From the NCBI GenBank assembly GCA_963920765.1, contig OY987247.1, forward strand, positions 7,846,471 through 7,910,470: a stretch of DNA of 64,000 nucleotides, given 5' to 3'. A program made the position numbers and the translations under genes. The stretch's first letter is position 1, and each line of letters begins with the position of its first letter. The notes under the pieces were generated by a model that saw only the letters and a list, made by a program, of their open reading frames with translations, ran no database searches and was not told the origin of the DNA. Origin of the DNA: Ulota crispa (lineage: Eukaryota; Streptophyta; Bryopsida; Orthotrichales; Orthotrichaceae). Below are positions 1 to 64,000 of this stretch, piece after piece.

Positions 1-180
1 TTTCTTCACCATTCGCTTTCTCCGAAACAAACCCATCTCCAAAAAATAGTTATTGATATACACACTCAAAAGAGCAATCGATTCAAAAAACCTTCGATTC
101 ATCAAAATAAAAATATAACAGAAAGAATCCAGTGTACAATTCCTCCCCAAACTATCAATTTTCTTCACCAATTCTAGCAG

Positions 181-517
181 TCCTTGAGAGCTACTTCGAT
201 GAATTCCTGGCTCTCAAAAGAGACATCCTCCGAGAAACTTGCTAGCCATGGATTGCCCACACCGCAAAAATTTGAACTCAACCTCGTAACTCACGTCCAC
301 CCCCTAACCAAGACACCTCGCACATCTCCCACTTCCCACACTCACACCTCTCTAGATTATCCCCGCCCGCGATGCACAGAAATCCCCCGAAACGGTTTAA
401 AAATTCCAGCTTGATTCAAAGAAGTACCTCAAGCGCAACGAGAGCGGCGACTCTCTCCGTCCGAATCCGGCGATCAATTACGTCGTGTGCCAATGGATTA
501 TCATGCGACGTTGGTGA
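181..517 (+). CDS. Possible 3'-terminal exons of an unidentified gene
   Basis: Two open stretches join in frame: 181-285 and 410-517 (TGA at 515-517). The first follows a pyrimidine-rich acceptor ending in TTCTAGCAG. It ends at a GT at 286, and the second begins after ATTCCAG at 409, giving a 124-base intron. Both junctions are phase 0, and the 70 joined codons read through to the stop with charged, coding-like residues (for example KKYLKRNESGDSLRPN). I recognise no domain. The 5' part of the gene would lie before the window. A pseudogene or chance open frame is a real alternative. Confidence 0.3.
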
Positions 518-996
518 CCTGAATGGGTCAATGGCACCATAGCGAGCAACCAAAGCAGAGCAAGGCTTCGAGGAAGAGGAAGAGCCAAAAAAGAGCGGGG
601 GGAGAGGGGGAAGAAGAATCGTTGGACAGTAGTGCAAAGCAGATATTGCCCCCTTTTTTTTATGTTTCTGACTGGAAAAGTGAAGAGCCAGCCAGACCGA
701 GCAAGAGGAAGAGCAGCAGCAGCTCAAGGCCCGAGCTCGTGGGTTGCGAGGATGCGAGGATGGGGAGGTTTTGGTGGCAGCTGGGGATTCAGGGAGCGCG
801 TGGAGGCATGCCCCCAGGGACGGCAGGGGCACCTTGTTGGTGTTGGGCGACACCACCGTGACGACGTCGACGACGATGCGACGACGTCGGCTGACGTGAG
901 ATTAGATGGCCTGCCGTTATACTGTAAGTTATAGGGCTAGGGTAGTAGAAAATTCCATGTTTTTCACCGGTCAGAAAATGTGAGCGTTTAGTTATT
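518..996. other. GC-richer stretch without a recognisable gene
   Basis: This is markedly richer in G and purines than its surroundings, with several short overlapping open frames on both strands. None has family motifs or convincing splice structure. It could be the 3' untranslated region of the gene tail just upstream. Confidence 0.4.
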
Positions 997-1409
997 GGGA
1001 ATTGATACGTGTACCACACTCTTTCAACTACTGTACCACACCCTTGGGGTGAATTGCAGATTTCTACTATCAAAAAGTTGAATTTCAAAATTTGAAATTC
1101 AGATTTGGACTTGGAGACCTTGATTTAGCCTAGAATTGTAAAAAGGTTTTAGTTGCTCAACACTCAATGAAAAAGCTTATTTTTTTTTCCAAATAATAGT
1201 AAAAGTAATATTTCCCCCCTAGCTGAACTTTGTCATTGGGTGTTATTCAATTACAACATTTTTCTATGGTTCAAGATTAAATGACTGTCTCTAAGTCCAA
1301 ATCTGAATTCCAAATTCTCAAATTTAGCTTTTTGATGGTAGAAATCTAAAATTTATCTCGGGGGTGTGGTACAGTAGTTGAAACGGTGTGGTACACGTAT
1401 CAATGCCCT
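997..1409. mobile_element. Palindromic Mutator-like MITE (family M, copy 1)
   Basis: The ends are GGGAATTGATACGTGTACC and its inverse, and the whole 413 bases fold back on themselves. Flanking 9-mers TTAGTTATT (988-996) and TTAGATATT (1410-1418) match at 8 of 9, as expected of a Mutator-type target duplication. No coding capacity. Confidence 0.8.
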
Positions 1410-2117
1410 TAGATATTTACCATTAGGATATTGAATTTTGGAATTTTGAATTTTGATTCAAATTCAGAGATCTTGCAAAAGTTGCATCATTCATAAGCGC
1501 AAAACCGAGGATTTTGGAGTAGGAAAATTAATTGATAAACTTTGAAAAAAATATTGTTAAGCAAAGAAGAGGAATAAAAAATTTAGGCATTAATTAAAAA
1601 GTTCCAATTACAAGCATTTGTTCAAAAATATTTTTCACAAGTCCAAAATCACTAAAAATGTATAGGTGTGTGTAGGAAATGTCTTCTAGTGTGTTCATAT
1701 GCTCGTAATACTAACTTGAGGAGTTCTTAAATAGTGAAATGGAGCACTCAAAATTGTCATGCTAGTCACCCAAAATTATCATTTTGTCACCCATAACTAG
1801 ACTTTTTGAATTTGTTAGTCACTAACAAAGTAGGTAACGCCAATGAAGACAACAACGGAGAGGGATGTCACTACTTTACTCTAGAACCTTGAAGGAGGAT
1901 ACCATTGAACAATACAAAAATAAGAGACAAATTCTTACTCTTACCTTGGTTTGTAAAAATGATGGAATTTTGCCACTGTGGTGGTCCCACCATATGGCGT
2001 GTCATCTAAGAGCCGGTTTCCATTGGCAATAGGAGCTAGATTGTCCGTCCAGGTTGACCACGAGCAGAAGAAAGAAAAAACTCTAGAATTTCCAAACCAC
2101 AGATAGTTTAAAAGAAA
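1410..2117. other. AT-rich intergenic DNA, nothing recognised
   Basis: No gene, RNA or clear terminal repeat is seen. Short repeated phrases such as GTCACCCA occur near 1765-1795. Confidence 0.4.
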
Positions 2118-2346
2118 AGTAGTCTCTGATCAAGGGTCCAGGTCCTCCAAATCTGTTGGTCAACTTTTACAAAGCTAGAGGCTGGAGGTTCAGGCCTGGA
2201 CCCTTCTAGCCCCCAATGGAAACATGCTCTAAGGATACCTTTCCATGGAGGGGCTAGAGGGGTCCGGCCTGAACATCCAATCTCCGATTCTGCAAAAGTC
2301 AAACTACATTCCTGGTTGAGGGCCTAGACCCAAAATCAGAGGTTAC
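2118..2346. repeat. Foldback element
   Basis: The outer arms GTAGTCTCTGAT and ATCAGAGGTTAC are inverted. The inner arms around TCAGGCCTGGACCC and GGGGTCCGGCCTGA also pair. This is a roughly 230-base hairpin-like MITE of unassigned family. Confidence 0.6.
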
Positions 2347-2427
2347 TTTCCAAACTCTACTTGATGTGAAGATTTCAAAATATTTTCTTGTTCTCTCAAA
2401 TGGATGGGCCTCTAGTTCCGATTAAAG

Positions 2428-2798
2428 CAGAAATACCATAAACGGTTTAAAAAAGGCACTTTAGCATGGAGATATGAGGAATTTCTTGAGAAATTAAGCT
2501 CAATATGTGGAGAAACAAGGATAATGAAGAGTGCAAAAAAAATAAAAATAAAAATAAAAAAAATCTCACAAACAAACATTTTATGCAATATAAATATGGA
2601 TCTAAGGTTTGAACCAATTCTGGTTTCATAGTTGCACCTTAGACGGTTACCTCTAAAACCTTATTCCGAAATAAATTTGAACCAATCAAATGCAAGAAAA
2701 AAGCACTTTTGAAAAATCTTTTTCAAAATCAGCTCTTGTTGGTTTAAGAACACTCTACTCTGCCATTATCAGGCAGTAACCGTTTATGGTATTTCTAC
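2428..2798. repeat. Inverted-repeat element of about 370 bases
   Basis: The left end CAGAAATACCATAAACGGTT is the inverse of the right end AACCGTTTATGGTATTTCTA. The interior is AT-rich and non-coding. Probably a MITE; the target duplication is not clear. Confidence 0.65.
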
Positions 2799-3281
2799 CT
2801 TACCCCATGGCAAGGTACTCTAACCCCAGCCGGCGACGAGGACGACGACGACGGAGGCCTTTTGCGTTTGCGTTTTGGTTTTGGTTTTCGTACGAGAAAG
2901 TGAGCTAGCGGGGGATGGAGCCATGGCGGGGGGGAACTGGTCTTGTGAAATCCGCACGAGAAAAGAGAAAAAGGAGGGGTGGATGCGTATCGCTTGGCAC
3001 TTTTTATTATGCTTCCACATGGGTTACTATTTGAATAACCAGGCTTTTTCTTTGGATTGCCATATTCTTAGCAGGCACGGCCAGCGAATTTTCTCTGCTT
3101 GTTTGTTGAGAGAGTGACACGTACCCCTGGAATTGCATGTACTGACCAGGAATAGTGGATAGCGTAACTCTTGTGTGCACCTTCGTTTATACGGTAATTG
3201 CTGTTCTTGGTCATTTTCATCCTGGTATTATTAGCGGTTTTGGCTAAACTTTCCTTATTTGAGCTTGATTTGAAAAGCCCT
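2799..3281. other. Short GC-rich patch, no supported gene
   Basis: A CGA/CGG trinucleotide run at about 2830-2856 gives a 33-codon Arg-rich open frame on the plus strand (2807-2908). No homology or splice context supports it. Confidence 0.35.
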
Positions 3282-4210
3282 TTAACTCCTAAAGGACCAA
3301 AGTCCCCTCAGGGTACAAATGGGATTTTGGGCATGTACCTATGGTTAATCTACTTTTTGTGATTTTCTGAAACTTTTATTGAAGGTGGGGAATTCAAATA
3401 TCTATGTGGGCATCTAATTTTTTCTTCATTCCGATATTTGATGAAGAAGTTATGCATGAATTTATGAAAAATGGTGTTCGAGGGGCAGCCAAAAACTTCT
3501 TTAAAATTTTCATTTTTTTCAAATAAAAAACTGAAATAGGTTCTTTAGACTTGTATAGACGTGGGGAGCTTTGAATCATTCAATTTTGATACATGAGATG
3601 AAAGTTATGAGGAGTTTTTGTTTGCGGGCAATTCTAGACTCTCTACCCTAAAATAAACTTTGAAGTCCTTTATTTTACTCCATTTTCAATATTTTGAAAA
3701 AAAAACAAAACCAATGGATGTAGATTGTTTATCACAACATTATACCCGTTGGGATTTGCATTTTTCATTTTTATAATTAAATTCTTAACAATTTGGTGTT
3801 TTGACACATTCTCTACTTCTTTTTACTTTGTATTTTTTCCCATGTGTTGTATAGTTCCAATTGATTTGAAAATTCTCCCACACATACCTAACTTGGTCTT
3901 CTACATGGGAAAAATAAACCTCAACTTTGTGTAGAGTAATTTTTTTGATCTAAGAGTGGTCAAAGCCTTCTGAAATTTCTGGACAATAGCCAAAAAAAAA
4001 CTCATTTCTGCAATTCAGATGTAAATATCTCACTCCTTTTTGTGTAGATTGAGCTGAATTTTTTGCCACATGTACCTCTTGTAGTCTAATGTAAGATCTT
4101 ACAATTGAATTCTTGTAAAAAAAAAATTCTTACCATTGTACTTGCTTCTGCAAAAGTGGCAGTTTTCTATGTTTTTCATAGAAAAAATGGCTTGGTCCTT
4201 TAGGGGTTAA
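3282..4210. mobile_element. piggyBac-like TTAA MITE (family pB-A, full length)
   Basis: Bounds include both TTAA copies. The left end is TTAACTCCTAAAGGACC and the right end GGTCCTTTAGGGGTTAA. The 929-base, AT-rich interior has no transposase. The same interior recurs at 7974-8846, 10667-11582, 37821-38773 and 62222-63150, and as a fragment at 23310-23447. TTAA duplication with CCC-type ends is the hallmark of the piggyBac superfamily. Confidence 0.8.
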
Positions 4211-5099
4211 CACTTAACCCCTAAATGCCTAGGGTCATTTTTGAGCTACTAGAAATTTGCTCTAAGCTAAATAAAAAGTCAGCATTTTGATAAGTTGTAT
4301 TAATTTTTTTAAATTGTAACCATACAAAATCAAACTAAATATGTTAAAGATCACATAGAAAAAGAAAACGCAACAATATCATTTGTGGATTGAAAGATTA
4401 TAATGTTTGATCAAGGGGGTGTTAAAACTACAAAAATGACTTCAAGTCTTTCAATCCTCCTTTTACATGTCAAATCTCAAATGTTGATCACCAAAAAAAT
4501 ATGAGGTTAAAGGACATAACATACATAACTCCAATCCATTTACGTCTTTTCAAAATCTCTTTTAAATTTTTTTTAAACGAATCTTTTGTGTGAATTTTTC
4601 TCCAAGATCTAGTGTATTTGAGGCTCATTCCCAAGAGTTCTCAACACTAAAAAAGTCAAGATTGCAATGGATACCCTTGCACACAATCTTGAATAGAAAA
4701 TTCACAATTAATAATTTTCAAATTTGGGTTTTTGATGCTAAAACTAGACTTCAAAAAGAATTATCCTAAAATATTAAATATTAAGAATAGCAGCTTAATT
4801 ATGTTTTATTGAACTTCAAAATATGGTTGGCACCAAAATGTGGTGCCTTAGGCATTTAGGGGTTAAAGGACCATAGGGCATAGTATACACGCTGCCGTAT
4901 AATTGGTATTTGCTACAAATAAGAAGTTTTAGTCTGGGATTTCAAGTAGTTCACTAGAATTACTTTGATCTATTCTCCAACTTCTTTGTTGATCTCTAAT
5001 GTAGTAGAGGTGTGGATCCATTCCAAATACAAGAAAAATACCCCGTGTTGTATTGGTCGCAAAGGGCCTCTCAATTGTTTAAGGGTTAAGTTTTACAAA
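4207..5099. mobile_element. piggyBac-like TTAA MITE (family pB-C) split by a nested element
   Basis: The left end is TTAACACTTAA (4207-4217), interrupted by the element at 4214-4866. The interior resumes at 4867 with AGGACCATAGGGCATAG and runs to GGGTTAA at 5093-5099. With the nested element and one TTAA removed, the left end reads TTAACACTTAAAGGACCA, nearly the same as TTAATCCTTAAATGACCA of the sister copy at 43144. Its left TTAA is shared with the preceding element. Confidence 0.75.
4214..4866. mobile_element. piggyBac-like TTAA MITE (family pB-B), nested
   Basis: The ends are TTAACCCCTAAATGCCTAGG and CCTTAGGCATTTAGGGGTTAA (quoted to 20 bases: CTTAGGCATTTAGGGGTTAA). It is 653 bases long and inserted into the internal TTAA of the terminal repeat of the 4207-5099 element. 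Its interior is shared with 35033-35691. Confidence 0.8.
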
Positions 5100-5415
5100 A
5101 ATTTCATGGATACCCCTGAAGTTTGCAATATTTACATAGATAACCCATGTTTTTCAGAAATTATACAAATATCCTTGGTTCATAAATTTCAAGTGTTTGT
5201 TATATTGTGCTTGCCACTTCTTTCTCCCTTGTATGTACACTGCTTCCTTTATGTTCTATTGCACTCCTTTTTTTAAAACTAGTCATGAAAGAAGTAGCGT
5301 GCCCAACAAAACAAACACCTGAAAATGATGGATCAAGGGTTTATGTGTAATTTTTGAAAAACCAAGGGTATTTATACAAATATGGCAAACTTTAGGGGTA
5401 TACATGCAATATTCC
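5097..5415. mobile_element. MITE family B, copy 1
   Basis: The arms carry TTTCATGGATACCCCTGAAG on the left and the inverse CTTTAGGGGTATACATGCA followed by ATTCCC on the right. This family also occurs at 5754, 21362, 52227 and 58467. The left boundary is decayed, so the start is approximate. Confidence 0.6.
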
Positions 5416-5480
5416 CTTAATTTTTGTGTGGAAATAAGCTAAGATTTACTAGAATGTATCTAAACCAACTAACTCTTAAC

Positions 5481-5737
5481 AACACAATATTCATCACAAG
5501 GGGAAAAAGCTTACAAAGTGGGACTTTTGAAGGATTAGGGTGGTCAACTGAATCCAAGCTCCAGCGCTTTTTTTGGTACATGTGGCCTCACCTGAGAGGA
5601 GGAATTTGCGAGGGGAAAAATCTTAGTGGCTCAAACTGAATCTGATACCTTCGAATCTGATTGAAGGTGGCTATTTTGGATTAAGGTGAAATACAAAATG
5701 GTACACATATTTTTCCCCTTTTAATGAATATTGTGTT
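5481..5737. mobile_element. MITE family G, copy 1
   Basis: The left AACACAATATTCAT and right ATGAATATTGTGTT are inverted. Next inward are GGGGAAAAA and TTTTTCCCC. The interior (CCTGAGAGGAGGAATTTG) is shared with the copy at 53221-53475. Confidence 0.6.
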
Positions 5738-5753
5738 TAACCCCAATTTTTTT

Positions 5754-6073
5754 GGGAAAATTTCATGGATACCCTAGAAGTTTGCAATATTTACATAGGT
5801 ACCCTTGGTTTTTCAAAAATTGCACAAATAGCCTTGGGCCATAATTTTCAAGAGTTTGCTCTATTGTGCATGCCACTTCTTTCTCCCTTGTGCACACAAT
5901 GCTTCCTTTCTATTCTGTTGCACTCCTTGCTTAAACATTGGTCATGAAGGAAGCAATGTGCATAGCAAAACAAATGCCTGAAAATTATGATTCAGGGGTA
6001 TTTGTGCAATTTCTAAAAGACCGTGGGTCTATACAACTATGGCAAACTTTAGGGGTATCCATAAAATTTTCCC
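5754..6073. mobile_element. MITE family B, copy 2
   Basis: The left end is GGGAAAATTTCATGGATACC, and the right end is GGTATCCATAAAATTTTCCC. It is 320 bases long. The interior contains the family's CAAATACCCTTGG-type phrases in inverted orientation. No protein is encoded. Confidence 0.75.
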
Positions 6074-6487
6074 TTTGTTTTTTGTGTTTTTACACGAAAA
6101 CTTTTGATGCCCTTCAAAAAAAAAGAATTATGTGTTCAAATTTCTCTTCAACATTGTGCTAGTCACTATGGCTACTTACTATAGTTGCATTATGGTATGA
6201 CAAGTGCTCACACATTATAATATCGTTTCTAAAAGTTGCATATGTCAACCTTACATGTCGCCCTCATAAAAAATGCAAAAAGGCATCATGGAACTTAACA
6301 CCATGTTTGTGAATCTTCTCACAATTTGCATTACCTCAGTATATGAGTGCATTTTGTGAGGTTATTCTTTTGCCCTCCATGATGGACCATGTCTCCATGA
6401 TTAGTTTTTCTTTTGAAATTGGATGAAAGCTATCCGACAGCAAAATTGGTCATCTATCCAGCAAAATAATATCCGCATATTTGGCGC
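6074..6487. other. AT-rich intergenic DNA, nothing recognised
   Basis: No gene, RNA or terminal repeats are visible. Confidence 0.4.
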
Positions 6488-7399
6488 TTAACCCTTTAAA
6501 GATCACATATTTTCACTAAATCCATTGGAAACTGGGGTAGTAAATTGAAATGTGTAGTTGAATCAAATGTGGACCTACTTTGCATGATCCAACCGTACAA
6601 ATGGGAAGAACACCTTCTTTAATGTAAACTATCAAAATTTCAACCACATCTACCGTTGGTGGTGAAATATTATAATGATAGAGTGAGTTGTAGGTGGAAA
6701 ATCTCTAGTTTTTCATGCTTGTGTGGTTTTGGATCTTATTGCTTCATACAAGCTTTGCTTGTGAAGAACCTTATATTTCTAGAAAGCAGGCATTTTCACC
6801 TTTCCAACAAGACTAGTTTCACACAAAATGGATAAAAATAGCAATCAGAAGGTGTAGCTAAGTGGACAAAAAGGGTCAAAAAACCCACTTTATTTGCTAC
6901 CCTAAAACAGTTCTACAAGAAATTTGATAAATGCTATGGAAATTCCAATAGGTGAAAACAATCAAAAATTAGCCTAAAATGTAGGATGACAAATTTTAAA
7001 GATGAAATGATAGCACAATTTCAATAGATCTTCAAATACTATAGTCACACTACTACCGTATAGAGAAACAATACAAGCATATATCTTAAGCAATTTGAAA
7101 TTTTTTAAGACCGCACAATTGAAATGTGGCATTCTTTTTGGATGTTTGCTGTATGGTGTTGTTGCTTTGATCCATCTTTGACCAAATATGAATACATATT
7201 TTGAGGCCATGATGTATAAACACCATTATTTATCAACTCATATACAGAATTCCATTGTTTTTTTTTGGTTAGATGCAAAATTTGTGTGACCACAAGCGTT
7301 CTTCAAGAACAATTTCCAAATTGTTAAGCAATTTTACTCTATAGGCCAAAAATCACTCTGCTGAACCAAAATATGGTTTGATGGTCACTAAAGGGTTAA
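6488..7399. mobile_element. piggyBac-like TTAA MITE (family pB-F)
   Basis: The left end is TTAACCCTTTAAAGATCACA, and the right end is TGGTCACTAAAGGGTTAA. It is 912 bases including both TTAA copies. The interior differs from families pB-A to pB-E and is non-coding. Confidence 0.75.
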
Positions 7400-7973
7400 G
7401 GGTTAAAAAATTAATTCTAATACTCAAGGCTTGTTTACCATGTACATTGAGAATGCCCTTATCATATATACTTGCACAATTTCATTGTATAATCTTGTTT
7501 TTATGTACTTGACCTTAACCAAAATCTCTATTTTACACAAAGTTGTTTACAAAATCCTTCTATATATATACATAGAGATGGGGACATAAAGATCCATTCA
7601 CCACTCAAACTTTTCCCATGTAGTCAATATTTCACAAAATCTAAAACTTAAATTACATATCTTGAAATTTCTAAGAATAGATTGAGGATATATTGGTAAT
7701 AGATTGATGATGGACTTGTAGTAATTTTAAAAGCATTTCAATCATAAGTTGATGATTTTTTCAAATATTTTTTAGTAACCCTTCTCATAATTTGATTCAT
7801 GTCAAATCTTTGTGCATTGTCTCTCTTTCTATCTACAAGAGGCTTACTTGAGTTGAGACAATTTCAAGCTCTAAAAGGTGGTTAAAAGCTAAAAAAGTTG
7901 TTGATGGACCGTGGAAGATTAGAAGTTGATGAATATAACATATTTGATAGACCAAAATTGCACTTGGTATGGG
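7400..7973. other. AT-rich intergenic DNA, nothing recognised
   Basis: Contains a short TATATATA run near 7561. No gene or inverted-repeat element is resolved. Confidence 0.4.
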
Positions 7974-8846
7974 TTAACCCCTAAACACTAGTAGAAAACC
8001 GCATTAGAATCTACGTTTTCATGTAATGTAGTTTCTATTGAGTTCCTTGTTTCCAACGCAGTGAGATATTGAAATTTGAAGTGAAAAGAAAAGTACTTTT
8101 TTGTGCTGCCCAAAATTTTCAGAAGCCTTTGACAACTCCTATATCAAAAAAATTGCTCTACGCAAAGTTGAGGTTTATTTTCCCATGTTGTAGACCAAGT
8201 TAGGTAAGTGTGGAAGAATTTTCAAATGAATTGGAGGTGTGATACATACTTTGTAAAATCTTGCAGTGCCGTAAGGCCATGAAATTTGTGTATACATTAG
8301 GCAAAGTTGGAGGATTTATGTAAAATCGAGATATCTAAATTACTTTGATCCAAATGGTAAAATCCAAGGAATTTTAGTCTATTACAACTTGGAAAAACAA
8401 AAAAAAACACACAAAAAAAAAAACACAAAGAGCTCAAAAAAGTAAAACAACAAATTTTACAAGGGGCTAAAAGAATGGAGGTTTGGGAGTCCCATACCTA
8501 CCCGCAAACTAAAACTTCTCATAACTATCATCTCATCAGTCAAAATTGAATGATTCAAAGATTCCCATATTTGTATAAATCTAAAGAACCAATTTCAGAT
8601 TTTTTATTTTAAAAAAATGAAATTTTGATTTTTTTTTTGGGCTACCCAACCTCCTTTTTTTTAGAAATTAATGCATAACTTCTTTAATAAATGTCGGAAT
8701 GAAGAAAAAATTAGATGACCACATAGATCTTTGAATTCCTCACCTTCGATAAAAGTTTCAAAAAATCACAGAAAGTAAATTAGCTGTATGTGCATGCCCA
8801 AAATCCATTTGTCCCTCGAGGAGACAATTAATCCTTTAGGAATTAA
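7974..8846. mobile_element. piggyBac-like TTAA MITE (family pB-A, inverted)
   Basis: The left end TTAACCCCTAAACACTAG and the right end CCTTTAGGAATTAA are both flanked by TTAA. The interior is the reverse complement of the element at 3282-4210, including the GGTACATG/CATGCCCAAAATCC segment near 8790. The termini are more decayed than in other copies. Confidence 0.7.
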
Positions 8847-10666
8847 AGACATGGAGTTGAAGTACTTTACTCTTCAAATTTTAATGCATATTATCCCCTT
8901 TCTAACTTTTCAAATAAATAACTGGTTTCAGATTTGATGAGAAGTGATTACATGGAAAAAGTTTGAATGAGGAATGGATTCTTTTGTCCATACCTCTATA
9001 TACATGTGCGTGTGGGTACTTTATTTTCGTTTTGGTTTGACTTGTCTAACAAGGAGACAAAAAAGGAGGTTGACTGAATATCAGATAGTATGTGGGGTAG
9101 CTGGTGACTTGCGATGCACACAGTACTACGTGTCAGTCTCTGTATTTCCCATGAAGTACAACTAGAGTCACTTTCAAGTGTTTCCTTAAAAATCCCACAG
9201 AAATAAAAGATCATATATTTATTTTATGGGCGGTTCACAACAGCGTTCCCAGAATTGGTTTTGGGTTTTTAGCCAAATGGCTATAATCATGTGCAGAAAG
9301 GAGTTATTAACGCGATATGGAAGGAAAATGGTAAAATCACAGTAACTAACTCACGGAAAAAATTTAGAAATTTGAATATATATATTTTTTAAAGTAGAGT
9401 ACAACTTGCTAACTTGAAAGAAATTGTGGAGCTTATTGATGGCTATTTTTGGTTAATCAATTTGTTGGAATTGCTAACCAATCTTGGAAAATGTAAAGTA
9501 TTGACAATTGTGGTGCAAAATTTCAAATGTTCTAAGACAAACATTGTAACAAATATTATGTCACTAATTTGGAAGTTGAACTCAATTTGCGTAAGAAGAT
9601 TGCCCATTTTGCAACATTAGTGATTTGCACAATAACAAAAATAAGCCACTTTAGTGTTGTTTAGAATTGACAGAAGTAATGTAAAGTTGCAATTGCACCC
9701 ACCTTGAACTTTGTGCTCCAAATTTCCTTGCAAGTTCAAGTAAAATCCAGTGGAGGCTGTTGAAGTTAAGGTTCAACTTTAGAAATGCAAAGCATGCTTA
9801 ATCTGTGCTGCAATTCAATTGTGCATGCACGCATTCCGTGCCATTGAACCTAAAATGCACAATAACAAGCAATGGAGCATTGGGCCACACAATTCTATGG
9901 ACAATGGCAAGTACGCAAGTAAAGAGCTTTCACAATTTGGCAGTGATTGCCATGAATGAGAGGGCTAGAGGAGACATTGGAGGCATTGCGTCATTGCAAG
10001 TCTGCAACAAAGATCAATGCCTAAAATAAGTAAACCACTAAACCTAAACTCCATTGGTTTAGCTAGCCCCTCTACTAACTTCAACTTGCTTTATTTGCAT
10101 AGGAGCAAAGTGGAGGTTGCGATTTGGATGGTGAAGATGTTATTGCCGCAACAATATGTGCATGCTCAAGATAGCTAAGGAGCTACATTCGTGAAGTTGA
10201 TGGAGGGGATGGATGCTAATTATGGAGCAAGAGGAAATAGCAAGTCGCTATTCAACATTTTCTAGGTGCAATTTCTTGCTCAAATCTCCATTTTTTCAAA
10301 ATTTTCCCCATACAAGTTTAGCGCACGATTTAATTTTGTAGAAATCCAGCTAAATTTGGCTAGTTTAGGGAACATTGGTTCACACTCATATCCCAACTAT
10401 AATTCAACTCCTTATTCCAACAATATAAAAGTGCCTATAAAAATTATTAAAAAAATAACACCATCATGCTACTAAAATCACGAGGCCCTCTATAATATCA
10501 CATATACAGTATGTGTGATACAATTTAAATATAATTCAAAGACTTTTTGAAGTTTTTATTTTGCATTCTATTTAATATATGAAAATCATATTAAAATTTA
10601 CTGGTGAATGCATAATGTACTAACAAAATAACACCATATTGTTTTGGGTGTTTTTGGGTGCTTTAG
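8847..10666. other. Intergenic DNA, no supported gene
   Basis: Several open frames of 60-75 codons exist (for example 9805-10029 plus), but none has recognisable motifs or splice signals. The phrase GTGCAATTGCACC and related inverted bits near 9690-9850 hint at another decayed repeat. Confidence 0.35.
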
Positions 10667-11582
10667 TTAACCTCAATTGTGGAGCAAAGTTTATTTGTAT
10701 TGCAAGGCATGTACTTATGGCTAAACTACTTTGCATGATTTTTTGAAACTTTTATTGAAGGTGAGGAATTCAAAGATCTACGTGGGAATGTAAGTTTTTC
10801 TTCATTCCAACATTTATTGAAGAAGTTATGCATGAAAATCCAAAAAATGCTGCCCCCCGGGCACCCAAAACTTCTTTAAACTTTTCATTTTTTTCAAATA
10901 AAAATCTGAAATAGGTTCTTTAGACTTATATAAACATGGGGAGCTTTTAATCATTCAATTTTGATAGATAAGATGAAAGTTATGAGGAGTTTTTGTTTAC
11001 GGGCATTTTTAGATTCTCTACCCTAAAATAAACTTTGAAGTCCTTTATTTTACTCCATTTTCAATACTTTGGAAAAAAAACAAAACCAAAGGATGTAGAT
11101 TGTTTATCACAATATTATAGCCATTGGGATTTGCATTTTTCATTTTAATAATTACATTCTTAACAATTTAGTGTTTTGACTCATTCTCTACTTCTTTTTA
11201 CTTACTATTTTTTCCTAGGTGTTGTATAGTTCCAATTGATTTGAAAATTCTCCCACACATACCTAACTTGGTCTTCTACATTGGAAAATAAAACCTCAAG
11301 TTTGCGTAGAGCAAATTTTTTGATATAGGAGTGGTCAATGACTTCTGAAATTTTTGGGTATTACAAAAAAAAAGTATTTTCTTCACTTCACATGTAAATA
11401 TCTCACTCTTTTTCATTTGAAATAAGCTCATTTTTTTCTTCCCAAACACCTCATACTGTCTAGAGCAAGATCTTACGGTTAGATTTCAAAAAATAAAATA
11501 AAATCACCATTTCTTTCATCCCCAAAAGTGGCAATTTTCAATGTTTGTCATAAAGAAAAGGGCTTGGTCCTTTAGGGGTTAA
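10667..11582. mobile_element. piggyBac-like TTAA MITE (family pB-A)
   Basis: The right end GGTCCTTTAGGGGTTAA is intact. The left end is decayed, and I place it at the TTAA at 10667-10670. The interior matches 3282-4210 in the same orientation (for example CTACCCTAAAATAAACTTTG near 11018). Confidence 0.65.
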
Positions 11583-12779
11583 GTTAGTCCATTAAGATTT
11601 GATCTGGGTAGAAACGAAAAACTAGACGATAGAGGTATATTTTCATTTTTCTTATGAGTAAAAGAACTGCAGCTATTACCTCAATGTTCTCAAAAAGGGA
11701 AAGAGGGGATTTGGGAAAAGATAGAGGCAAGCCTTGCATTTATCAAAAAGCTCACTTCTGAATAGGTTCCCATGTTCCTTAGTTGGAACTTTCCAAAAGT
11801 GCTTCTAAGAGGTAATTCACACAACATCCCATGTCCCAACCATGCAAATTCCAACTCAACGCCAGGTCCCCAATTTCATTAGGTTATTAAGGGAAAAAGA
11901 AGTATTGAAGAAGGCCATGAATATTTTGTGCAAAATGTTAGTGTGACTTGGGTTGAAACTTAGGTCAATAGCAAATTAGTCTACCCAAACCTTGAGTGAA
12001 GTCCCACCTTCTTAGTATCAAAGCATTCAAAAAATGTTGTCATTTAGGCAAAGTGCAATGAACCAAGACATGGGATTTGGAATTTAGTGTGAATTGTCAA
12101 GTCCCAATTGTTGATTCTCAACCAATTGATTGTAGGAGCTTAGGACCTCCTTCCATGCTCGGTTGGTGATTAGCACGATCAATACACAACAAAACTTTCT
12201 CCTATTGATGTGCAAGGAAGTCACTACTTGTTGAAGTTGGCTCACTAAATTTCCACCAATGCATTGGTTGTTTTTGAGCTCCCATTTTTTACATCTTGTT
12301 TTTGCCAATCATTGATGAGGCATTTGTTTGTGTTGCCTTGACTTGCAAAGCTTGGAATTATTGTTGCTAAGGTAGGATGCTCAAATTATGCTTGCACATT
12401 TTGAATTGTCCAAGTAGCCTGTAGTGAAATGGTGCAAGGGGTGGTTTTTAAATTGCCCTCTTATAGTCACTGAATGCATGGAAGAAAATGTGTTTTTAAT
12501 TGCAAGAGCTAATCATTCTCCTTGTTTTTCCAAAACTCTTCACAACTTGCAAGAAAACAATTCTTGGAAGGTCTAGGGTCATAAATAGGGACCTGTGACA
12601 CATACACTTTGCAAATTCATAAGTAATTCAAAAATGCTTCAAAATTTATGAAACGACTTGTGTTATATTCCGCATCTATTTCTCTTTGTCTGAAAATTGA
12701 ATTGAAAATCCTCCCATCCACAGATCACCATGAAAAAGGTGGATGAGCCCTTAGATGGGCAGTTTTCAAGCCTCCTACC
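11583..12779. other. Intergenic DNA, no supported gene
   Basis: A 74-codon minus-strand frame at 12084-12308 has no recognisable domain. No paired terminal repeat is resolved. Confidence 0.35.
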
Positions 12780-13700
12780 TTAACCCTTAAAGCCATGTTG
12801 TCCCCGTGGGGGACAAATGGGATTTCAAGCAAGTACCTACGGCCTCAATTTTTTTCTCGCTTTTTTGAGACTTTTTTTGAAAATAGAAATACACATTAGC
12901 TTTTAGGGAATATATTTTTATTCCAATCTATGCAAGAGAGCAAAAGTTATGCTCATATAAGCAAAAATTTATGGAGATCAGGCATAAATTATTTTTTTAC
13001 ATAAAATGTTTTTTTTATAAAAAAATCTCATAGTTTATAGTTTTTTTTACATTTGAAGCTTTGATTCATTCCATCTGGACTAATTAAGAGAAAGCTATGG
13101 ACAATCTTGTTTTTTGGGCAATTCAAGCATCTTTTTGAAAAAATAACTTATAAACTTCATTTTTGAATACAAGTTTAACACTTTTTCAAAACAAAATGTT
13201 GGTAAGGGTGAAGTTTGCTTTCCGGAAAAATCTCACCATTGGGATTATTGTGTTTCAATTCCATCGCAAGGTTATCAACAATTTAAGTTTTTGTTCTATC
13301 TCATACCTTCTTCTACCTAATGTTTCTTTTAAAGATGAAAACTAAGTATTTTTTGTTTTGATTTATTTCAAAAGATTCTCAACTCAATTCTCCAACATAA
13401 AAAATTAAACATAAAAACTCTAAGGTCCAAAAACTTTAAGTTAAAAAAGTTCAAAGTCAAATTATCTAATCATGCAAGGTGCAAAAAAATTTGTTTTTTA
13501 CACTTAAAACGCAAATATCTTGCAATTTGTGCTATCAAAGTTTTTGATTTTTTTTCCACATTCTTGTACTAGTCTAGTACAAGATCCTACGGTTAGATAT
13601 GCAAAAAGACCAATTTTCAAACTTTTTTATTCTTTGCCATAGAAATAGCAATTTTGAGTGTCTTTTGACAAAATAAAGGACCCATGACTTTAGGGGTTAA
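12780..13700. mobile_element. piggyBac-like TTAA MITE (diverged pB-A relative)
   Basis: The left end is TTAACCCTTAAAGCCATG, and the right end is CATGACTTTAGGGGTTAA. It is 921 bases. Phrases such as GGGACAAATGGGATTT and AAGATCCTACGGTTAGAT tie it to pB-A, but most of the interior has diverged. Confidence 0.75.
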
Positions 13701-14290
13701 ATAGGGAGGTGGCAGGTTTGTGGCTCATGAATGGATGGGAGTAGGGAAAAATTTCTTGATGAAATTTTGCCTAAATCTTACCTGGAAAACTAATTGGCGA
13801 CCATCACACTATAAAAATCAGTGAAAGTTGGATGAGGTAGCCAAACCCCTCCCTCAATCAGCCAAATGTTGGATGAAAGTTACTAATATTAGAAAAATTT
13901 ACGGATGAACGTGCACACACCACTTATTCTATCCAATTCTGTCCAAATTTTCCTTTGCTACCATTGTGGAGTGCATGTCGCTCTACCAGCGAAGATACAA
14001 AAATTAGATCCTAGGTGGGAGGAGGGCATATGACTTTCTACACCAATTCCACCCGCTTCCACATGGAAATGTATAGGGCAATGCCCAACGACAAAGGCGT
14101 TGCCCAATGTCACAAGCAAGAAAGGATGAAAATTTGAGGATGAGAATTGAGGTCGGATGAAAATTCCTTATTGCCAAATACGCAAGAAGACCCGCAGAAT
14201 CAAGCATTATGGTGCAGAAGCCTCCTAGGAACTGAACGGCGAGTTTCTTGGGAGTAGTTTATGTTAAATGCAATTGTTGGTAGCTCTAAT
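13701..14290. other. Intergenic DNA, nothing recognised
   Basis: No gene or bounded repeat is seen. Confidence 0.35.
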
Positions 14291-14690
14291 TAGGGGGTCC
14301 TTCACCCACGTCCTGATTTTATACACCGTACCCAACCCCCACAGAGAGCAATATTTTGGACCTGCAAACGTTTCTTGCCATGTTTCGCAATGTTAGGCCA
14401 GAGTGAAAAAGCTTTGCTTTTTCACATTTCAAATACTCTAAGATTTCAGAAATTTACTATCTAGAGATTGAATTTGGGAGTTTTGAACTCAGTTTTGAAT
14501 TCAGAGACCCTACATTAATCTACGGACCCTTGAAGAGGACATAATTGAACGACAAAAAAAATTGGGGATAAATTATTACTATTACCCTTATTTGGAGATT
14601 AACCTGCCACGTGAAACAAGACAAGAAACACTTGCGGGTCCAAAATATTGCTTTTCCCCCACCCCTCACATGGAAGGAGTCCCTAAGGAC
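14291..14690. repeat. Foldback element of about 400 bases
   Basis: The left arm AGGGGGTCCTTCACC pairs loosely with GGAAGGAGTCCCT on the right. The inner arms GCAATATTTTGGACC and GGTCCAAAATATTGC pair exactly. Also inverted are TTTCTTG/CAAGAAA segments. Confidence 0.55.
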
Positions 14691-14947
14691 ATGGTATGAA
14701 GCAATAATCGGGTAGAACCGGCTGTTAGTGTATTACCAACTAGTTGAAATTGCAAAAAAACCAGTTGAAATTGAACCTACCAAATAAAAAACCGACCATT
14801 TTCTTCCAAAAATCTAATTATAAAATATTATAGTATATTTTTAGAAATTTCATAGGAAATAACCGGTCCATAATATTGAAAATCCGGTTGAAACTGGGAA
14901 ATGTCAGATTTTAGCTTGTGAAGTTGAAATTTCTCCCCGCTTCACAC

Positions 14948-15392
14948 TAGGGGTAGTCACGGCACTTTCTTGGGCGACTGTGAAGAATGAGAACTTGTAC
15001 ATGCCACATCGCTGGTGGCTGCCGCAACTTACATTTTGATTAGCGTGCTAAACTTCTCAGAGCTCCATTATTCTCCTCCGGAGATGAAGAATGGAATGGA
15101 GAGTGAATTAGCATGTGAACTTCTTACCAAGATCTACTCGTTTTCCCCGCTCATGAATCTCTTTTCACCCTAACTCATTTTGCTCCTCCAATTGCTAGCC
15201 GTGCTACCTTTCTCTAAGTAAACCATTCTCCATTCTCCATTCTCCACTCTCCACTCTCCACTCTCCACTCTCCATCACATACAAATGGGGTGTCATAGCA
15301 TCTTCACGAAGAACAAGCTCCTATTGGCTCCTACTTTCACTTAGCCAATTCTCAATCTCTTTCATTCTCTGAGAAGATGTGACTACCCCTAC
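14948..15392. mobile_element. MITE family E, copy 1
   Basis: The left end TAGGGGTAGTCACGGCA is inverted at the right as GTGACTACCCCTA. It abuts a second copy directly at 15393. A run of CTCCATT/CTCCACT 7-mers lies at about 15227-15275 inside it. Confidence 0.7.
15227..15275 (+). repeat. 7-bp tandem repeat (CTCCAYT)n
   Basis: About seven head-to-tail copies of CTCCATT/CTCCACT are visible within the family E element. Confidence 0.75.
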
Positions 15393-15814
15393 TAGGGGTA
15401 GTCACGGCATTTTCAAGAATGGAAAGAGAATGAATATTGAGAAGTTGTGGAGAAAAAGGAGGAGCCAATAGGAGCAAGTTATTTGTGAAGATGTTGTGAC
15501 ACCCCATTTGTGTGGTTTGGAGAATGAGAATGGAGAATGCAAGGTAACTTTCTTCCTTGACCAATTAGAAAAGGGGGCAACCTACAACACCGGATAAAAC
15601 CATGAAACCGTGTGAGAAAACCGAGCAACCAGTGGTGAATTATTAGCTTGCTAAACTTCACGGCCTCCATTTATCACCTCCAGAGGAGAATAATAGACAA
15701 CTAAGAAATTTAACACATGAAGCTGGACAAAACTTCCAACAACCACCACCTACTCGACACGCTACCATTCTCAATCTCCAGATCCATTCACAAAAGTGCC
15801 GTGACTACCCCTAC
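15393..15814. mobile_element. MITE family E, copy 2
   Basis: It starts TAGGGGTAGTCACGGCAT and ends TGCCGTGACTACCCCTA. It is partly an inverted copy of the neighbouring element (shared GGAGCCAATAGGAGC and ATTCTCATTCTCC-type segments), and it sits back to back with it. Confidence 0.7.
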
Positions 15815-16135
15815 TGTGAAACTTTTATCACAATTTTAAACTTTTGAACCAATCAGATTCCGAGAATCCAGTAGGACTTAGGATTTGGAAGTTCTGACAC
15901 GATGGAAACCGCCCTGGAGACCCGGCAGCTTTCAAAACGGCATTTGTAGAAACAAACATATGCTTTTCTCAAAGGTTTCTAATTTCCACGTGTCATCACG
16001 TTATTGTATTTGGATCCGCTGATCCGCCACTTCGTCAAAAAACTCCACAGGCTGACGTGTACCCCGATTTTGTTTTTTATTTTAATTCAGGGTATATTCT
16101 ATCCTCTAGTTCAAGAAAAAGACAGCAAAATTGAG
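15815..16135. other. Intergenic DNA, nothing recognised
   Basis: No gene or bounded repeat is seen. Confidence 0.35.
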
Positions 16136-16383
16136 TTAACCACTGAGCGCCCAGCACAAATTCACTCAAATTCAAACCCTTTGGAACTCATTCCAATCAA
16201 ACTATCATTTAAAAAAGATTCACAAAAATTAACCATACCAATTGGTAGTGAACATAGGCCCGGATCTCTAAGGAAAAGGACACAACCTTTCATTGTACCA
16301 TTGAGAAACTTATAACAGTCAAACAAGGAACTTTTTTGAAACCAAGAGGCCATATTTTGGCCCCTTGGGCGCTCAAGGGTTAA
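16136..16383. mobile_element. piggyBac-like TTAA MITE (family pB-D, copy 1)
   Basis: The ends are TTAACCACTGAGCGCCCAG and TTGGGCGCTCAAGGGTTAA. It is 248 bases including TTAA and shares its right TTAA with the next element. The sister copy lies at 40955-41199. Confidence 0.75.
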
Positions 16384-16617
16384 CCACTGCGTGCCCAATC
16401 AACATTATACTGTCGATGGGGCCCACAACGATATCTTACTTTTTCTCTTAATTTGTACGGTGAAAACAGTCATGCCTAGTCTCCATCAGCAAAGAAGGTA
16501 GCCATTTTTCAAATCCTACGATCACTTTTTCTGAATGTAATTTTCCAAGCTGTGGTGGCCATTAAAACCCTCATTTGCTCCTAAATCTTAAAATAACTCT
16601 GGACGCTCGGGGGTTAA
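16380..16617. mobile_element. piggyBac-like TTAA MITE (family pB-D, copy 2)
   Basis: The left end is TTAACCACTGCGTGCCCA, and the right end is GGACGCTCGGGGGTTAA. It is 238 bases. Its left TTAA is the right TTAA of the preceding element, so one element landed at the other's boundary. Confidence 0.7.
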
Positions 16618-16887
16618 GATGCCAATTCATTTGCTCTACCCACCAATTGGAAATCTCTTGATGGATCAAAATTCAAAGAACAGGCTACTCTTTATTAAAG
16701 GCATTTTATAATTTTTAAAAGAAAAATTAGTACTCTGCCAGAACTATTGGAAGGGACAAAGAGAGTTTAGTTGTGGATCCAAGCACTCAATGCATGCTTT
16801 TTCATCCAAAGCAAAATGCCAACGTCTTTTCAAAACTTTCCTGATGTTGTGAGGAAAATGTAATCACTTTTTTTTAGAGTGAAGGGT

Positions 16888-17771
16888 TTAACCCCTAAAG
16901 TTCTTTGGTGTTTACATGGTCAAATGGCTCAAAATTGACCTTTCTCGATAAAATGAATAGTGAATTAAAATTTTGAATTATTTTCAATAATTTAACTGTA
17001 AGATTTATTTTTTCACTTGCTTATGTGCATTCTCGCAAAACTTCAAATTTTGTGAAGGCATGCTTCATTAGATTATAACACTCAAATTAGGGCCAAAACT
17101 TTTTTTGAAGCTTCTTTTAGGTGTCAATTTCTTTTTCAGTCATTAAATGATATCTTCCACTTTATGAATTTCTTGTGCAATTTAACTTTATTGTAGAGAA
17201 TGAAGTTGGCTAAATGCCTCACAAATTTCATGATCACCCAATGCTTCAAACATAATGGAAAAAAATCAAAAGCTAGATTTGCTTTAATTTGTTCAAATTT
17301 TCACCTGGGAAACTTCACCAAAGAGATTCTTATAGAAATAAATCTCAATTACAAAATCCATGCGGAGTAAACCTATAACATCATGTGGAGTACTTGCTAA
17401 AGTGATTTTTTTAATAAATAAAAAGTAAAATTGAAGTTGTTACATAGTCAAGGAGAGTTGATTGGAAATTTTACCCATTGACCAAGCCATTGTAAAGTGC
17501 TTTTGAACACTATTTGGGCAACACCCTTCCTCAATCCCTTTGTTTCCAAATTTTTTTGTGGATGCCTGTGTTGACATCTAAATCACATTTGGTACCATAT
17601 CTCACTCAAAAATTATTCAATTCCACTTTTTTTGGGAAATATGCAAGCTTTTTCAATATGAGGACATACACCCTTATTTCCACAATTCTTATCTTTTATA
17701 TTTACTTGAGAAATGCTTGCCCAAATATCCCAAAAGCCCACAGTGGGCTCCTCGGTCCTTTAGGGGTTTAA
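16888..17771. mobile_element. piggyBac-like TTAA MITE (unique interior)
   Basis: The left end is TTAACCCCTAAAGTTCTTTG, and the right end is CGGTCCTTTAGGGGTTTAA. It is about 884 bases. One extra T before the right TTAA is probably a later indel. The interior is AT-rich and non-coding. Confidence 0.65.
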
Positions 17772-19235
17772 TATGTGCTTTTGGTCCAACCAAATTATGT
17801 TCAAAAAAGAAAGGTTGATCCTTATAGTGTGTGTTACATGAACATGGTATCACCTATTTTTGAAATGTGACACGCTTGCACCTCAAACTAATAATTAACC
17901 CTCTACAAAAGTGGATAGACAGTACAAAACATTCTAGTTACTTAGTAAAACAAGTCAAAACCCACTAATCCATTTGAGGGTATTTTAGGTCCTTTTAAAC
18001 ATCGATTGACCATGTTTTGGGCAACCGAACTATTTAAAGGTAAATATTGCTGAACAAAGTCATTATAACAAGGGGGTTCAAACCCCTACAAAATTTGTTT
18101 TCTCAAATCCTATTTTCTACTTGTCTTTTAACAAGAGAAGAACCTTTATTTTTCAACTTGGTTTCATAAATATAAATTTTACTTTGAAATGATATTCCGA
18201 TTATTTTCCACAAGTTTTTAGGCAAATAACAACGTGCACAAGACTTTTTTGTTTTCTCATGAGAAAACACAAACCTGTGCACAGTAAAAACTCCGTTCTG
18301 ATCTTGCAGAGAACTACGCTAAATAGTGCATTTTAGGTTGCGTCTGGGTTGCCTTAACAATTAGGTTGTCTTACTTTGGAATGTTACCTTATGATTAGTG
18401 TCTAGGGAGGTTTTAAAAAAAACTTGGTACATGTCCTACTCTCCTCTAGTCCGCTCGATTTTTTCTTTTTTTAATCAGCCATGGTCTAGACATGTATTTT
18501 TTGGTCGGTCAATAACCTTAGTTTTTTTTTTTTCACTTGGTTGATTTCCTAATTGAGGAAATTAGTTCGGTTGAAAACTAAATTTCAATGTACTATATCA
18601 AATTTCTTTTTTTTACAAATGCTGCAAACAATTTCATCTTTTGCTTACCATGTGCATGGCATAGCAAAGCAAGACAATGATCATGACAACAACAACTTGT
18701 CAAGTTACTCCCAATCAATGCAAACTTCTTTATACTTTAAAAGGATTTATTGTTGACTTCTATTACTTAAATATCTTTGGCTAGATTTGAACCAAGTCAA
18801 GTCCCACACTCTCACAGTCACCCACTCACCCACTCACCGTCTCATTTACTCACCCACTCACTTACCCACCTACTCACCCACATGGCCACCTCACCCATAT
18901 TTCTTGTTTTTAATTTTTTTTGAACTTTTAGCACTGTGTAACTACTTGTGAAATAAAAAAAACATTTGATTTTTGTTTAGAAGGTCGGAAAATTTCATTA
19001 TTATGAGAAAGTTCATACGTTGATTTCCCATAATTTCAAATTTCATTCGGCCCATTTCCTCATTTACAAGTGCACGTTTGGCTAAATTTCCTAAAGATGA
19101 AATTGTAACTTGGCTGATTTCCTAAAGCCATATTTTTATGGTTGGAAGCAAATCCGCCAACTTTCATTTTATTTCAGCAATCCTCAAAAAAAGTCAGTTA
19201 ACTTGTAACTAAAAGTTGGTTCTCCCCAAACACTG
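17772..19235. other. Intergenic DNA with a short satellite, no gene
   Basis: Contains a CACTCACC-type tandem tract at about 18818-18886. A poly-T/C interval near 18460-18540 is low complexity. No supported open frame. Confidence 0.4.
18818..18886 (+). repeat. Tandem (CACTCACC)-like tract
   Basis: Repeated CACCCACTCACC units with small variations are visible. Confidence 0.65.
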
Positions 19236-19752
19236 CTTATGACTCATCACTTGGTCACTTGGAGGTGCATGCAGCTCTCTAGATACTAGAATTTTGCATG
19301 CTTTACAACTTGAACAATACTAGCTTATTTTTCAACAATGGCCTTGTTGTTACCAAATCATGAATGTTGTTGACAATTATCAAAATTGCATTTTTTGTTG
19401 ATAAAAATTACTGTGGTATGAGTAAGTTGCATATAGTGGAAAATGTCAAGAAATTAGTGTGGAGCAACTACACTGACTATTGCATTTAGGTTGTGTTGAC
19501 AATTAATAAGTTGCCTTATCCTAAACAATTACCTCATGACTCATTGCTTGATCACTTGGAGGCACATACAACTCTCTAAATACGTAGATTTCACAAGGTT
19601 TGCAATTTGAATGTAGCTATTTTGTGTTTATGTAGCTTTACTATTATTGCCAAACCCTTAAATTTGTTTATTACAAGAATTCCTTATGAAAATTACTATA
19701 GCAGCAGTAAATTTTTATATAGTGTGAAATGTCTAGAAATTAGTGTGGGGCC
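19236..19752 (+). repeat. Direct duplication, two units about 295 bases apart
   Basis: The segment beginning ATGACTCATCACTTGGTCAC (about 19239) recurs as ATGACTCATTGCTTGATCAC (about 19537). Both units run on through GTGCATGCAGCTCTCTAGAT / ACATACAACTCTCTAAAT to an AGAAATTAGTGTGG end. Units differ by scattered substitutions. A related single copy seems present near 38920-38985. Confidence 0.6.
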
Positions 19753-19763
19753 AGTGTATCTAG

Positions 19764-19920
19764 TAAGGTAGGAGGTTCTCAAATCAATTGGGCTCAAAAA
19801 CCAATCAGCTCTAGGAACCCTTGACATTTTAGAAGAAATATCTATTACTGTCATTGATGAGTTAGGTGAGCTTAACAATTGGTATTAGAGCCTAGTTAGT
19901 TTTAGAACCTCCTACCTTAT
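19764..19920. mobile_element. Palindromic TA-flanked MITE (family A, copy 1)
   Basis: The ends TAAGGTAGGAGGTTCT and AGAACCTCCTACCTTA are inverted. The centre TATTACTGTCATTGATGAG is shared with the copies at 26888 and 49640. Confidence 0.7.
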
Positions 19921-20325
19921 AACTTATAAGGTAGAGCTGCCCATACTTGATCATTTAAGCTTCTACAAGACATCACATTAGAGCAACAATGCGGCGCAAA
20001 TTATTCTTTGGTGACTTCATACAAAATATTCACAAATTTTTTCAGAATTTTTCATGCTAAATTGAGTTTTATACAAATTTTGAAAGTGCATAAAGTGTTT
20101 GGAACCTATACCCAATCACTAGACTCTCCTGATCCCGATCATAGCCAAAACACTTCTTGCTCATTACTTCCTACCTTCTTTTGAGACACATGTCATGACT
20201 TCATTTGTCTTAATCTTAAAAAGGGAAAAAATTTGCATTCCAAGGCTTAGAAATAGGCTGGTTGGACCCAAAACACCTTAGTGATTGGGAATAGAATCCC
20301 AGTTGGGAATGGGCGTCTCTACCTT
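19921..20325. other. Intergenic DNA, nothing recognised
   Basis: No gene or bounded repeat is seen. Confidence 0.35.
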
Positions 20326-20765
20326 AGAGCATCTCCATTGGTTGAGTCCAGCCGCTCAAACAGCATGGCCGAAGGGTGTTAATCGAGATTTGGATTTCCA
20401 CCAGTGACTCAAGGCAAGCAAAATTTCACAGCGGCCTTGCCAAATAGTGCTCCGGGGACAGTGACCTCCCAGGGCTAGCTTCTCTTTTAGCGAGTTAGAA
20501 TTTCGGACTGTGAACTCGATGTCGGGGAGAGTGCTATTCTCAGCGTTGACGAGTGATCTCCGATGTGTTGAAAGGTATCTTGCAGCTAAGCTGTTGTGAG
20601 ATCTGAGTATTTGCATGCCAAAATAAGCACCTCCCTTGCACATCAAGGCCATTAAATCCGTGTACCAGTGGAGATTGCTTGGAATGCCTGCGCTGAAATG
20701 CCTCCAAGGACCTGCTCAAGCTGCTTCAACGAGCTTGCATTTCGCAGGACCGGTGGAGATGCTCT
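20326..20765. mobile_element. MITE family D, copy 1
   Basis: The left end AGAGCATCTCCATTGG and the right end CCGGTGGAGATGCTCT are imperfect inverted repeats. The interior is richer in GC than the surroundings and gives several overlapping short open frames with no motif. A related copy lies at 58051-58373. Confidence 0.6.
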
Positions 20766-21361
20766 TGAAGTTTGTTTTAGTAAAGACATCCGGTTTTGGA
20801 TTCTGTGCTCCAGCCATGCGGCATGGTGCACCAGGACCAACTCAGAAAGATGTGCCACGTGGCAGCCATGTCAGCCTGCCCAACACCGGGCACGACTTCG
20901 GTCAAGCTGGACTAGTCTTATGTCGTCAGCGTGACGTAAGACTAGATTGGGTCTCTAGCACTGCCCGGGGAGAAATTCAGCTAAACTAGCCAATAGCCGT
21001 TGCTCTTTGGTATTATATGGGAATATTGTTATCTCGGTTAGTCGGTTATGATTGAAATACATATTTTCAGGAAAATCTACAATAATTGTAGCACGGAATA
21101 ACAATTTCGGATACAAAAATAATTTTGTAGTTGCTTAGTATTATTGGTTATATCTCTAATATTTATTGGATTTGGGCCGCCTGAGAAGTGGCTTTGCATG
21201 AAGAGAACTTTTCTCGAGGAAGTATGAGTAGGTATTGTACTTGAATAGTCAGTCAATACTATGAGGACAAAGCCTCTAGTAGCCTAGCTTCTTGTTTTCA
21301 TATCACAACCATCCATGTAACAATGGGTGGTCTTTTGGTGCCTAGCGTATTTTAAAAAGAA
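20766..21361. other. Intergenic DNA, partly GC-rich, no supported gene
   Basis: 20790-20990 has raised GC and open frames on both strands without recognisable domains. A short palindrome, AGTCTTATGTCG...CGTAAGACT, lies at about 20914-20943. Confidence 0.35.
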
Positions 21362-22101
21362 GGAAATATTGATGGATACCCCTAAAATTTGCTATATTTG
21401 TATAGATACCCCTGATTTCTCAGAAATTACACAAATATTTTTGACATTTCAAAGGAGCATCTCAAGTACTTTTGGAAATATTTGTTTCAACTATTTTGTT
21501 TTGTCTTTGTGTGTTCATGTGCTTCAATTAAGGTATTCATTGTAAGATCTAGAAACAATGATTTTGAAAAAGCAAAATAACAATGTCAAGGGTATTTGGG
21601 CAATTTTTGAAAGGGAATTGATATATGTACCACACCTTTTTTACTATTCTACCACACTTACTATATATGGTCAATATTTATGATATCATAGTAGGTGAGG
21701 ACCATTGTTTAAACCTCACTAATTTGAAAATATAGTTTGACATAGAAGTTGCAACTTTGGCTTTGCTTTTCAACTCTAAATCTTGCTTGTAGTATTGATT
21801 TGAAGATTTCAATTAAACTTAGCATTATTTAGATATTTTCGTTGTTACTATGAGCAAGATTTGGAATTGAAGAACAAAATTGAAATTGCAACTTTTATGC
21901 TAGATTGTATTTTCAAATAAGTTATGTTTTGCTCATGGTCCATACCTAGTTGCCTACTATGATATCATAAATACTGAACGTATATAGTAAGTGCTGTAGA
22001 ATAGTCAAAAAAATATGGTGCATATATCAATTCCCTTTCTGAAAAATCAGGGACATCTATACAAATATTGCAAATTTAAGAGGTACTTATCAAATTTTCC
22101 C
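21362..22101. mobile_element. MITE family B, copy 3, split by a nested element
   Basis: The left GGAAATATTGATGGATACCC and right GGTACTTATCAAATTTTCCC are inverted ends. The element is interrupted at 21613-22035 by a family M palindromic element. Confidence 0.7.
21613..22035. mobile_element. Palindromic Mutator-like MITE (family M, copy 2), nested
   Basis: The ends are GGGAATTGATATATGTACC and its inverse. The flanking 9-mers TTTTTGAAA (21604-21612) and TTTCTGAAA (22036-22044) match at 8 of 9. It is inserted inside a family B element. Confidence 0.8.
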
Positions 22102-23309
22102 TAAAAGAAATAGTTTAGAGTAACTTGATGGTTTGTTTTTACCATGGTTTAGAACTCCTAAAAGGAAAATAGAGATATTACAGAAATAGTGCTTCTATAG
22201 CAAAGCATTGAATAGTATAATAACCATTATAGAAATAATATAAACAAGGTGCAAAGTACCCCTCAATTGCTTTTGTAGGAAAATGGAATGAATATAATCC
22301 ACCTAGTACAATGAAGGCAGTGTTGTATTGAAACTACGTGTTTATCATCTTGAATTGTGGATGTTTGCTCATTTTAGAGGTTTATAATTCAAAAACTATT
22401 GGGGGTGAAAGTCTTCCAATGTTTAATAGTGTTGCATTGAAATCGGGTGATTGTGAAAGATTTCTTAGCTATTTCCTCAAATTTGTAGTATTCTGAATCA
22501 CTATTTTTCACAAATGAATTAGCTCATCTTATACTAGGTGCCACCTCTCCCCATGCATTGATCTTATGCAATATCTCTCTTGTAAATATTGGTTATAGCT
22601 TATTTACAAAATATTTTCCGATATCGGTATGTTAATTAGTGCAGACAAAAAATTTCTTTTTATTGTACTGATTTCCAGTAAATAAAGTTGGTGCTTGGAA
22701 ATTTTGTAACCGTTCTACATGCTTACGATTGTTGTAGTGGTATTTTGCTAACCTATAACCTTTTACTTATAGTTTTATCTAATGAATAAAATGAATTCGT
22801 CTTGTTGATGCTTGTCATAACTTATCATCCAACCACAATCAAACTAAAATTTTCTGTTGGAATCGGCTCATGTTGAAATATTGTAGCATTGTACTAGTTT
22901 AAAAGTAGAAGAAAAAGTTGTGGTTATGCTAAATTTTCGACAGGATACATCAGTATGTCAGTTTTGTACGTCTGTAACCTCTTCTAATAGTATATTAGTT
23001 CTAGTATTGCTTCTTCATTAAAAAGATAAAGCAATAAACACTATGTCATATTAGACTAAATATGGACTATCTAAAATCCATAAATAATCATCCTGGAAAA
23101 TAATACTTGTGTACACACGGCAATACATCAAGAGATTTTTGGGAAATTTTACCTTAAGTTGTCTAAACATGGGGAAATCTCCCAATGTTGTGCATAGTTT
23201 GCAATTATACCCATAGTTCATATGCCATGAGTAGTCCATTAATGGTTAACTGAAGTAACGACAAAGGAAATTCAAATGTGGATGCTGTCTTTAATTTATT
23301 TTTCCAGCA
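22102..23309. other. Intergenic DNA, no supported gene
   Basis: AT-rich, with no open frame over about 60 codons that looks coding and no paired terminal repeat. Confidence 0.4.
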
Positions 23310-23447
23310 TTGTCATGCCCACACAGATCTTTGAATTCCCCATCTTTCATAAAAGTTTCAAAAAATTACATAAAGTAGTTTAGCCATAAGTACATGCTTG
23401 AAATCCCGTTTGTCCCCCGCAAGGATAAGTGGTCCTTCAGGGGTTAA
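23310..23447. mobile_element. Truncated piggyBac-like TTAA MITE (pB-A end fragment)
   Basis: The last 138 bases match the pB-A end that carries TCAAAAAATTACATAAAGTA and the terminal CCTTCAGGGGTTAA. The other end is missing. Confidence 0.65.
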
Positions 23448-23520
23448 CTTACTACTAAAAACTTCCAAGAAATTTTATTTGAATGGACCGGTCTTGAAGA
23501 GAAATCTAATCACCATTTCT

Positions 23521-23752
23521 TTAACCCCTAAACGGCCCGAAAGCCCTTTGCGGCCGTATGTACATTTGTATGTATAGACATATTTGAGCTGCTTTGAGGG
23601 GTTTTCAAAATATTTTATGCACTCACCATCATACAACCCTTCAATATGTATGGTTGTAACACTTAATTTTTAGCAGATTCAAACTTCTGAATATTGGTTG
23701 CAACCATATTTGATACCGTATCTCCAGAGCCCAAGGGCCCTTCAGGGGTTAA
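23521..23752. mobile_element. piggyBac-like TTAA MITE (family pB-E, copy 1)
   Basis: The ends are TTAACCCCTAAACGGCCC and GGGCCCTTCAGGGGTTAA. It is 232 bases including TTAA. The inverted sister copy at 37593-37824 has the same length. Confidence 0.8.
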
Positions 23753-24149
23753 GGGAATTGATATGTGCATACCAGAGGTTTGATATTTGCACACTGGCGG
23801 GAGGGGTAAATTTTAGATATTTATCATTAACAAGCTGAAGTTGGAAATTTTGAATTCAAATTTGGATTTATAAACCTTGATTTTGTTTAGAACTACAAAA
23901 GAGGTTACAATTGAACAACGTCCCATGAAAAAACTTAGCTCGGGGGCAAATTATTACCTTTATCGTTATTTATAAAAAAAGCTAAGCTTTTCCATTGGGC
24001 GTTGTTCAATTACAACTTTTTTTTTTAATTTTAGGCTAAATCATGATCTCTAAATCCAAATCTAAATTCAAAATTCTCAAATTCAGCTTTTTCATGGTAA
24101 AAATCTATAATTGCATATATCAACCCCCAATGTGCACATATCAATTCCC
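23753..24149. mobile_element. Palindromic Mutator-like MITE (family M, copy 3)
   Basis: The ends are GGGAATTGATATGTGCA and TGCACATATCAATTCCC, with a palindromic interior as in the other copies. It abuts the TTAA of the preceding element. The flanking 9-mers do not match, so the target duplication is lost or one end has been rearranged. Confidence 0.65.
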
Positions 24150-24223
24150 TAAATGAAGCTTGAGATTTCGGACATTTTGGACAGAAAGCATTTACCAAAA
24201 TGTATAACATAATATCACCAATT

Positions 24224-24296
24224 CGCCGACCGTGGGACTCGAAACCACGACCACGTGGTTAAAAGCCACGCGCTCTACCAACTGAGCTAGGTCGGC
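24224..24296 (-). tRNA. tRNA-Lys(UUU)
   Basis: Read on the minus strand this folds as a cloverleaf. The acceptor is GCCGACC/GGTCGGC (7 perfect pairs). The D arm is GCTC/GAGC with AGTTGGTA in the loop. The anticodon stem is CGTGG/CCACG with loop CTTTTAA, giving anticodon UUU. The T arm is GTGGT/CCCAC, and the discriminator base is G, as usual for Lys. There is no intron. The A box (TAGCTCAGTTGG) is canonical. The T arm has T in place of the conserved G53, so its innermost pair is T-C and the B box reads GTTTCGAGTCC. A T4 run lies about 25 bases downstream as a possible Pol III stop. The gene may be functional or newly decaying. Confidence 0.85.
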
Positions 24297-24684
24297 AGAG
24301 AGAATTAGGCACTTCAACAAAGCTAATCTACTACTTGTTACATTGGCATTTCATAGCTTCTATATAAGTATATTAGTACATGGTTTACATAACTGCTGAG
24401 TCGCTGTGTTTGGAAGGTCGCGTTGTATAGGAAATGCTCGACAAAGGGAGTATTCCTGGGAAAGCAGAAAAAGAAAATTGGGATTAATGATGAGAGCTAT
24501 TTATTTATCTACAGATGCTTGAAGAACGTAGTATTATCCAACATAATCCACAACAGGGAAAAGGGTAAATTAAGTTTGTTGAAATGGATGAAAAGTCTGT
24601 AACGTCCAAACACGTAAAAACAGTACCTGCGTGATGCTTACGAAACCCTAATTTTGTCAAATTATCTGCCCTATAAATGAACAA
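24297..24684. other. Intergenic DNA, nothing recognised
   Basis: No transposon ends or open frames of note. Confidence 0.35.
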
Positions 24685-24930
24685 ATGAACATGAATTTGC
24701 TTGCAATATTTTTTCAAAGAGCAGAAGACTACTTTTGTGTTCTCAATTGGACGGCCTCAAAAAGGGTACAAAATTGGGGCGACTCCGGACTCGCCAAAGG
24801 CGGCTCAATTAGTGAAGTGAAAATGAAGTACATGGGCGACTCAGTTGTCAAGTCATCTTTAGTTCCAAAAGAAATGCAAGCAGCAGCAAAGGGTGGGGCA
24901 TCCCATTCTTTTGCAAAAGCAAAGTCTTGA
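24685..24930 (+). CDS. Small open frame of unknown function
   Basis: An 81-codon frame ends in TGA at 24928-24930. Its last 58 residues are coding-like, rich in Ala, Gly, Ser and Lys (RVQNWGDSGLAKGGSISEVK). An acceptor-like TTTTTTCAAAGAGCAG precedes codon 14, so this could be a 3'-terminal exon. I recognise no family. It lies in a low-repeat interval beside the tRNA gene. A chance frame cannot be excluded. Confidence 0.25.
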   Translation: MNMNLLAIFFQRAEDYFCVLNWTASKRVQNWGDSGLAKGGSISEVKMKYMGDSVVKSSLVPKEMQAAAKGGASHSFAKAKS

Positions 24931-26478
24931 TTTACATTTGTTGCCCATATTCATGGCAAATTGCTCAATTTCATTTGATCATACCAACAACAATAACAAC
25001 AACATCAACAAGAGCAACTGTGGTAAGTGATAGCTGACAATTACAATCCGGAGAAGAAAAAAATGTGTCTTAAACGATCAGTCCACATCAAGTGCAAATG
25101 TTCACAATGATTACATCATGATTATTAAATTACCCAGTTACATTTTTTGTGGATATTTGCAATTGTTGTGAACTAATTGTTTAAAACAAAATAATTCTTT
25201 GAGATGAATTATGATTGCTTGATAAATAGTGTAAAAGAAACTGTTGGACATCACTTTCTATTTACGTTGGTGGAAACACATGTATTTTGCACTAAACTAG
25301 AGGGGCTCAGATGGCCTTTACCTACTTGAAGTGTGGTAGTCCAAGCTTTTTCTCAATAGAACTCGTTCAGGCCAGGGTTCTTGTTTGAAGACATGGAATA
25401 CTTTTCTCCCAACTCAACCAAGTTTGGTGTCAAATTTCCCCATGAGGTACTTTTCTCATAAAAGTGGCAAATATTTTTGTGAGGCGCATGGGGAGAAATA
25501 GAAAGAACTCCTTTGCCCTAATGGATATGTGTATGGTCTCTACCCTTCATGGATTTGGGCCGCCTTTATGGTCTCACTTTGTGTTTTTGTCTTGACGCTT
25601 ATTGAAAGAAGCATTTTTTTTTTGTGAATATTGTAATTTTGTTCTAGACCCGGTCTCATGGCAGCAATGTGCTGGAAAATTGACGGCTAGTTCAAAGTTA
25701 GCTAATAAAATTGGGAAAAAAGCTAGGAGCATTTTGAAATTGCTTGAAAAAAAATGGTTAGATTTTACAAATAAAATAAAATAATACATTACAATGTAAA
25801 ATTCGAAGTTAGAAATGTATCCAACACAATCCAACAAAAAAAATATTGGTTGAATTCAGAAGATGTTAGATTCTAGCTGGTGAAGTCCAAAAAATTTCCC
25901 AAGCACATGGGTCTAAGGAAAGTTTGGGAGGAAACCTTTGGAAAAGAGGTAGATTTAGAAAAAGGGTAGATTCTCTCTCCAAGAAGGAGAAGGTGAGGTT
26001 GTGGGGTTGGTCTTTGCAAAGTTGTGGTTCTTGACTTAGGGTTTAATTTCTTATCAAGAGAGTGCTTTGTTGTCCCCTTCACATTGAAGAATATATGAAG
26101 GGAAGGAAAATCAATGGGGGAAATCCTTTAGAACTAGCAAATTTTTGCCAAAAATTTAAACCTTGTCTTGACCAACTTGAGTATCACCCAAGCATCACCT
26201 TGACCAAGAGCATGTAATGTGCATCTAAGGGGCACTTCATATTGTGTCTCACGTCTCACTAAAATATGAGAATCTGATTGGTGTAAAGTTGAAGTTGGGA
26301 CGTGACATTGGGACTTGATAGTGGGACTTGGCACTTTGTACTATGTCCCAAGTCCCACACCCTAATTCTTTGCATTTTGTTTAGACAGCAACATTTTTTG
26401 GAAGTTATGACATCAAAAGAAGGTAAGACTTCACTCAAAGTTTAAGTCAACCATTTTGCTAGACTTGACTTACAACCT
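24931..26478. other. Intergenic DNA, no supported gene
   Basis: Short frames at 25574-25837 and 25873-26082 lack motifs. No bounded element is resolved. Confidence 0.35.
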
Positions 26479-26712
26479 AAAGTAGGAACACCCATAAGTG
26501 TCAGTTTAAGGGTTTTGAGCATGATGACTAATAACAAACATCTAGCAAATTATAGGATCAGCAAAGTGCCATTGTACCCATAGCCAACACTAAGGCTTCA
26601 TGTTCACATATTGTACATCCTTGTAAATACATCTATTTGCTTCTACAAGTTTTCCAAGATTTTAGAGGTAACAGTTCTAGGGACACTAACACTTACAGGT
26701 GTTCCTACCTCA
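26479..26712. mobile_element. TA-flanked MITE (family A2, copy 1)
   Basis: The left end AAAGTAGGAACACCCATAAG and the right end CTTACAGGTGTTCCTACCT are inverted. GTGTCAGT and its inverse lie next inward. It is related to 41785-42118 and 45552-45869. Confidence 0.6.
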
Positions 26713-26887
26713 GGTCCAATTAGTATTTTTGACTTTCTTTAGTACTTCCTTGATAACCCAATGAAACTGGGATCTTACATTGAAATGGGACTTGCACTTG
26801 TGGGACGTGGAACCTAATGTTTACTGTGTAGCACTCTTTAGATGTGTATGACCTTGGCTTTCTTTGAGGATGCTCAGGGTTGCTTAG

Positions 26888-27080
26888 TAAGGGAGGATGC
26901 TCTAATTCATACCAACTCTAAGAAGGGCTGACATTTTAGATCAAAGATCTATTACTGTCATTGATGAGTTAGTCATTGATGAGTTAGGTGACCTTAGCCA
27001 TTTTCTTTGATCTAGAATGTCAGCCCTTCCTAAAGCTGGTCCGAATTAGAACATGGTCCGAATTAGAGCATCCTACCTTA
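26888..27080. mobile_element. Palindromic TA-flanked MITE (family A, copy 2)
   Basis: The ends TAAGGGAGGATGCTCTAATT and AATTAGAGCATCCTACCTTA are inverted. The centre duplicates GTCATTGATGAGTTAG. Inner arms GGGCTGACATT and AATGTCAGCCC also pair. Confidence 0.7.
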
Positions 27081-28700
27081 AGCACCAGTCAGCTTTCTTT
27101 GGCCTCAATTCTGTGAGCATGTGAGATCCTGACTCGGCCTTTGTCACCTGCTGTGTTCTCAACTGGAGACCGCCTGTCAGCTCCAAATCTCTGCTCCTGA
27201 TCCTCAAATGGAAAATATTCCTTTCTCCAGACAGAGTTTTGTGCTCATTATTTGCCAAACCTGAGCGTTGAGGGTAAGTTAAGTGAAGTTAACTTGAAAC
27301 ACTTCATGTCAGGTTACTATTGAGCAGGTTTTAATGAATGTTTTGTTCAGAGACCACCAGATGAACCACCAAAAATGAGACGTTGGTTCAAGCTTTTTTC
27401 AATACTTTTCAAGAACTACAATCTTTCTACGTGACCACAGAGGTGCACGCTCACTACTCAGGTCTTGACACAATTAATTTACACTAAGAATTCTCCAGAC
27501 AAACAATTGAGATATTCTCATACTCCAAGGCTTGATTTTCCTCACCTGCCAGTGGAAGTTGTCTAATCCCAATAGAAAGTCTTAATTCTAAAAGATTTGG
27601 TTCTCACTATGTAATGCCCTTGCAGGTGAAAGTCAAGAGCAAGAGAGTTTCAACAATTATTGGTCACTTGGTTGAAAGTTCAACATCTCACATATAGCCC
27701 AACCACAACAACTAAGCCGGCCAAGCAAAAGACACAGATACGTCGTCTGAAACAATTTACAGAAAACGTGTTCCGTAACCGAACCTCTTAACACGTAATT
27801 CCTGCCACGGTCTTCAAACAGAACGTTTCCACGTATTGCCATCTGTAGCAAACACACCCATGCTGAGCAGGATGGTGAAATTTGCAGCAAATTGTTGAAG
27901 AACTTCTGACACCGCTGTCACGTCTCTCCATGCTCCTTCACAAAGCAACCAAGTAGGTACTTCATGGATTCATACGGAAAATCTCCTTTGTATTTGCAGT
28001 CTGTAGTATCAGCCGACCTGTGAGATAATCTTATTACCCTTCTCTTCTCAAGAGCCCGTGCTAAGTGCGTTGATAAATGTTGAACAAGTCGTCCGGGCAG
28101 GAGCCTACTACATGAATATTTTCTACCTTGAGCACACCAATATAGCCAACGTCAGCATTGCAAATCCTGTCAGACGCCTAGATGTTCGGTACGTTGCTCG
28201 AGAAAGTGAAAAGAATTTCAATTAAATTTTATTTCCAACTACTCTAAGTCTCTTATTAAACATTCCAATAGGTTTCAAGAATCGGCCAGGGAACTACGCC
28301 ACCATGAGATGCTTCAATATCTGCTTAAATCTTCAGCTCTGTTTTGAATCTATGCTGCAGCAGAACAGGAAAAGCGGTGGATCAGAATTCTAAACAATTA
28401 GTGTAACATGAACTGTTTTAAACAAAAGGAAAATCTCACGATCTCCTATTGTAACAACGAAAAGCTCTCCCCTTTATAGAAAGAAGTAACGACATCAGAG
28501 ATTAATGTCTGATTACTAAACAATAGATGCAGTCAAATTTGGTGTTTGTGAATACAAAGTTTAAGGTGAGGTTAAGAGGCAAGAACTACCTTTGGATATC
28601 TGCCGAGCAAAACAAGAGCGAAGTGTCGGTTGCAGGCAGAGAGACTATCAAGAGAGGTAGTAAGCCCACAATAACTTTCACCGATATGGTTTAGTTCGTG
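27081..28700. other. Intergenic DNA downstream of PEX3, no supported gene
   Basis: This is less AT-rich and freer of MITEs than the rest. Open frames at 27073-27258 and 27657-27890 (minus) have no recognised domain. Part of it may be the 3' untranslated region of PEX3 or an unrecognised gene. Confidence 0.35.
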
Positions 28701-28760
28701 TCAAGAACTGTCACTAAATGTATCATAAGCATCTTTGAACGAATCCACTCGACTTGCTAG
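28701..28760 (-). CDS. Possible alternative last exon of PEX3
   Basis: A clean acceptor (GATGGACAG) precedes 20 codons, LASRVDSFKDAYDTFSDSS and TGA. It joins in phase 0 to exon 7 if the GT after 29208 is used in place of reading on to the TAG at 29196-29198. A second donor-like site (GGGTGAGT) lies just past that TAG, so this exon could instead be 3' untranslated. It would replace three residues with nineteen. Confidence 0.4.
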   Translation of the reverse strand, partial: LASRVDSFKDAYDTFSDSS

Positions 28761-29195
28761 CTGTCCATCAACAAAAATATGTTAAAAGGATTAATCATAG
28801 GACAACCATTTGCTGACAAACACTATAAGAACCAAACCCCCTAATAGAGGTATTCTACAAAACCTAGGTATTTAACGCAAAACTTGCCGATATAACTCAC
28901 GTGAACTATCTGGAAACCTCGTAGGAGTGGGTTTTCTACTAGTGTAACAATATCAAACATGTATTTCACCAATAAGACTACCAAAAAAAACCCTGAATGC
29001 ATGTCTAAAACCTTCAACATGACTCCTCTTAATTCAGTAAGGTGTTTATAGTTACTGCACGTGCTCAAACCAAATGATGCCAACAACAAACCACATATAT
29101 TTTGAGACATCAGAGGAACTTCAAGAAACATAAAAACGTTAGTATCTCAAGAAACAATCTCATGAAGTGAAGGGGCTGATAGTCTAAAACTCACC

Positions 29196-32100
29196 CTATA
29201 CCATTACCTCCTCGCTTGAATTAGTATACACCAAGGCACAAAAAGCATGCACTTGAGGCAAACTCGCCAAAATCCTTATGAAGCGATTTTCATCAGGATG
29301 CTCCAAGAGGGTGGATCCAGCTCCAGCAACAGGAGGAAGTAGCTTTGCAAGAGGGATGCCACTATCTGAGGATCCTCTGTAGAGTGTGTAAAGCTCCTCC
29401 ATGACTCCATCCAACAAAGCATCCAGACAAACAGCAAACACGTCGTGGAACTCGTTGCTGCGCAAACATTCGAAGGTCAGATTGTAAGAAACTAGCTTGA
29501 ATAAAAAGGGCGCCAATTTTGAAACCTCAAAAATAGTATTACAGTGAAACATTACTGCAACTAACCTAATAAAAGTAAGTGACCTAATTGCTAATTAGAA
29601 CGAACAGAACCATTTGAAAAATCAGCCCAGCCATATTTGGTTGGTAAGGCTCTCAGCTTGTGTGTCAATACACACTGAATTGTCGATTAAGGTAACTGAT
29701 TACGATTATTGGCATTCGTTACTAGTAAAAATCAAGCTGATGACAAATCCAGTATAGATTATATTTTGGATACTTTTCAGAAGAAAATTTACATAGTCCT
29801 TAGGCAAATCCAACAATATATACATATATACAACGCTCAAAACCAAAATGGTAAATGTAAAAGTTACAGGACTGGTAAGAAGCACATCTCCAAACCGTAA
29901 CAAAGCAGAAGAATAAAACAAGACGCACAAGTCCTTTATCCAGCTGCTGATACAGCATGCATTTGAGTCGTTACCTTGCCAAAACCGCTCTAGTTTCCTT
30001 CATGAGCTGATCGAGCACCTCATTATCATGAGATGCCATGTCTGCAACTGGGTTCGATGCATCTCCAACTGAAGAAGGACCAGCTATCAAGTCATCCGGC
30101 AAAACATTATCTGGTGGTAGAACATACTGAACCCAGGGTGATCTTTTGCTTTCCAAGGTTGCTCGAATTCTCATGAATACATCTCTAAGATCGTCAATTG
30201 TATAAGGCTCCTTCAGTTGTTTGCTGGAGAACCCCACATGAATAAACGTTTAGGATAATAGACAACACTAACAATCAATGTCTTTATTTACCTTTTGATG
30301 CAATATGATAATTGTTTCAAAATCACAACTAAAACGTCACCCGACTGGGAGTAACGTATTAAATAAGGCGGTTACTCCTCGTCATCTAGTTCCAATTTTT
30401 AGCAACAAACAATTTAGATCATATATACAGTATCACACCTGCAAGAACTTAGTACGTTCACGTTAGTAACTAAATTCGACAAGCACGTACCCTTTCAGTA
30501 CGAATTCTACCGCCCTGTAAATATCCGCAACCAGAGTTGCTGAACCCTTTTGATGCAAGTATCCAGCAAAAGCTATGAACTTGTGTTGGACGCTCATGGA
30601 CAAAGGCACATGGGGATCCTGCAAAGCATGGAAATGAAATGTTAGGGCAGCCTCCCTCTATGCATTCAATCACGTTGAGGTTGTCTAGCACGACAAGAAA
30701 TTCCTACACATGCTGAGGAGCGGAATAGTAACGAACACCAACTGCCTTATAAACACAACTGAGAGCTGCCATAAATAAATAGTGTCATCACTTCATTACT
30801 TCAAAGAACATACAAATGCATTAAAAACATTCAAAATCTGTACCTCTGAATTCATCACATCCCTAGCGGTGTCAAAGTACACATGCCTTCCCAGGATATT
30901 TAGTTGAATGCGGATGAAGATGTCCAGCAGGCAGAGTGCTGACATTGCACATACTGTGCGGGCAAAGCCTACAGACATAAATTCGAGTAGCAAAACCATA
31001 AGCCGACAGAAATTCAGCATATTCGGCTAACCACCAATCAGTGGACCTCATAGACAACAAAACCAAAAAGATTACTGGCCAGAAACACGATCTGTAGAGC
31101 AACAGTATCGCAAAAAAATTCTATGAGCAACAATCTTCATGGCTGAAGAAGCTTGATACTCTGGAATATTGGAGGTCAGGAAGTTGAAAAAGTACAAAAC
31201 GACTCACAAGCGATACAATTTAATAGAGAAGAAATCACCGACATAAAAATTTTGCAACTCACTTAGGGTCTTCAACTCTTGCCATAGCTGCACCTTATCC
31301 CTTTGACTCAATAATTGGGGGTCATCTTTGCCTAAAATCAACCTCTCAGTCAATCCTGATAGGTCGACCTTAGAGAACAGGCTAGCCTTCAACTGTGGTA
31401 ACACTGATGGTAATGTTGTAGTGTCCGATATCCTCTGGATGCTCTCAAAGTGGCTCTGCAACCTGGAACCAATCCAATTCAGTGCTCACTTTGCACAAAG
31501 CAAGACAACTGCTTTACTGGTAAAATTCAGCAAGCCATTCGGTACTCAGACCATTTCCATTCATCCATTTCAGCCACACGCATAACGCACATACCGCCTA
31601 CATAACCTCGTGAAATTCAAAAAAAAAAGACGTCCAAAAGCAGATAATTGAACATACTGAGCTTCAGCACGATCTTCAGCTTCCCTCTGCAATAATGCAG
31701 CTCGAGCAGCCTCTCTTTCTTTTCGTGCTTGTGCAGTCAATCCAAAATATCGGATTCCATAATAAACCGCCGTTCCTCCTCCCACCAGTCCAGCTGCGAC
31801 CAGCAGCGATCGCTGATGCTTCCTGGTCCATGCTCTACACACGTCATACAGAGCACGTCAATTCTCTATTTATAAACATCAATAAACTAAGAACTAAAAA
31901 AAAGTATGCAACGACTAATCATTCCCAGCAAAAAAACACACGTGTCCATCTCTCAAGCACATGAACACAATTCACGAGCACTATCTACAGCAAATTTGAC
32001 AGGGTTTATGCTCCCCAAACACGTTTTCTCTTCAACAAAGCGATCGATAACTACTGACACCAAATAAACAAGCTCAGGAAATAACAAATTGTTTGAACTG

Positions 32101-33441
32101 GCGGTCGAAGAGAGCAGGCTATTCAGCTATCTCTCGCGTCTTAAAACATTTCAAAGCAAAATCCAATAAACCTCTTCCGGTGCTCGTTAACAAAATCCTC
32201 ATGAAAATTCAACTTCAAATTTGAAGGAAATCGATGCAAAAGGAAGTATCTCTCGGCTCTCCAGACATTCAAAAGCAGATTCGATAAACCTCTCGAAGTG
32301 CTCATAAACAAAAAAATTCATTTAAAAATCACCTAAACTCTCAAATTTTCCAAAAATCTGATCATAAGCAGCACGAGTCAGTGCAAATCGAAGACACTAA
32401 AAAATCCTCGCAGGAGTGAAAATTTAACCAGAATTTGCGGAGAGCAGATTGAATAGAACAAGAAAAAACCTCAGCCGCACCTCAGAAACCTCAACAACAT
32501 CAGAAACCTTAACAATAAAAGCAGAGTCTCCAAAACTCCACCAACCACTGCAATTCAAAATTCTCCTTTAATTCATTACTTCAATCGCAAGCAGCACTTA
32601 CTTGAGATCGTAGTAGCACGTGATAATCAGATTCACGAGACAGTGCAAATCGACGACACTAAAATCCTCGCAGGAGTGAAACAAATCAACCAGAAAACGC
32701 GGAGGACAGATTGAATAGAACAAGAAAAAACCTCAGCCGCACCTCAGAAACCTTAAGAACATCAGAAACCTTAACAACAAAAGCACAGTCTCCAAAACTC
32801 CACCAACCACTGCAATTCAAAATTTTCATCAATTCATTACATCAATCGCTCGTTCGTAACTCAAAGCAGCACTTACTTGAGATCGTAGTAGCACGTAATA
32901 ATCAGATTCACGAGACAGTGCAAATCGACGACACTAAAATCCTCGCAGGAGTGAAAAAAAATCAACCAGAATTTGCGGAGGACAGATTGAATAGAACAAG
33001 AAAAAATCTCAGCCGCACCTCAGAAACCTTAACAACATCAGAAACCTTAACAAGAACGCACAGTCTCCAAAACTCCACCAATTCAGAATTTTCCTTAAAT
33101 TCATTACATCAATCGCTCGCTCGTAACTCAAAGCAGCACTTACTTGAGATCGTAGTAGCACGTGATAACCAGATGCACGAGACAGTGCAAATCGACGACA
33201 CTAAAATCCTCGCAGGAGTGAAAAGAATCAACCAGAATTTGCGGAGAGCAGATTGAATAGAACAAGAAAAAACCTCAGCCGCACCTCAGACACCTTAACA
33301 ACAAAGCACACTCAGTCTCCAAAACTCCACCAACCACTGCAATTCAAAATTCTCCTTTAATTCATTACTCAAATCGCTCGCAATTCAAAGCAGCACTTAC
33401 TTGAGATCGTAGTAGCACGTGATGTGCAGCGGCGTGGACAT
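29196..33441 (-). CDS. PEX3: Peroxin 3 (peroxisomal biogenesis factor 3), seven exons
   Basis: PEX3 anchors PEX19 at the peroxisome membrane and brings in membrane proteins. Exons on the minus strand: 33401-33441, 31658-31834, 31263-31462, 30844-30968, 30491-30618, 29975-30223, 29196-29457. All introns are GT-AG, all phases agree, and the joined frame is 393 residues (family about 365-375). Residues 18-22 (RKHQR) precede a membrane helix at about 22-44. Family blocks follow in order: QSHFESIQRISDTTTLP, SFARTVCAMSALCLLD then QLNILGRHVYFDTARD, FVLKGKQLKEPYTIDDLRD, AVLASNEFHDV and the PEX19-binding-type C-terminal helices ending ALVYTNS. Exon 1 (MSTPLHITCYYDL plus one split codon) is inferred: it splices in frame, and exon 2 has no ATG, but these residues are not family-typical. 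An alternative 3' end uses a donor after 29208 and exon 28701-28760. Exons 2-7 are secure. Confidence 0.92.
32100..32310. repeat. Imperfect direct duplication in PEX3 intron 1
   Basis: Two units of about 110 bases share TATCTCTCG..., CAAAGCARAWTCSAATAAACC-like and GTGCTCRTTAACAAA-like segments (about 32130-32190 and 32248-32312). Confidence 0.5.
32360..33441. repeat. Tandem array in PEX3 intron 1 containing copies of exon 1
   Basis: Units of 259-275 bases repeat about four times. Each carries the minus-strand segment ATCACGTGCTACTACGATCT followed by CAAGTAAGTGC. That is the 3' half of inferred exon 1 and its splice donor, at about 32591, 32866, 33132 and 33391. Only the outermost copy (33401-33441) has the ATG; the inner ones carry unrelated sequence upstream. 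A 5'-truncated unit starts near 32360. Plus-strand open frames of up to 181 codons in the array are by-products of the repetition. Confidence 0.8.
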
Positions 33442-33974
33442 GGTGATGGAACTCGACGAAGCACACTCGAGAATAGGAACAATATTGCGCAATTAAACAG
33501 AGAGAGGGATGAGGAGAGAGACGGTGGATTCTGGAACTGTCAGCAAGTGGCGGAAGAGAGGAGGAGCGTCGAATCCATCGCCATGCTAACTTAAGTTTGC
33601 AGAAGAAAAATAAAAAACCTCTGGAGAGAGTGACAGAGGCAATCCGACCCTAGATTTTGTGAACCCTAAGGGTGGAGCCTGGGTCCCACGGCAGCAGGCA
33701 TAGCCAAATTTGGCACTTCCTGGAGTGGAACCGAACTCCTGAAGTCCCGAAGTGGAGCGATTCCGGCAACGGGACGACGACGGTGGAGGAGCGGCAGGGA
33801 TGGCGATGGCGATCGAGCGAGAGCCGGAGAGATGCTCGCTCTGCAGGAGAATGGCCTTTCCCGATGCTCGCCAAACCCTAATTGGAAGCTGCTAGAACTC
33901 CGTCGTCTCTCGAGGATCGAATGCAGGCATTTTTGTCCATACAAGAAATTTTGGTGTTGGATTTTGAGGACTGG
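33442..33974. promoter_or_regulatory. GC-rich 5' flank of PEX3
   Basis: GC-rich DNA upstream of the PEX3 start, the likely promoter and 5' leader, with open frames on both strands that have no recognised motif. No TATA box is clear. It is placed by position and composition only. Confidence 0.4.
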
Positions 33975-34154
33975 GCACTTGTTTAGGCACTTGCTTAGGC
34001 ACTTGCTTAGGCACTTGCTTAGGCACTTGCTTAGGCACTTGCTTAGGCACTTGCTTAGGCACTTGCTTAGGCACTTGCTTAGGCACTTGCTTAGGCACTT
34101 GCTTAGGCACTTGCTTAGGCACTTGCTTAGGCACTTGCTTAGATACTTGTTTAG
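33975..34154 (+). repeat. 12-bp minisatellite (GCACTTGCTTAG)15
   Basis: Fifteen head-to-tail 12-mers. Unit 1 is GCACTTGTTTAG, units 2-14 are GCACTTGCTTAG and unit 15 is ATACTTGTTTAG. Further units lie at 34521-34544 and 35001-35036, and after 35691, separated by three inserted elements. Both strands stay open through it (RHLL and VPKQ repeats), which is a consequence of the 12-base period. Confidence 0.9.
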
Positions 34155-34517
34155 GGCGGCTTCACACTATGGTCGAAGGGCGAGAGGCCGTTGATCTGCA
34201 CCAATCAGATTGCACGAAATCAAGAAATTGAGGGTTCAGCTGCTCAAGCCTGCACAATAGAGGTCAAATTTCAAAAGTCATCCACCATTTGCTTACATGG
34301 TAGCATTTTATCATCCAAGATTGACGGCCTTTGGGCAAGAGTTTTGGGTCTAGCAAAATGCTGGACCCAAAATATGTGCGAGGGGTCATCAGTTTCAGCA
34401 TTTATTGCTGTTAGTTTTTATTGCCTATTTTCAGCAAATTTGCTTGGCCTCTCAACAATGTTTGGCCACTCAATTTGACAGCCTCTCGACTTGGCCGGTC
34501 ATAGTGTGAAGCCGCCC
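34154..34517. mobile_element. Tourist/Harbinger-like MITE (family T, copy 1)
   Basis: The ends GGGCGGCTTCACACTATG and CATAGTGTGAAGCCGCCC are perfect inverted repeats flanked by TTA (34151-34153 and 34518-34520). A 3-bp TTA duplication with GGGC-type ends fits the PIF/Harbinger group. The next inverted block is GAGAGGCC/GGCCTCTC. Confidence 0.8.
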
Positions 34518-34544
34518 TTAGTCACTTGTTCAGTCAGTTGTTTA

Positions 34545-34996
34545 GGGCGGCTTCACACTATGGCCTAAGGTCAAGAGACCGCTGGTCTACACCAATCAGA
34601 TTGCACGATTGCACAAAATCAAGAGTTTGGCTGCTCAACCCTTCACACCACTATTTTTTTTTTCGTGACACGATGTCAATTTTGCCCACTGGTACGTCTT
34701 CCTTCCACATATGCTCCTATGAGGTGGGCAGAATTGACATCTTGTTGCTAAAAAAAAACTGCTTCACACTAGAGGCCAAACTCCAAAGGCAGTCATCTCC
34801 ATTTGCCTACATGGCATCATTTTATCATCCAAGGTTGACAGCCTTTCAAAGGGAAGTTTGGGTCCAACAAAAATGGAGACCCATACTATGAGCGAGAGGC
34901 CATCAGTTTCAGCATTCATTGTTTATTTTGAGTAGATTTTCTTGGCCACTCAATTTGATGGCCTCTCGACTTGGTCGGTCATAGTGTGAAGCCACC
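34545..34996. mobile_element. Tourist/Harbinger-like MITE (family T, copy 2)
   Basis: The ends GGGCGGCTTCACACTATG and CATAGTGTGAAGCCACC are flanked by TTA (34542-34544 and 34997-34999). The interior shares ACATGG...ATTTTATCATCCAAG with copy 1, but it holds about 90 extra bases, including an internal inverted segment (TGTCAATTTTGCCCAC / GTGGGCAGAATTGACA). Confidence 0.8.
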
Positions 34997-35032
34997 TTAG
35001 ACACTTGTTCAGGCACTTGTTTAGTCACTTGT

Positions 35033-35691
35033 TTAACCCCAAAACAACTTGGAATTTAGTGAGCTTCTAGGAATTTGTTCTAACTTGAACAAAAAGTCAA
35101 CATTTTGATAAGTTGTACTAATTCTTTTGAATTATATATAACCATATAAAATCAAACTAGACATGTTAGAGATCACATTAGAAAAGAAAACACTACAATA
35201 TCTTTTATGGGTTGAAAGATTATAATGTTTGATCATGAGGGTGTTATAACTATAAAAGTGATTTGAAGTTTTTCAATCTTCTTTTTCACATGTCAAAAAT
35301 TTAAAAAGTTGGTCTCCAAAAAATCATGAGGTTAAAGGGCTTAACATGCATAACCCCAATCAATTTATGACTTCTCAAAATTTACTCTACAATTTTTTCA
35401 AATGAATTTCTAATGTGATTTTTCTCAAAGATCTAGTGTATTTGAGGCTCATTCCCAAGAGCCCTCAACACTACATAAAGTCAAGATTGCATTGGACACC
35501 CATGCATAAAAGCTTGAATAGAAAAATTGTAATCAATCATTTGCAAAATCAAATTGTTGAAGCTAAAACTAAACTTCCAAAAGAATCTTTCAAAAAAATA
35601 AAATACTAAAAATAATAATTTGGTAAGGTTTTATTTAACTTCAAAAATTGATTGAGGACACATTCTATCCTCAATGTCATTTTGGGGTTAA
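35033..35691. mobile_element. piggyBac-like TTAA MITE (family pB-B, copy 2)
   Basis: The left end is TTAACCCCAAAACAACTT, and the right end is TCATTTTGGGGTTAA. It is 659 bases including TTAA. The interior matches 4214-4866 (for example CAACATTTTGATAAGTTGTA). It is inserted in the last preserved units of the 12-bp minisatellite. Confidence 0.75.
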
Positions 35692-37592
35692 GCACTTGTT
35701 CACACCATCAAAGAATCTCCACTCTTTCTCTCTATTGGAAGGCACTAAGCAACTCTTGGAGTGTGTTAATTAGCTTGAAGGGAGCGGCTAAGGTAGACAC
35801 ACCCATTCCCAACTCCTCCCCAATCTCGCACCCTAGATTTGAGGCTTTCACCACACACTCTTGAACCCATAGTGGAGTAGTGAATGTTACTTGCACAAGC
35901 AAATTCTGCCACATGTAAGTTGCTAAGTTACTTTGGGACGGTTGAGATTGGGACCATCCAATGCCACTATGGGAACATATCCAAGCAATTCAAGGTTAGT
36001 CTAGAGTCCCTAATAGGGACCCTATGAGTTGCAACTTTGCCCTTTAATATAAAATATCATACAATACTTTTTTCCAAAAAATTACATTCCAAGATAGCTT
36101 GTTGAAAGGCTAAGTTCCCTACAGTTTTTTTTCTTGAATTTTTTGAGACCTTGAGGTACCCCAAACACTTAAATGATCCGGTATGGGTCTGTCTACCTTA
36201 CATTTTTAGCTCCACTCTTGCTCTTCAAATTGGGTCACCAAGGGTAGTTGGTGGGGCTTGTGGGGCCGCATGCATGAGTAAAATCCCTACCTTAGAACGT
36301 GTGATTGGGTAAAAGCAAGCTTGCATTGGTTAAAGCAATCCGCTTGCTCCCTGGGACATGCACGGACGAGATTCTTGTTTTATTTTGTAATTTGGGAGAT
36401 AGAAGATCACTTTCCAAAAGAAAGAAGAAAATTTTTAGCTTGTCAAAATTTGAAGATGACCTTGGAGCTTGGTGTCTCTCGAGGGCTGCTTGGTGAGGTT
36501 GTTCAAATTACACCGCTTGGCAAGTCCCTGGTGGACCTTAGTTTGGAGACTAGACCAGCCCAAGCCCTATACTCTCCCTTTTGGAGAGAAAGAGTGGAGA
36601 TGCTCTTACAATAACATAATTGCAAGTCTCTTAGGGCCAGCTTCCATGTTTTATTGGAACTTGAGAGTTGCATAAACAACAAAGGAGTCTTGCCATGGAA
36701 GGGGTTGGAAATCGGAAATGGTGTTCTGGTAAGTTTCTTGTATGAAGCATGATTGGGTTTTTTTTGTATTTCAGTTTTTTAAAATCAAAAAACGCTAATT
36801 ACTATGCTTAATCTTAATGCAGCATGGAAGATTGCTCTATTGTGCAAATATACGTTGCTATGTATTTAGACACTTACTATTTTGTAAATTTGAAAAATAA
36901 AATTTAGAGGATGTGCTAGCCTTGCCAAATATCTCTTTCTTGAAGGTGCAAAGAAAATTGAAAGATGCATTTATGATATTGAATATACACGTTTTCATAT
37001 ATTTTGGATATTTTATTACACTTTTACAAATGCTCTTAAGCTTGTCATTACACTTCTTCCATAAAGGTCGAGAACAAGTGAAAAGTCAAGAATGAGACGC
37101 TACTAATCAAAAACTTGTTTTAGTTTTGAAACATTTAAGTACGTCACCTAGGATGAGGTGTGATAATTCAGTAGCAAGTGTAAGTTCAAAAGTTTGTCTC
37201 AATAAATTTGAATGGTAAAGATATACTCTAGAAAAATCTGTTACAAATTAGAATTAGAATATAAATTATTTACCAATTGACCTTGATTTTCTTCATATTG
37301 ATTGCACACCATAGAACTATCTTATATTTATTTGGGAAACTTTCAAATTTGTTTGATTTCCTTTTTATTCTTGTTTAAAGACAACACTTGAAATTTTTCT
37401 TCATCATTACGTTTTCATTTTTTTAAATTACAACAAAGGCATAATTGCATGTGATGTAAATATTCACAAGTTGCCTACTTCACGAATCAAAAATTTGGGT
37501 CTCATTGTTGAAATTATAGGCTTCAGAATGAGGTTAACAAATAATTTGCACTCCTTTTAGGGGCTTGGAGTTGCAAAAGTGGGAGAAATGCT
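35692..37592. other. Intergenic DNA, no supported gene
   Basis: 36290-36608 resembles a degraded family D element (TACCTTAGA on the left, GTGGAGATGCTCTTA on the right). Open frames of 60-97 codons at 36305-36675 have no recognised motif. Confidence 0.35.
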
Positions 37593-37824
37593 TTAACCTC
37601 TGAAGGGCCCTTGGGTTCTGGAGCTATGGTACCAAATAGAGTTGCAATCAATATTCAAAAGTTTAAATCAGTTAGAAATTGAGTGTTACAACCATACATA
37701 TTGAAGGGTTGTATGATGGTGGGTGTATAATTTTTTTTGAAAAGCCCTTAAAGTAGCTCAAATACATGTGTACATACAATTGTACATACAGCCGCAAAGG
37801 ATTTTTGGGCCGTGCAGGGGTTAA
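37593..37824. mobile_element. piggyBac-like TTAA MITE (family pB-E, copy 2, inverted)
   Basis: It starts TTAACCTCTGAAGGGCCCTT and ends GGGCCGTGCAGGGGTTAA. It is 232 bases, the same length as 23521-23752, and the reverse complement of it. It shares its right TTAA with the next element. Confidence 0.8.
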
Positions 37825-38773
37825 TCCCTAAAGAACCATTGTCCCTTCTAGGGACAAATGGGATTTTGGGCATATACCTATGGCTAAACTACTTTGTGTG
37901 ATTTTTTGAAACTTTTTATTGAAGGTGTGGAATTCAAAAATTTATGTGAGCATCTAATTTTTTCTTCATTCTGACACTTGACAAAGAAGTTATGCAAGCA
38001 TTTATGAAAATTTGGGGAGGACATCTAGGCAGCCCAAAAACTTTTTTAAAATTCTCATTTTTTAAAAATAAAAATTTGAAATTGGTTCTTTAGATTTTCT
38101 TATATGTGGGAAGCTTTGAACCATTCAATTTCAATCAATGAGATGAAAGTTATGAGGAGTTTTTGTTTGCAGGCAGCTGTGGATTCTCTACTCTAAAATA
38201 AACTTTGAAGTCCTTTATTTTACTCAATTTTCAATATTTTGGAAAAAAAACTAAACTCAAGGAAATAGATTGTTTATCACAACATCATGACCATTGGGAT
38301 TTGCATTTTTCATTTTCTTAATTAACTTTTTAACAATTTGGAGTTTTGACTCATTCTCTATTTCTATTTACTTACTATTGATTTCCCATGGGTTGTGTAG
38401 TTCCAACTGATTTGAAAATTCTCCCACATATACCTAACTTGATCTCCTACATGGTAAATTAAAAGCACAACTTTGGGTAGAGCAATTTTTTTCAAGTAAG
38501 AGTGGTCAAAGGCTTTTGAAATTTACGGACAATAAGGAAAAAAACTTTTCCCTTCACCTCAAATGTAAATATCTCCATCCTCTCCATCTAGAATGACGTG
38601 ATTTTTTCCCACAAGTACCTCTTCTAGTCTGAGGCAAGATTTTACAATTGGATTTTCAAAAAACAAAAGAAAAAAATTTCCCATCTTACTCATCCCCTAG
38701 AAGTGGCAATTTATAGAAGTGGCAGTTTATAGTGATTTTGGCAAGAAAAAGGGCTTGGTCCTTTAGGGGTTAT
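37821..38773. mobile_element. piggyBac-like TTAA MITE (family pB-A)
   Basis: The left end is TTAATCCCTAAAGAACCA, and the right end is TTGGTCCTTTAGGGGTTA, where the final TTAA has mutated to TTAT. The interior matches 3282-4210 in the same orientation. Confidence 0.75.
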
Positions 38774-40019
38774 GCTATAATAATTCCTATCTTTGTGTAA
38801 ATTTCCAACTTCTCTACTCCTTGACTTTGACATTTGTTCATGTGCCTAACCTCTGCTTGCTTCCTCATTTGTGTATCACAATAATTATTAACAAAAAATA
38901 CTATAATCTTGATAAGCATTCAAATAATGTGAAATGATGAGAAATTAATATGAGGTAACGTAAATGCACTATTTGGTGTAAGATAATATCGAGCGCAAGC
39001 ACAAAACAAAAACCAGTTTAAAAATGAGAATGCAAGATTTTTACCAAGAAAGCTCAAAATGTGCTCGGACAATGCCTGTAACAATTCGTACACGCATATG
39101 GAAGCATAAACTCAATTTTTGGTGCCCAATGCGGATTTAATGGATCACTTTTTGGGAGCGCCAGCCGTTCTCCGACATCTAAAATTAAACTTGAAGTAGA
39201 TAGATATGCATCCAAACAAGACACAAATGCACCCAAACAAGACATGAATGCACCCAAATCAGACACGCAAGTTGACATAAATGAATAGAAATTGTGTAGG
39301 TGGCAGTTTTTGATTGGGTATGACATGCGCATGCCATGGTCTTGTTGTTGTTGCTTTTTCAAGGGTCTGGTGTCTACAATAGGTAAGTCTAGGGAGTTTT
39401 GTCTTCAACAATTCATAATTGATTCATATGATCTCAAGAAAATTCCAAAAACAATTTTCCTTGCATCTGTATCCGTTTCCTAACAAGCCCATGCCATTAG
39501 ATTCTCAAAAGAACCTCCCAATTACCACATCTAAGATAAGTGTTGCATTTGGGTGCTTCTACCTTATGCCGGACCAGTTTATTGGTGCATGTGCGTGGGC
39601 CAAGTGTCTGTAAAGTAGAAGGCTCAAAAACCGTCCACGCTCTAAAGTCACTCACCCTCCAAAATGTTCTCAATCTATACATGTATTTTTTCATAGATTT
39701 TCAAAATGTACAAGTAGTGTACATTTAGGGAGGTGAGCAATTATAGAGCCCTATGCCACTTTAGCTTCAAAATTTCATAACTAATTCTACAAAACTCCAA
39801 AAAATATGAAACAACTTGGGTTAGATGTCCATTCTTCTCGAAAGTTTTACTGAAAATATTTCAAGTAGTTCTACCTCCCAAAATTCAGTTTCAGCCCTTA
39901 GATGATCGGTTTCTGAGCCTCCTACCTCAATGGCAGAATGCGGCGCCAATGAGAGACAGCGCTGGGCCCACACCTCCACGTCAGCTATTCGGCGCCCTCC
40001 ACCAACCAAGCTAGCACCA
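38774..40019. other. Intergenic DNA, no supported gene
   Basis: Short direct repeats (ATGCACCCAAACAAGACA-like) lie at about 39207-39262. The frame at 39054-39362 (minus) has no recognised domain. Confidence 0.35.
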
Positions 40020-40486
40020 CGTATACCGTGCCCTTCACTCCCCACTCCTTCTCTCTCTCGTCCCCTCCACTGCGTCACTCGTCTCTCTCCCCGTCTCTCT
40101 CCCTCTCGCCCTCTCGCCCTCTGGTCACATCATTCACGCCCCTCGCAGCCATCTCCTCCTCCATCTCGTGCCCTTCAAAGCCCACACCTGCAAAACCCAC
40201 CACATCTGCAGTTCTCGGCAAAACCGTCCGTCACTTCACTTGCACTTCGTCATTCCACATCACACCTGGACTAATCCCTCGGAGGAGCATGCTTTTCTCT
40301 TAGATCTTTCCACCCTGGTCCTAACAGCTCGAATATCCCAAGTGTGCCGAGTATTCTATTCTTTTGTGTATTTATTGCCGCGGAGAACGTCGTACACGAG
40401 TGTGTTGGAGAGAGCGCCAGGGGGTGTTGTCAAGGCAAGCGCCATCTCGAGTGAACGGACGATCCGCTTTGTGGTTTCAGGGAACG
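40020..40486 (+). promoter_or_regulatory. Pyrimidine-rich leader of the APS kinase gene
   Basis: Composition changes abruptly to C/T-rich on the plus strand (repeated CTCTCTC, CCCTCTCGC at 40040-40125), as is common in plant core promoters and 5' leaders. The reading frame of exon 1 is also open upstream to an ATG at 40364, so part of this could be coding. Confidence 0.5.
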
Positions 40487-43400
40487 ATGCAGGGTGGTTG
40501 TAGTAGTTACGTGGTCGAGCCCCGGTGTGTGGTTACCAGGAGAGCTCTCGATCTGCACAGGCCGGGATGTGTAGTAGCATCATCGTCATCAGCAGCATCG
40601 ATTGAGAGGCGCTTCGTGACGATCGAAGCTCTGCAATGGAACCCTAGGCAGAGAGGCCGCCGTGGCAATTGGTGTGACGTCGCGGGAGCTTCAGTTAGGG
40701 TTAGATCTAAGGAGCAGTCTTTATTACGCTGTGTCGCATCGGCTGGATCGCCTGCGAGACATGGCGAAGTGAAGCAGGGAGAGCAACAAGAGGTTGTTGA
40801 AGATGACTGTGAGGGTAGCAATGTGTCGTCGACTGTGAGCACCAACGGCAGGACTCCGGACGTGGAGACGACGACGGGCTCGTCTATTCCAGGTAGGGTT
40901 ATTCTCGTCGTCTTCGTTTGTACCAATGCTGGACTATGAACTCTTCTTGCGAACTTAACCCCTGAGCGCCCAGAGTTGAAACGCGAAAAGCTTTACTTGT
41001 GTGCAATCAAAGTGCCCATGTGGATTGAAAAATACGATCCATAAGATCTGACCATATGAATTGTTAATGGAAAGCGTCTCCATCATGACTTGATTGGAAG
41101 TGGTTTCACTGAATGTGCAATGAGATTATATCGGTCAAAATTGAGTTGACTTAACTTTTTCATTGACATTATAATGTCTCTTGTGCGCTCAAGGGTTAAG
41201 GCCTGTTTCCACTTAATTCTAGTAAAAAGTTATGATCTTTTTTGTTAAGAATAACAAAGTAGGTGCACAAAGGGTAAGCTTACTTGCAACTTGCAAATGT
41301 TGTAGCAAGGATGAATAGTACTTTTGGTATTTGTTGTTCACACTATTGGCAAAGTTAAAAGTCACTAGTATTATTTAATTCACCATCTTCACCAACTTTA
41401 CACGATACCATGATTAGTACTATCAAACCTTTGTTTTTCTTGATTTTGGATTTAAATGATTTTTAGCAAAAAGTTATTTATGTGATTGTAGTTTATTACG
41501 ATTTCTACATACTAAAATTGATGTTATCTACTACCACCAACCCTGCCAACCAGGTTTGGTTCTTAATCACCAACTCAAGTGGGAATGCCAATTAACCATC
41601 TAATACTCACCTAAGATAGCAACACCCATAACCATCATTGCATCTATAACCATCACTTCTAAAATCTTGGAAAATTTGTGGAAGTGAATAGATGTAATTA
41701 CAAGGGTGTACAACATGTGAACATGAAACCTTAGTGTTGGTATTAGGTGCAATTGCAGTCGGTTCTTTAAAAATTCACAACTTAAGGTAGGAGCACCCAT
41801 AAGCGTCAATGTCCCCATAACAGTCACCTTTGAAATATTGAAAAATCTGTGGAAATGAATAGATGTAATTACAAAGATGTACAACATGTGAACATGAAAA
41901 CCTTAGTGTTGGTTATGAGTACAATGGCAGTTTGCTCTTTAAAAATTCATGGTTGCTCTTTAAAAATTCACAACTTATTCTCACAGTATCCAAATAATAC
42001 ATTTGAAACTGCAAACTCATCATTTTTCTCTTCCTAATAGGATCGTATAATTTGCTAGATGTTTAATAATCATCATGTTCAAAACCCTGAATTTGACGGT
42101 TATGGGTGCTGCTACCTTTAATTTAATTGTGCGTTCAAACTTATGTTGTGTGTGGTTGGCAGGGTTGATAATGCCGCCATTGACGACAGTGGGGAAGTCG
42201 ACCAACATAGCGTGGGAGGGGTGCATGGTGAAGCGCCAAGACCGGCAACAAATGCTCAACCAGAAGGGATGCGTCCTCTGGATCACGGGGCTCAGCAGCT
42301 CAGGCAAGTCCACGCTCGCCTGCACGCTCGACCACGCGCTCTTGAAGCTCGGCAAGCTGAGCTACGTCCTGGACGGCGACAACGTCCGGCACGGCTTGAG
42401 CAACAACCTCGGCTTCTCCGCCGACGACCGAGCGGAGAACATCCGTCGAGTGGGCGAGGTGGCCAAGCTCTTCGCCGACACCGGGGTGATCTGTATCGCT
42501 AGCTTCATCTCCCCCTACAAACGAGACCGCGATGCATGCAGGCCAGTGTTCTTTAACCCCTAAAGGATTGTGTTGTATATTGTGTATGCTCTCTTATGTT
42601 GTATACAGATGGGGGTATTTGGGTAGCACATGAATCCGTAGATTTTAAGCCAAGTTACAAACATACTACCAACTAACTGGGATTTTTTGGGGATTTTTTG
42701 GCATTTGTCATAAAGCCTATTCTTAATCGGGAATTGATATGTGTACCACACCCTTTCAAATACTGTACCACACCCCCAAAGTAAATTTTAGATTTTTACC
42801 ACAAAAAAGCTGAATTTGAAAATTTGGAATTCAGATTTGGACTTAGAGAGACCATGATTTAGTCTAAAACCACAAAAAAGTTGCAAATAACAACACCCTA
42901 TGAAAAAACTGATCTTTTTTTACAAACAAAAGTAAAAGTAATACTTTCCTCCCTAAATAAACTTTCTCATTGGGTGTTGTTAATTGCAACTTTTTTTTAT
43001 GGTTCTAGACTAAATCATGGCCTCTAAGTCCAAATTTGAATTCCAAATTCTCAAATTTAGCTTTCTGATGGTAGAAATCTAAAATTTACTCTGGGGTGTG
43101 GTACAATAATTGAAAGGGTGTGGTACACATTTCAATTCCCTTCTTAATCCTTAAATGACCATAGGGCATAGTATATATGATGTTGTATAATTGGCATTTG
43201 TTACCAATAAGAAGTTTTAATTTGGGATCTCAAGTAGCTCACTAGAACCGCTTTGATCTATTCTTCAACTTCTTTGTTGATTGTAAATGTTCAAATATAG
43301 TAAAGGTGTGAATCTATTCCAAATACAAAAAAAAAACACCTTGTATTGTATTGGTTGCAATGGTACGTTTAGGGGTTAACCTTTAAATGACCATGGGGTA

Positions 43401-44276
43401 TAGTATATATGCTGTTATATTGGCATTTGCTACCAACAAGAAGTTTAAATTTGGGATCTCAAATAGCTCACTAGAAACACATTGATCTATATTTCAACTT
43501 CTTTGTTAATCTCAAATGTAGTAAAGTTGTGAATTCATTCCAAATACAAGAACAATACTTCATATTGTACTGGTCAAAGTGGCATGCTTAGACGTTTAAC
43601 CCCTAAGCATCATAGCATCATAGCATCATAGCATTTTCTAGATCAGGATTCCAGGAACAACCCAATCATCAAACCTTATAATTTTTGCATCTGTACAATG
43701 GGTTTTTACAAGAATTACAGATTTGCACTTGTTAAGAAGTTGCCAACATAATTCTATGGTGGATTTTTCAATTATGGCTTGAACCCGAACAAAACCCTCT
43801 CCCAAACTTATCTAGATTCATGTTTTGTTTGTGACGCTTAGGGGTTCAGGGTTAAACTGGCTAAATTTTGTAGGATTGCTAACAAAATTTCCATGCAGCT
43901 AACAAAAAATGTAAACTTTTTCAATGTCAAATTTGAAAATTTTAGCTTGTTAGCAGTGTTTTTAGCCACTTATGCTAAAAGTGAAAATCATATTTGGGAT
44001 CACTGGTGCAGGCAGCTTATGGCGCCTGGGGATTTCATCGAGGTGTTCATGGATGTGCCGCTGGAGGTGTGCGAGGGGCGAGATCCCAAGGGGTTGTACA
44101 AACTCGCCAGAGCTGGGAAGATCCAAGGCTTCACTGGTGTTGACGACCCCTACGAGGACCCTCCCGAAGCCGAAATCGTCATGAGGCCCTTGAATGGCGT
44201 GTGCTCTTCTCCGCAAGACATGACTGCCCAAGTGCTGGCGTATCTTGAACAGCATGGATTCCTCCACAGCGCTTGA
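40487..44276 (+). CDS. APK: Adenylyl-sulfate (APS) kinase, plastid type, three exons
   Basis: Phosphorylates APS with ATP to make PAPS, the sulfate donor for sulfotransferases. Exons: 40487-40892, 42163-42541, 44012-44276; phases agree and give 349 residues. Exon 1 encodes about 136 residues, Ser/Arg/Ala-rich and poor in acids at first, like a plastid transit peptide. Catalytic core: P-loop GLSSSGKST (178-186; the usual third Gly is Ser), DGDNVRHGL (206-214), [23 protein letters not shown] (250-254), [13 protein letters not shown] and [10 protein letters not shown]. Cys156 and Cys189 have the 33-residue spacing of the redox disulfide known from Arabidopsis APK1, so redox control is likely. 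Intron 1 is GT-AG. Intron 2 begins CAG|GCCAGT, a GC donor. Both introns are filled with MITEs. An ATG at 40364 in the same frame is a possible longer start. Confidence 0.93.
40955..41199. mobile_element. piggyBac-like TTAA MITE (family pB-D, copy 3), in APK intron 1
   Basis: The ends are TTAACCCCTGAGCGCCCAG and TGTGCGCTCAAGGGTTAA. It is 245 bases including TTAA and lies 62 bases after the exon 1 donor. Confidence 0.75.
41602..41784 (+). repeat. Partial tandem copy of the adjacent family A2 element
   Basis: About 180 bases (AGCAACACCCATAACC ... AAAAATTCACAACTT) directly repeat the left part of the element at 41785-42118, including ATAGATGTAATTACAA and TACAACATGTGAACATG. Confidence 0.65.
41785..42118. 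mobile_element. TA-flanked MITE (family A2, copy 2), in APK intron 1
   Basis: The left AAGGTAGGAGCACCCATAAG and right TTATGGGTGCTGCTACCTT are inverted. It ends 44 bases before exon 2. The interior is almost the same as 45552-45869. Confidence 0.7.
42553..42728. mobile_element. piggyBac-like end fragment in APK intron 2
   Basis: TTAACCCCTAAAGGATTG at 42553-42570 is a pB-type terminus. No partner end is found before the next element, so this is a truncated copy or a chance match. It starts 11 bases after the exon 2 donor. Confidence 0.4.
42729..43140. mobile_element. Palindromic Mutator-like MITE (family M, copy 4), in APK intron 2
   Basis: The ends are GGGAATTGATATGTGTACC and its near inverse. 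The flanking 9-mers are identical, TTCTTAATC at 42720-42728 and 43141-43149. The right copy contains the left TTAA of the next element, so it inserted into that element's terminus. Confidence 0.85.
43144..43379. mobile_element. piggyBac-like TTAA MITE (family pB-C, copy 2)
   Basis: The left end is TTAATCCTTAAATGACCA, and the right end is GGTACGTTTAGGGGTTAA. It is 236 bases. It shares its right TTAA with the next copy and has the same interior as 4867-5099. Confidence 0.75.
43376..43599. mobile_element. piggyBac-like TTAA MITE (family pB-C, copy 3)
   Basis: The left end is TTAACCTTTAAATGACCA, and the right end is GGCATGCTTAGACGTTTAA. It is 224 bases, a diverged tandem partner of 43144-43379 in the same orientation. 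Confidence 0.7.
43596..43848. mobile_element. piggyBac-like TTAA MITE (unique interior)
   Basis: The left end is TTAACCCCTAAGCATCA, and the right end is TGACGCTTAGGGGTTCA, where the last TTAA appears as TTCA. ATCATAGC is repeated three times next to the left end. It is the third element in an end-to-end chain. Confidence 0.65.
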
Positions 44277-45000
44277 AACCCCTTCCCAAAACTTTGAAAA
44301 AGTTCCCTTTTTTGGCTTGCATCGTTATGTCCGCTGTAGTTACACATGTAAATAAACATATTTGTATATAATTCAACTGACACACCATTTTCTCCAAACT
44401 TTGAAGTCGTTTTGGGGTTTTGTTTTCTGAATGCAATTTTGGAAAGCTTTGTTTTGGCTTGCATCGTTATGTCCGCTGTGGTGGTTACACTCATGTAAAA
44501 AAAACACATTTGTATATAATTTAACTGACACCGCCATTTTCTCAAAACTTTGAAGTAGATTTTTTTCTTACGCACTTTGAAGTGGGGTTTTGGTTTTTCT
44601 GAATGCAATTTTGAAAAGCTTTGTTTTTTTGGCTTGCATTGTTATGTCCGTTGTGGTTACACACATGTAAAAAACACGTTTGTATATAATTCAACTGACA
44701 CCATCATTTTCTCAAATCTTTGAAGTCGGTTTTTTTACGTACTTTGAAGTGGGGTTTTGGTTTTTCTGAACGTCCAAGTGCTGGCGTATTTGGAACAGCA
44801 TGGATTCCTCCGCAGCGCTTGAACCCCTACCCAAAATTTTGAAAACTTCCTTTTTTGGCTTTGTATCGTCATGGCTGCTGTGGTTATTCACATGTAAAAA
44901 TACATTGTATATAATTCAACCGACACCATTTTCTCAAAAATTTGAAGCCCTTTTTTACGCACTTTGAAATGGGGTTTTGGTTTTTCTGAATGCAATGGAA
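44277..45000 (+). repeat. Tandem array of APK 3' flank with a copy of the last coding bases
   Basis: About four units of 140-175 bases repeat GGCTTGCATCGTTATGTCCG, TGTATATAATTCAACTGACA and CTTTGAAGTGGGGTTTTGG-like segments (starting about 44316, 44456, 44631 and 44853). Between the third and fourth, 44773-44823 repeats the final 51 bases of APK exon 3, with [16 protein letters not shown] and a stop. Confidence 0.8.
44351..44356 (+). terminator. Candidate polyadenylation signal of APK
   Basis: AATAAA lies 75 bases after the stop, with T-rich DNA downstream. Chosen by motif and position only. Confidence 0.4.
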
Positions 45001-45551
45001 TCATCAAGTTGTCTTTGCCACACTTTCCACTACCGTACATTCTTGTGAACCTGTTTTCTTGGAAATGTCAAGTGCAAAGTGTTTTAGAACTGACATAGAA
45101 GGTCAGTCTAATTGTTGTTGAGGTTTTGAGAGTTTTTTTCGTATTTTGTTGTATAGCGTGTATAGCAACAACTACCGAGGACCTACGACGCTGGAATTTG
45201 TAATCACGCTCTGGAGGGTTCTGGATGGATGGGAGGAGCACGGAACCCATATTAAGGAGATATGGAGTATGCGCTTATTTATGGAATCTTATTTAAAATT
45301 ATCTTGTTCATGAGAGGAAAAATTTAGAAGTTATTGTAGCAAAATGATGAGAAACTCAATATGACAAGATTGTATTGCATTATTATGAAAAAAAAAGGTC
45401 AATGACACATTACACCAACTTGAAAACATTATAGTTAACACTCCATAAATAGTTGCATAATTTCATATCTACCTAGTATCCCCTTATATCTAATATCTCC
45501 TTATAAGTTTTGCCTTGTGCCGGCGCAGCAAAAGTTGGATGGAAACATGTG
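45001..45551. other. Intergenic DNA, nothing recognised
   Basis: No gene or bounded repeat is seen. Confidence 0.35.
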
Positions 45552-45869
45552 TAAGGTAGGAGCACCCATAAGCGTTAGTGTCCCCATAGCTGTCACCTCT
45601 AAATCTTAAAAAATTTGTAGAAATAAATAAATGTAATCACAAGGATATACAACATGTGAACATGAAAACCTTAGTGTTGGTTATGAGTACAATGGCAGTT
45701 TGCTTTTTAAAAATTCACAACTTATTCTCACAGTATCCAAATAATACATTTGAAACTGCAAACTCATCATTTTTCTCTTCTTAATAGGATCCTATAATTT
45801 GCTAGATGTTTATTAATAGTCATCATGTTCAAAACCCTTAAACTAACGCTTGTGGGTGTTCCTACCTTA
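45552..45869. mobile_element. TA-flanked MITE (family A2, copy 3)
   Basis: The left TAAGGTAGGAGCACCCATAA and right TGTGGGTGTTCCTACCTTA are inverted, and flanked by TA. Long stretches are identical to 41785-42118, suggesting recent mobility or duplication. Confidence 0.75.
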
Positions 45870-48579
45870 TGCTTCGTTGGCTGGTGTTGCTGGTCTCCAC
45901 ATCGGCGTCACCTGCAGGAGTTCCAAACATGATGATTTTCGTAGTCAAGCTGCTCAAAACACAGTCAAAGATCAGTGTAAAAGATCTCATTGGCAAAATC
46001 ACTTTTGTTGGTAGCATTTTCTGAGACGAAGGTTTTGCTAAAAGGGCTATGAATCTCGCATCGTTCGTAGCATTTTGCATCGTAGCAATTTTTGGGTAGG
46101 TAGGGGTGTTGTGGGTGAATGTAGCCACATTTCTGGAGACTGGGGGTGCTTGCAACATCCGTGAGTGTGAATGATCAAACCATTGATAAGGAGTGAAAAA
46201 GAGCATCCGCACCCTTGTATGCAAAACAAGCCCTCAATAGCACTTGGCATGTCTGCTTTGTTTGGCATGTCTCCGGTGAGACACGCCAACGTCATATGCA
46301 AGTCAAGGCTTGTTCAATTGTAATTAAACACTAGAATGTTCAAGCCTTACTGGATCACTAGTGCGCCTAAATTCAAGACAAATGAAACTTGTTGATTGTT
46401 TGACACAACAGGTCAACAATTGAAGCTTGACACCTGTCCTTTGTGATACGCTCTCCTTGCTTGCTTATACCTGCTTGAGGGCAAAGGTGGGACATTGGAA
46501 ATTGGAGCAAGCCCTTGATCATAAATGCACCTTAGACACCTACTTTTGAGTGGCCCAAGTTGCTTGCAAGAGTACAAATGCTCTTATGGCATGCATGGGT
46601 CTTTGGTGAATAATATAGTGTGACACATAACTACTAATTTAAACCCAAAATATAGATGAACATGTCTTTATATTACATTGAAATTAAATATAATATGTGG
46701 TGTACTAAATTTGTCAAAAATATACTTTGAATTACATATCAATGCCATGAAGAAGAAGAAAAAAGTGTTAAGTAAGTGTAACTGTTTAGTCATATCTTAC
46801 ATGATCATCTACGTCCCTTGGGCTCCAAATATGCCATTATGTATTGAATCAAAGGACTTTTGTATGTTGCTTTCTTACATATAGCATTGCACTAGCAATT
46901 TGACAGACACTGACTTTTTTGTACATCTTTAAAAAAACCCTGGCCTTTCCATGCTGAAGTGCGAAAAATAATCATATTTATATGGCTCAAACTATATATA
47001 TATATAGGCATTCAAGGAATACAATATTTTTTTGCTAATTCTATCCGGGTTAGACTTGGACAATTATGTCAAGTTTAATGTAGAATAAGGATTGATATAA
47101 TCTACCAATTTTGATTATGAGAAATGAAAAACATTGTGTACCATCGAGTTGGCCATAGCCATTTGGTAAAAGCTCTTTGCTACTACACATGCGTAGTTTT
47201 CCATGCTAGTGCAAGGGGCAACACTACTTTGTGAGCATAAAACGATGAGCCATGAGCAGTGGGCAACACTTGCTTACAAGAACTGATTTTGATCTCAAAA
47301 TCAATGAAAAACTAAACTAATGACAAGTTTTACAAGCAATGAAAGTTTAAAAGGTACAATTTTAGGGCCCTATGTACACGATTATAGGGGAAATAAAAAA
47401 TCTAAGCTCATAGCTCATGGCACACAAATTCCCACTCACAGTATAGCATTCCTCAAATGCACCTCGTTCAAGACTTTTCATTCTTATAAAATCTCAAAAC
47501 GTAATGTTTTTGTAAAACATGGCTTCCTACACTACCACGTAGAATCACGTTTTCTAAAATCTTAAGAAAAAAAGACTCTTACTTGATAATGTATTGGTAA
47601 TACTATTTGGAAACATTTCTAGAAATTGCATTTGTCTGTCAAGAAAATATGTAAGATTTCATTGTTGTTGTGGTTGCCCTTTAAAACCTCACAGTCAAGT
47701 ACAGCATTCCTATAATGCAAACCAATTTTTATTTTATTTTATATTTTGTTGTTGACAAAGATTTTTTCTCACTCTTGTACATGCCTTCACGGCATGTGCA
47801 CTAAGAATAAAGCACCAATGGTATAACAATTGGTGAGGAATTAGATAATCCAAAAAAATATCGTTGTAGTAAGTGGCCATGATCTTGATCCTAGCTTAAC
47901 AAAGTAGGACCTCACATGTTTTGGGGAAGGGTTTGTTGCAATAAATATCGTTGTTTTCTTCAAGATTTATTTTGTTGGTTTTTTTTTATTGGTTTTGTTG
48001 TTGTTGTTTCATTTTATTCATGAAACAGTGAAGAAAATGTATGTATGGTTCTCTTGCAAAGATTGTTAAAAACAAACACTTCTTGTTGCGTGATTTTTGT
48101 TCTGTAATTGCAAGATTGATGCTTAGCCATGTTTAAAGCTTGATGGCTTTGCAATAATAATTTAAATGAAACAAAAAAAATTAATTTCAAGAATGTAAAC
48201 AACATTCATGAACACGCTTCCAAAATATAACAACTAGTAAGTTTAGAAATGACATGCCACAACATGTCTATTGTGCTTGTTTATCCATACATTTTTTTTT
48301 CTTATTCTGAGCTAAATAATTGTGAAGCACTTGTTGAAACACTTAACATGAGGAATTTCCTTCAAAATTCTCAAATTCCAATTGTAAGAAGATTTGATTT
48401 TGAATAGCAAAAAGAAAGAAGACGTCAAAAAGTTAGGAATCTTGTCAGTCTCTAGAGATTCATCTTTAGATAGACAAATGAGCCCAAAGTGTCACTTCCA
48501 ACCAAGCACGCTATATTTCAATGATTCATAACACAAGTAAACAACACACTCTTAGAAACTAAAAAACAACATGGTTAGA
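45870..48579. other. Intergenic DNA, no supported gene
   Basis: The longest frame, 45862-46224 on the minus strand, overlaps the preceding MITE and has no recognised domain. Small frames at 46678-46884 and 47320-47565 are AT-rich and not convincing. Confidence 0.35.
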
Positions 48580-48650
48580 ACAAGGTGATGAAAGAAAAAG
48601 ACACCAAACCAAGGTGATGAAAGACAAAGAAACCAAACCAAGGTGATGTA
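48580..48650 (+). repeat. Short tandem repeat, about 28-bp unit
   Basis: CAAGGTGATGAAAGA followed by AAGACACCAAAC or CAAAGAAACCAAAC occurs head to tail, with a third partial CAAGGTGATG. Confidence 0.6.
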
Positions 48651-48852
48651 GAGTCTAAAAAGACCCAATTTTATTAAAAACTCAATTTCATTCATTAACC
48701 AAATTAAAGTTTTTGTGAAAAGATGGCTCGCAATGAATATCTTCAAGGTGTTGTGTAAAGCACTAGCTTAGTTGTTATGAGAATGAGCTGAGTTGATCAA
48801 TGAACACCAAGTTCTGCCCGATTGACGCCATTGACCACTGACTGTCGACCGA

Positions 48853-49263
48853 CTACCATTTCCGTCGCTTGTGGTGACGTCGTCGGCGATGGTGTGTGCG
48901 TCGCCGCCGGCTCTGCCTGCGCTTACGCCTCGTGCGCCTCGCCTTATGACGGAACCTGTGCGTCTTCTTGTAACCAGTGGAGAGCTTGCGGCGTCGCCGT
49001 GCAGGCACCTCCTGTTCTTCTGCAGCATTCGCCCTCCCAGCTGTTTGAATGAGGCCGAGCTTGTAAGTAGCGCCGTTCTTCTCCACCAGCCCAGACTGCA
49101 GCAGGCCCTGTAAAGTGGAGCTCAGGATCTTCTTATTTGCCGGGTTCAGCTTTTTTTTGTTCGTAGATTCCAAGTGCTTGCGGATCTGCCCAAACGTGGC
49201 TCCATTTTGCCGTTTCAAGTGCACCATGGCGTCCCATATGATGGAGCGCTTGGGTGTGGCCAT
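48853..49263 (-). CDS. Linker-histone-derived, protamine-like protein
   Basis: A single exon of 136 residues. Residues about 6-72 form an H1/H5 winged-helix domain: SIIWDAMVHLKRQNGATFG, then QIRKHLESTNKKKL, the helix KKILSSTLQGLLQSGLVEKN and the strand GATYKL. The tail (about 88-136) holds 22 Arg, 7 Lys and 6 His in 49 residues, with blocks such as RRTRRKRRQSRRRR. Ordinary plant H1 tails are long and Lys/Ala/Pro-rich, so this tail is protamine-like. Liverwort sperm protamines are known to be cleaved from H1-type precursors; a sperm chromatin role here is inferred. The start is MATPKRS, in good context (TTGCCATGGCC). An upstream in-frame ATG at 49359 would add 32 mostly hydrophobic residues and is less likely. 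The gene stands alone and is far richer in GC than its flanks. Confidence 0.85.
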   Translation of the reverse strand: MATPKRSIIWDAMVHLKRQNGATFGQIRKHLESTNKKKLNPANKKILSSTLQGLLQSGLVEKNGATYKLGLIQTAGRANAAEEQEVPARRRRKLSTGYKKTHRFRHKARRTRRKRRQSRRRRTHHRRRRHHKRRKW

Positions 49264-49639
49264 GGCAAGAAAAATGCAATTGCTAAACAAAACACTATAG
49301 ATAAAACTTGGTGGAAGGCATAATTGTAAATTAGGGAATGGATTGTGAGTGTGGGACACTTGCTTTGTTTAGGAATTTTGAAAGGACGTGTTGGAGGTAG
49401 TGAAAGGGTGGGTGGGGGTGGGTGTGGTCGACGGTTGTGATGGTTGATGTTTAAGACGGTTGATGTTCAAGAGTTGAGTCGATTGGAAACGTGAACATTG
49501 CAACGGTTTGTGAAGAGATTAAACAAACACTTGTGAAGGGGTTTTGTTCATATTTGTATTGATTAAAGTTATCATCCAATTTGGATGTGAACGGTTTGTC
49601 AAATGTCAAACACACTACCTGTGATTTCATACATATTGA
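49264..49639. promoter_or_regulatory. 5' flank of the histone-like gene
   Basis: AT-rich upstream DNA on the minus strand, with CTATAG-like and TTTTATC phrases about 35-45 bases before the ATG. No firm promoter element can be named. GGTGGGTGGGGGTGGGTG at 49409-49426 is a G-rich tract. Confidence 0.3.
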
Positions 49640-49866
49640 GTAAGGTAAGAGGTTTTAATTGGGTTTAGGTTCCAATTGCGTTCATGGTTTAGGAACGAGT
49701 GACATGCTCCTTCAAATATCTATTATTGTTATTGATGAGTTAGGTAGGCTTAGTAAGTTAACCTAACTTGCTAAGCCTACCTAACTCATCAATAACATCA
49801 ATATATATTTGAAGGAACATGTCACTTGTTCCTAAAGTGTGAATGCAATTAGAGCCTCCAACCTTA
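49640..49866. mobile_element. Palindromic TA-flanked MITE (family A, copy 3)
   Basis: The left TAAGGTAAGAGG and right CCTCCAACCTTA are inverted. Long inner arms (GTTAGGTAGGCTTAG and CTAAGCCTACCTAAC) meet at about 49757-49772. The centre TGATGAGTTAGGT is shared with 19764 and 26888. Confidence 0.7.
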
Positions 49867-51584
49867 TGTCTTGTGTGTGCTTAGCACCATTGCTCTCTCT
49901 TTAATTTTTGGTGACTTTTCATCTTCCCTTTTCCTACTTTTCCCTCTCCTTCTTCCCCTTAAATTACAAAGTTTAGATAAGTGGTATACACATGATGCTT
50001 GCAACCCAATGTTTTATAATAGAGAATTTTGAATTTTTGGTGTTTTTGGTGTCAATGGAGAATATTGAATTTCACATGACAAAAAGACGCCCATTGCTTT
50101 ATAACAGAGATTGATTAATGTTGTTGTTCAATTTGAATGTGAACAATTTGTTAAGAAACAAGAGCACTACAAGTGGTTTCATTCATAGTATTGATTATAG
50201 TTGTGTTTCAATTTTGATGTGAATTTTGTTATGCTGGAAGGCAATACATAACTGTCAATACCATGAGTCAATTGCACATAAACCCTAATATCTAGGAGTA
50301 GGTTACATGTCAATTTGTGGAAGCTCATCAAACAAAAAAAAGTTGATGCTGTAGATTTTACCAATGCAATAAGGCAATAGACTGATTTTATGTAAGAATT
50401 TTCACTTTGGGTAAGAGTAAAAAAAATGTGACTTTGTAATGATCAAGTTTAATTACATTTTACTCTGTTTTCAATGGGGCCAAATATTAATCCGTTTGGG
50501 TTTAGGCAAGTAGAGAGGTCTCTAAATGTCCCACAACCAGAAACATTAGGCCAGAACTCTTGACACAAAAGGATTTTAAAGCATGAATATTTTATAAATA
50601 AATGTAGATAGTATTACCTTTTTGAGGTAGCATTGCTTAAAAGAAAAATAATGTCTTATTTGTTATCAAACCATTTTTCATGAATCACATTCGACACATA
50701 GAAGTTGGTGTTTCACATTCTTGTGAGTTAAAATTAGCTCCTTCTTTCTAGTTTTCAAGGATTTTAAACTTCTCTTTGACAACAAATTTTTTTGTGTATC
50801 AACAAGGAAAATGGGACTACAAAGAATTTTGAAAAAACAAATCTACAAAGTTTTTTTTTTCTTGTGAGTGTTACATACAAGTGGCTAGTGGCTACATTGC
50901 ATATGTTATTTGTGGTTTGAAAATAATTTCAATTAAAATATAGTATAGACCACAATATGGTATGTTTGTCAACCATCAACAACATTAAAATTTGTGCAAT
51001 CACCATATTAAAAGATTGAGAAACTTTTGTGAATATTTAAAATGTACATAACATGAAAGACTTTTGTTAAAGTCAATTTTTTTGTCTTCCTTCGAGTTGA
51101 TCCAAACACGGATCCAAAAGTTGAAGCAAAATTGTCTAATATGATAAGAAACCTATAAGTTGATCATAAGTTTCGATAATTATTAGGTTGCAGTAATTTA
51201 AAAAGTTTTTGAATATATACTGAAAAAAAGATATTTTCTTTGAAATTGATCCAAAAAGGACACTATTCTACAAATCATGATTATTTCATTACGTAGAGCA
51301 AATATATGCCAAATTGACATAATGACATAAGGTTCAATTTGCAAAATAAACATGTGGCTCAAGAACAACAAACCAACTTTTATTTTTTTTAGAGGTTATG
51401 ACTTTAGCTCTAGTATATAAACATGTCATATTTAACCAATTTTAAACAATCTAAGCTTAGAAATAAAGGCTATGCCGTATGACAAAGTGAAATTAAAATT
51501 CTTGCCAATGTGTCAATTTGTGACCCTTGTAGTTTTTGCTAGTGATATTTTAACAATAGACTAATCCATACTTGGATAGATTAG
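49867..51584. other. AT-rich intergenic DNA, nothing recognised
   Basis: No supported gene or bounded element. A phrase with 'ataacagagatt/ataatagagaat' recurs near 50018 and 50101. Confidence 0.35.
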
Positions 51585-51817
51585 TTAACCCTTTAATGGT
51601 CCTTGGGCTCTGGCTACAGGATCGTATCAATATTGACATCACGTTCCCTTTGCTCTGTTTCCACGCAGCTCTCATGACAATATTCTCTCACGGTTTGTTA
51701 GCTCCCTTGTAGCTCACGTTCCCTCTGCAACTCCCAATTCCTGCTCCCTCCTCCTCCTTGAATACGTACTCCCCTGGCATACAGCCACAAAGGGCATTTG
51801 GGACGTTTAGGGGTTAA
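51585..51817. mobile_element. piggyBac-like TTAA MITE (pB-E relative)
   Basis: The left end is TTAACCCTTTAATGGTCC, and the right end is GGGACGTTTAGGGGTTAA. It is 233 bases. It resembles pB-E at both ends (CTTGGGCTCTGG; CAGCCACAAAGGGC), but the middle is replaced by C-rich unrelated DNA. Confidence 0.65.
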
Positions 51818-52226
51818 AGGTGTGCACTATGTTAACATATCTCCCGTCAATAACCATATATTGTCCAAATTTGCCAGCATAGTCTAAGTTAGTTAAATAT
51901 GACACAATACTTACATTTGGCATTATTTTTTGTTTTCTACTTTTAAATTTGATGACTTCATGCTAATTAAAGTTGTCAATTTGACAAGTCTTTTGTATTA
52001 TTACTTCTATTTTACAACTACAAGTCTATAACTAGAACAAGAGAAGCAAATATGCTCATTTAGTTATATCTATAAATAAAAACAAAATATACAATAAGCT
52101 GTCCGTTAAGCTTGCCTATGTACACATGCGGTTGTCTAAACTTCACTATCTGTTAATTCTCTTTAGCTGGTTTTATTTATTGATCACAAAAAGATTATAA
52201 CCAACTACCAAGGGTGTTTATTTAAA
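51818..52226. other. AT-rich intergenic DNA, nothing recognised
   Basis: No gene or bounded repeat is seen. Confidence 0.35.
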
Positions 52227-52739
52227 GGGAAAATTTGATGGATACTCTTGAAACTTCCAATTTTTATACAAATAACCTTGGTTTTTCACAATTGCACAAA
52301 TACCCTCAAATCATAGTTTTGAGGCGTTTTTTTGTGTGCATACCACTTCCTTCTTGCATTGGGTGCACCCCACTTCCTTCTCACATTGTGTGCACATTGC
52401 TTCTTTCTTGCTACGTTGCACTCCATGTTGCACTTGCTACCCTCACAACATGCTAGTAGAGGTCTTCCGTAAAAGAAAAACACTTGCCAACTTGTAAAGC
52501 AACTTCAATAGGAGCAAGCACAAGGGTTTGTTGTGCTTATGTGGGATGTGTCATGGGAGTGCAACAAAAAAAGAAAATAATAGCATACATACCAAGGGAG
52601 AAGGAAGTTCCTTATATAACAAAACTAATGCTTGAAAATTATGATTAAAAGATATTTGTGCAATTTCTGTAATACTAGGATCATTTGTACAACTATTACA
52701 AACTTCAAGGGTATCCATCAAATTTTTCCTTAATATAAT
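52227..52739. mobile_element. MITE family B, copy 4
   Basis: The left GGGAAAATTTGATGGATACT and right GGTATCCATCAAATTTTTCC are inverted. At 513 bases it is longer than the 320-base copies because of extra CACTTCCTTCT-type repeats in the middle. Confidence 0.7.
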
Positions 52740-53220
52740 TGGCATGATATGATTGGACAAGAATTAAAAGCTTGTATGGTAGAAGCGTCCATGAATATTG
52801 CGAAGTGACACCTAAATATTCTAATGTCATGTGCAACCTCTAAAACTAAACTCTTTGCACATGGACTACTCTCCTATCTAGCATCCTCCAGACTTCTACA
52901 TGCAATTTATAAAGGCCAAAATTAATAAACTAAAACTTCAGTTTTCTCTACACTGCACCTTATGGCATGGTTTGACAAGTTTCCACCATATTTCCTTCCA
53001 AAACCTTACAAAAAGAAGTGCAAAAATCACAAACTATTCATTTTGCAAAATGCTTAATTTGTAATACTATGATACTTGGATAAGTTAGGTCAACCCTTGA
53101 CCCTTGTAAGAGGAACGTTTTGATAGTGTCAAGGACTCAAAGTTCCTCAACTTCCACTAGTCTTGCTTTTTTGTGTTTTGTGTTGGATTAAAATGGAATG
53201 TTAATTTAATGAACAATAGG
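52740..53220. other. Intergenic DNA, nothing recognised
   Basis: No gene or bounded repeat is seen. Confidence 0.35.
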
Positions 53221-53475
53221 AACACCATATTAGGTAATCTGGGCAAAAGGATACATTTTGGGACTCTTAGGTTCTAGGTGATCACCTCGAATCAAGCTCA
53301 AAGTTTTTTTTTTGGTGCACGTGCCCACACTTGAGAGGAGGAATTTGTGAGGGAAAAAATCTTAGTGGCTCACACTAAATGTGATACCTTTGAATTTAGT
53401 TTAAGGTAACTTTTTGGGTTTAAGGTGGAGTACAAAATGATACCTCCTTTTTCCCCAGATTACCTAATATGGTGT
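53221..53475. mobile_element. MITE family G, copy 2
   Basis: The arms AACACCATATTAGGTAATCT and AGATTACCTAATATGGTGTT are exact inverses, with CTGGGCAAAAGG/CCTTTTTCCCCAG next inward. The interior matches 5481-5737. Confidence 0.75.
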
Positions 53476-53478
53476 TTA

Positions 53479-53800
53479 GGGGGCTTCAAACATCAACTTT
53501 TGTAGGTGACTCACATTGATTCAGCTCTGTGAATTCACTAGTCAACTGCAAGGTGACTCACTTCTAGACTTCACTTTTAAAGTGCTTCACGTGAGGAGTG
53601 AACTTCAGAAACTCACTTTTGGGGCTTTGTAGGTCTTGTTCACCTGTGTCCTCAAATCCCAAAATTTCTTTCGCAGAAACTTCCACAAACTCACGAGTGT
53701 CTCAAACTTTGCGCATGCGAGGGAACAAAAACAATTCACTAGTGAGTGGAGATCCTGTGAGGGGAGAAGTTCAAAGGCCATATTTTATGTTTGAAACCCC
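53479..53800. mobile_element. Harbinger-like MITE (family F, copy 1)
   Basis: The left GGGGGCTTCAAACAT and right ATGTTTGAAACCCC are flanked by TTA on both sides (53476-53478 and 53801-53803). The interior has repeated GACTCAC/GTGAGT motifs. It directly precedes a second copy. Confidence 0.7.
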
Positions 53801-53806
53801 TTAATA

Positions 53807-54129
53807 GGGGGTTCAAACATAAAATCTGGCCTATGAGTTTGTCACCTTACAAAATCCTTGCTCACTAGAGAATTATTTTTCTTCACTCGCATGCCCAAAG
53901 TTTAACCCACCTGTGAGTTTGCAACTAGGGTTTTGTACACAAGTCGAGGTCTGAGCCTGTGAGACATCGAAGAGGATGAGCCGCGCAATTGTGAGTTTTT
54001 GAAATTCACTCCTAATGTGAATCACGTTAGGAGTGAATTCTAAAGGTGACTCACCTCGCTGTTCACTAATGAATTCACCGAGGTGAATTGTGACATAAGT
54101 CACCTAAAAAACTTGATGTTTGAAACCCC
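53807..54129. mobile_element. Harbinger-like MITE (family F, copy 2)
   Basis: The left GGGGGTTCAAACATAAAATC and right ACTTGATGTTTGAAACCCC are inverted ends. TAATA flanks both sides (53802-53806 and 54130-54134). It is head to head with copy 1: the outer ends of the pair match each other, and the inner ends match each other. Confidence 0.65.
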
Positions 54130-54134
54130 TAATA

Positions 54135-54677
54135 CTTAGATATGATCAACGTTTCTTGCATTGAGTCATTGACCTTATCCAAGCATCACTGTGACACTTG
54201 AAACTTCAAAGAGCAGTCAGACGTATTCCATCACCACTCAAGCACCTAGCACAGAAATAGCCTACACATTCAAAAAACAAAAGGAGTCCAAAACATTCAA
54301 CTACTTGAACAGGGCAGCAAAATCAATCAAAGTGCAGAGCACCAATCAACTAACCTGCAAAAAAAAGCTCATAATTTCACTGACAGAAGTTTTTCCAAGT
54401 GGGCAATTTTCAGAAACCTCAAGTCCACCCCTGAAGTAATTAGTACATGCAAATCGCTGTCACCCTCGGCCGACATCAGCTCCCAAGAGTGGCTTTGTAT
54501 TGTTCAAGTAACCAACCATCCAATATCATCCAATATCAGAAAAGCCAAAAACGTCACTTCACTTGTAAAAACTTGCTACTAATCTAAACTACTGACAGAA
54601 GTCTTCTCTTTCTCAAGTGGCGGTACATTTCAGTTCTAGATTTTTCTAGCTACTATTACTACTAGGGGGACTCTTCC
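54135..54677. other. Intergenic DNA, no supported gene
   Basis: Free of recognised MITEs. A direct repeat CATCCAATAT lies at about 54520-54537. It could be the 3' untranslated part of the possible minus-strand gene that follows. Confidence 0.35.
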
Positions 54678-55728
54678 TCATCCATGTGGCTCCCAATCAC
54701 TGTCTGTCGGTAGGTGGGGTTCGTAAGTTACGATCTGCATCTGCTCCTCTGCACCGTCATCATCATCGCCCGCCGACACTTCCCTTCTAGATAGAAGGAA
54801 GTGTCGGTAGCTCCATTGCGGCCTTGACTATCTTTCAAGTCAAAAGCTCGCTCTTGTATACCAAAATCATAATGGATCCACCGAAATCTGCAAATTTAAC
54901 ATCGAAAAAAAATGGTAACATGTTTATCAAAATCTCAACGTGACAGTCATAGCCAAGATCAACGTCGAGTTTTTATATGTACAACAACTAGAGAGGTTGG
55001 CGCTTGCTACGTTATGCTTATGTAATCCTCATTAGAATTTTATTAGGATTTCCATACGTTAGATAGAATGCAAAATAAAAATTTCAATTAATAAGTCTTG
55101 AATGTATCTATGTGATAATATCTCAAAGAGTGGAGGTGTGATATTACAGAGGTCACTGTGATCTTCGTAGTATGATTACCCAAAATGGTCAGAACCATTA
55201 GACTGAAATGGGGATTCATGCACCAAAGTTGTGATGTTGCTGAAGTATTCAAAGCTCTAGAAATCAAAGACTGCTATGTAGATCTAGATTGCCATTCTTA
55301 AAAACACTACAGAAGGTTCAGAATCTAGAGGCCTAGGACTGGTGTCGATCTTCAGTAGGTCTCAGTTCAGAAACTGTGAAGGCACTGGTTTTGCTAAGAT
55401 TCACTAGAATTTCACTACTCAGAGGTTTCAGAACTGTATTTTAGAAATGGAAATGGGATCGATCTAGAATGTGACATAAACATGTTAATAGGAAACTTTC
55501 TGAAGGTAATTATTCTGGACTTCTAGGTGTGGTGAGGTGGCAGTCTGCAAAAGTAAACTTACCCCAAGATCAGGATTACTGTGTCGGTGGTTGCAGATCT
55601 TCCTCATGCTTGTGGATAGCATTCACTTCCACAATACTGCCGACTGTTGCAGCTTTCGGTACTGCCTCCATGCAATACCCTTGCAGGCGGCTCTCTGCAT
55701 TCCGCCTGTTCCCATTTCGGGAACGCAT
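54678..55728 (-). CDS. Possible minus-strand gene of unknown function (uncertain exons)
   Basis: Two exon-like blocks are visible. Block A, 55563-55728, follows an acceptor (TTTTGGAACAG) and ends at a strong donor (GGG|GTAAGTTT). From 55728, an ATG frame of 50 codons ends before the donor. Block B follows acceptor AATTTGCAG, starts at 54887 and is open for 52 codons in one frame (WIHYDFGIQERAFDLKDSQG) to 54728. A second frame ends at 54678 with an acidic tail (GDDDDGAEEQMQIVTYEP). No single frame of A runs through into B from the first acceptor, so the true structure is unresolved. I recognise no domain. A decayed gene or non-coding transcript is possible. A perfect-looking hairpin (CGACACTTCC...GGAAGTGTCG) lies at about 54774-54808. 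Confidence 0.25.
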
Positions 55729-57819
55729 CTGTTCCAAAAGCAAACAGCTTTAGTGTTTAGCAAATTTCTGAAACTCAAATTTGCAAAAGCTCTACAATCA
55801 AGGACTAGCTAGGTTTCAAAGTGCCCGTCTAGGGAAGAGTGCCATCCATTTTGTTGTGAGTATTAACAACTGTACCGAAATTGACCTTAAAAGAGGATGA
55901 ACTTTAATTTTAATCTAGACTTTCGATCAGCACATGCGGAGACTTTATTAGTATGATTCTACTAACGGACTATTCCGTACAGACAGTAATACCTACTAGT
56001 GAATTTTCTCTCATAGTTACTTCTAGGACTTGTAAGTTGTAACTAGTAATTAGTAACAAAACTCTAAGGAGCCAAAACCTAGTAGCCAATAAATGTACTG
56101 GTGCTTGTTTTGTTTGGCAGCTTGTCTACAATGCACTGCGATATCTTTCCGGAAAAAGAGCACAGAACTAATTCGTTGTGTAATACTTCGTATGTATATT
56201 AAACTAAACTAAGCTAAGATCTCATAGGAGCAATGCAAGGATCGAAGTGGTCTCACGTTGTGCTAATACTATAAATCTAGGAATTCTCTGATTGGATTCC
56301 CAGGTCCTTTTGGTGTTCTAAACAGCGACTAAGTTTCCTCTAATGCCATTTTTTTGTATTAGAGCATAAACCTGGGAAACAGTTACACTTGAATAGTCGC
56401 AGCAAGCGGTCAAGCATGCTCATGCCTAGTGTGAAATTCGAAGGTAAAGTTCACAATGAGGCCCATTCCGAACTACAGTAACATTAGGCCAAGCTTCACT
56501 ACCTGGACTCTATCATCGATTGATCATGTCTACTACATATTTCAAAAACTGCGTAGTAACAACACTAGTAAAAGCAGGAGCTTAAATCGACGCTCTTTCC
56601 GACAACAATACTCTCTAACCAGCCAGAACTCATTGACATTAACGTCATTCTAGCGACTTCCAACTGTTAAAATTTTCCTTCCAACATGTTATACCGACAT
56701 AGTTCGATCTCACGACCATTATCCTCAGTTGTTCTCTAACATTTTTCCTAAACGAAGTTGATATCAGACACTCTGAACAAAAACTCAACTCCAAGCTTAG
56801 CAACTAGCCTGCTAGCAAAGAAATCTTGCAATGCTTGAAGAACAAACTGCAGCGACGTACCAGCTCCTACATACACAGGATTAACACAACTTCACACTCT
56901 TCCTAAACATCAAAGCACGATCAACTGGCGTACTAACACACACATTAAATGCAGGACAAATAACAACAAGCGCCGAAGCAAGCAAGCGTGCAAACCTTGC
57001 AAACAACCATCACACCGCCAGGGCAAGTGGCACTGTGAGACGGTTTTCCAGAAAAAGGCCAAGGCAAAGGCAAGGGCAAGGGCAAGGGCAAGGCGAGGGG
57101 GAGCACTGGAGCAGTATCCGATGTCACTGCAACAGGGGCAAGCAAAGCCAACAACAGGGGCGACGTGGCTTTATGAGTTTCTCTTGTTGGATGGATTGTA
57201 AGCACTGTAGCAAGCAAGAGCTTTTTGGGCAAATATCCATATGTCTTCCATTATGTGAATTGCACGTGGTGGATCACATCGCTCAGCTTTTTGCAAATGT
57301 GCCTGTCTCGAAGATCTGCAGGCCCCAGAGCTCTAGAGCCAGAGGCAGGAAAGGCCCAGAGGAGCGTTGAAAGTCCTGGTCTTTTCGACTGCACATACAG
57401 ACACAGTGGCTCGAACATGAACAGGGATAGGTGCTTGAAGCAGGTGAGGCCACTTTGTAGGCTTTTTAGCCAGCTTTTTGTATTAAAAAAATGGTTTGTC
57501 TCTTTTCCCTTCTTTTTGGGGGCTTGAAAATGAAAAGGAGGGACACCTTTTCGTGTAGTTTGTCCGGTAGTGATAATGCGAACCCATGTGCCGTGGCGTA
57601 CTTGGCACAGGCTAAATCTCCAATATTAGCTCTGCGCGTGCACTTCGAGCCTCTTTAGTCCTTCGTTTTTGCGGAAAGTGGTAAAGATTGCCGAAGATTT
57701 GCGAGCACATTTATGTTTGGAAAAGGTTGGGTTTGTCTTCTAGTTACCTCACTCGCTCCACGCTGCTTGGCTTTCTTTTTCTTTTTGTCGTTTTCTTTTG
57801 CTATGGTTTGAGTATAAGT
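55729..57819. other. Low-repeat intergenic DNA, no supported gene
   Basis: 56940-57460 is GC-richer, with a (GGCAAG)n tract at about 57059-57095 and open frames on both strands without recognised motifs. No transposon ends are found. Confidence 0.35.
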
Positions 57820-58020
57820 TTAGATTTGGGGTTGGATTTGGGTTTTGGGATTGGATTTAGGTTTGATTTGGAGATTCGAGTTTGGTTTGGACTTGGGTTT
57901 GGGTTTGGGCTTGGGTTTGGGTTTGGGCTTGAATTGGGTTTGGTTTGGGCTTGGGTTTGGGCTTGGATTTGGGTTTGGGATTGGAGACATGGATTTGGGT
58001 TTGGGAATGGGTTGGGTTTA
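57820..58020 (+). repeat. G/T-rich degenerate (TTTGGG)n tract
   Basis: About 200 bases of GGGTTTGGGCTTGG-like units with almost no C-runs on the plus strand. It is strongly strand-asymmetric with many G3 runs spaced by three T-rich bases. It is not the plant telomere unit TTTAGGG. Confidence 0.8.
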
Positions 58021-58050
58021 GAATGATACCCCTTTTCTTAGTGCGTCCTC

Positions 58051-58373
58051 AGGGCATCTCTATTGGTGGCTCAAACACACTCAAAATGGATGAAAAGTGT
58101 GGAGGCCCCTCTCAAAACTTTGAGAGTCTCAAAACACTTTGTCCTACCGTGTCTAACGAGGGGCCTTCAAGCCACTATGCATCGTTATTGATCCTAAGTT
58201 TAGTGAACTTTATCCCCTACTTTCCTTGATAAATGGTCAACTGATTCTATATGGGGCGTGTAGGAGTGCAAGGCCACCTTCAGTTTGAAAAGCATGGATG
58301 GAGATCAAGGAGCTTGAGGGCCAGCTAAAACAAATGGAACACTTTGAAAGAGCTAGACCGGTGGAGATGCTCT
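58051..58373. mobile_element. MITE family D, copy 2
   Basis: The left AGGGCATCTCTATTGGTGG and right CCGGTGGAGATGCTCT are imperfect inverted ends matching the family D copy at 20326-20765. Confidence 0.55.
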
Positions 58374-58374
58374 T

Positions 58375-59123
58375 GACCATCATCAATCTAGCTCTAGAAA
58401 CGACTCACCAAAAATATATATATATTTGTTTTTATGGTGTGTAATTAAAAAGCGTGATTATTATAAGGAAAAGTTTCATAGATATCCATGAAGTTTGCAA
58501 TATTTTCATAAATACTCTTGCATTTTTAGAAATTTCACAAATACCCTTGGACCAAAAATTTTAGGCGTTTGTTTTGTTATGCATGTCACTTCCTTCTCCC
58601 TTTGTGGCCACACTGTTTCTTTCTTGTTATGCTTGCGCATAAAGGAAGAAGGGAAGTGGCATGCACAGTAAAACAAACACTTGAAAATTTTGATCCAAAG
58701 GTATTTGTGAAATTTTTGAAAAAGCAAGGATATGATCTTTAAAAGTATGGCTAACTTGAGGAGTATCCATGATTTTTTTGTTCTTATAGTTGGAAGCATA
58801 TTCAAAAAACTCTTTAAATAAATAAAATAATATATGGAATTGGAAATTGGAAAATAAATATAAAGAAATTTGGTGTGCCGGTAGGGCTGGTAGCCTGGTA
58901 CCATAGATTTTCCTCTAAGCTTGATTTTCCATCTCCTTTTTTTTAGATGTTTTTCCATGGAATTTATTTATATTGTCCAATTTTTAGTTCCATATATTAT
59001 TTTATTTTTTTAAAGGTTTTGGATATGCTTCCAATTGTAGTAATCACATTTTCTAATTATACACCAATAAAAAATAGTAATATTTTTGGTGAGTTGTTTG
59101 TAGTGCTAGATTGATGATGCTCT
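58375..59123. mobile_element. Palindromic element J, split by a nested family B element
   Basis: The outer arms ATCATCAATCTAGC and GCTAGATTGATGAT pair. Next inward are ACTCACCAAAAATAT/ATTTTTGGTGAGT and GTTGGAAGCATATTC/GGATATGCTTCCAAT. The arms stay paired almost to the centre near 58900. A family B element sits in the left arm at 58467-58780, leaving the arms otherwise colinear. Confidence 0.65.
58467..58780. mobile_element. MITE family B, copy 5, nested in element J
   Basis: The left GGAAAAGTTTCATAGATATC and right GAGTATCCATGATTTTTTTG are decayed inverted ends. The flanks ATTATTATA and GTTCTTATA suggest an 8- to 9-base target duplication, consistent with the intact right arm of element J as empty site. 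Confidence 0.65.
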
Positions 59124-60135
59124 AAGTGCACCGTGGATAAATTTATGAACCCTTTATAAGGCCCTTAATATTTGACACTCTTGACATTTATTGGGCGTAG
59201 GCCAATTGGTCAAGTACATTAGAAAGTGTGTGAAGTGTCTCTACCTCATATGACTTTCCTATTGTACATCACATAAACCGTGAATAGAAAATGGTAATCT
59301 AGTCCTTGTACAAAGGATCTTGTCCACATGCACAATCTAAAGTAATACAAAAAGGCATTGCATCTATTGATAAAATATGTAAATGAACTCACTAATCATT
59401 ATCTAAGTACTTTACTCATGTATACAAATAAAGTAAAATAGAATTTAAGGTTCTATTGTAACCACATCTTTGTCCTATTGAGATGGCATATCAATATTGT
59501 TTTTATGATTGCATGGAACTCAAAAAGTGGGCAGAAATAAGGGAGTAGTGATTTGCTTGTTGCTAGATTTATTGCAATAAGTACATATCTTGGGATCCTT
59601 TTTGAAACTTCTTAAGAACCTTTTGGACGGTTCAAAATTTTGCTAATGCCCAGTAAGCAACCTTGGTACTCCAATGCTAATTTTTCAATAGACTATAAGG
59701 TGTGATATTAATTTTTAATTTTTTGAGGGGTAATGAAAATATTATCTTATTACAGTAATAAAATTTGGATTTGGACTTTGACTAATTTGAGTACATTTCA
59801 TCAAACGTTAGCTGTCTAAAAAATACAGAGGCCTCCCCAAATCAAAACTTTAAAAAGGATAATTTAGTAGAGGGGACAACATTGGGATATCATTATAAAT
59901 TTTTAGTGGCTTTATTGGTTTTTCCACAACAACAATTTTGAAATTGTAAAAGAAAAAAGTCATTCATAAGATGTTTTGATGTATGTTTCTCTTACCAAAT
60001 ACCAATCTCAAGTCTCAACTAAAACTTTGGTGATTTGGGAGGATCTTTGACCTTCATATGGTTAAAGTTATCCTCTCTTTAAAGTTGTGTTCACATGAAA
60101 AGGTCACAATTCACATTCAATGTATTCACATATTA
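59124..60135. other. AT-rich intergenic DNA, nothing recognised
   Basis: No supported gene or bounded element. Confidence 0.35.
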
Positions 60136-60760
60136 GGGGGTTTTAGATATGTCTTTTACAGGCAATTTTGTTCACGTGAATGAAATTGGTGAACAAGTTA
60201 GTCAAGCCACTGTTCATGTCCTCATGATCACCCATTCAAATATCCGAATTGTAGTGAACTACTCACCACCCTTTCAACTCTACCCACAATCACTAATTTC
60301 GTACAGATCCCTTGAACTTCATCATTGTTACTTCTAATCTAGAACCCTTTGCCTCCACAATTTTTTGCTTCTAATCAAGATCTCTTGAGCTCCACCATTG
60401 TCGCTTCTTGCGCATTGCGATTCCTTGAATGACCTTGACCTGGCAATCAACTCTGCATCCAAACTATCTAGAGGCGCAGAGTGAGAGCCAGAGGCCCAGA
60501 GCAAGAGCAGAGAGGCTGGCAACAACACAAACAGGCTCGAGCGTGGGCACAGGCACGAGTGCGGGAGCGACACAAACACAATCGGAGCTAGTTGGAGAGG
60601 CAAGGAGGGAGAGACCTCACATCATTCACGCGTGAACAAGCCATGAGGACCTCCTAGAGGTCCTCATGACTTGTTCAATTTTGTGACTCCACGTTCACCA
60701 TGAACAAAAACTTGTTCACAACCATTTGTTCACCATTTTTTTGAGATATCTGAAACCCCC
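60136..60760. mobile_element. Harbinger-like MITE (family F relative)
   Basis: The left GGGGGTTTTAGATAT and right ATATCTGAAACCCCC are inverted, with TTA on the left flank and TAT on the right. Inner arms include GTTCACGTGAATGA-type phrases. The interior (60330-60650) is GC-richer and gives an 89-codon minus-strand frame with no motif. Confidence 0.6.
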
Positions 60761-61950
60761 TATTGAGGAAATCAAGTCATAACTTGTGACAAATGCAAAG
60801 TCAATGAAAAACATGTCAATATCAAAGTACCCACTGACATAGATAATTAAAATCTTTACTTGTAAATACTTAAAGCCATAGTCTATATGGTTGAACCTGG
60901 TCTTACAAAAGAGTCACATTCATGTATGACATATTGAGTTATTAACCAATACCATGTACTTCAGTTTCTTGCAATGATGCTACAAAATTGAATACCTTGG
61001 GTTTCAAACTTTCAATATAGCAAATTTTATAACATAGAATTTTTGTATCTCGTACAAACTTTAACTGAAGATATTGATGACATAAAGTCTACCTCCAAGA
61101 AGAGGCAACAAGGGTGGTTCTTGCTATCCGTATCCCAAAAGCATATATAAAAGAACCACCTCCAACAAACTCTTCATTCATAGTAGCCTTTTGAACCAAC
61201 ATTAATTAAGAAAAAATCAGTAAAGAGATTTTGAAACTGTTTCTAAGTTTGCAATTATTTTGAAATTTTCCCCCATCTATAACTTTTTTTGTGTACCCCT
61301 ATTTGCAAATTCCCCCTTTATAATTCAGGGGTTAGCATGAAAGTTTGCTCTCACCGAATATTATTAGCAATTTACACCAGAGTGCTATTGAAATCTGGCT
61401 ATTTTTTATTTATTTTCTTTAGTTTTTCTGTTGGTATAAGAGTGGTAGAACCCCAAAATTTTGTATGAATTCGGCAATACTAAGCTTAGAGCCACAAAAC
61501 AATAGCTGGAATCAATCCCGTGGAAACAAAAGATAAGGTCCAAATAAAGGCCTTAAGTCAACCGAGTGTAGGGGAGGATTTTTTATTAGTAGGATCCCGA
61601 CCATCACCACTCAAAGTTTTGCTTTTGATTTGATTTTTATTATTTCCATTGGGCCACGAAGGAAAAACAGAAACATAAAAATCTAAAATTAACTTTTGGT
61701 GGGCTACACGTCGCATTCTCTGAGGAGGCGCAAGGGGGTTTCAGAAATAAAGTGAAGTAATTTGGATATGGCCAAGATTTGATTAGACGTAGGGGCAGAG
61801 AAGTTTCTTCCGCCTTTTATCATTGTTCAGTTGTTTTATTTTTACTTTAACAACGGGAGTGAAAGTCCAAAGGCTATGCACCGCCTAGGGAATCATTCCT
61901 CAACCCCTAATTGCAAAGGTTAACTATTTCTAAACTAGGATTTAAAACAC
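60761..61950. other. AT-rich intergenic DNA, nothing recognised
   Basis: No supported gene or bounded element. Confidence 0.35.
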
Positions 61951-63294
61951 GAGAATTGATATCCGTTCCACACCCTTTCAATCGCTATACCACACTTATT
62001 ATATATGGCCAATATATGTGATATTATTGTAAGTGTGGACTGTGGACCATGGGCAAAACATCGCGAAAATATAGTTTAAATAGAATTTGTAAATTTTTGT
62101 TTTGTTTTTTAACTCCAAATTTCCCTCATAGTAGTATTGATTAAAATATCTAAATCACTATAAGTTAATTTTGATCTTTTAATCTATACTATGAGCAAGA
62201 TCTAGAACTAGATAAACAAAGTTAACCCCTAAAGGACCAAGTCATTTTTTCTGTGAAAAACACAAAAAACTGTCACTTTTGGGGAAGCAAGTACAATGAT
62301 AAGAAAAAAAGATTTTTACAAGAATTCAACCGTAAGATCTTATAGTAGTCTACAAGAGGTACACGTGGTAAAAAATTCAGCTCAATCTACACAAAAAGGA
62401 GTGAGATATTTACATCTAAATTGCGGAAATGAGTTTTTTTTTTGCTGCTGCCTAGAAATTTCAGAAGGCTTTGACCACTCTTAGATCAAAAAAATTACTC
62501 TACACACAGTTGAGGTTTATTTTTCCCATGTAGGAAACCAAGTTAGGTATGTGTGGGAGAATTTTCAAATCAATTGGAACTATACAACACATGGGGAAAA
62601 ATAGTAAGTAAAAAGAAGTAGAGAATGAGTCAAAACACTAAATTGTTAAGAATGTAATTATTAAAATGAAAAATACAAATCCCAACGGTTAAAATGTTGT
62701 GATAGACAATCTACATCCTTTGGTTTTGTTTTTTTTCAAAATATTGGAAATTGAGTAAAATAAAGGACTTCAAAGTTCATTTTAGAGTAGAGAATTTAGA
62801 AATGCCCGCAAACAAAAACTCCTCATAACTTTCATCTCATGTATCAAAATTGAATGATTCAAAGCTCCCCACGTCTATATAAGTCTAAAGAACATATTCC
62901 AGGTTTCTATTTGAAAAAAATGAAATTTTGAAAGAAGTTTTTGGCTGCCCCTCAAACACCATTTTTCATAAATTCATGCATAACTTCTTCATCAAATGCC
63001 ATAATGAAGAAAAGTTTACATTCCCACATAGATCTTTGAATTCCCACTGTCAATAAAAGTTTCAAAAAATCACAAAAAGTAGATTAACCATAGGTACATG
63101 CCCGAAATCCCATTTGTCCCTCGAGGAGACATTAATCCTTTAGGAGTTAAAATTGCAACTTCTATGTTGAGTTATATCTTCAAATTAGTGTTGTTATGTG
63201 GTTCACACCTACTATAATGTCACAAATATTGGCTATACAGTAAGTGTGGTAGAATAGTCAAAAAGGTGTGACATGGATACGGATATCAATTTCC
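61951..63294. mobile_element. Palindromic Mutator-like MITE (family M, copy 5), split by a nested element
   Basis: The left GAGAATTGATATCCGTTCC and right ACGGATATCAATTTCC are inverted, diverged family M ends. The interior matches the 21613-22035 copy. It is interrupted at 62222-63150 by a TTAA element. Confidence 0.75.
62222..63150. mobile_element. piggyBac-like TTAA MITE (family pB-A), nested
   Basis: The left TTAACCCCTAAAGGACCAAG and right CCTTTAGGAGTTAA bound 929 bases, the reverse complement of 3282-4210 and the same length. Compared with the uninterrupted family M copy near 21870-21892, excising the element and one TTAA restores a site of exactly equal length. Confidence 0.85.
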
Positions 63295-64000
63295 TTAAAC
63301 ATATGCCAGAAAAAAATTAGTTTTCCTTTAAAATAGTTACTTTGCTTACCAAGTTCCTCTTGGCCTGGTAATCTCATTTTTTTTTTTTTTTTACGCACAA
63401 GGATATGTAAGCAAAAACCTGCTCCTTTTTTGTAGTTGGTCAATTTTATCTCCTATACAAGGGTTTAAGAATTTCAAATTCAAATCTTTTTTAGTGAATT
63501 TTAAATATGTAATTTTTTTATTGTTTTTATGCTATAGGGAAACTGTGAGCTTGTCTCCCTAAGATCCTCAAACGTTTGAGCATTACACCCAACTAATTCT
63601 CACTTATAATAAATTGCAGAGTAGGGATGTTAAAGTAAGGATACAATTATTGTTTCACAAGTGTGCACGTTGATTAGACATTAGACACATTGCAAATTTT
63701 CTATGCTCAAAATATTATACAATAATTATATTTATTTGTTTGTCCAAAGTTGTAGGTCATTAACGTGTTGTGGGTTCTGAATCTTTAGAGTAAAAATATT
63801 CCTTTTGCATACGTAAATGTTGTGTTTAACCAAATACGGACAATCCAAAGTCCAAAAATAATAATCCTCACAATATGTTTTAGAAAATATATGCAAAACA
63901 AGGAGATCTTTGAATGTTTTACATATATTATACACAAAATTTTGGGGATCTTTGCAAAATATTCATTCATCTTTGCAAAACATTTAGACATCTTCAAAAC
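63295..64000. other. AT-rich intergenic DNA, nothing recognised
   Basis: Includes a poly-T run at about 63379-63392. No supported gene or bounded element. Confidence 0.35.

Follow-up and report, generated by a model that had tools for sequence, protein, structure and literature searches.

A stretch of 64,000 bp analysed here (the window) had been described on preliminary inspection as land-plant DNA containing at least 20 piggyBac-like elements bounded by TTAA, which raises the question of whether these are piggyBac elements and which transposase moves them. The piggyBac family is best known from animals and fungi. A 2022 review of land-plant transposons recognises six TIR superfamilies, and 'piggybac' is absent from its accessible text (PMC9033089; PMC numbers here and below cite the available parts of each paper). 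A 2025 paper calls piggyBac only occasional in plant genomes, with red algae as an example (PMC12732532), PiggyBac is one of the plant superfamilies given in a 2024 review on plants, with no example in the available part (PMC10794571), and piggyBac is said to have been isolated from plants as well (PMC10813416). In the accessible text, papers on a grass, on a bean and on plant MITEs each mention piggyBac once, and one on the moss Niphotrichum contains the word only as 'piggybacking'. This search, mostly without subscription papers, does not prove that earlier descriptions are absent. The best named relatives of the APS kinase gene in the window are from Ceratodon (85–86%), which points to a moss-like host and agrees with the preliminary assignment to a land plant. 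Searching with a protamine-like H1 for the same purpose gave three relatives and did not assign the host.

TTAA-bounded elements in the window

Twenty-one TTAA-bounded elements, 19 complete and 2 truncated, were catalogued. They measure 231–953 bp, make up 11,082 bp (17.3% of the window) and fall into roughly eight families (A, B, C, D, E, F, H and I); the lengths given earlier (232, 240, 655 and 920 bp) and the total of about 11 kb were accurate. Families A, B, C and D are backed by copy-to-copy alignments inside the window, with C3 having only its ends in common with C1 and C2. The sequence common to the E copies is only 20–23 bp of tip, H1 has 60 bp of one end in common with A4, and I1 is a single copy. 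L numbers in the following list denote transposase loci fetched from the genome.

3282..4210 (-): A1, family A MITE, 929 bp; TTAA at both ends; 91% to A6 over its full length
4207..5089 (+), as 4207-4213 plus 4863-5089: D1, interrupted by nested B1; TTAA 4207-4210 common with A1
4214..4866 (+): B1, 653 bp; inside the terminal repeat of D1, at TTAA; both tips L019-like
6488..7399 (+): F1, 912 bp; full-length copy in L022 (82.5%)
7974..8846 (+): A2, rearranged member of family A, 873 bp; partial alignments to A1, A5 and A6; left and right tips identical at only 7/13 bases
10706..11582 (-): A3, truncated family A copy; end at 11582 intact; 85% to A1
12780..13700 (-): A4, distant family A relative, 921 bp; 67-74% over pieces
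16136..16383 (+): E1, 248 bp; tips CCACTGAGCGCCC and CCCTTGAGCGCCC
16380..16617 (+): E2, 238 bp; TTAA 16380-16383 common with E1
16888..17771 (+): H1, 884 bp; an additional A separates the right TTAA from the tip
23314..23447 (+): A7, family A fragment; one tip intact
23521..23752 (+): C1, 232 bp; 86% to C2
35033..35691 (+): B2, 659 bp; 81% to B1 in the interior; L018/L024/L025-like right tip
37593..37824 (-): C2, 232 bp; aligns with C1
37821..38773 (-): A5, 953 bp; TTAA 37821-37824 common with C2; TTAT in place of the right TTAA; 80% to A1
40955..41199 (+): E3, 245 bp
43144..43379 (+): D2, 236 bp; within an intron of the APS kinase gene
43376..43855 (+), as 43376-43599 plus 43849-43855: D3, interrupted by nested I1; TTAA common with D2
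43596..43848 (+): I1, 253 bp; within D3's terminal repeat; TTCA in place of the right TTAA
51585..51817 (-): C3, 233 bp; C-type ends; 82-88% to C1/C2 over the terminal 29-40 bp
62222..63150 (+): A6, 929 bp; within a palindromic element that has an uninterrupted copy at 21603-22047

The apparent lack of a tip in D1 and D3 is due to a second element that sits inside the terminal repeat of each. Once B1 is removed, D1 can be aligned with D2 over its whole length, with identity at 192 of 226 aligned columns, and so can D3 after removal of I1 (192 of 222). F1 seems to have inserted into the tip of an E-like element that would end with bases 7400-7406, judging from the tip consensus. An orphan tip at 42553, with no recognisable right end, was excluded from the catalogue.

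Tip sequences and the TTAA target

The element tips approximate CCCYTRAANGNCC and form short terminal inverted repeats starting CCC/CCY, as expected of piggyBac. TTAA followed by this consensus, with at least 13 of the 15 informative positions matching, occurs 29 times in the window, compared with a mean of 0.3 and a maximum of 2 in 20 first-order random sequences, a count that is partly circular since the consensus was derived from the window itself. The genome-wide count extends beyond the window: across 275 Mb, there are 25,829 matches to the strict tip pattern and two to the same pattern written backwards. TTAA pairs lying 200-1000 bp apart with at least 8/13 tip bases matching were not in excess in the window (49, compared with 37-70 in 10 random sequences), but when such pairs were restricted to those with CC at both ends, 13 were found compared with 0-1 in random sequences. 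The exact 22-base tip was absent from viral and genome contig collections (0 and 0), from which records of this genome may themselves be absent.

A scan of the window for the tip only, at 10 or more of 11 positions and with TTAA not required, returned 22 matches, compared with 0-5 in random sequences. Seventeen lie directly after TTAA, for which the background is 0.6% per base; of the rest, one follows ATAA, one follows TTAAA and three are chance-like. An empty site could be recovered for three insertions (A6, B1 in D1, and I1 in D3), each with one 4-base target. When the flanks of A6 are fused via a single TTAA, they align without gaps across the junction with the uninterrupted copy at 21603-22047, which itself has TTGA at the junction and CCAA in its other arm. 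These sites indicate that TTAA is the target duplicated on insertion and not part of the terminal repeat, a possibility that the preliminary description had raised against its own reading; sequence cannot by itself distinguish this from duplication of TA at an obligatory TTAA.

Tc1/mariner-type elements that duplicate TA and lie inside TTAA by chance would leave TTA[A...T]TAA, a sequence indistinguishable from a TTAA duplication. Just 9% of the window's TA sites, however, are part of a TTAA, and of the 19 tips considered genuine (among the 22 found) 17 follow TTAA, for which the chance probability is 3e-16. Genome-wide, 3,038 of 3,614 A-type tips come directly after TTAA, as against 140 after VTAA and 436 after something else, which is not the pattern of TA use without an obligatory TTAA. 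Since the coding partners described below are also piggyBac (PF13843), chance placement of such elements is exceedingly improbable.

Kolobok, another superfamily that duplicates TTAA, occurs in a green alga and in red algae (PMC9587614), and the duplication seen here would suit it. Its ends, however, are of the form 5'-RR..YY-3' (PMC9587614), whereas those of the window are 5'-CC..GG-3'. When scored on the window's tip matrix, none of nine Xenopus Kolobok tips was distinguishable from random tips, and four of six coral piggyBac tips fell in the top 5%, even relative to random tips starting CCC. The PF13843 transposases of the coding relatives further refute Kolobok for the families with coding partners, leaving it extremely unlikely as an explanation overall.

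piggyBac transposases in the same genome

No transposase was detected in the window, where the best E was 2.2 with a profile built from 120 insect piggyBac proteins and 0.04 with tblastn; nor did the six frames of A1 match Pfam. As the preliminary description had proposed, the assembly was searched with the piggyBac transposase profile PF13843, which gave 120 match rows (from 116 scored out of 528 candidates), all above the cut-off and with a best E of 1.3e-73. PF13843 was not found in 14 control genomes. In 8 of 20 fetched loci, which were chosen mainly by high score and few stops, the transposase is flanked on both sides by TTAA and similar tips, delimiting elements of 5.0-5.7 kb; both tips were not obtained in the other 12. 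Left and right tips are identical at 12-15 of 16 bases in L015, L017, L019, L021 and L022 (the L017 pair ranked second) and, by an eye count, at 12-14 of 16 in L018, L024 and L025. One of these 16 tips starts CTC and the others CCC.

Catalytic residues were examined by aligning 11 ORF pieces to a protein 99% identical to Trichoplusia ni piggyBac. D268 is present in 11/11 pieces, D346 in the 10/10 that reach it, and D450 and W465 in 5/5. The third aspartate, D447, is covered by five pieces only and is D in four of them and N in L009, whose ORF matches the PDB entries of piggyBac (6x67, 4e-20) and piggyBat (9c0f, 6e-17). Outside the window, then, the genome contains elements that have tips of this kind and enclose a PF13843 transposase with a DDD triad, as expected of piggyBac. 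The coding relatives thus bear out the piggyBac assignment made from the ends, and a transposase of another type, which the preliminary description had set against it, was not what they carry. piggyBac is genome-wide and abundant in this moss-like genome. Present activity is doubtful because only 10 of the 120 transposase rows are free of stops, and the copies, 80-92% identical, suggest activity spread over a long time. Upstream of the transposase, the coding elements also have a conserved stretch of coding sequence, for which two scanned copies gave no Pfam match and the one copy compared gave no significant PDB match.

Transposase lineages and their tips

The preliminary suggestion that one transposase mobilises many families is not supported. 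Many transposase lineages exist side by side: among 15 compared loci, the median pairwise identity is 35% and the minimum 28%, and related transposases have common tips (across 15 of the 20 loci, r=0.54 and p=5e-5; unchanged without doubtful loci). The correlation is lost with one locus per clade (n=8, r=0.22, p=0.15) and therefore says only that relatives share tips.

Some elements in the window share ends with the fetched loci. The right end of E1 matches the left end of coding element L022 (95% over 22 bp), and the tip of E3 agrees, without a mismatch over 23 bp, with a tip that L012 carries at 6428, 2.0 kb downstream of the transposase. The only link between family A and these loci is one 58-bp end (86%) in L020. 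B1 and B2 are two copies of one small family with different tips: those of B1 match L019 tips at 15-19/20 bases and L018/L024/L025 tips at 9-12, whereas the right tip of B2 matches L018/L024/L025 at 12-17/20 and L019 at 10-12, its left tip fitting both weakly (9-15/20). A C-type tip at 163 of L028 was rejected as a coding partner, as the tip at 1307 suits the nearest relative of that transposase better.

A genome with piggyBac may also contain Sola3-type elements, which likewise target TTAA and could move some of the families, the candidates being C, D, H and I, for which no clear coding partner was found among the 20 loci. The moss Physcomitrella is recorded as having Sola1 (PMC9033089). All families nevertheless have the tip type borne by the piggyBac coding elements, and a contribution from Sola3 is very unlikely.

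Taken together, we conclude that the elements are almost certainly piggyBac MITEs, non-autonomous transposons of a moss. They were presumably mobilised in trans, by cut and paste, through transposases from the 5.0-5.7 kb piggyBac elements elsewhere in the genome, each lineage recognising its own version of the CCCYTRAANGNCC tip. The transposase would integrate at TTAA and duplicate it, presumably by the hairpin cut-and-paste chemistry known for piggyBac (PMC7351741). Any DNA gaining a matching pair of tips would become mobile, which would account for unrelated interiors with similar tips and for one interior with two kinds of tip. There is perhaps an even chance that a broader reading also holds, in which mosses have their own deep piggyBac branch of long elements, an extra conserved protein segment of these elements is part of the machinery for transposition, MITEs in the tens of thousands occupy about a tenth of the genome, and interiors switch transposase lineage via a change of tip. 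If so, land plants would have a major class of transposon that has been overlooked until now. Moss piggyBac makes the specificity of tips for transposases, the change of partner by MITEs and the origin of plant piggyBac directly testable, and it could yield a TTAA-specific tool for plants.

Like animal piggyBac (T. ni, PDB 6x67; Myotis piggyBat, PDB 9c0f), the moss elements have PF13843 with conserved aspartates, TTAA duplication and CCC-type tips (PMC10813416, PMC12732532). They differ in their upstream conserved coding stretch and moss-like host, in an identity of 21-26% to the T. ni type, and in length, as bee piggyBac elements measure 2.23-3.52 kb (PMC10140906). Land-plant repeats labelled PiggyBac appear in a Ceratopteris fern repeat table (1,230 elements, 122,417 bp, 0.00% of the genome; PMC6890710), a repeat-annotation label for which the accessible text describes no transposase, tips or target sites. 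The CMITEs of corals are likewise short piggyBac-type MITEs with TTAA and CC[C/T]T tips that form tandem arrays and insert into the TTAA of another element (PMC2872659). Coral CMITE families have a conserved interior and differing terminal repeats (PMC2872659), whereas in the moss the tips are alike and the interiors unrelated.

Terminal repeats and target sites

The tip model, TTAA followed by CCCYTRAANGNCC, was taken from the window itself and matched it at 29 places when at least 13 of the 15 positions had to agree, compared with a mean of 0.3 in random sequences. When the tip was scanned for without the TTAA, 22 matches were obtained (0–5 in random sequences), 17 of which had TTAA directly outside. 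Nineteen complete and two truncated elements were catalogued; together they occupy 17.3% of the window (11,082 bp). TTAA is present at 36 of the 38 element ends, the remaining two being ATAA and TGAA; these ends were partly selected by TTAA, and the 17 of 22 from the tip-only scan is the less biased figure. At one of the 36, the right end of element H1, an extra A separates TTAA from the tip. TTAA pairs with matching tips were not in excess as such (49 in the window versus 37–70 in random sequences); those that also had CC at both ends numbered 13, versus 0–1. Few elements have an A as the base next to TTAA on its outer side: 2 of 38 ends, and 1 of 24 when only independent flanks are counted, against a background of 26% (p=0.017). 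This may reflect a wider target preference.

The preliminary description took TTAA to be a duplicated target, a reading on which empty sites bear directly. Element A6 (62222-63150) breaks a palindromic element whose uninterrupted copy lies at 21603-22047 (roughly 70–77% similar). Joined through one TTAA, the A6 flanks align without gaps across the junction to this copy, in which the insertion point reads TTGA, or CCAA in its other arm. B1 lies within a terminal repeat of D1, and I1 within one of D3. Removal of B1 restores full tips to D1 and gives an end-to-end alignment with D2 (192 of 226 aligned columns), and removal of I1 does the same for D3 (192 of 222); the B1 site reads TTAA in D2 and D3, and the I1 site reads TTAA in D1. 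F1 looks similarly nested inside an E-like tip; no second copy of its host element was found. One TTAA is common to each of four adjacent pairs (A1/D1, E1/E2, C2/A5 and D2/D3). The tip version CCCTTAAA itself includes a TTAA, and elements therefore offer one another targets within their own ends. We conclude that TTAA is the target and not part of the terminal repeat. Among rival superfamilies, Kolobok does not fit on termini, nor Tc1/mariner on target; Sola3 is a third, improbable candidate.

The genome searched comprises 274.8 Mb in 157 contigs, with the window at C6:7846471-7910470. The strict tip TTAACCCYTRARNGNCC occurs 25,829 times, versus 2 for the same motif backwards, and 9 times in the window. 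The A-type tip occurs 3,614 times (3,038 after TTAA, 140 after VTAA and 436 after something else), and the B-type tip 305 times, versus 0. With A6 as query, 40 of 9,327 candidates were scored; each covers at least 898 of 929 bases, and apart from A6 itself they are 88–92% identical. If the window's content (21 elements, 11 kb) is multiplied by 25,829/9, the genome-wide total would come to some 60,000 elements covering around 32 Mb, or close to 12%, as extrapolated from this one window.

Transposases and their probable short partners

No encoded transposase was found in the window. Elsewhere in the assembly, 116 scored of 528 candidates gave 120 matches to the piggyBac transposase profile PF13843, all 120 over the cut-off and 10 free of stops. 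Twenty loci, a non-random sample chosen chiefly because they scored well and contained few stops, were fetched, and both tips were located in eight (L015, L017, L019, L021, L022 and, paired by hand, L018, L024 and L025), confirming that the assembly holds piggyBac coding elements with such ends. These eight are 5,027–5,746 bp long. Among the open reading frame pieces, the catalytic residues were found as D268 in 11/11, D346 in 10/10 that reach the position, D447 in 4/5 and D450 in 5/5; the L009 reading frame matches PF13843 at 8e-60 and also PDB piggyBac and piggyBat. The earlier proposal of one transposase mobilising many families is not supported: there are several, with a median identity of 35%.

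Individual short elements match different coding loci. The right end of E1 and the left end of L022 share 95% identity across 22 bp, the E3 tip agrees at all of 23 bp with one lying 2.0 kb downstream of the L012 transposase, the terminal 58 bp of family A are 86% identical to an L020 end, and the F1 right tip differs by eye from that of L009 at one of the first 15 bases. B1 (4214-4866) and B2 (35033-35691) have interiors 81% identical, yet their tips differ. Those of B1 match L019 at 15–19 of 20 bases (at best 31 of 40), versus 9–12 of 20 for L018, L024 and L025; for the right end of B2, agreement is 15–17/20 and 27–30/40 with the latter three at their left ends, 12–16/20 at their right ends and 10–12 with L019, and the B2 left end has no clear fit to either lineage. 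This difference, seen in one pair, may mean that the interior has switched transposase partner.

Over the 15 loci with a right tip, the distances between transposases correlate with those between tips (r=0.54, p=5e-5; the other five loci, for which this rule gave no tip, are excluded). Dropping L023 and L012, which are doubtful, and L017, a near-duplicate, leaves the correlation unchanged (r=0.54, n=12), whereas it is lost when each clade is represented by a single locus (r=0.22, p=0.15, n=8). Thus relatives share tips, a claim limited to likeness within clades.

A coding stretch of about 80 residues, with the pattern VNCL..LL.LP...R.W..L.Y..IA..LGW..R...LWP, is conserved upstream of the transposase in seven of the eight two-tipped elements (L015, L017, L018, L021, L022, L024 and L025; partial in some) and was not seen in L019. 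It is 27–47% identical between lineages; neither the L022 nor the L021 copy matched any Pfam family at E values up to 1, and for the L022 copy the PDB gave nothing better than E 0.55. Genome-wide, 88 distinct matches were found at about 1e-6 or better. At least 46 of them precede a listed transposase by 1.5–4.5 kb and share its strand, a lower bound because scores cover 116 of the 528 transposase candidates; one has the order reversed, and none lies on the other strand. The stretch accompanies 47 of the 116 transposases and could represent either an N-terminal exon or a second protein.

The piggyBac superfamily as such is well known, and PMC10794571 and PMC10813416 name plants among its hosts. 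Against passages of PMC9033089, PMC12732532 and PMC6890710, and within the open-licence literature searched, several features look new: the host and the scale, how many lineages one genome contains, long elements that carry an additional domain, and a single interior found with two types of tip.

Host genes and other repeats

Other features of the window
994-1410, 21603-22047, 42726-43142, 61953-63296, 23780-24144: palindromic MITEs, the majority ending in GGGAATTGATA-like sequence
5481-5737 and 53221-53476: small element pair, ends AACACMATATT
5098-5429, 5754-6073, 52210-52740, 58464-58781: second palindromic family, ends containing ATGGATACCC-like sequence
around 42186-42542 and 44007-44270: exons of an APS kinase gene
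48856-49368, minus strand: linker histone (PF00538, just over cut-off)

The palindromic MITE at 42726-43142 has a perfect 9-bp flanking repeat, TTCTTAATC, a length that it shares with Mutator-like elements; the flanking repeats of those at 994-1410 and 21603-22047 agree by eye at 8 of 9 positions.

The closest named relatives of the APS kinase are from the moss Ceratodon purpureus (85–86%), compared with 70–71% for Adiantum ferns and 74% for Selaginella; another record, outside these named ones, reaches 90%. This one gene is the main basis for taking the host as a probable moss. Its intron (42543-44005), as read from the sequence, seemingly begins with GC in place of GT, and most of it is occupied by TTAA elements together with a palindromic MITE. 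The linker histone has a long arginine-rich tail resembling protamine-like sperm proteins, as might be expected if the plant has motile sperm, and the three relatives found are likewise arginine-rich.
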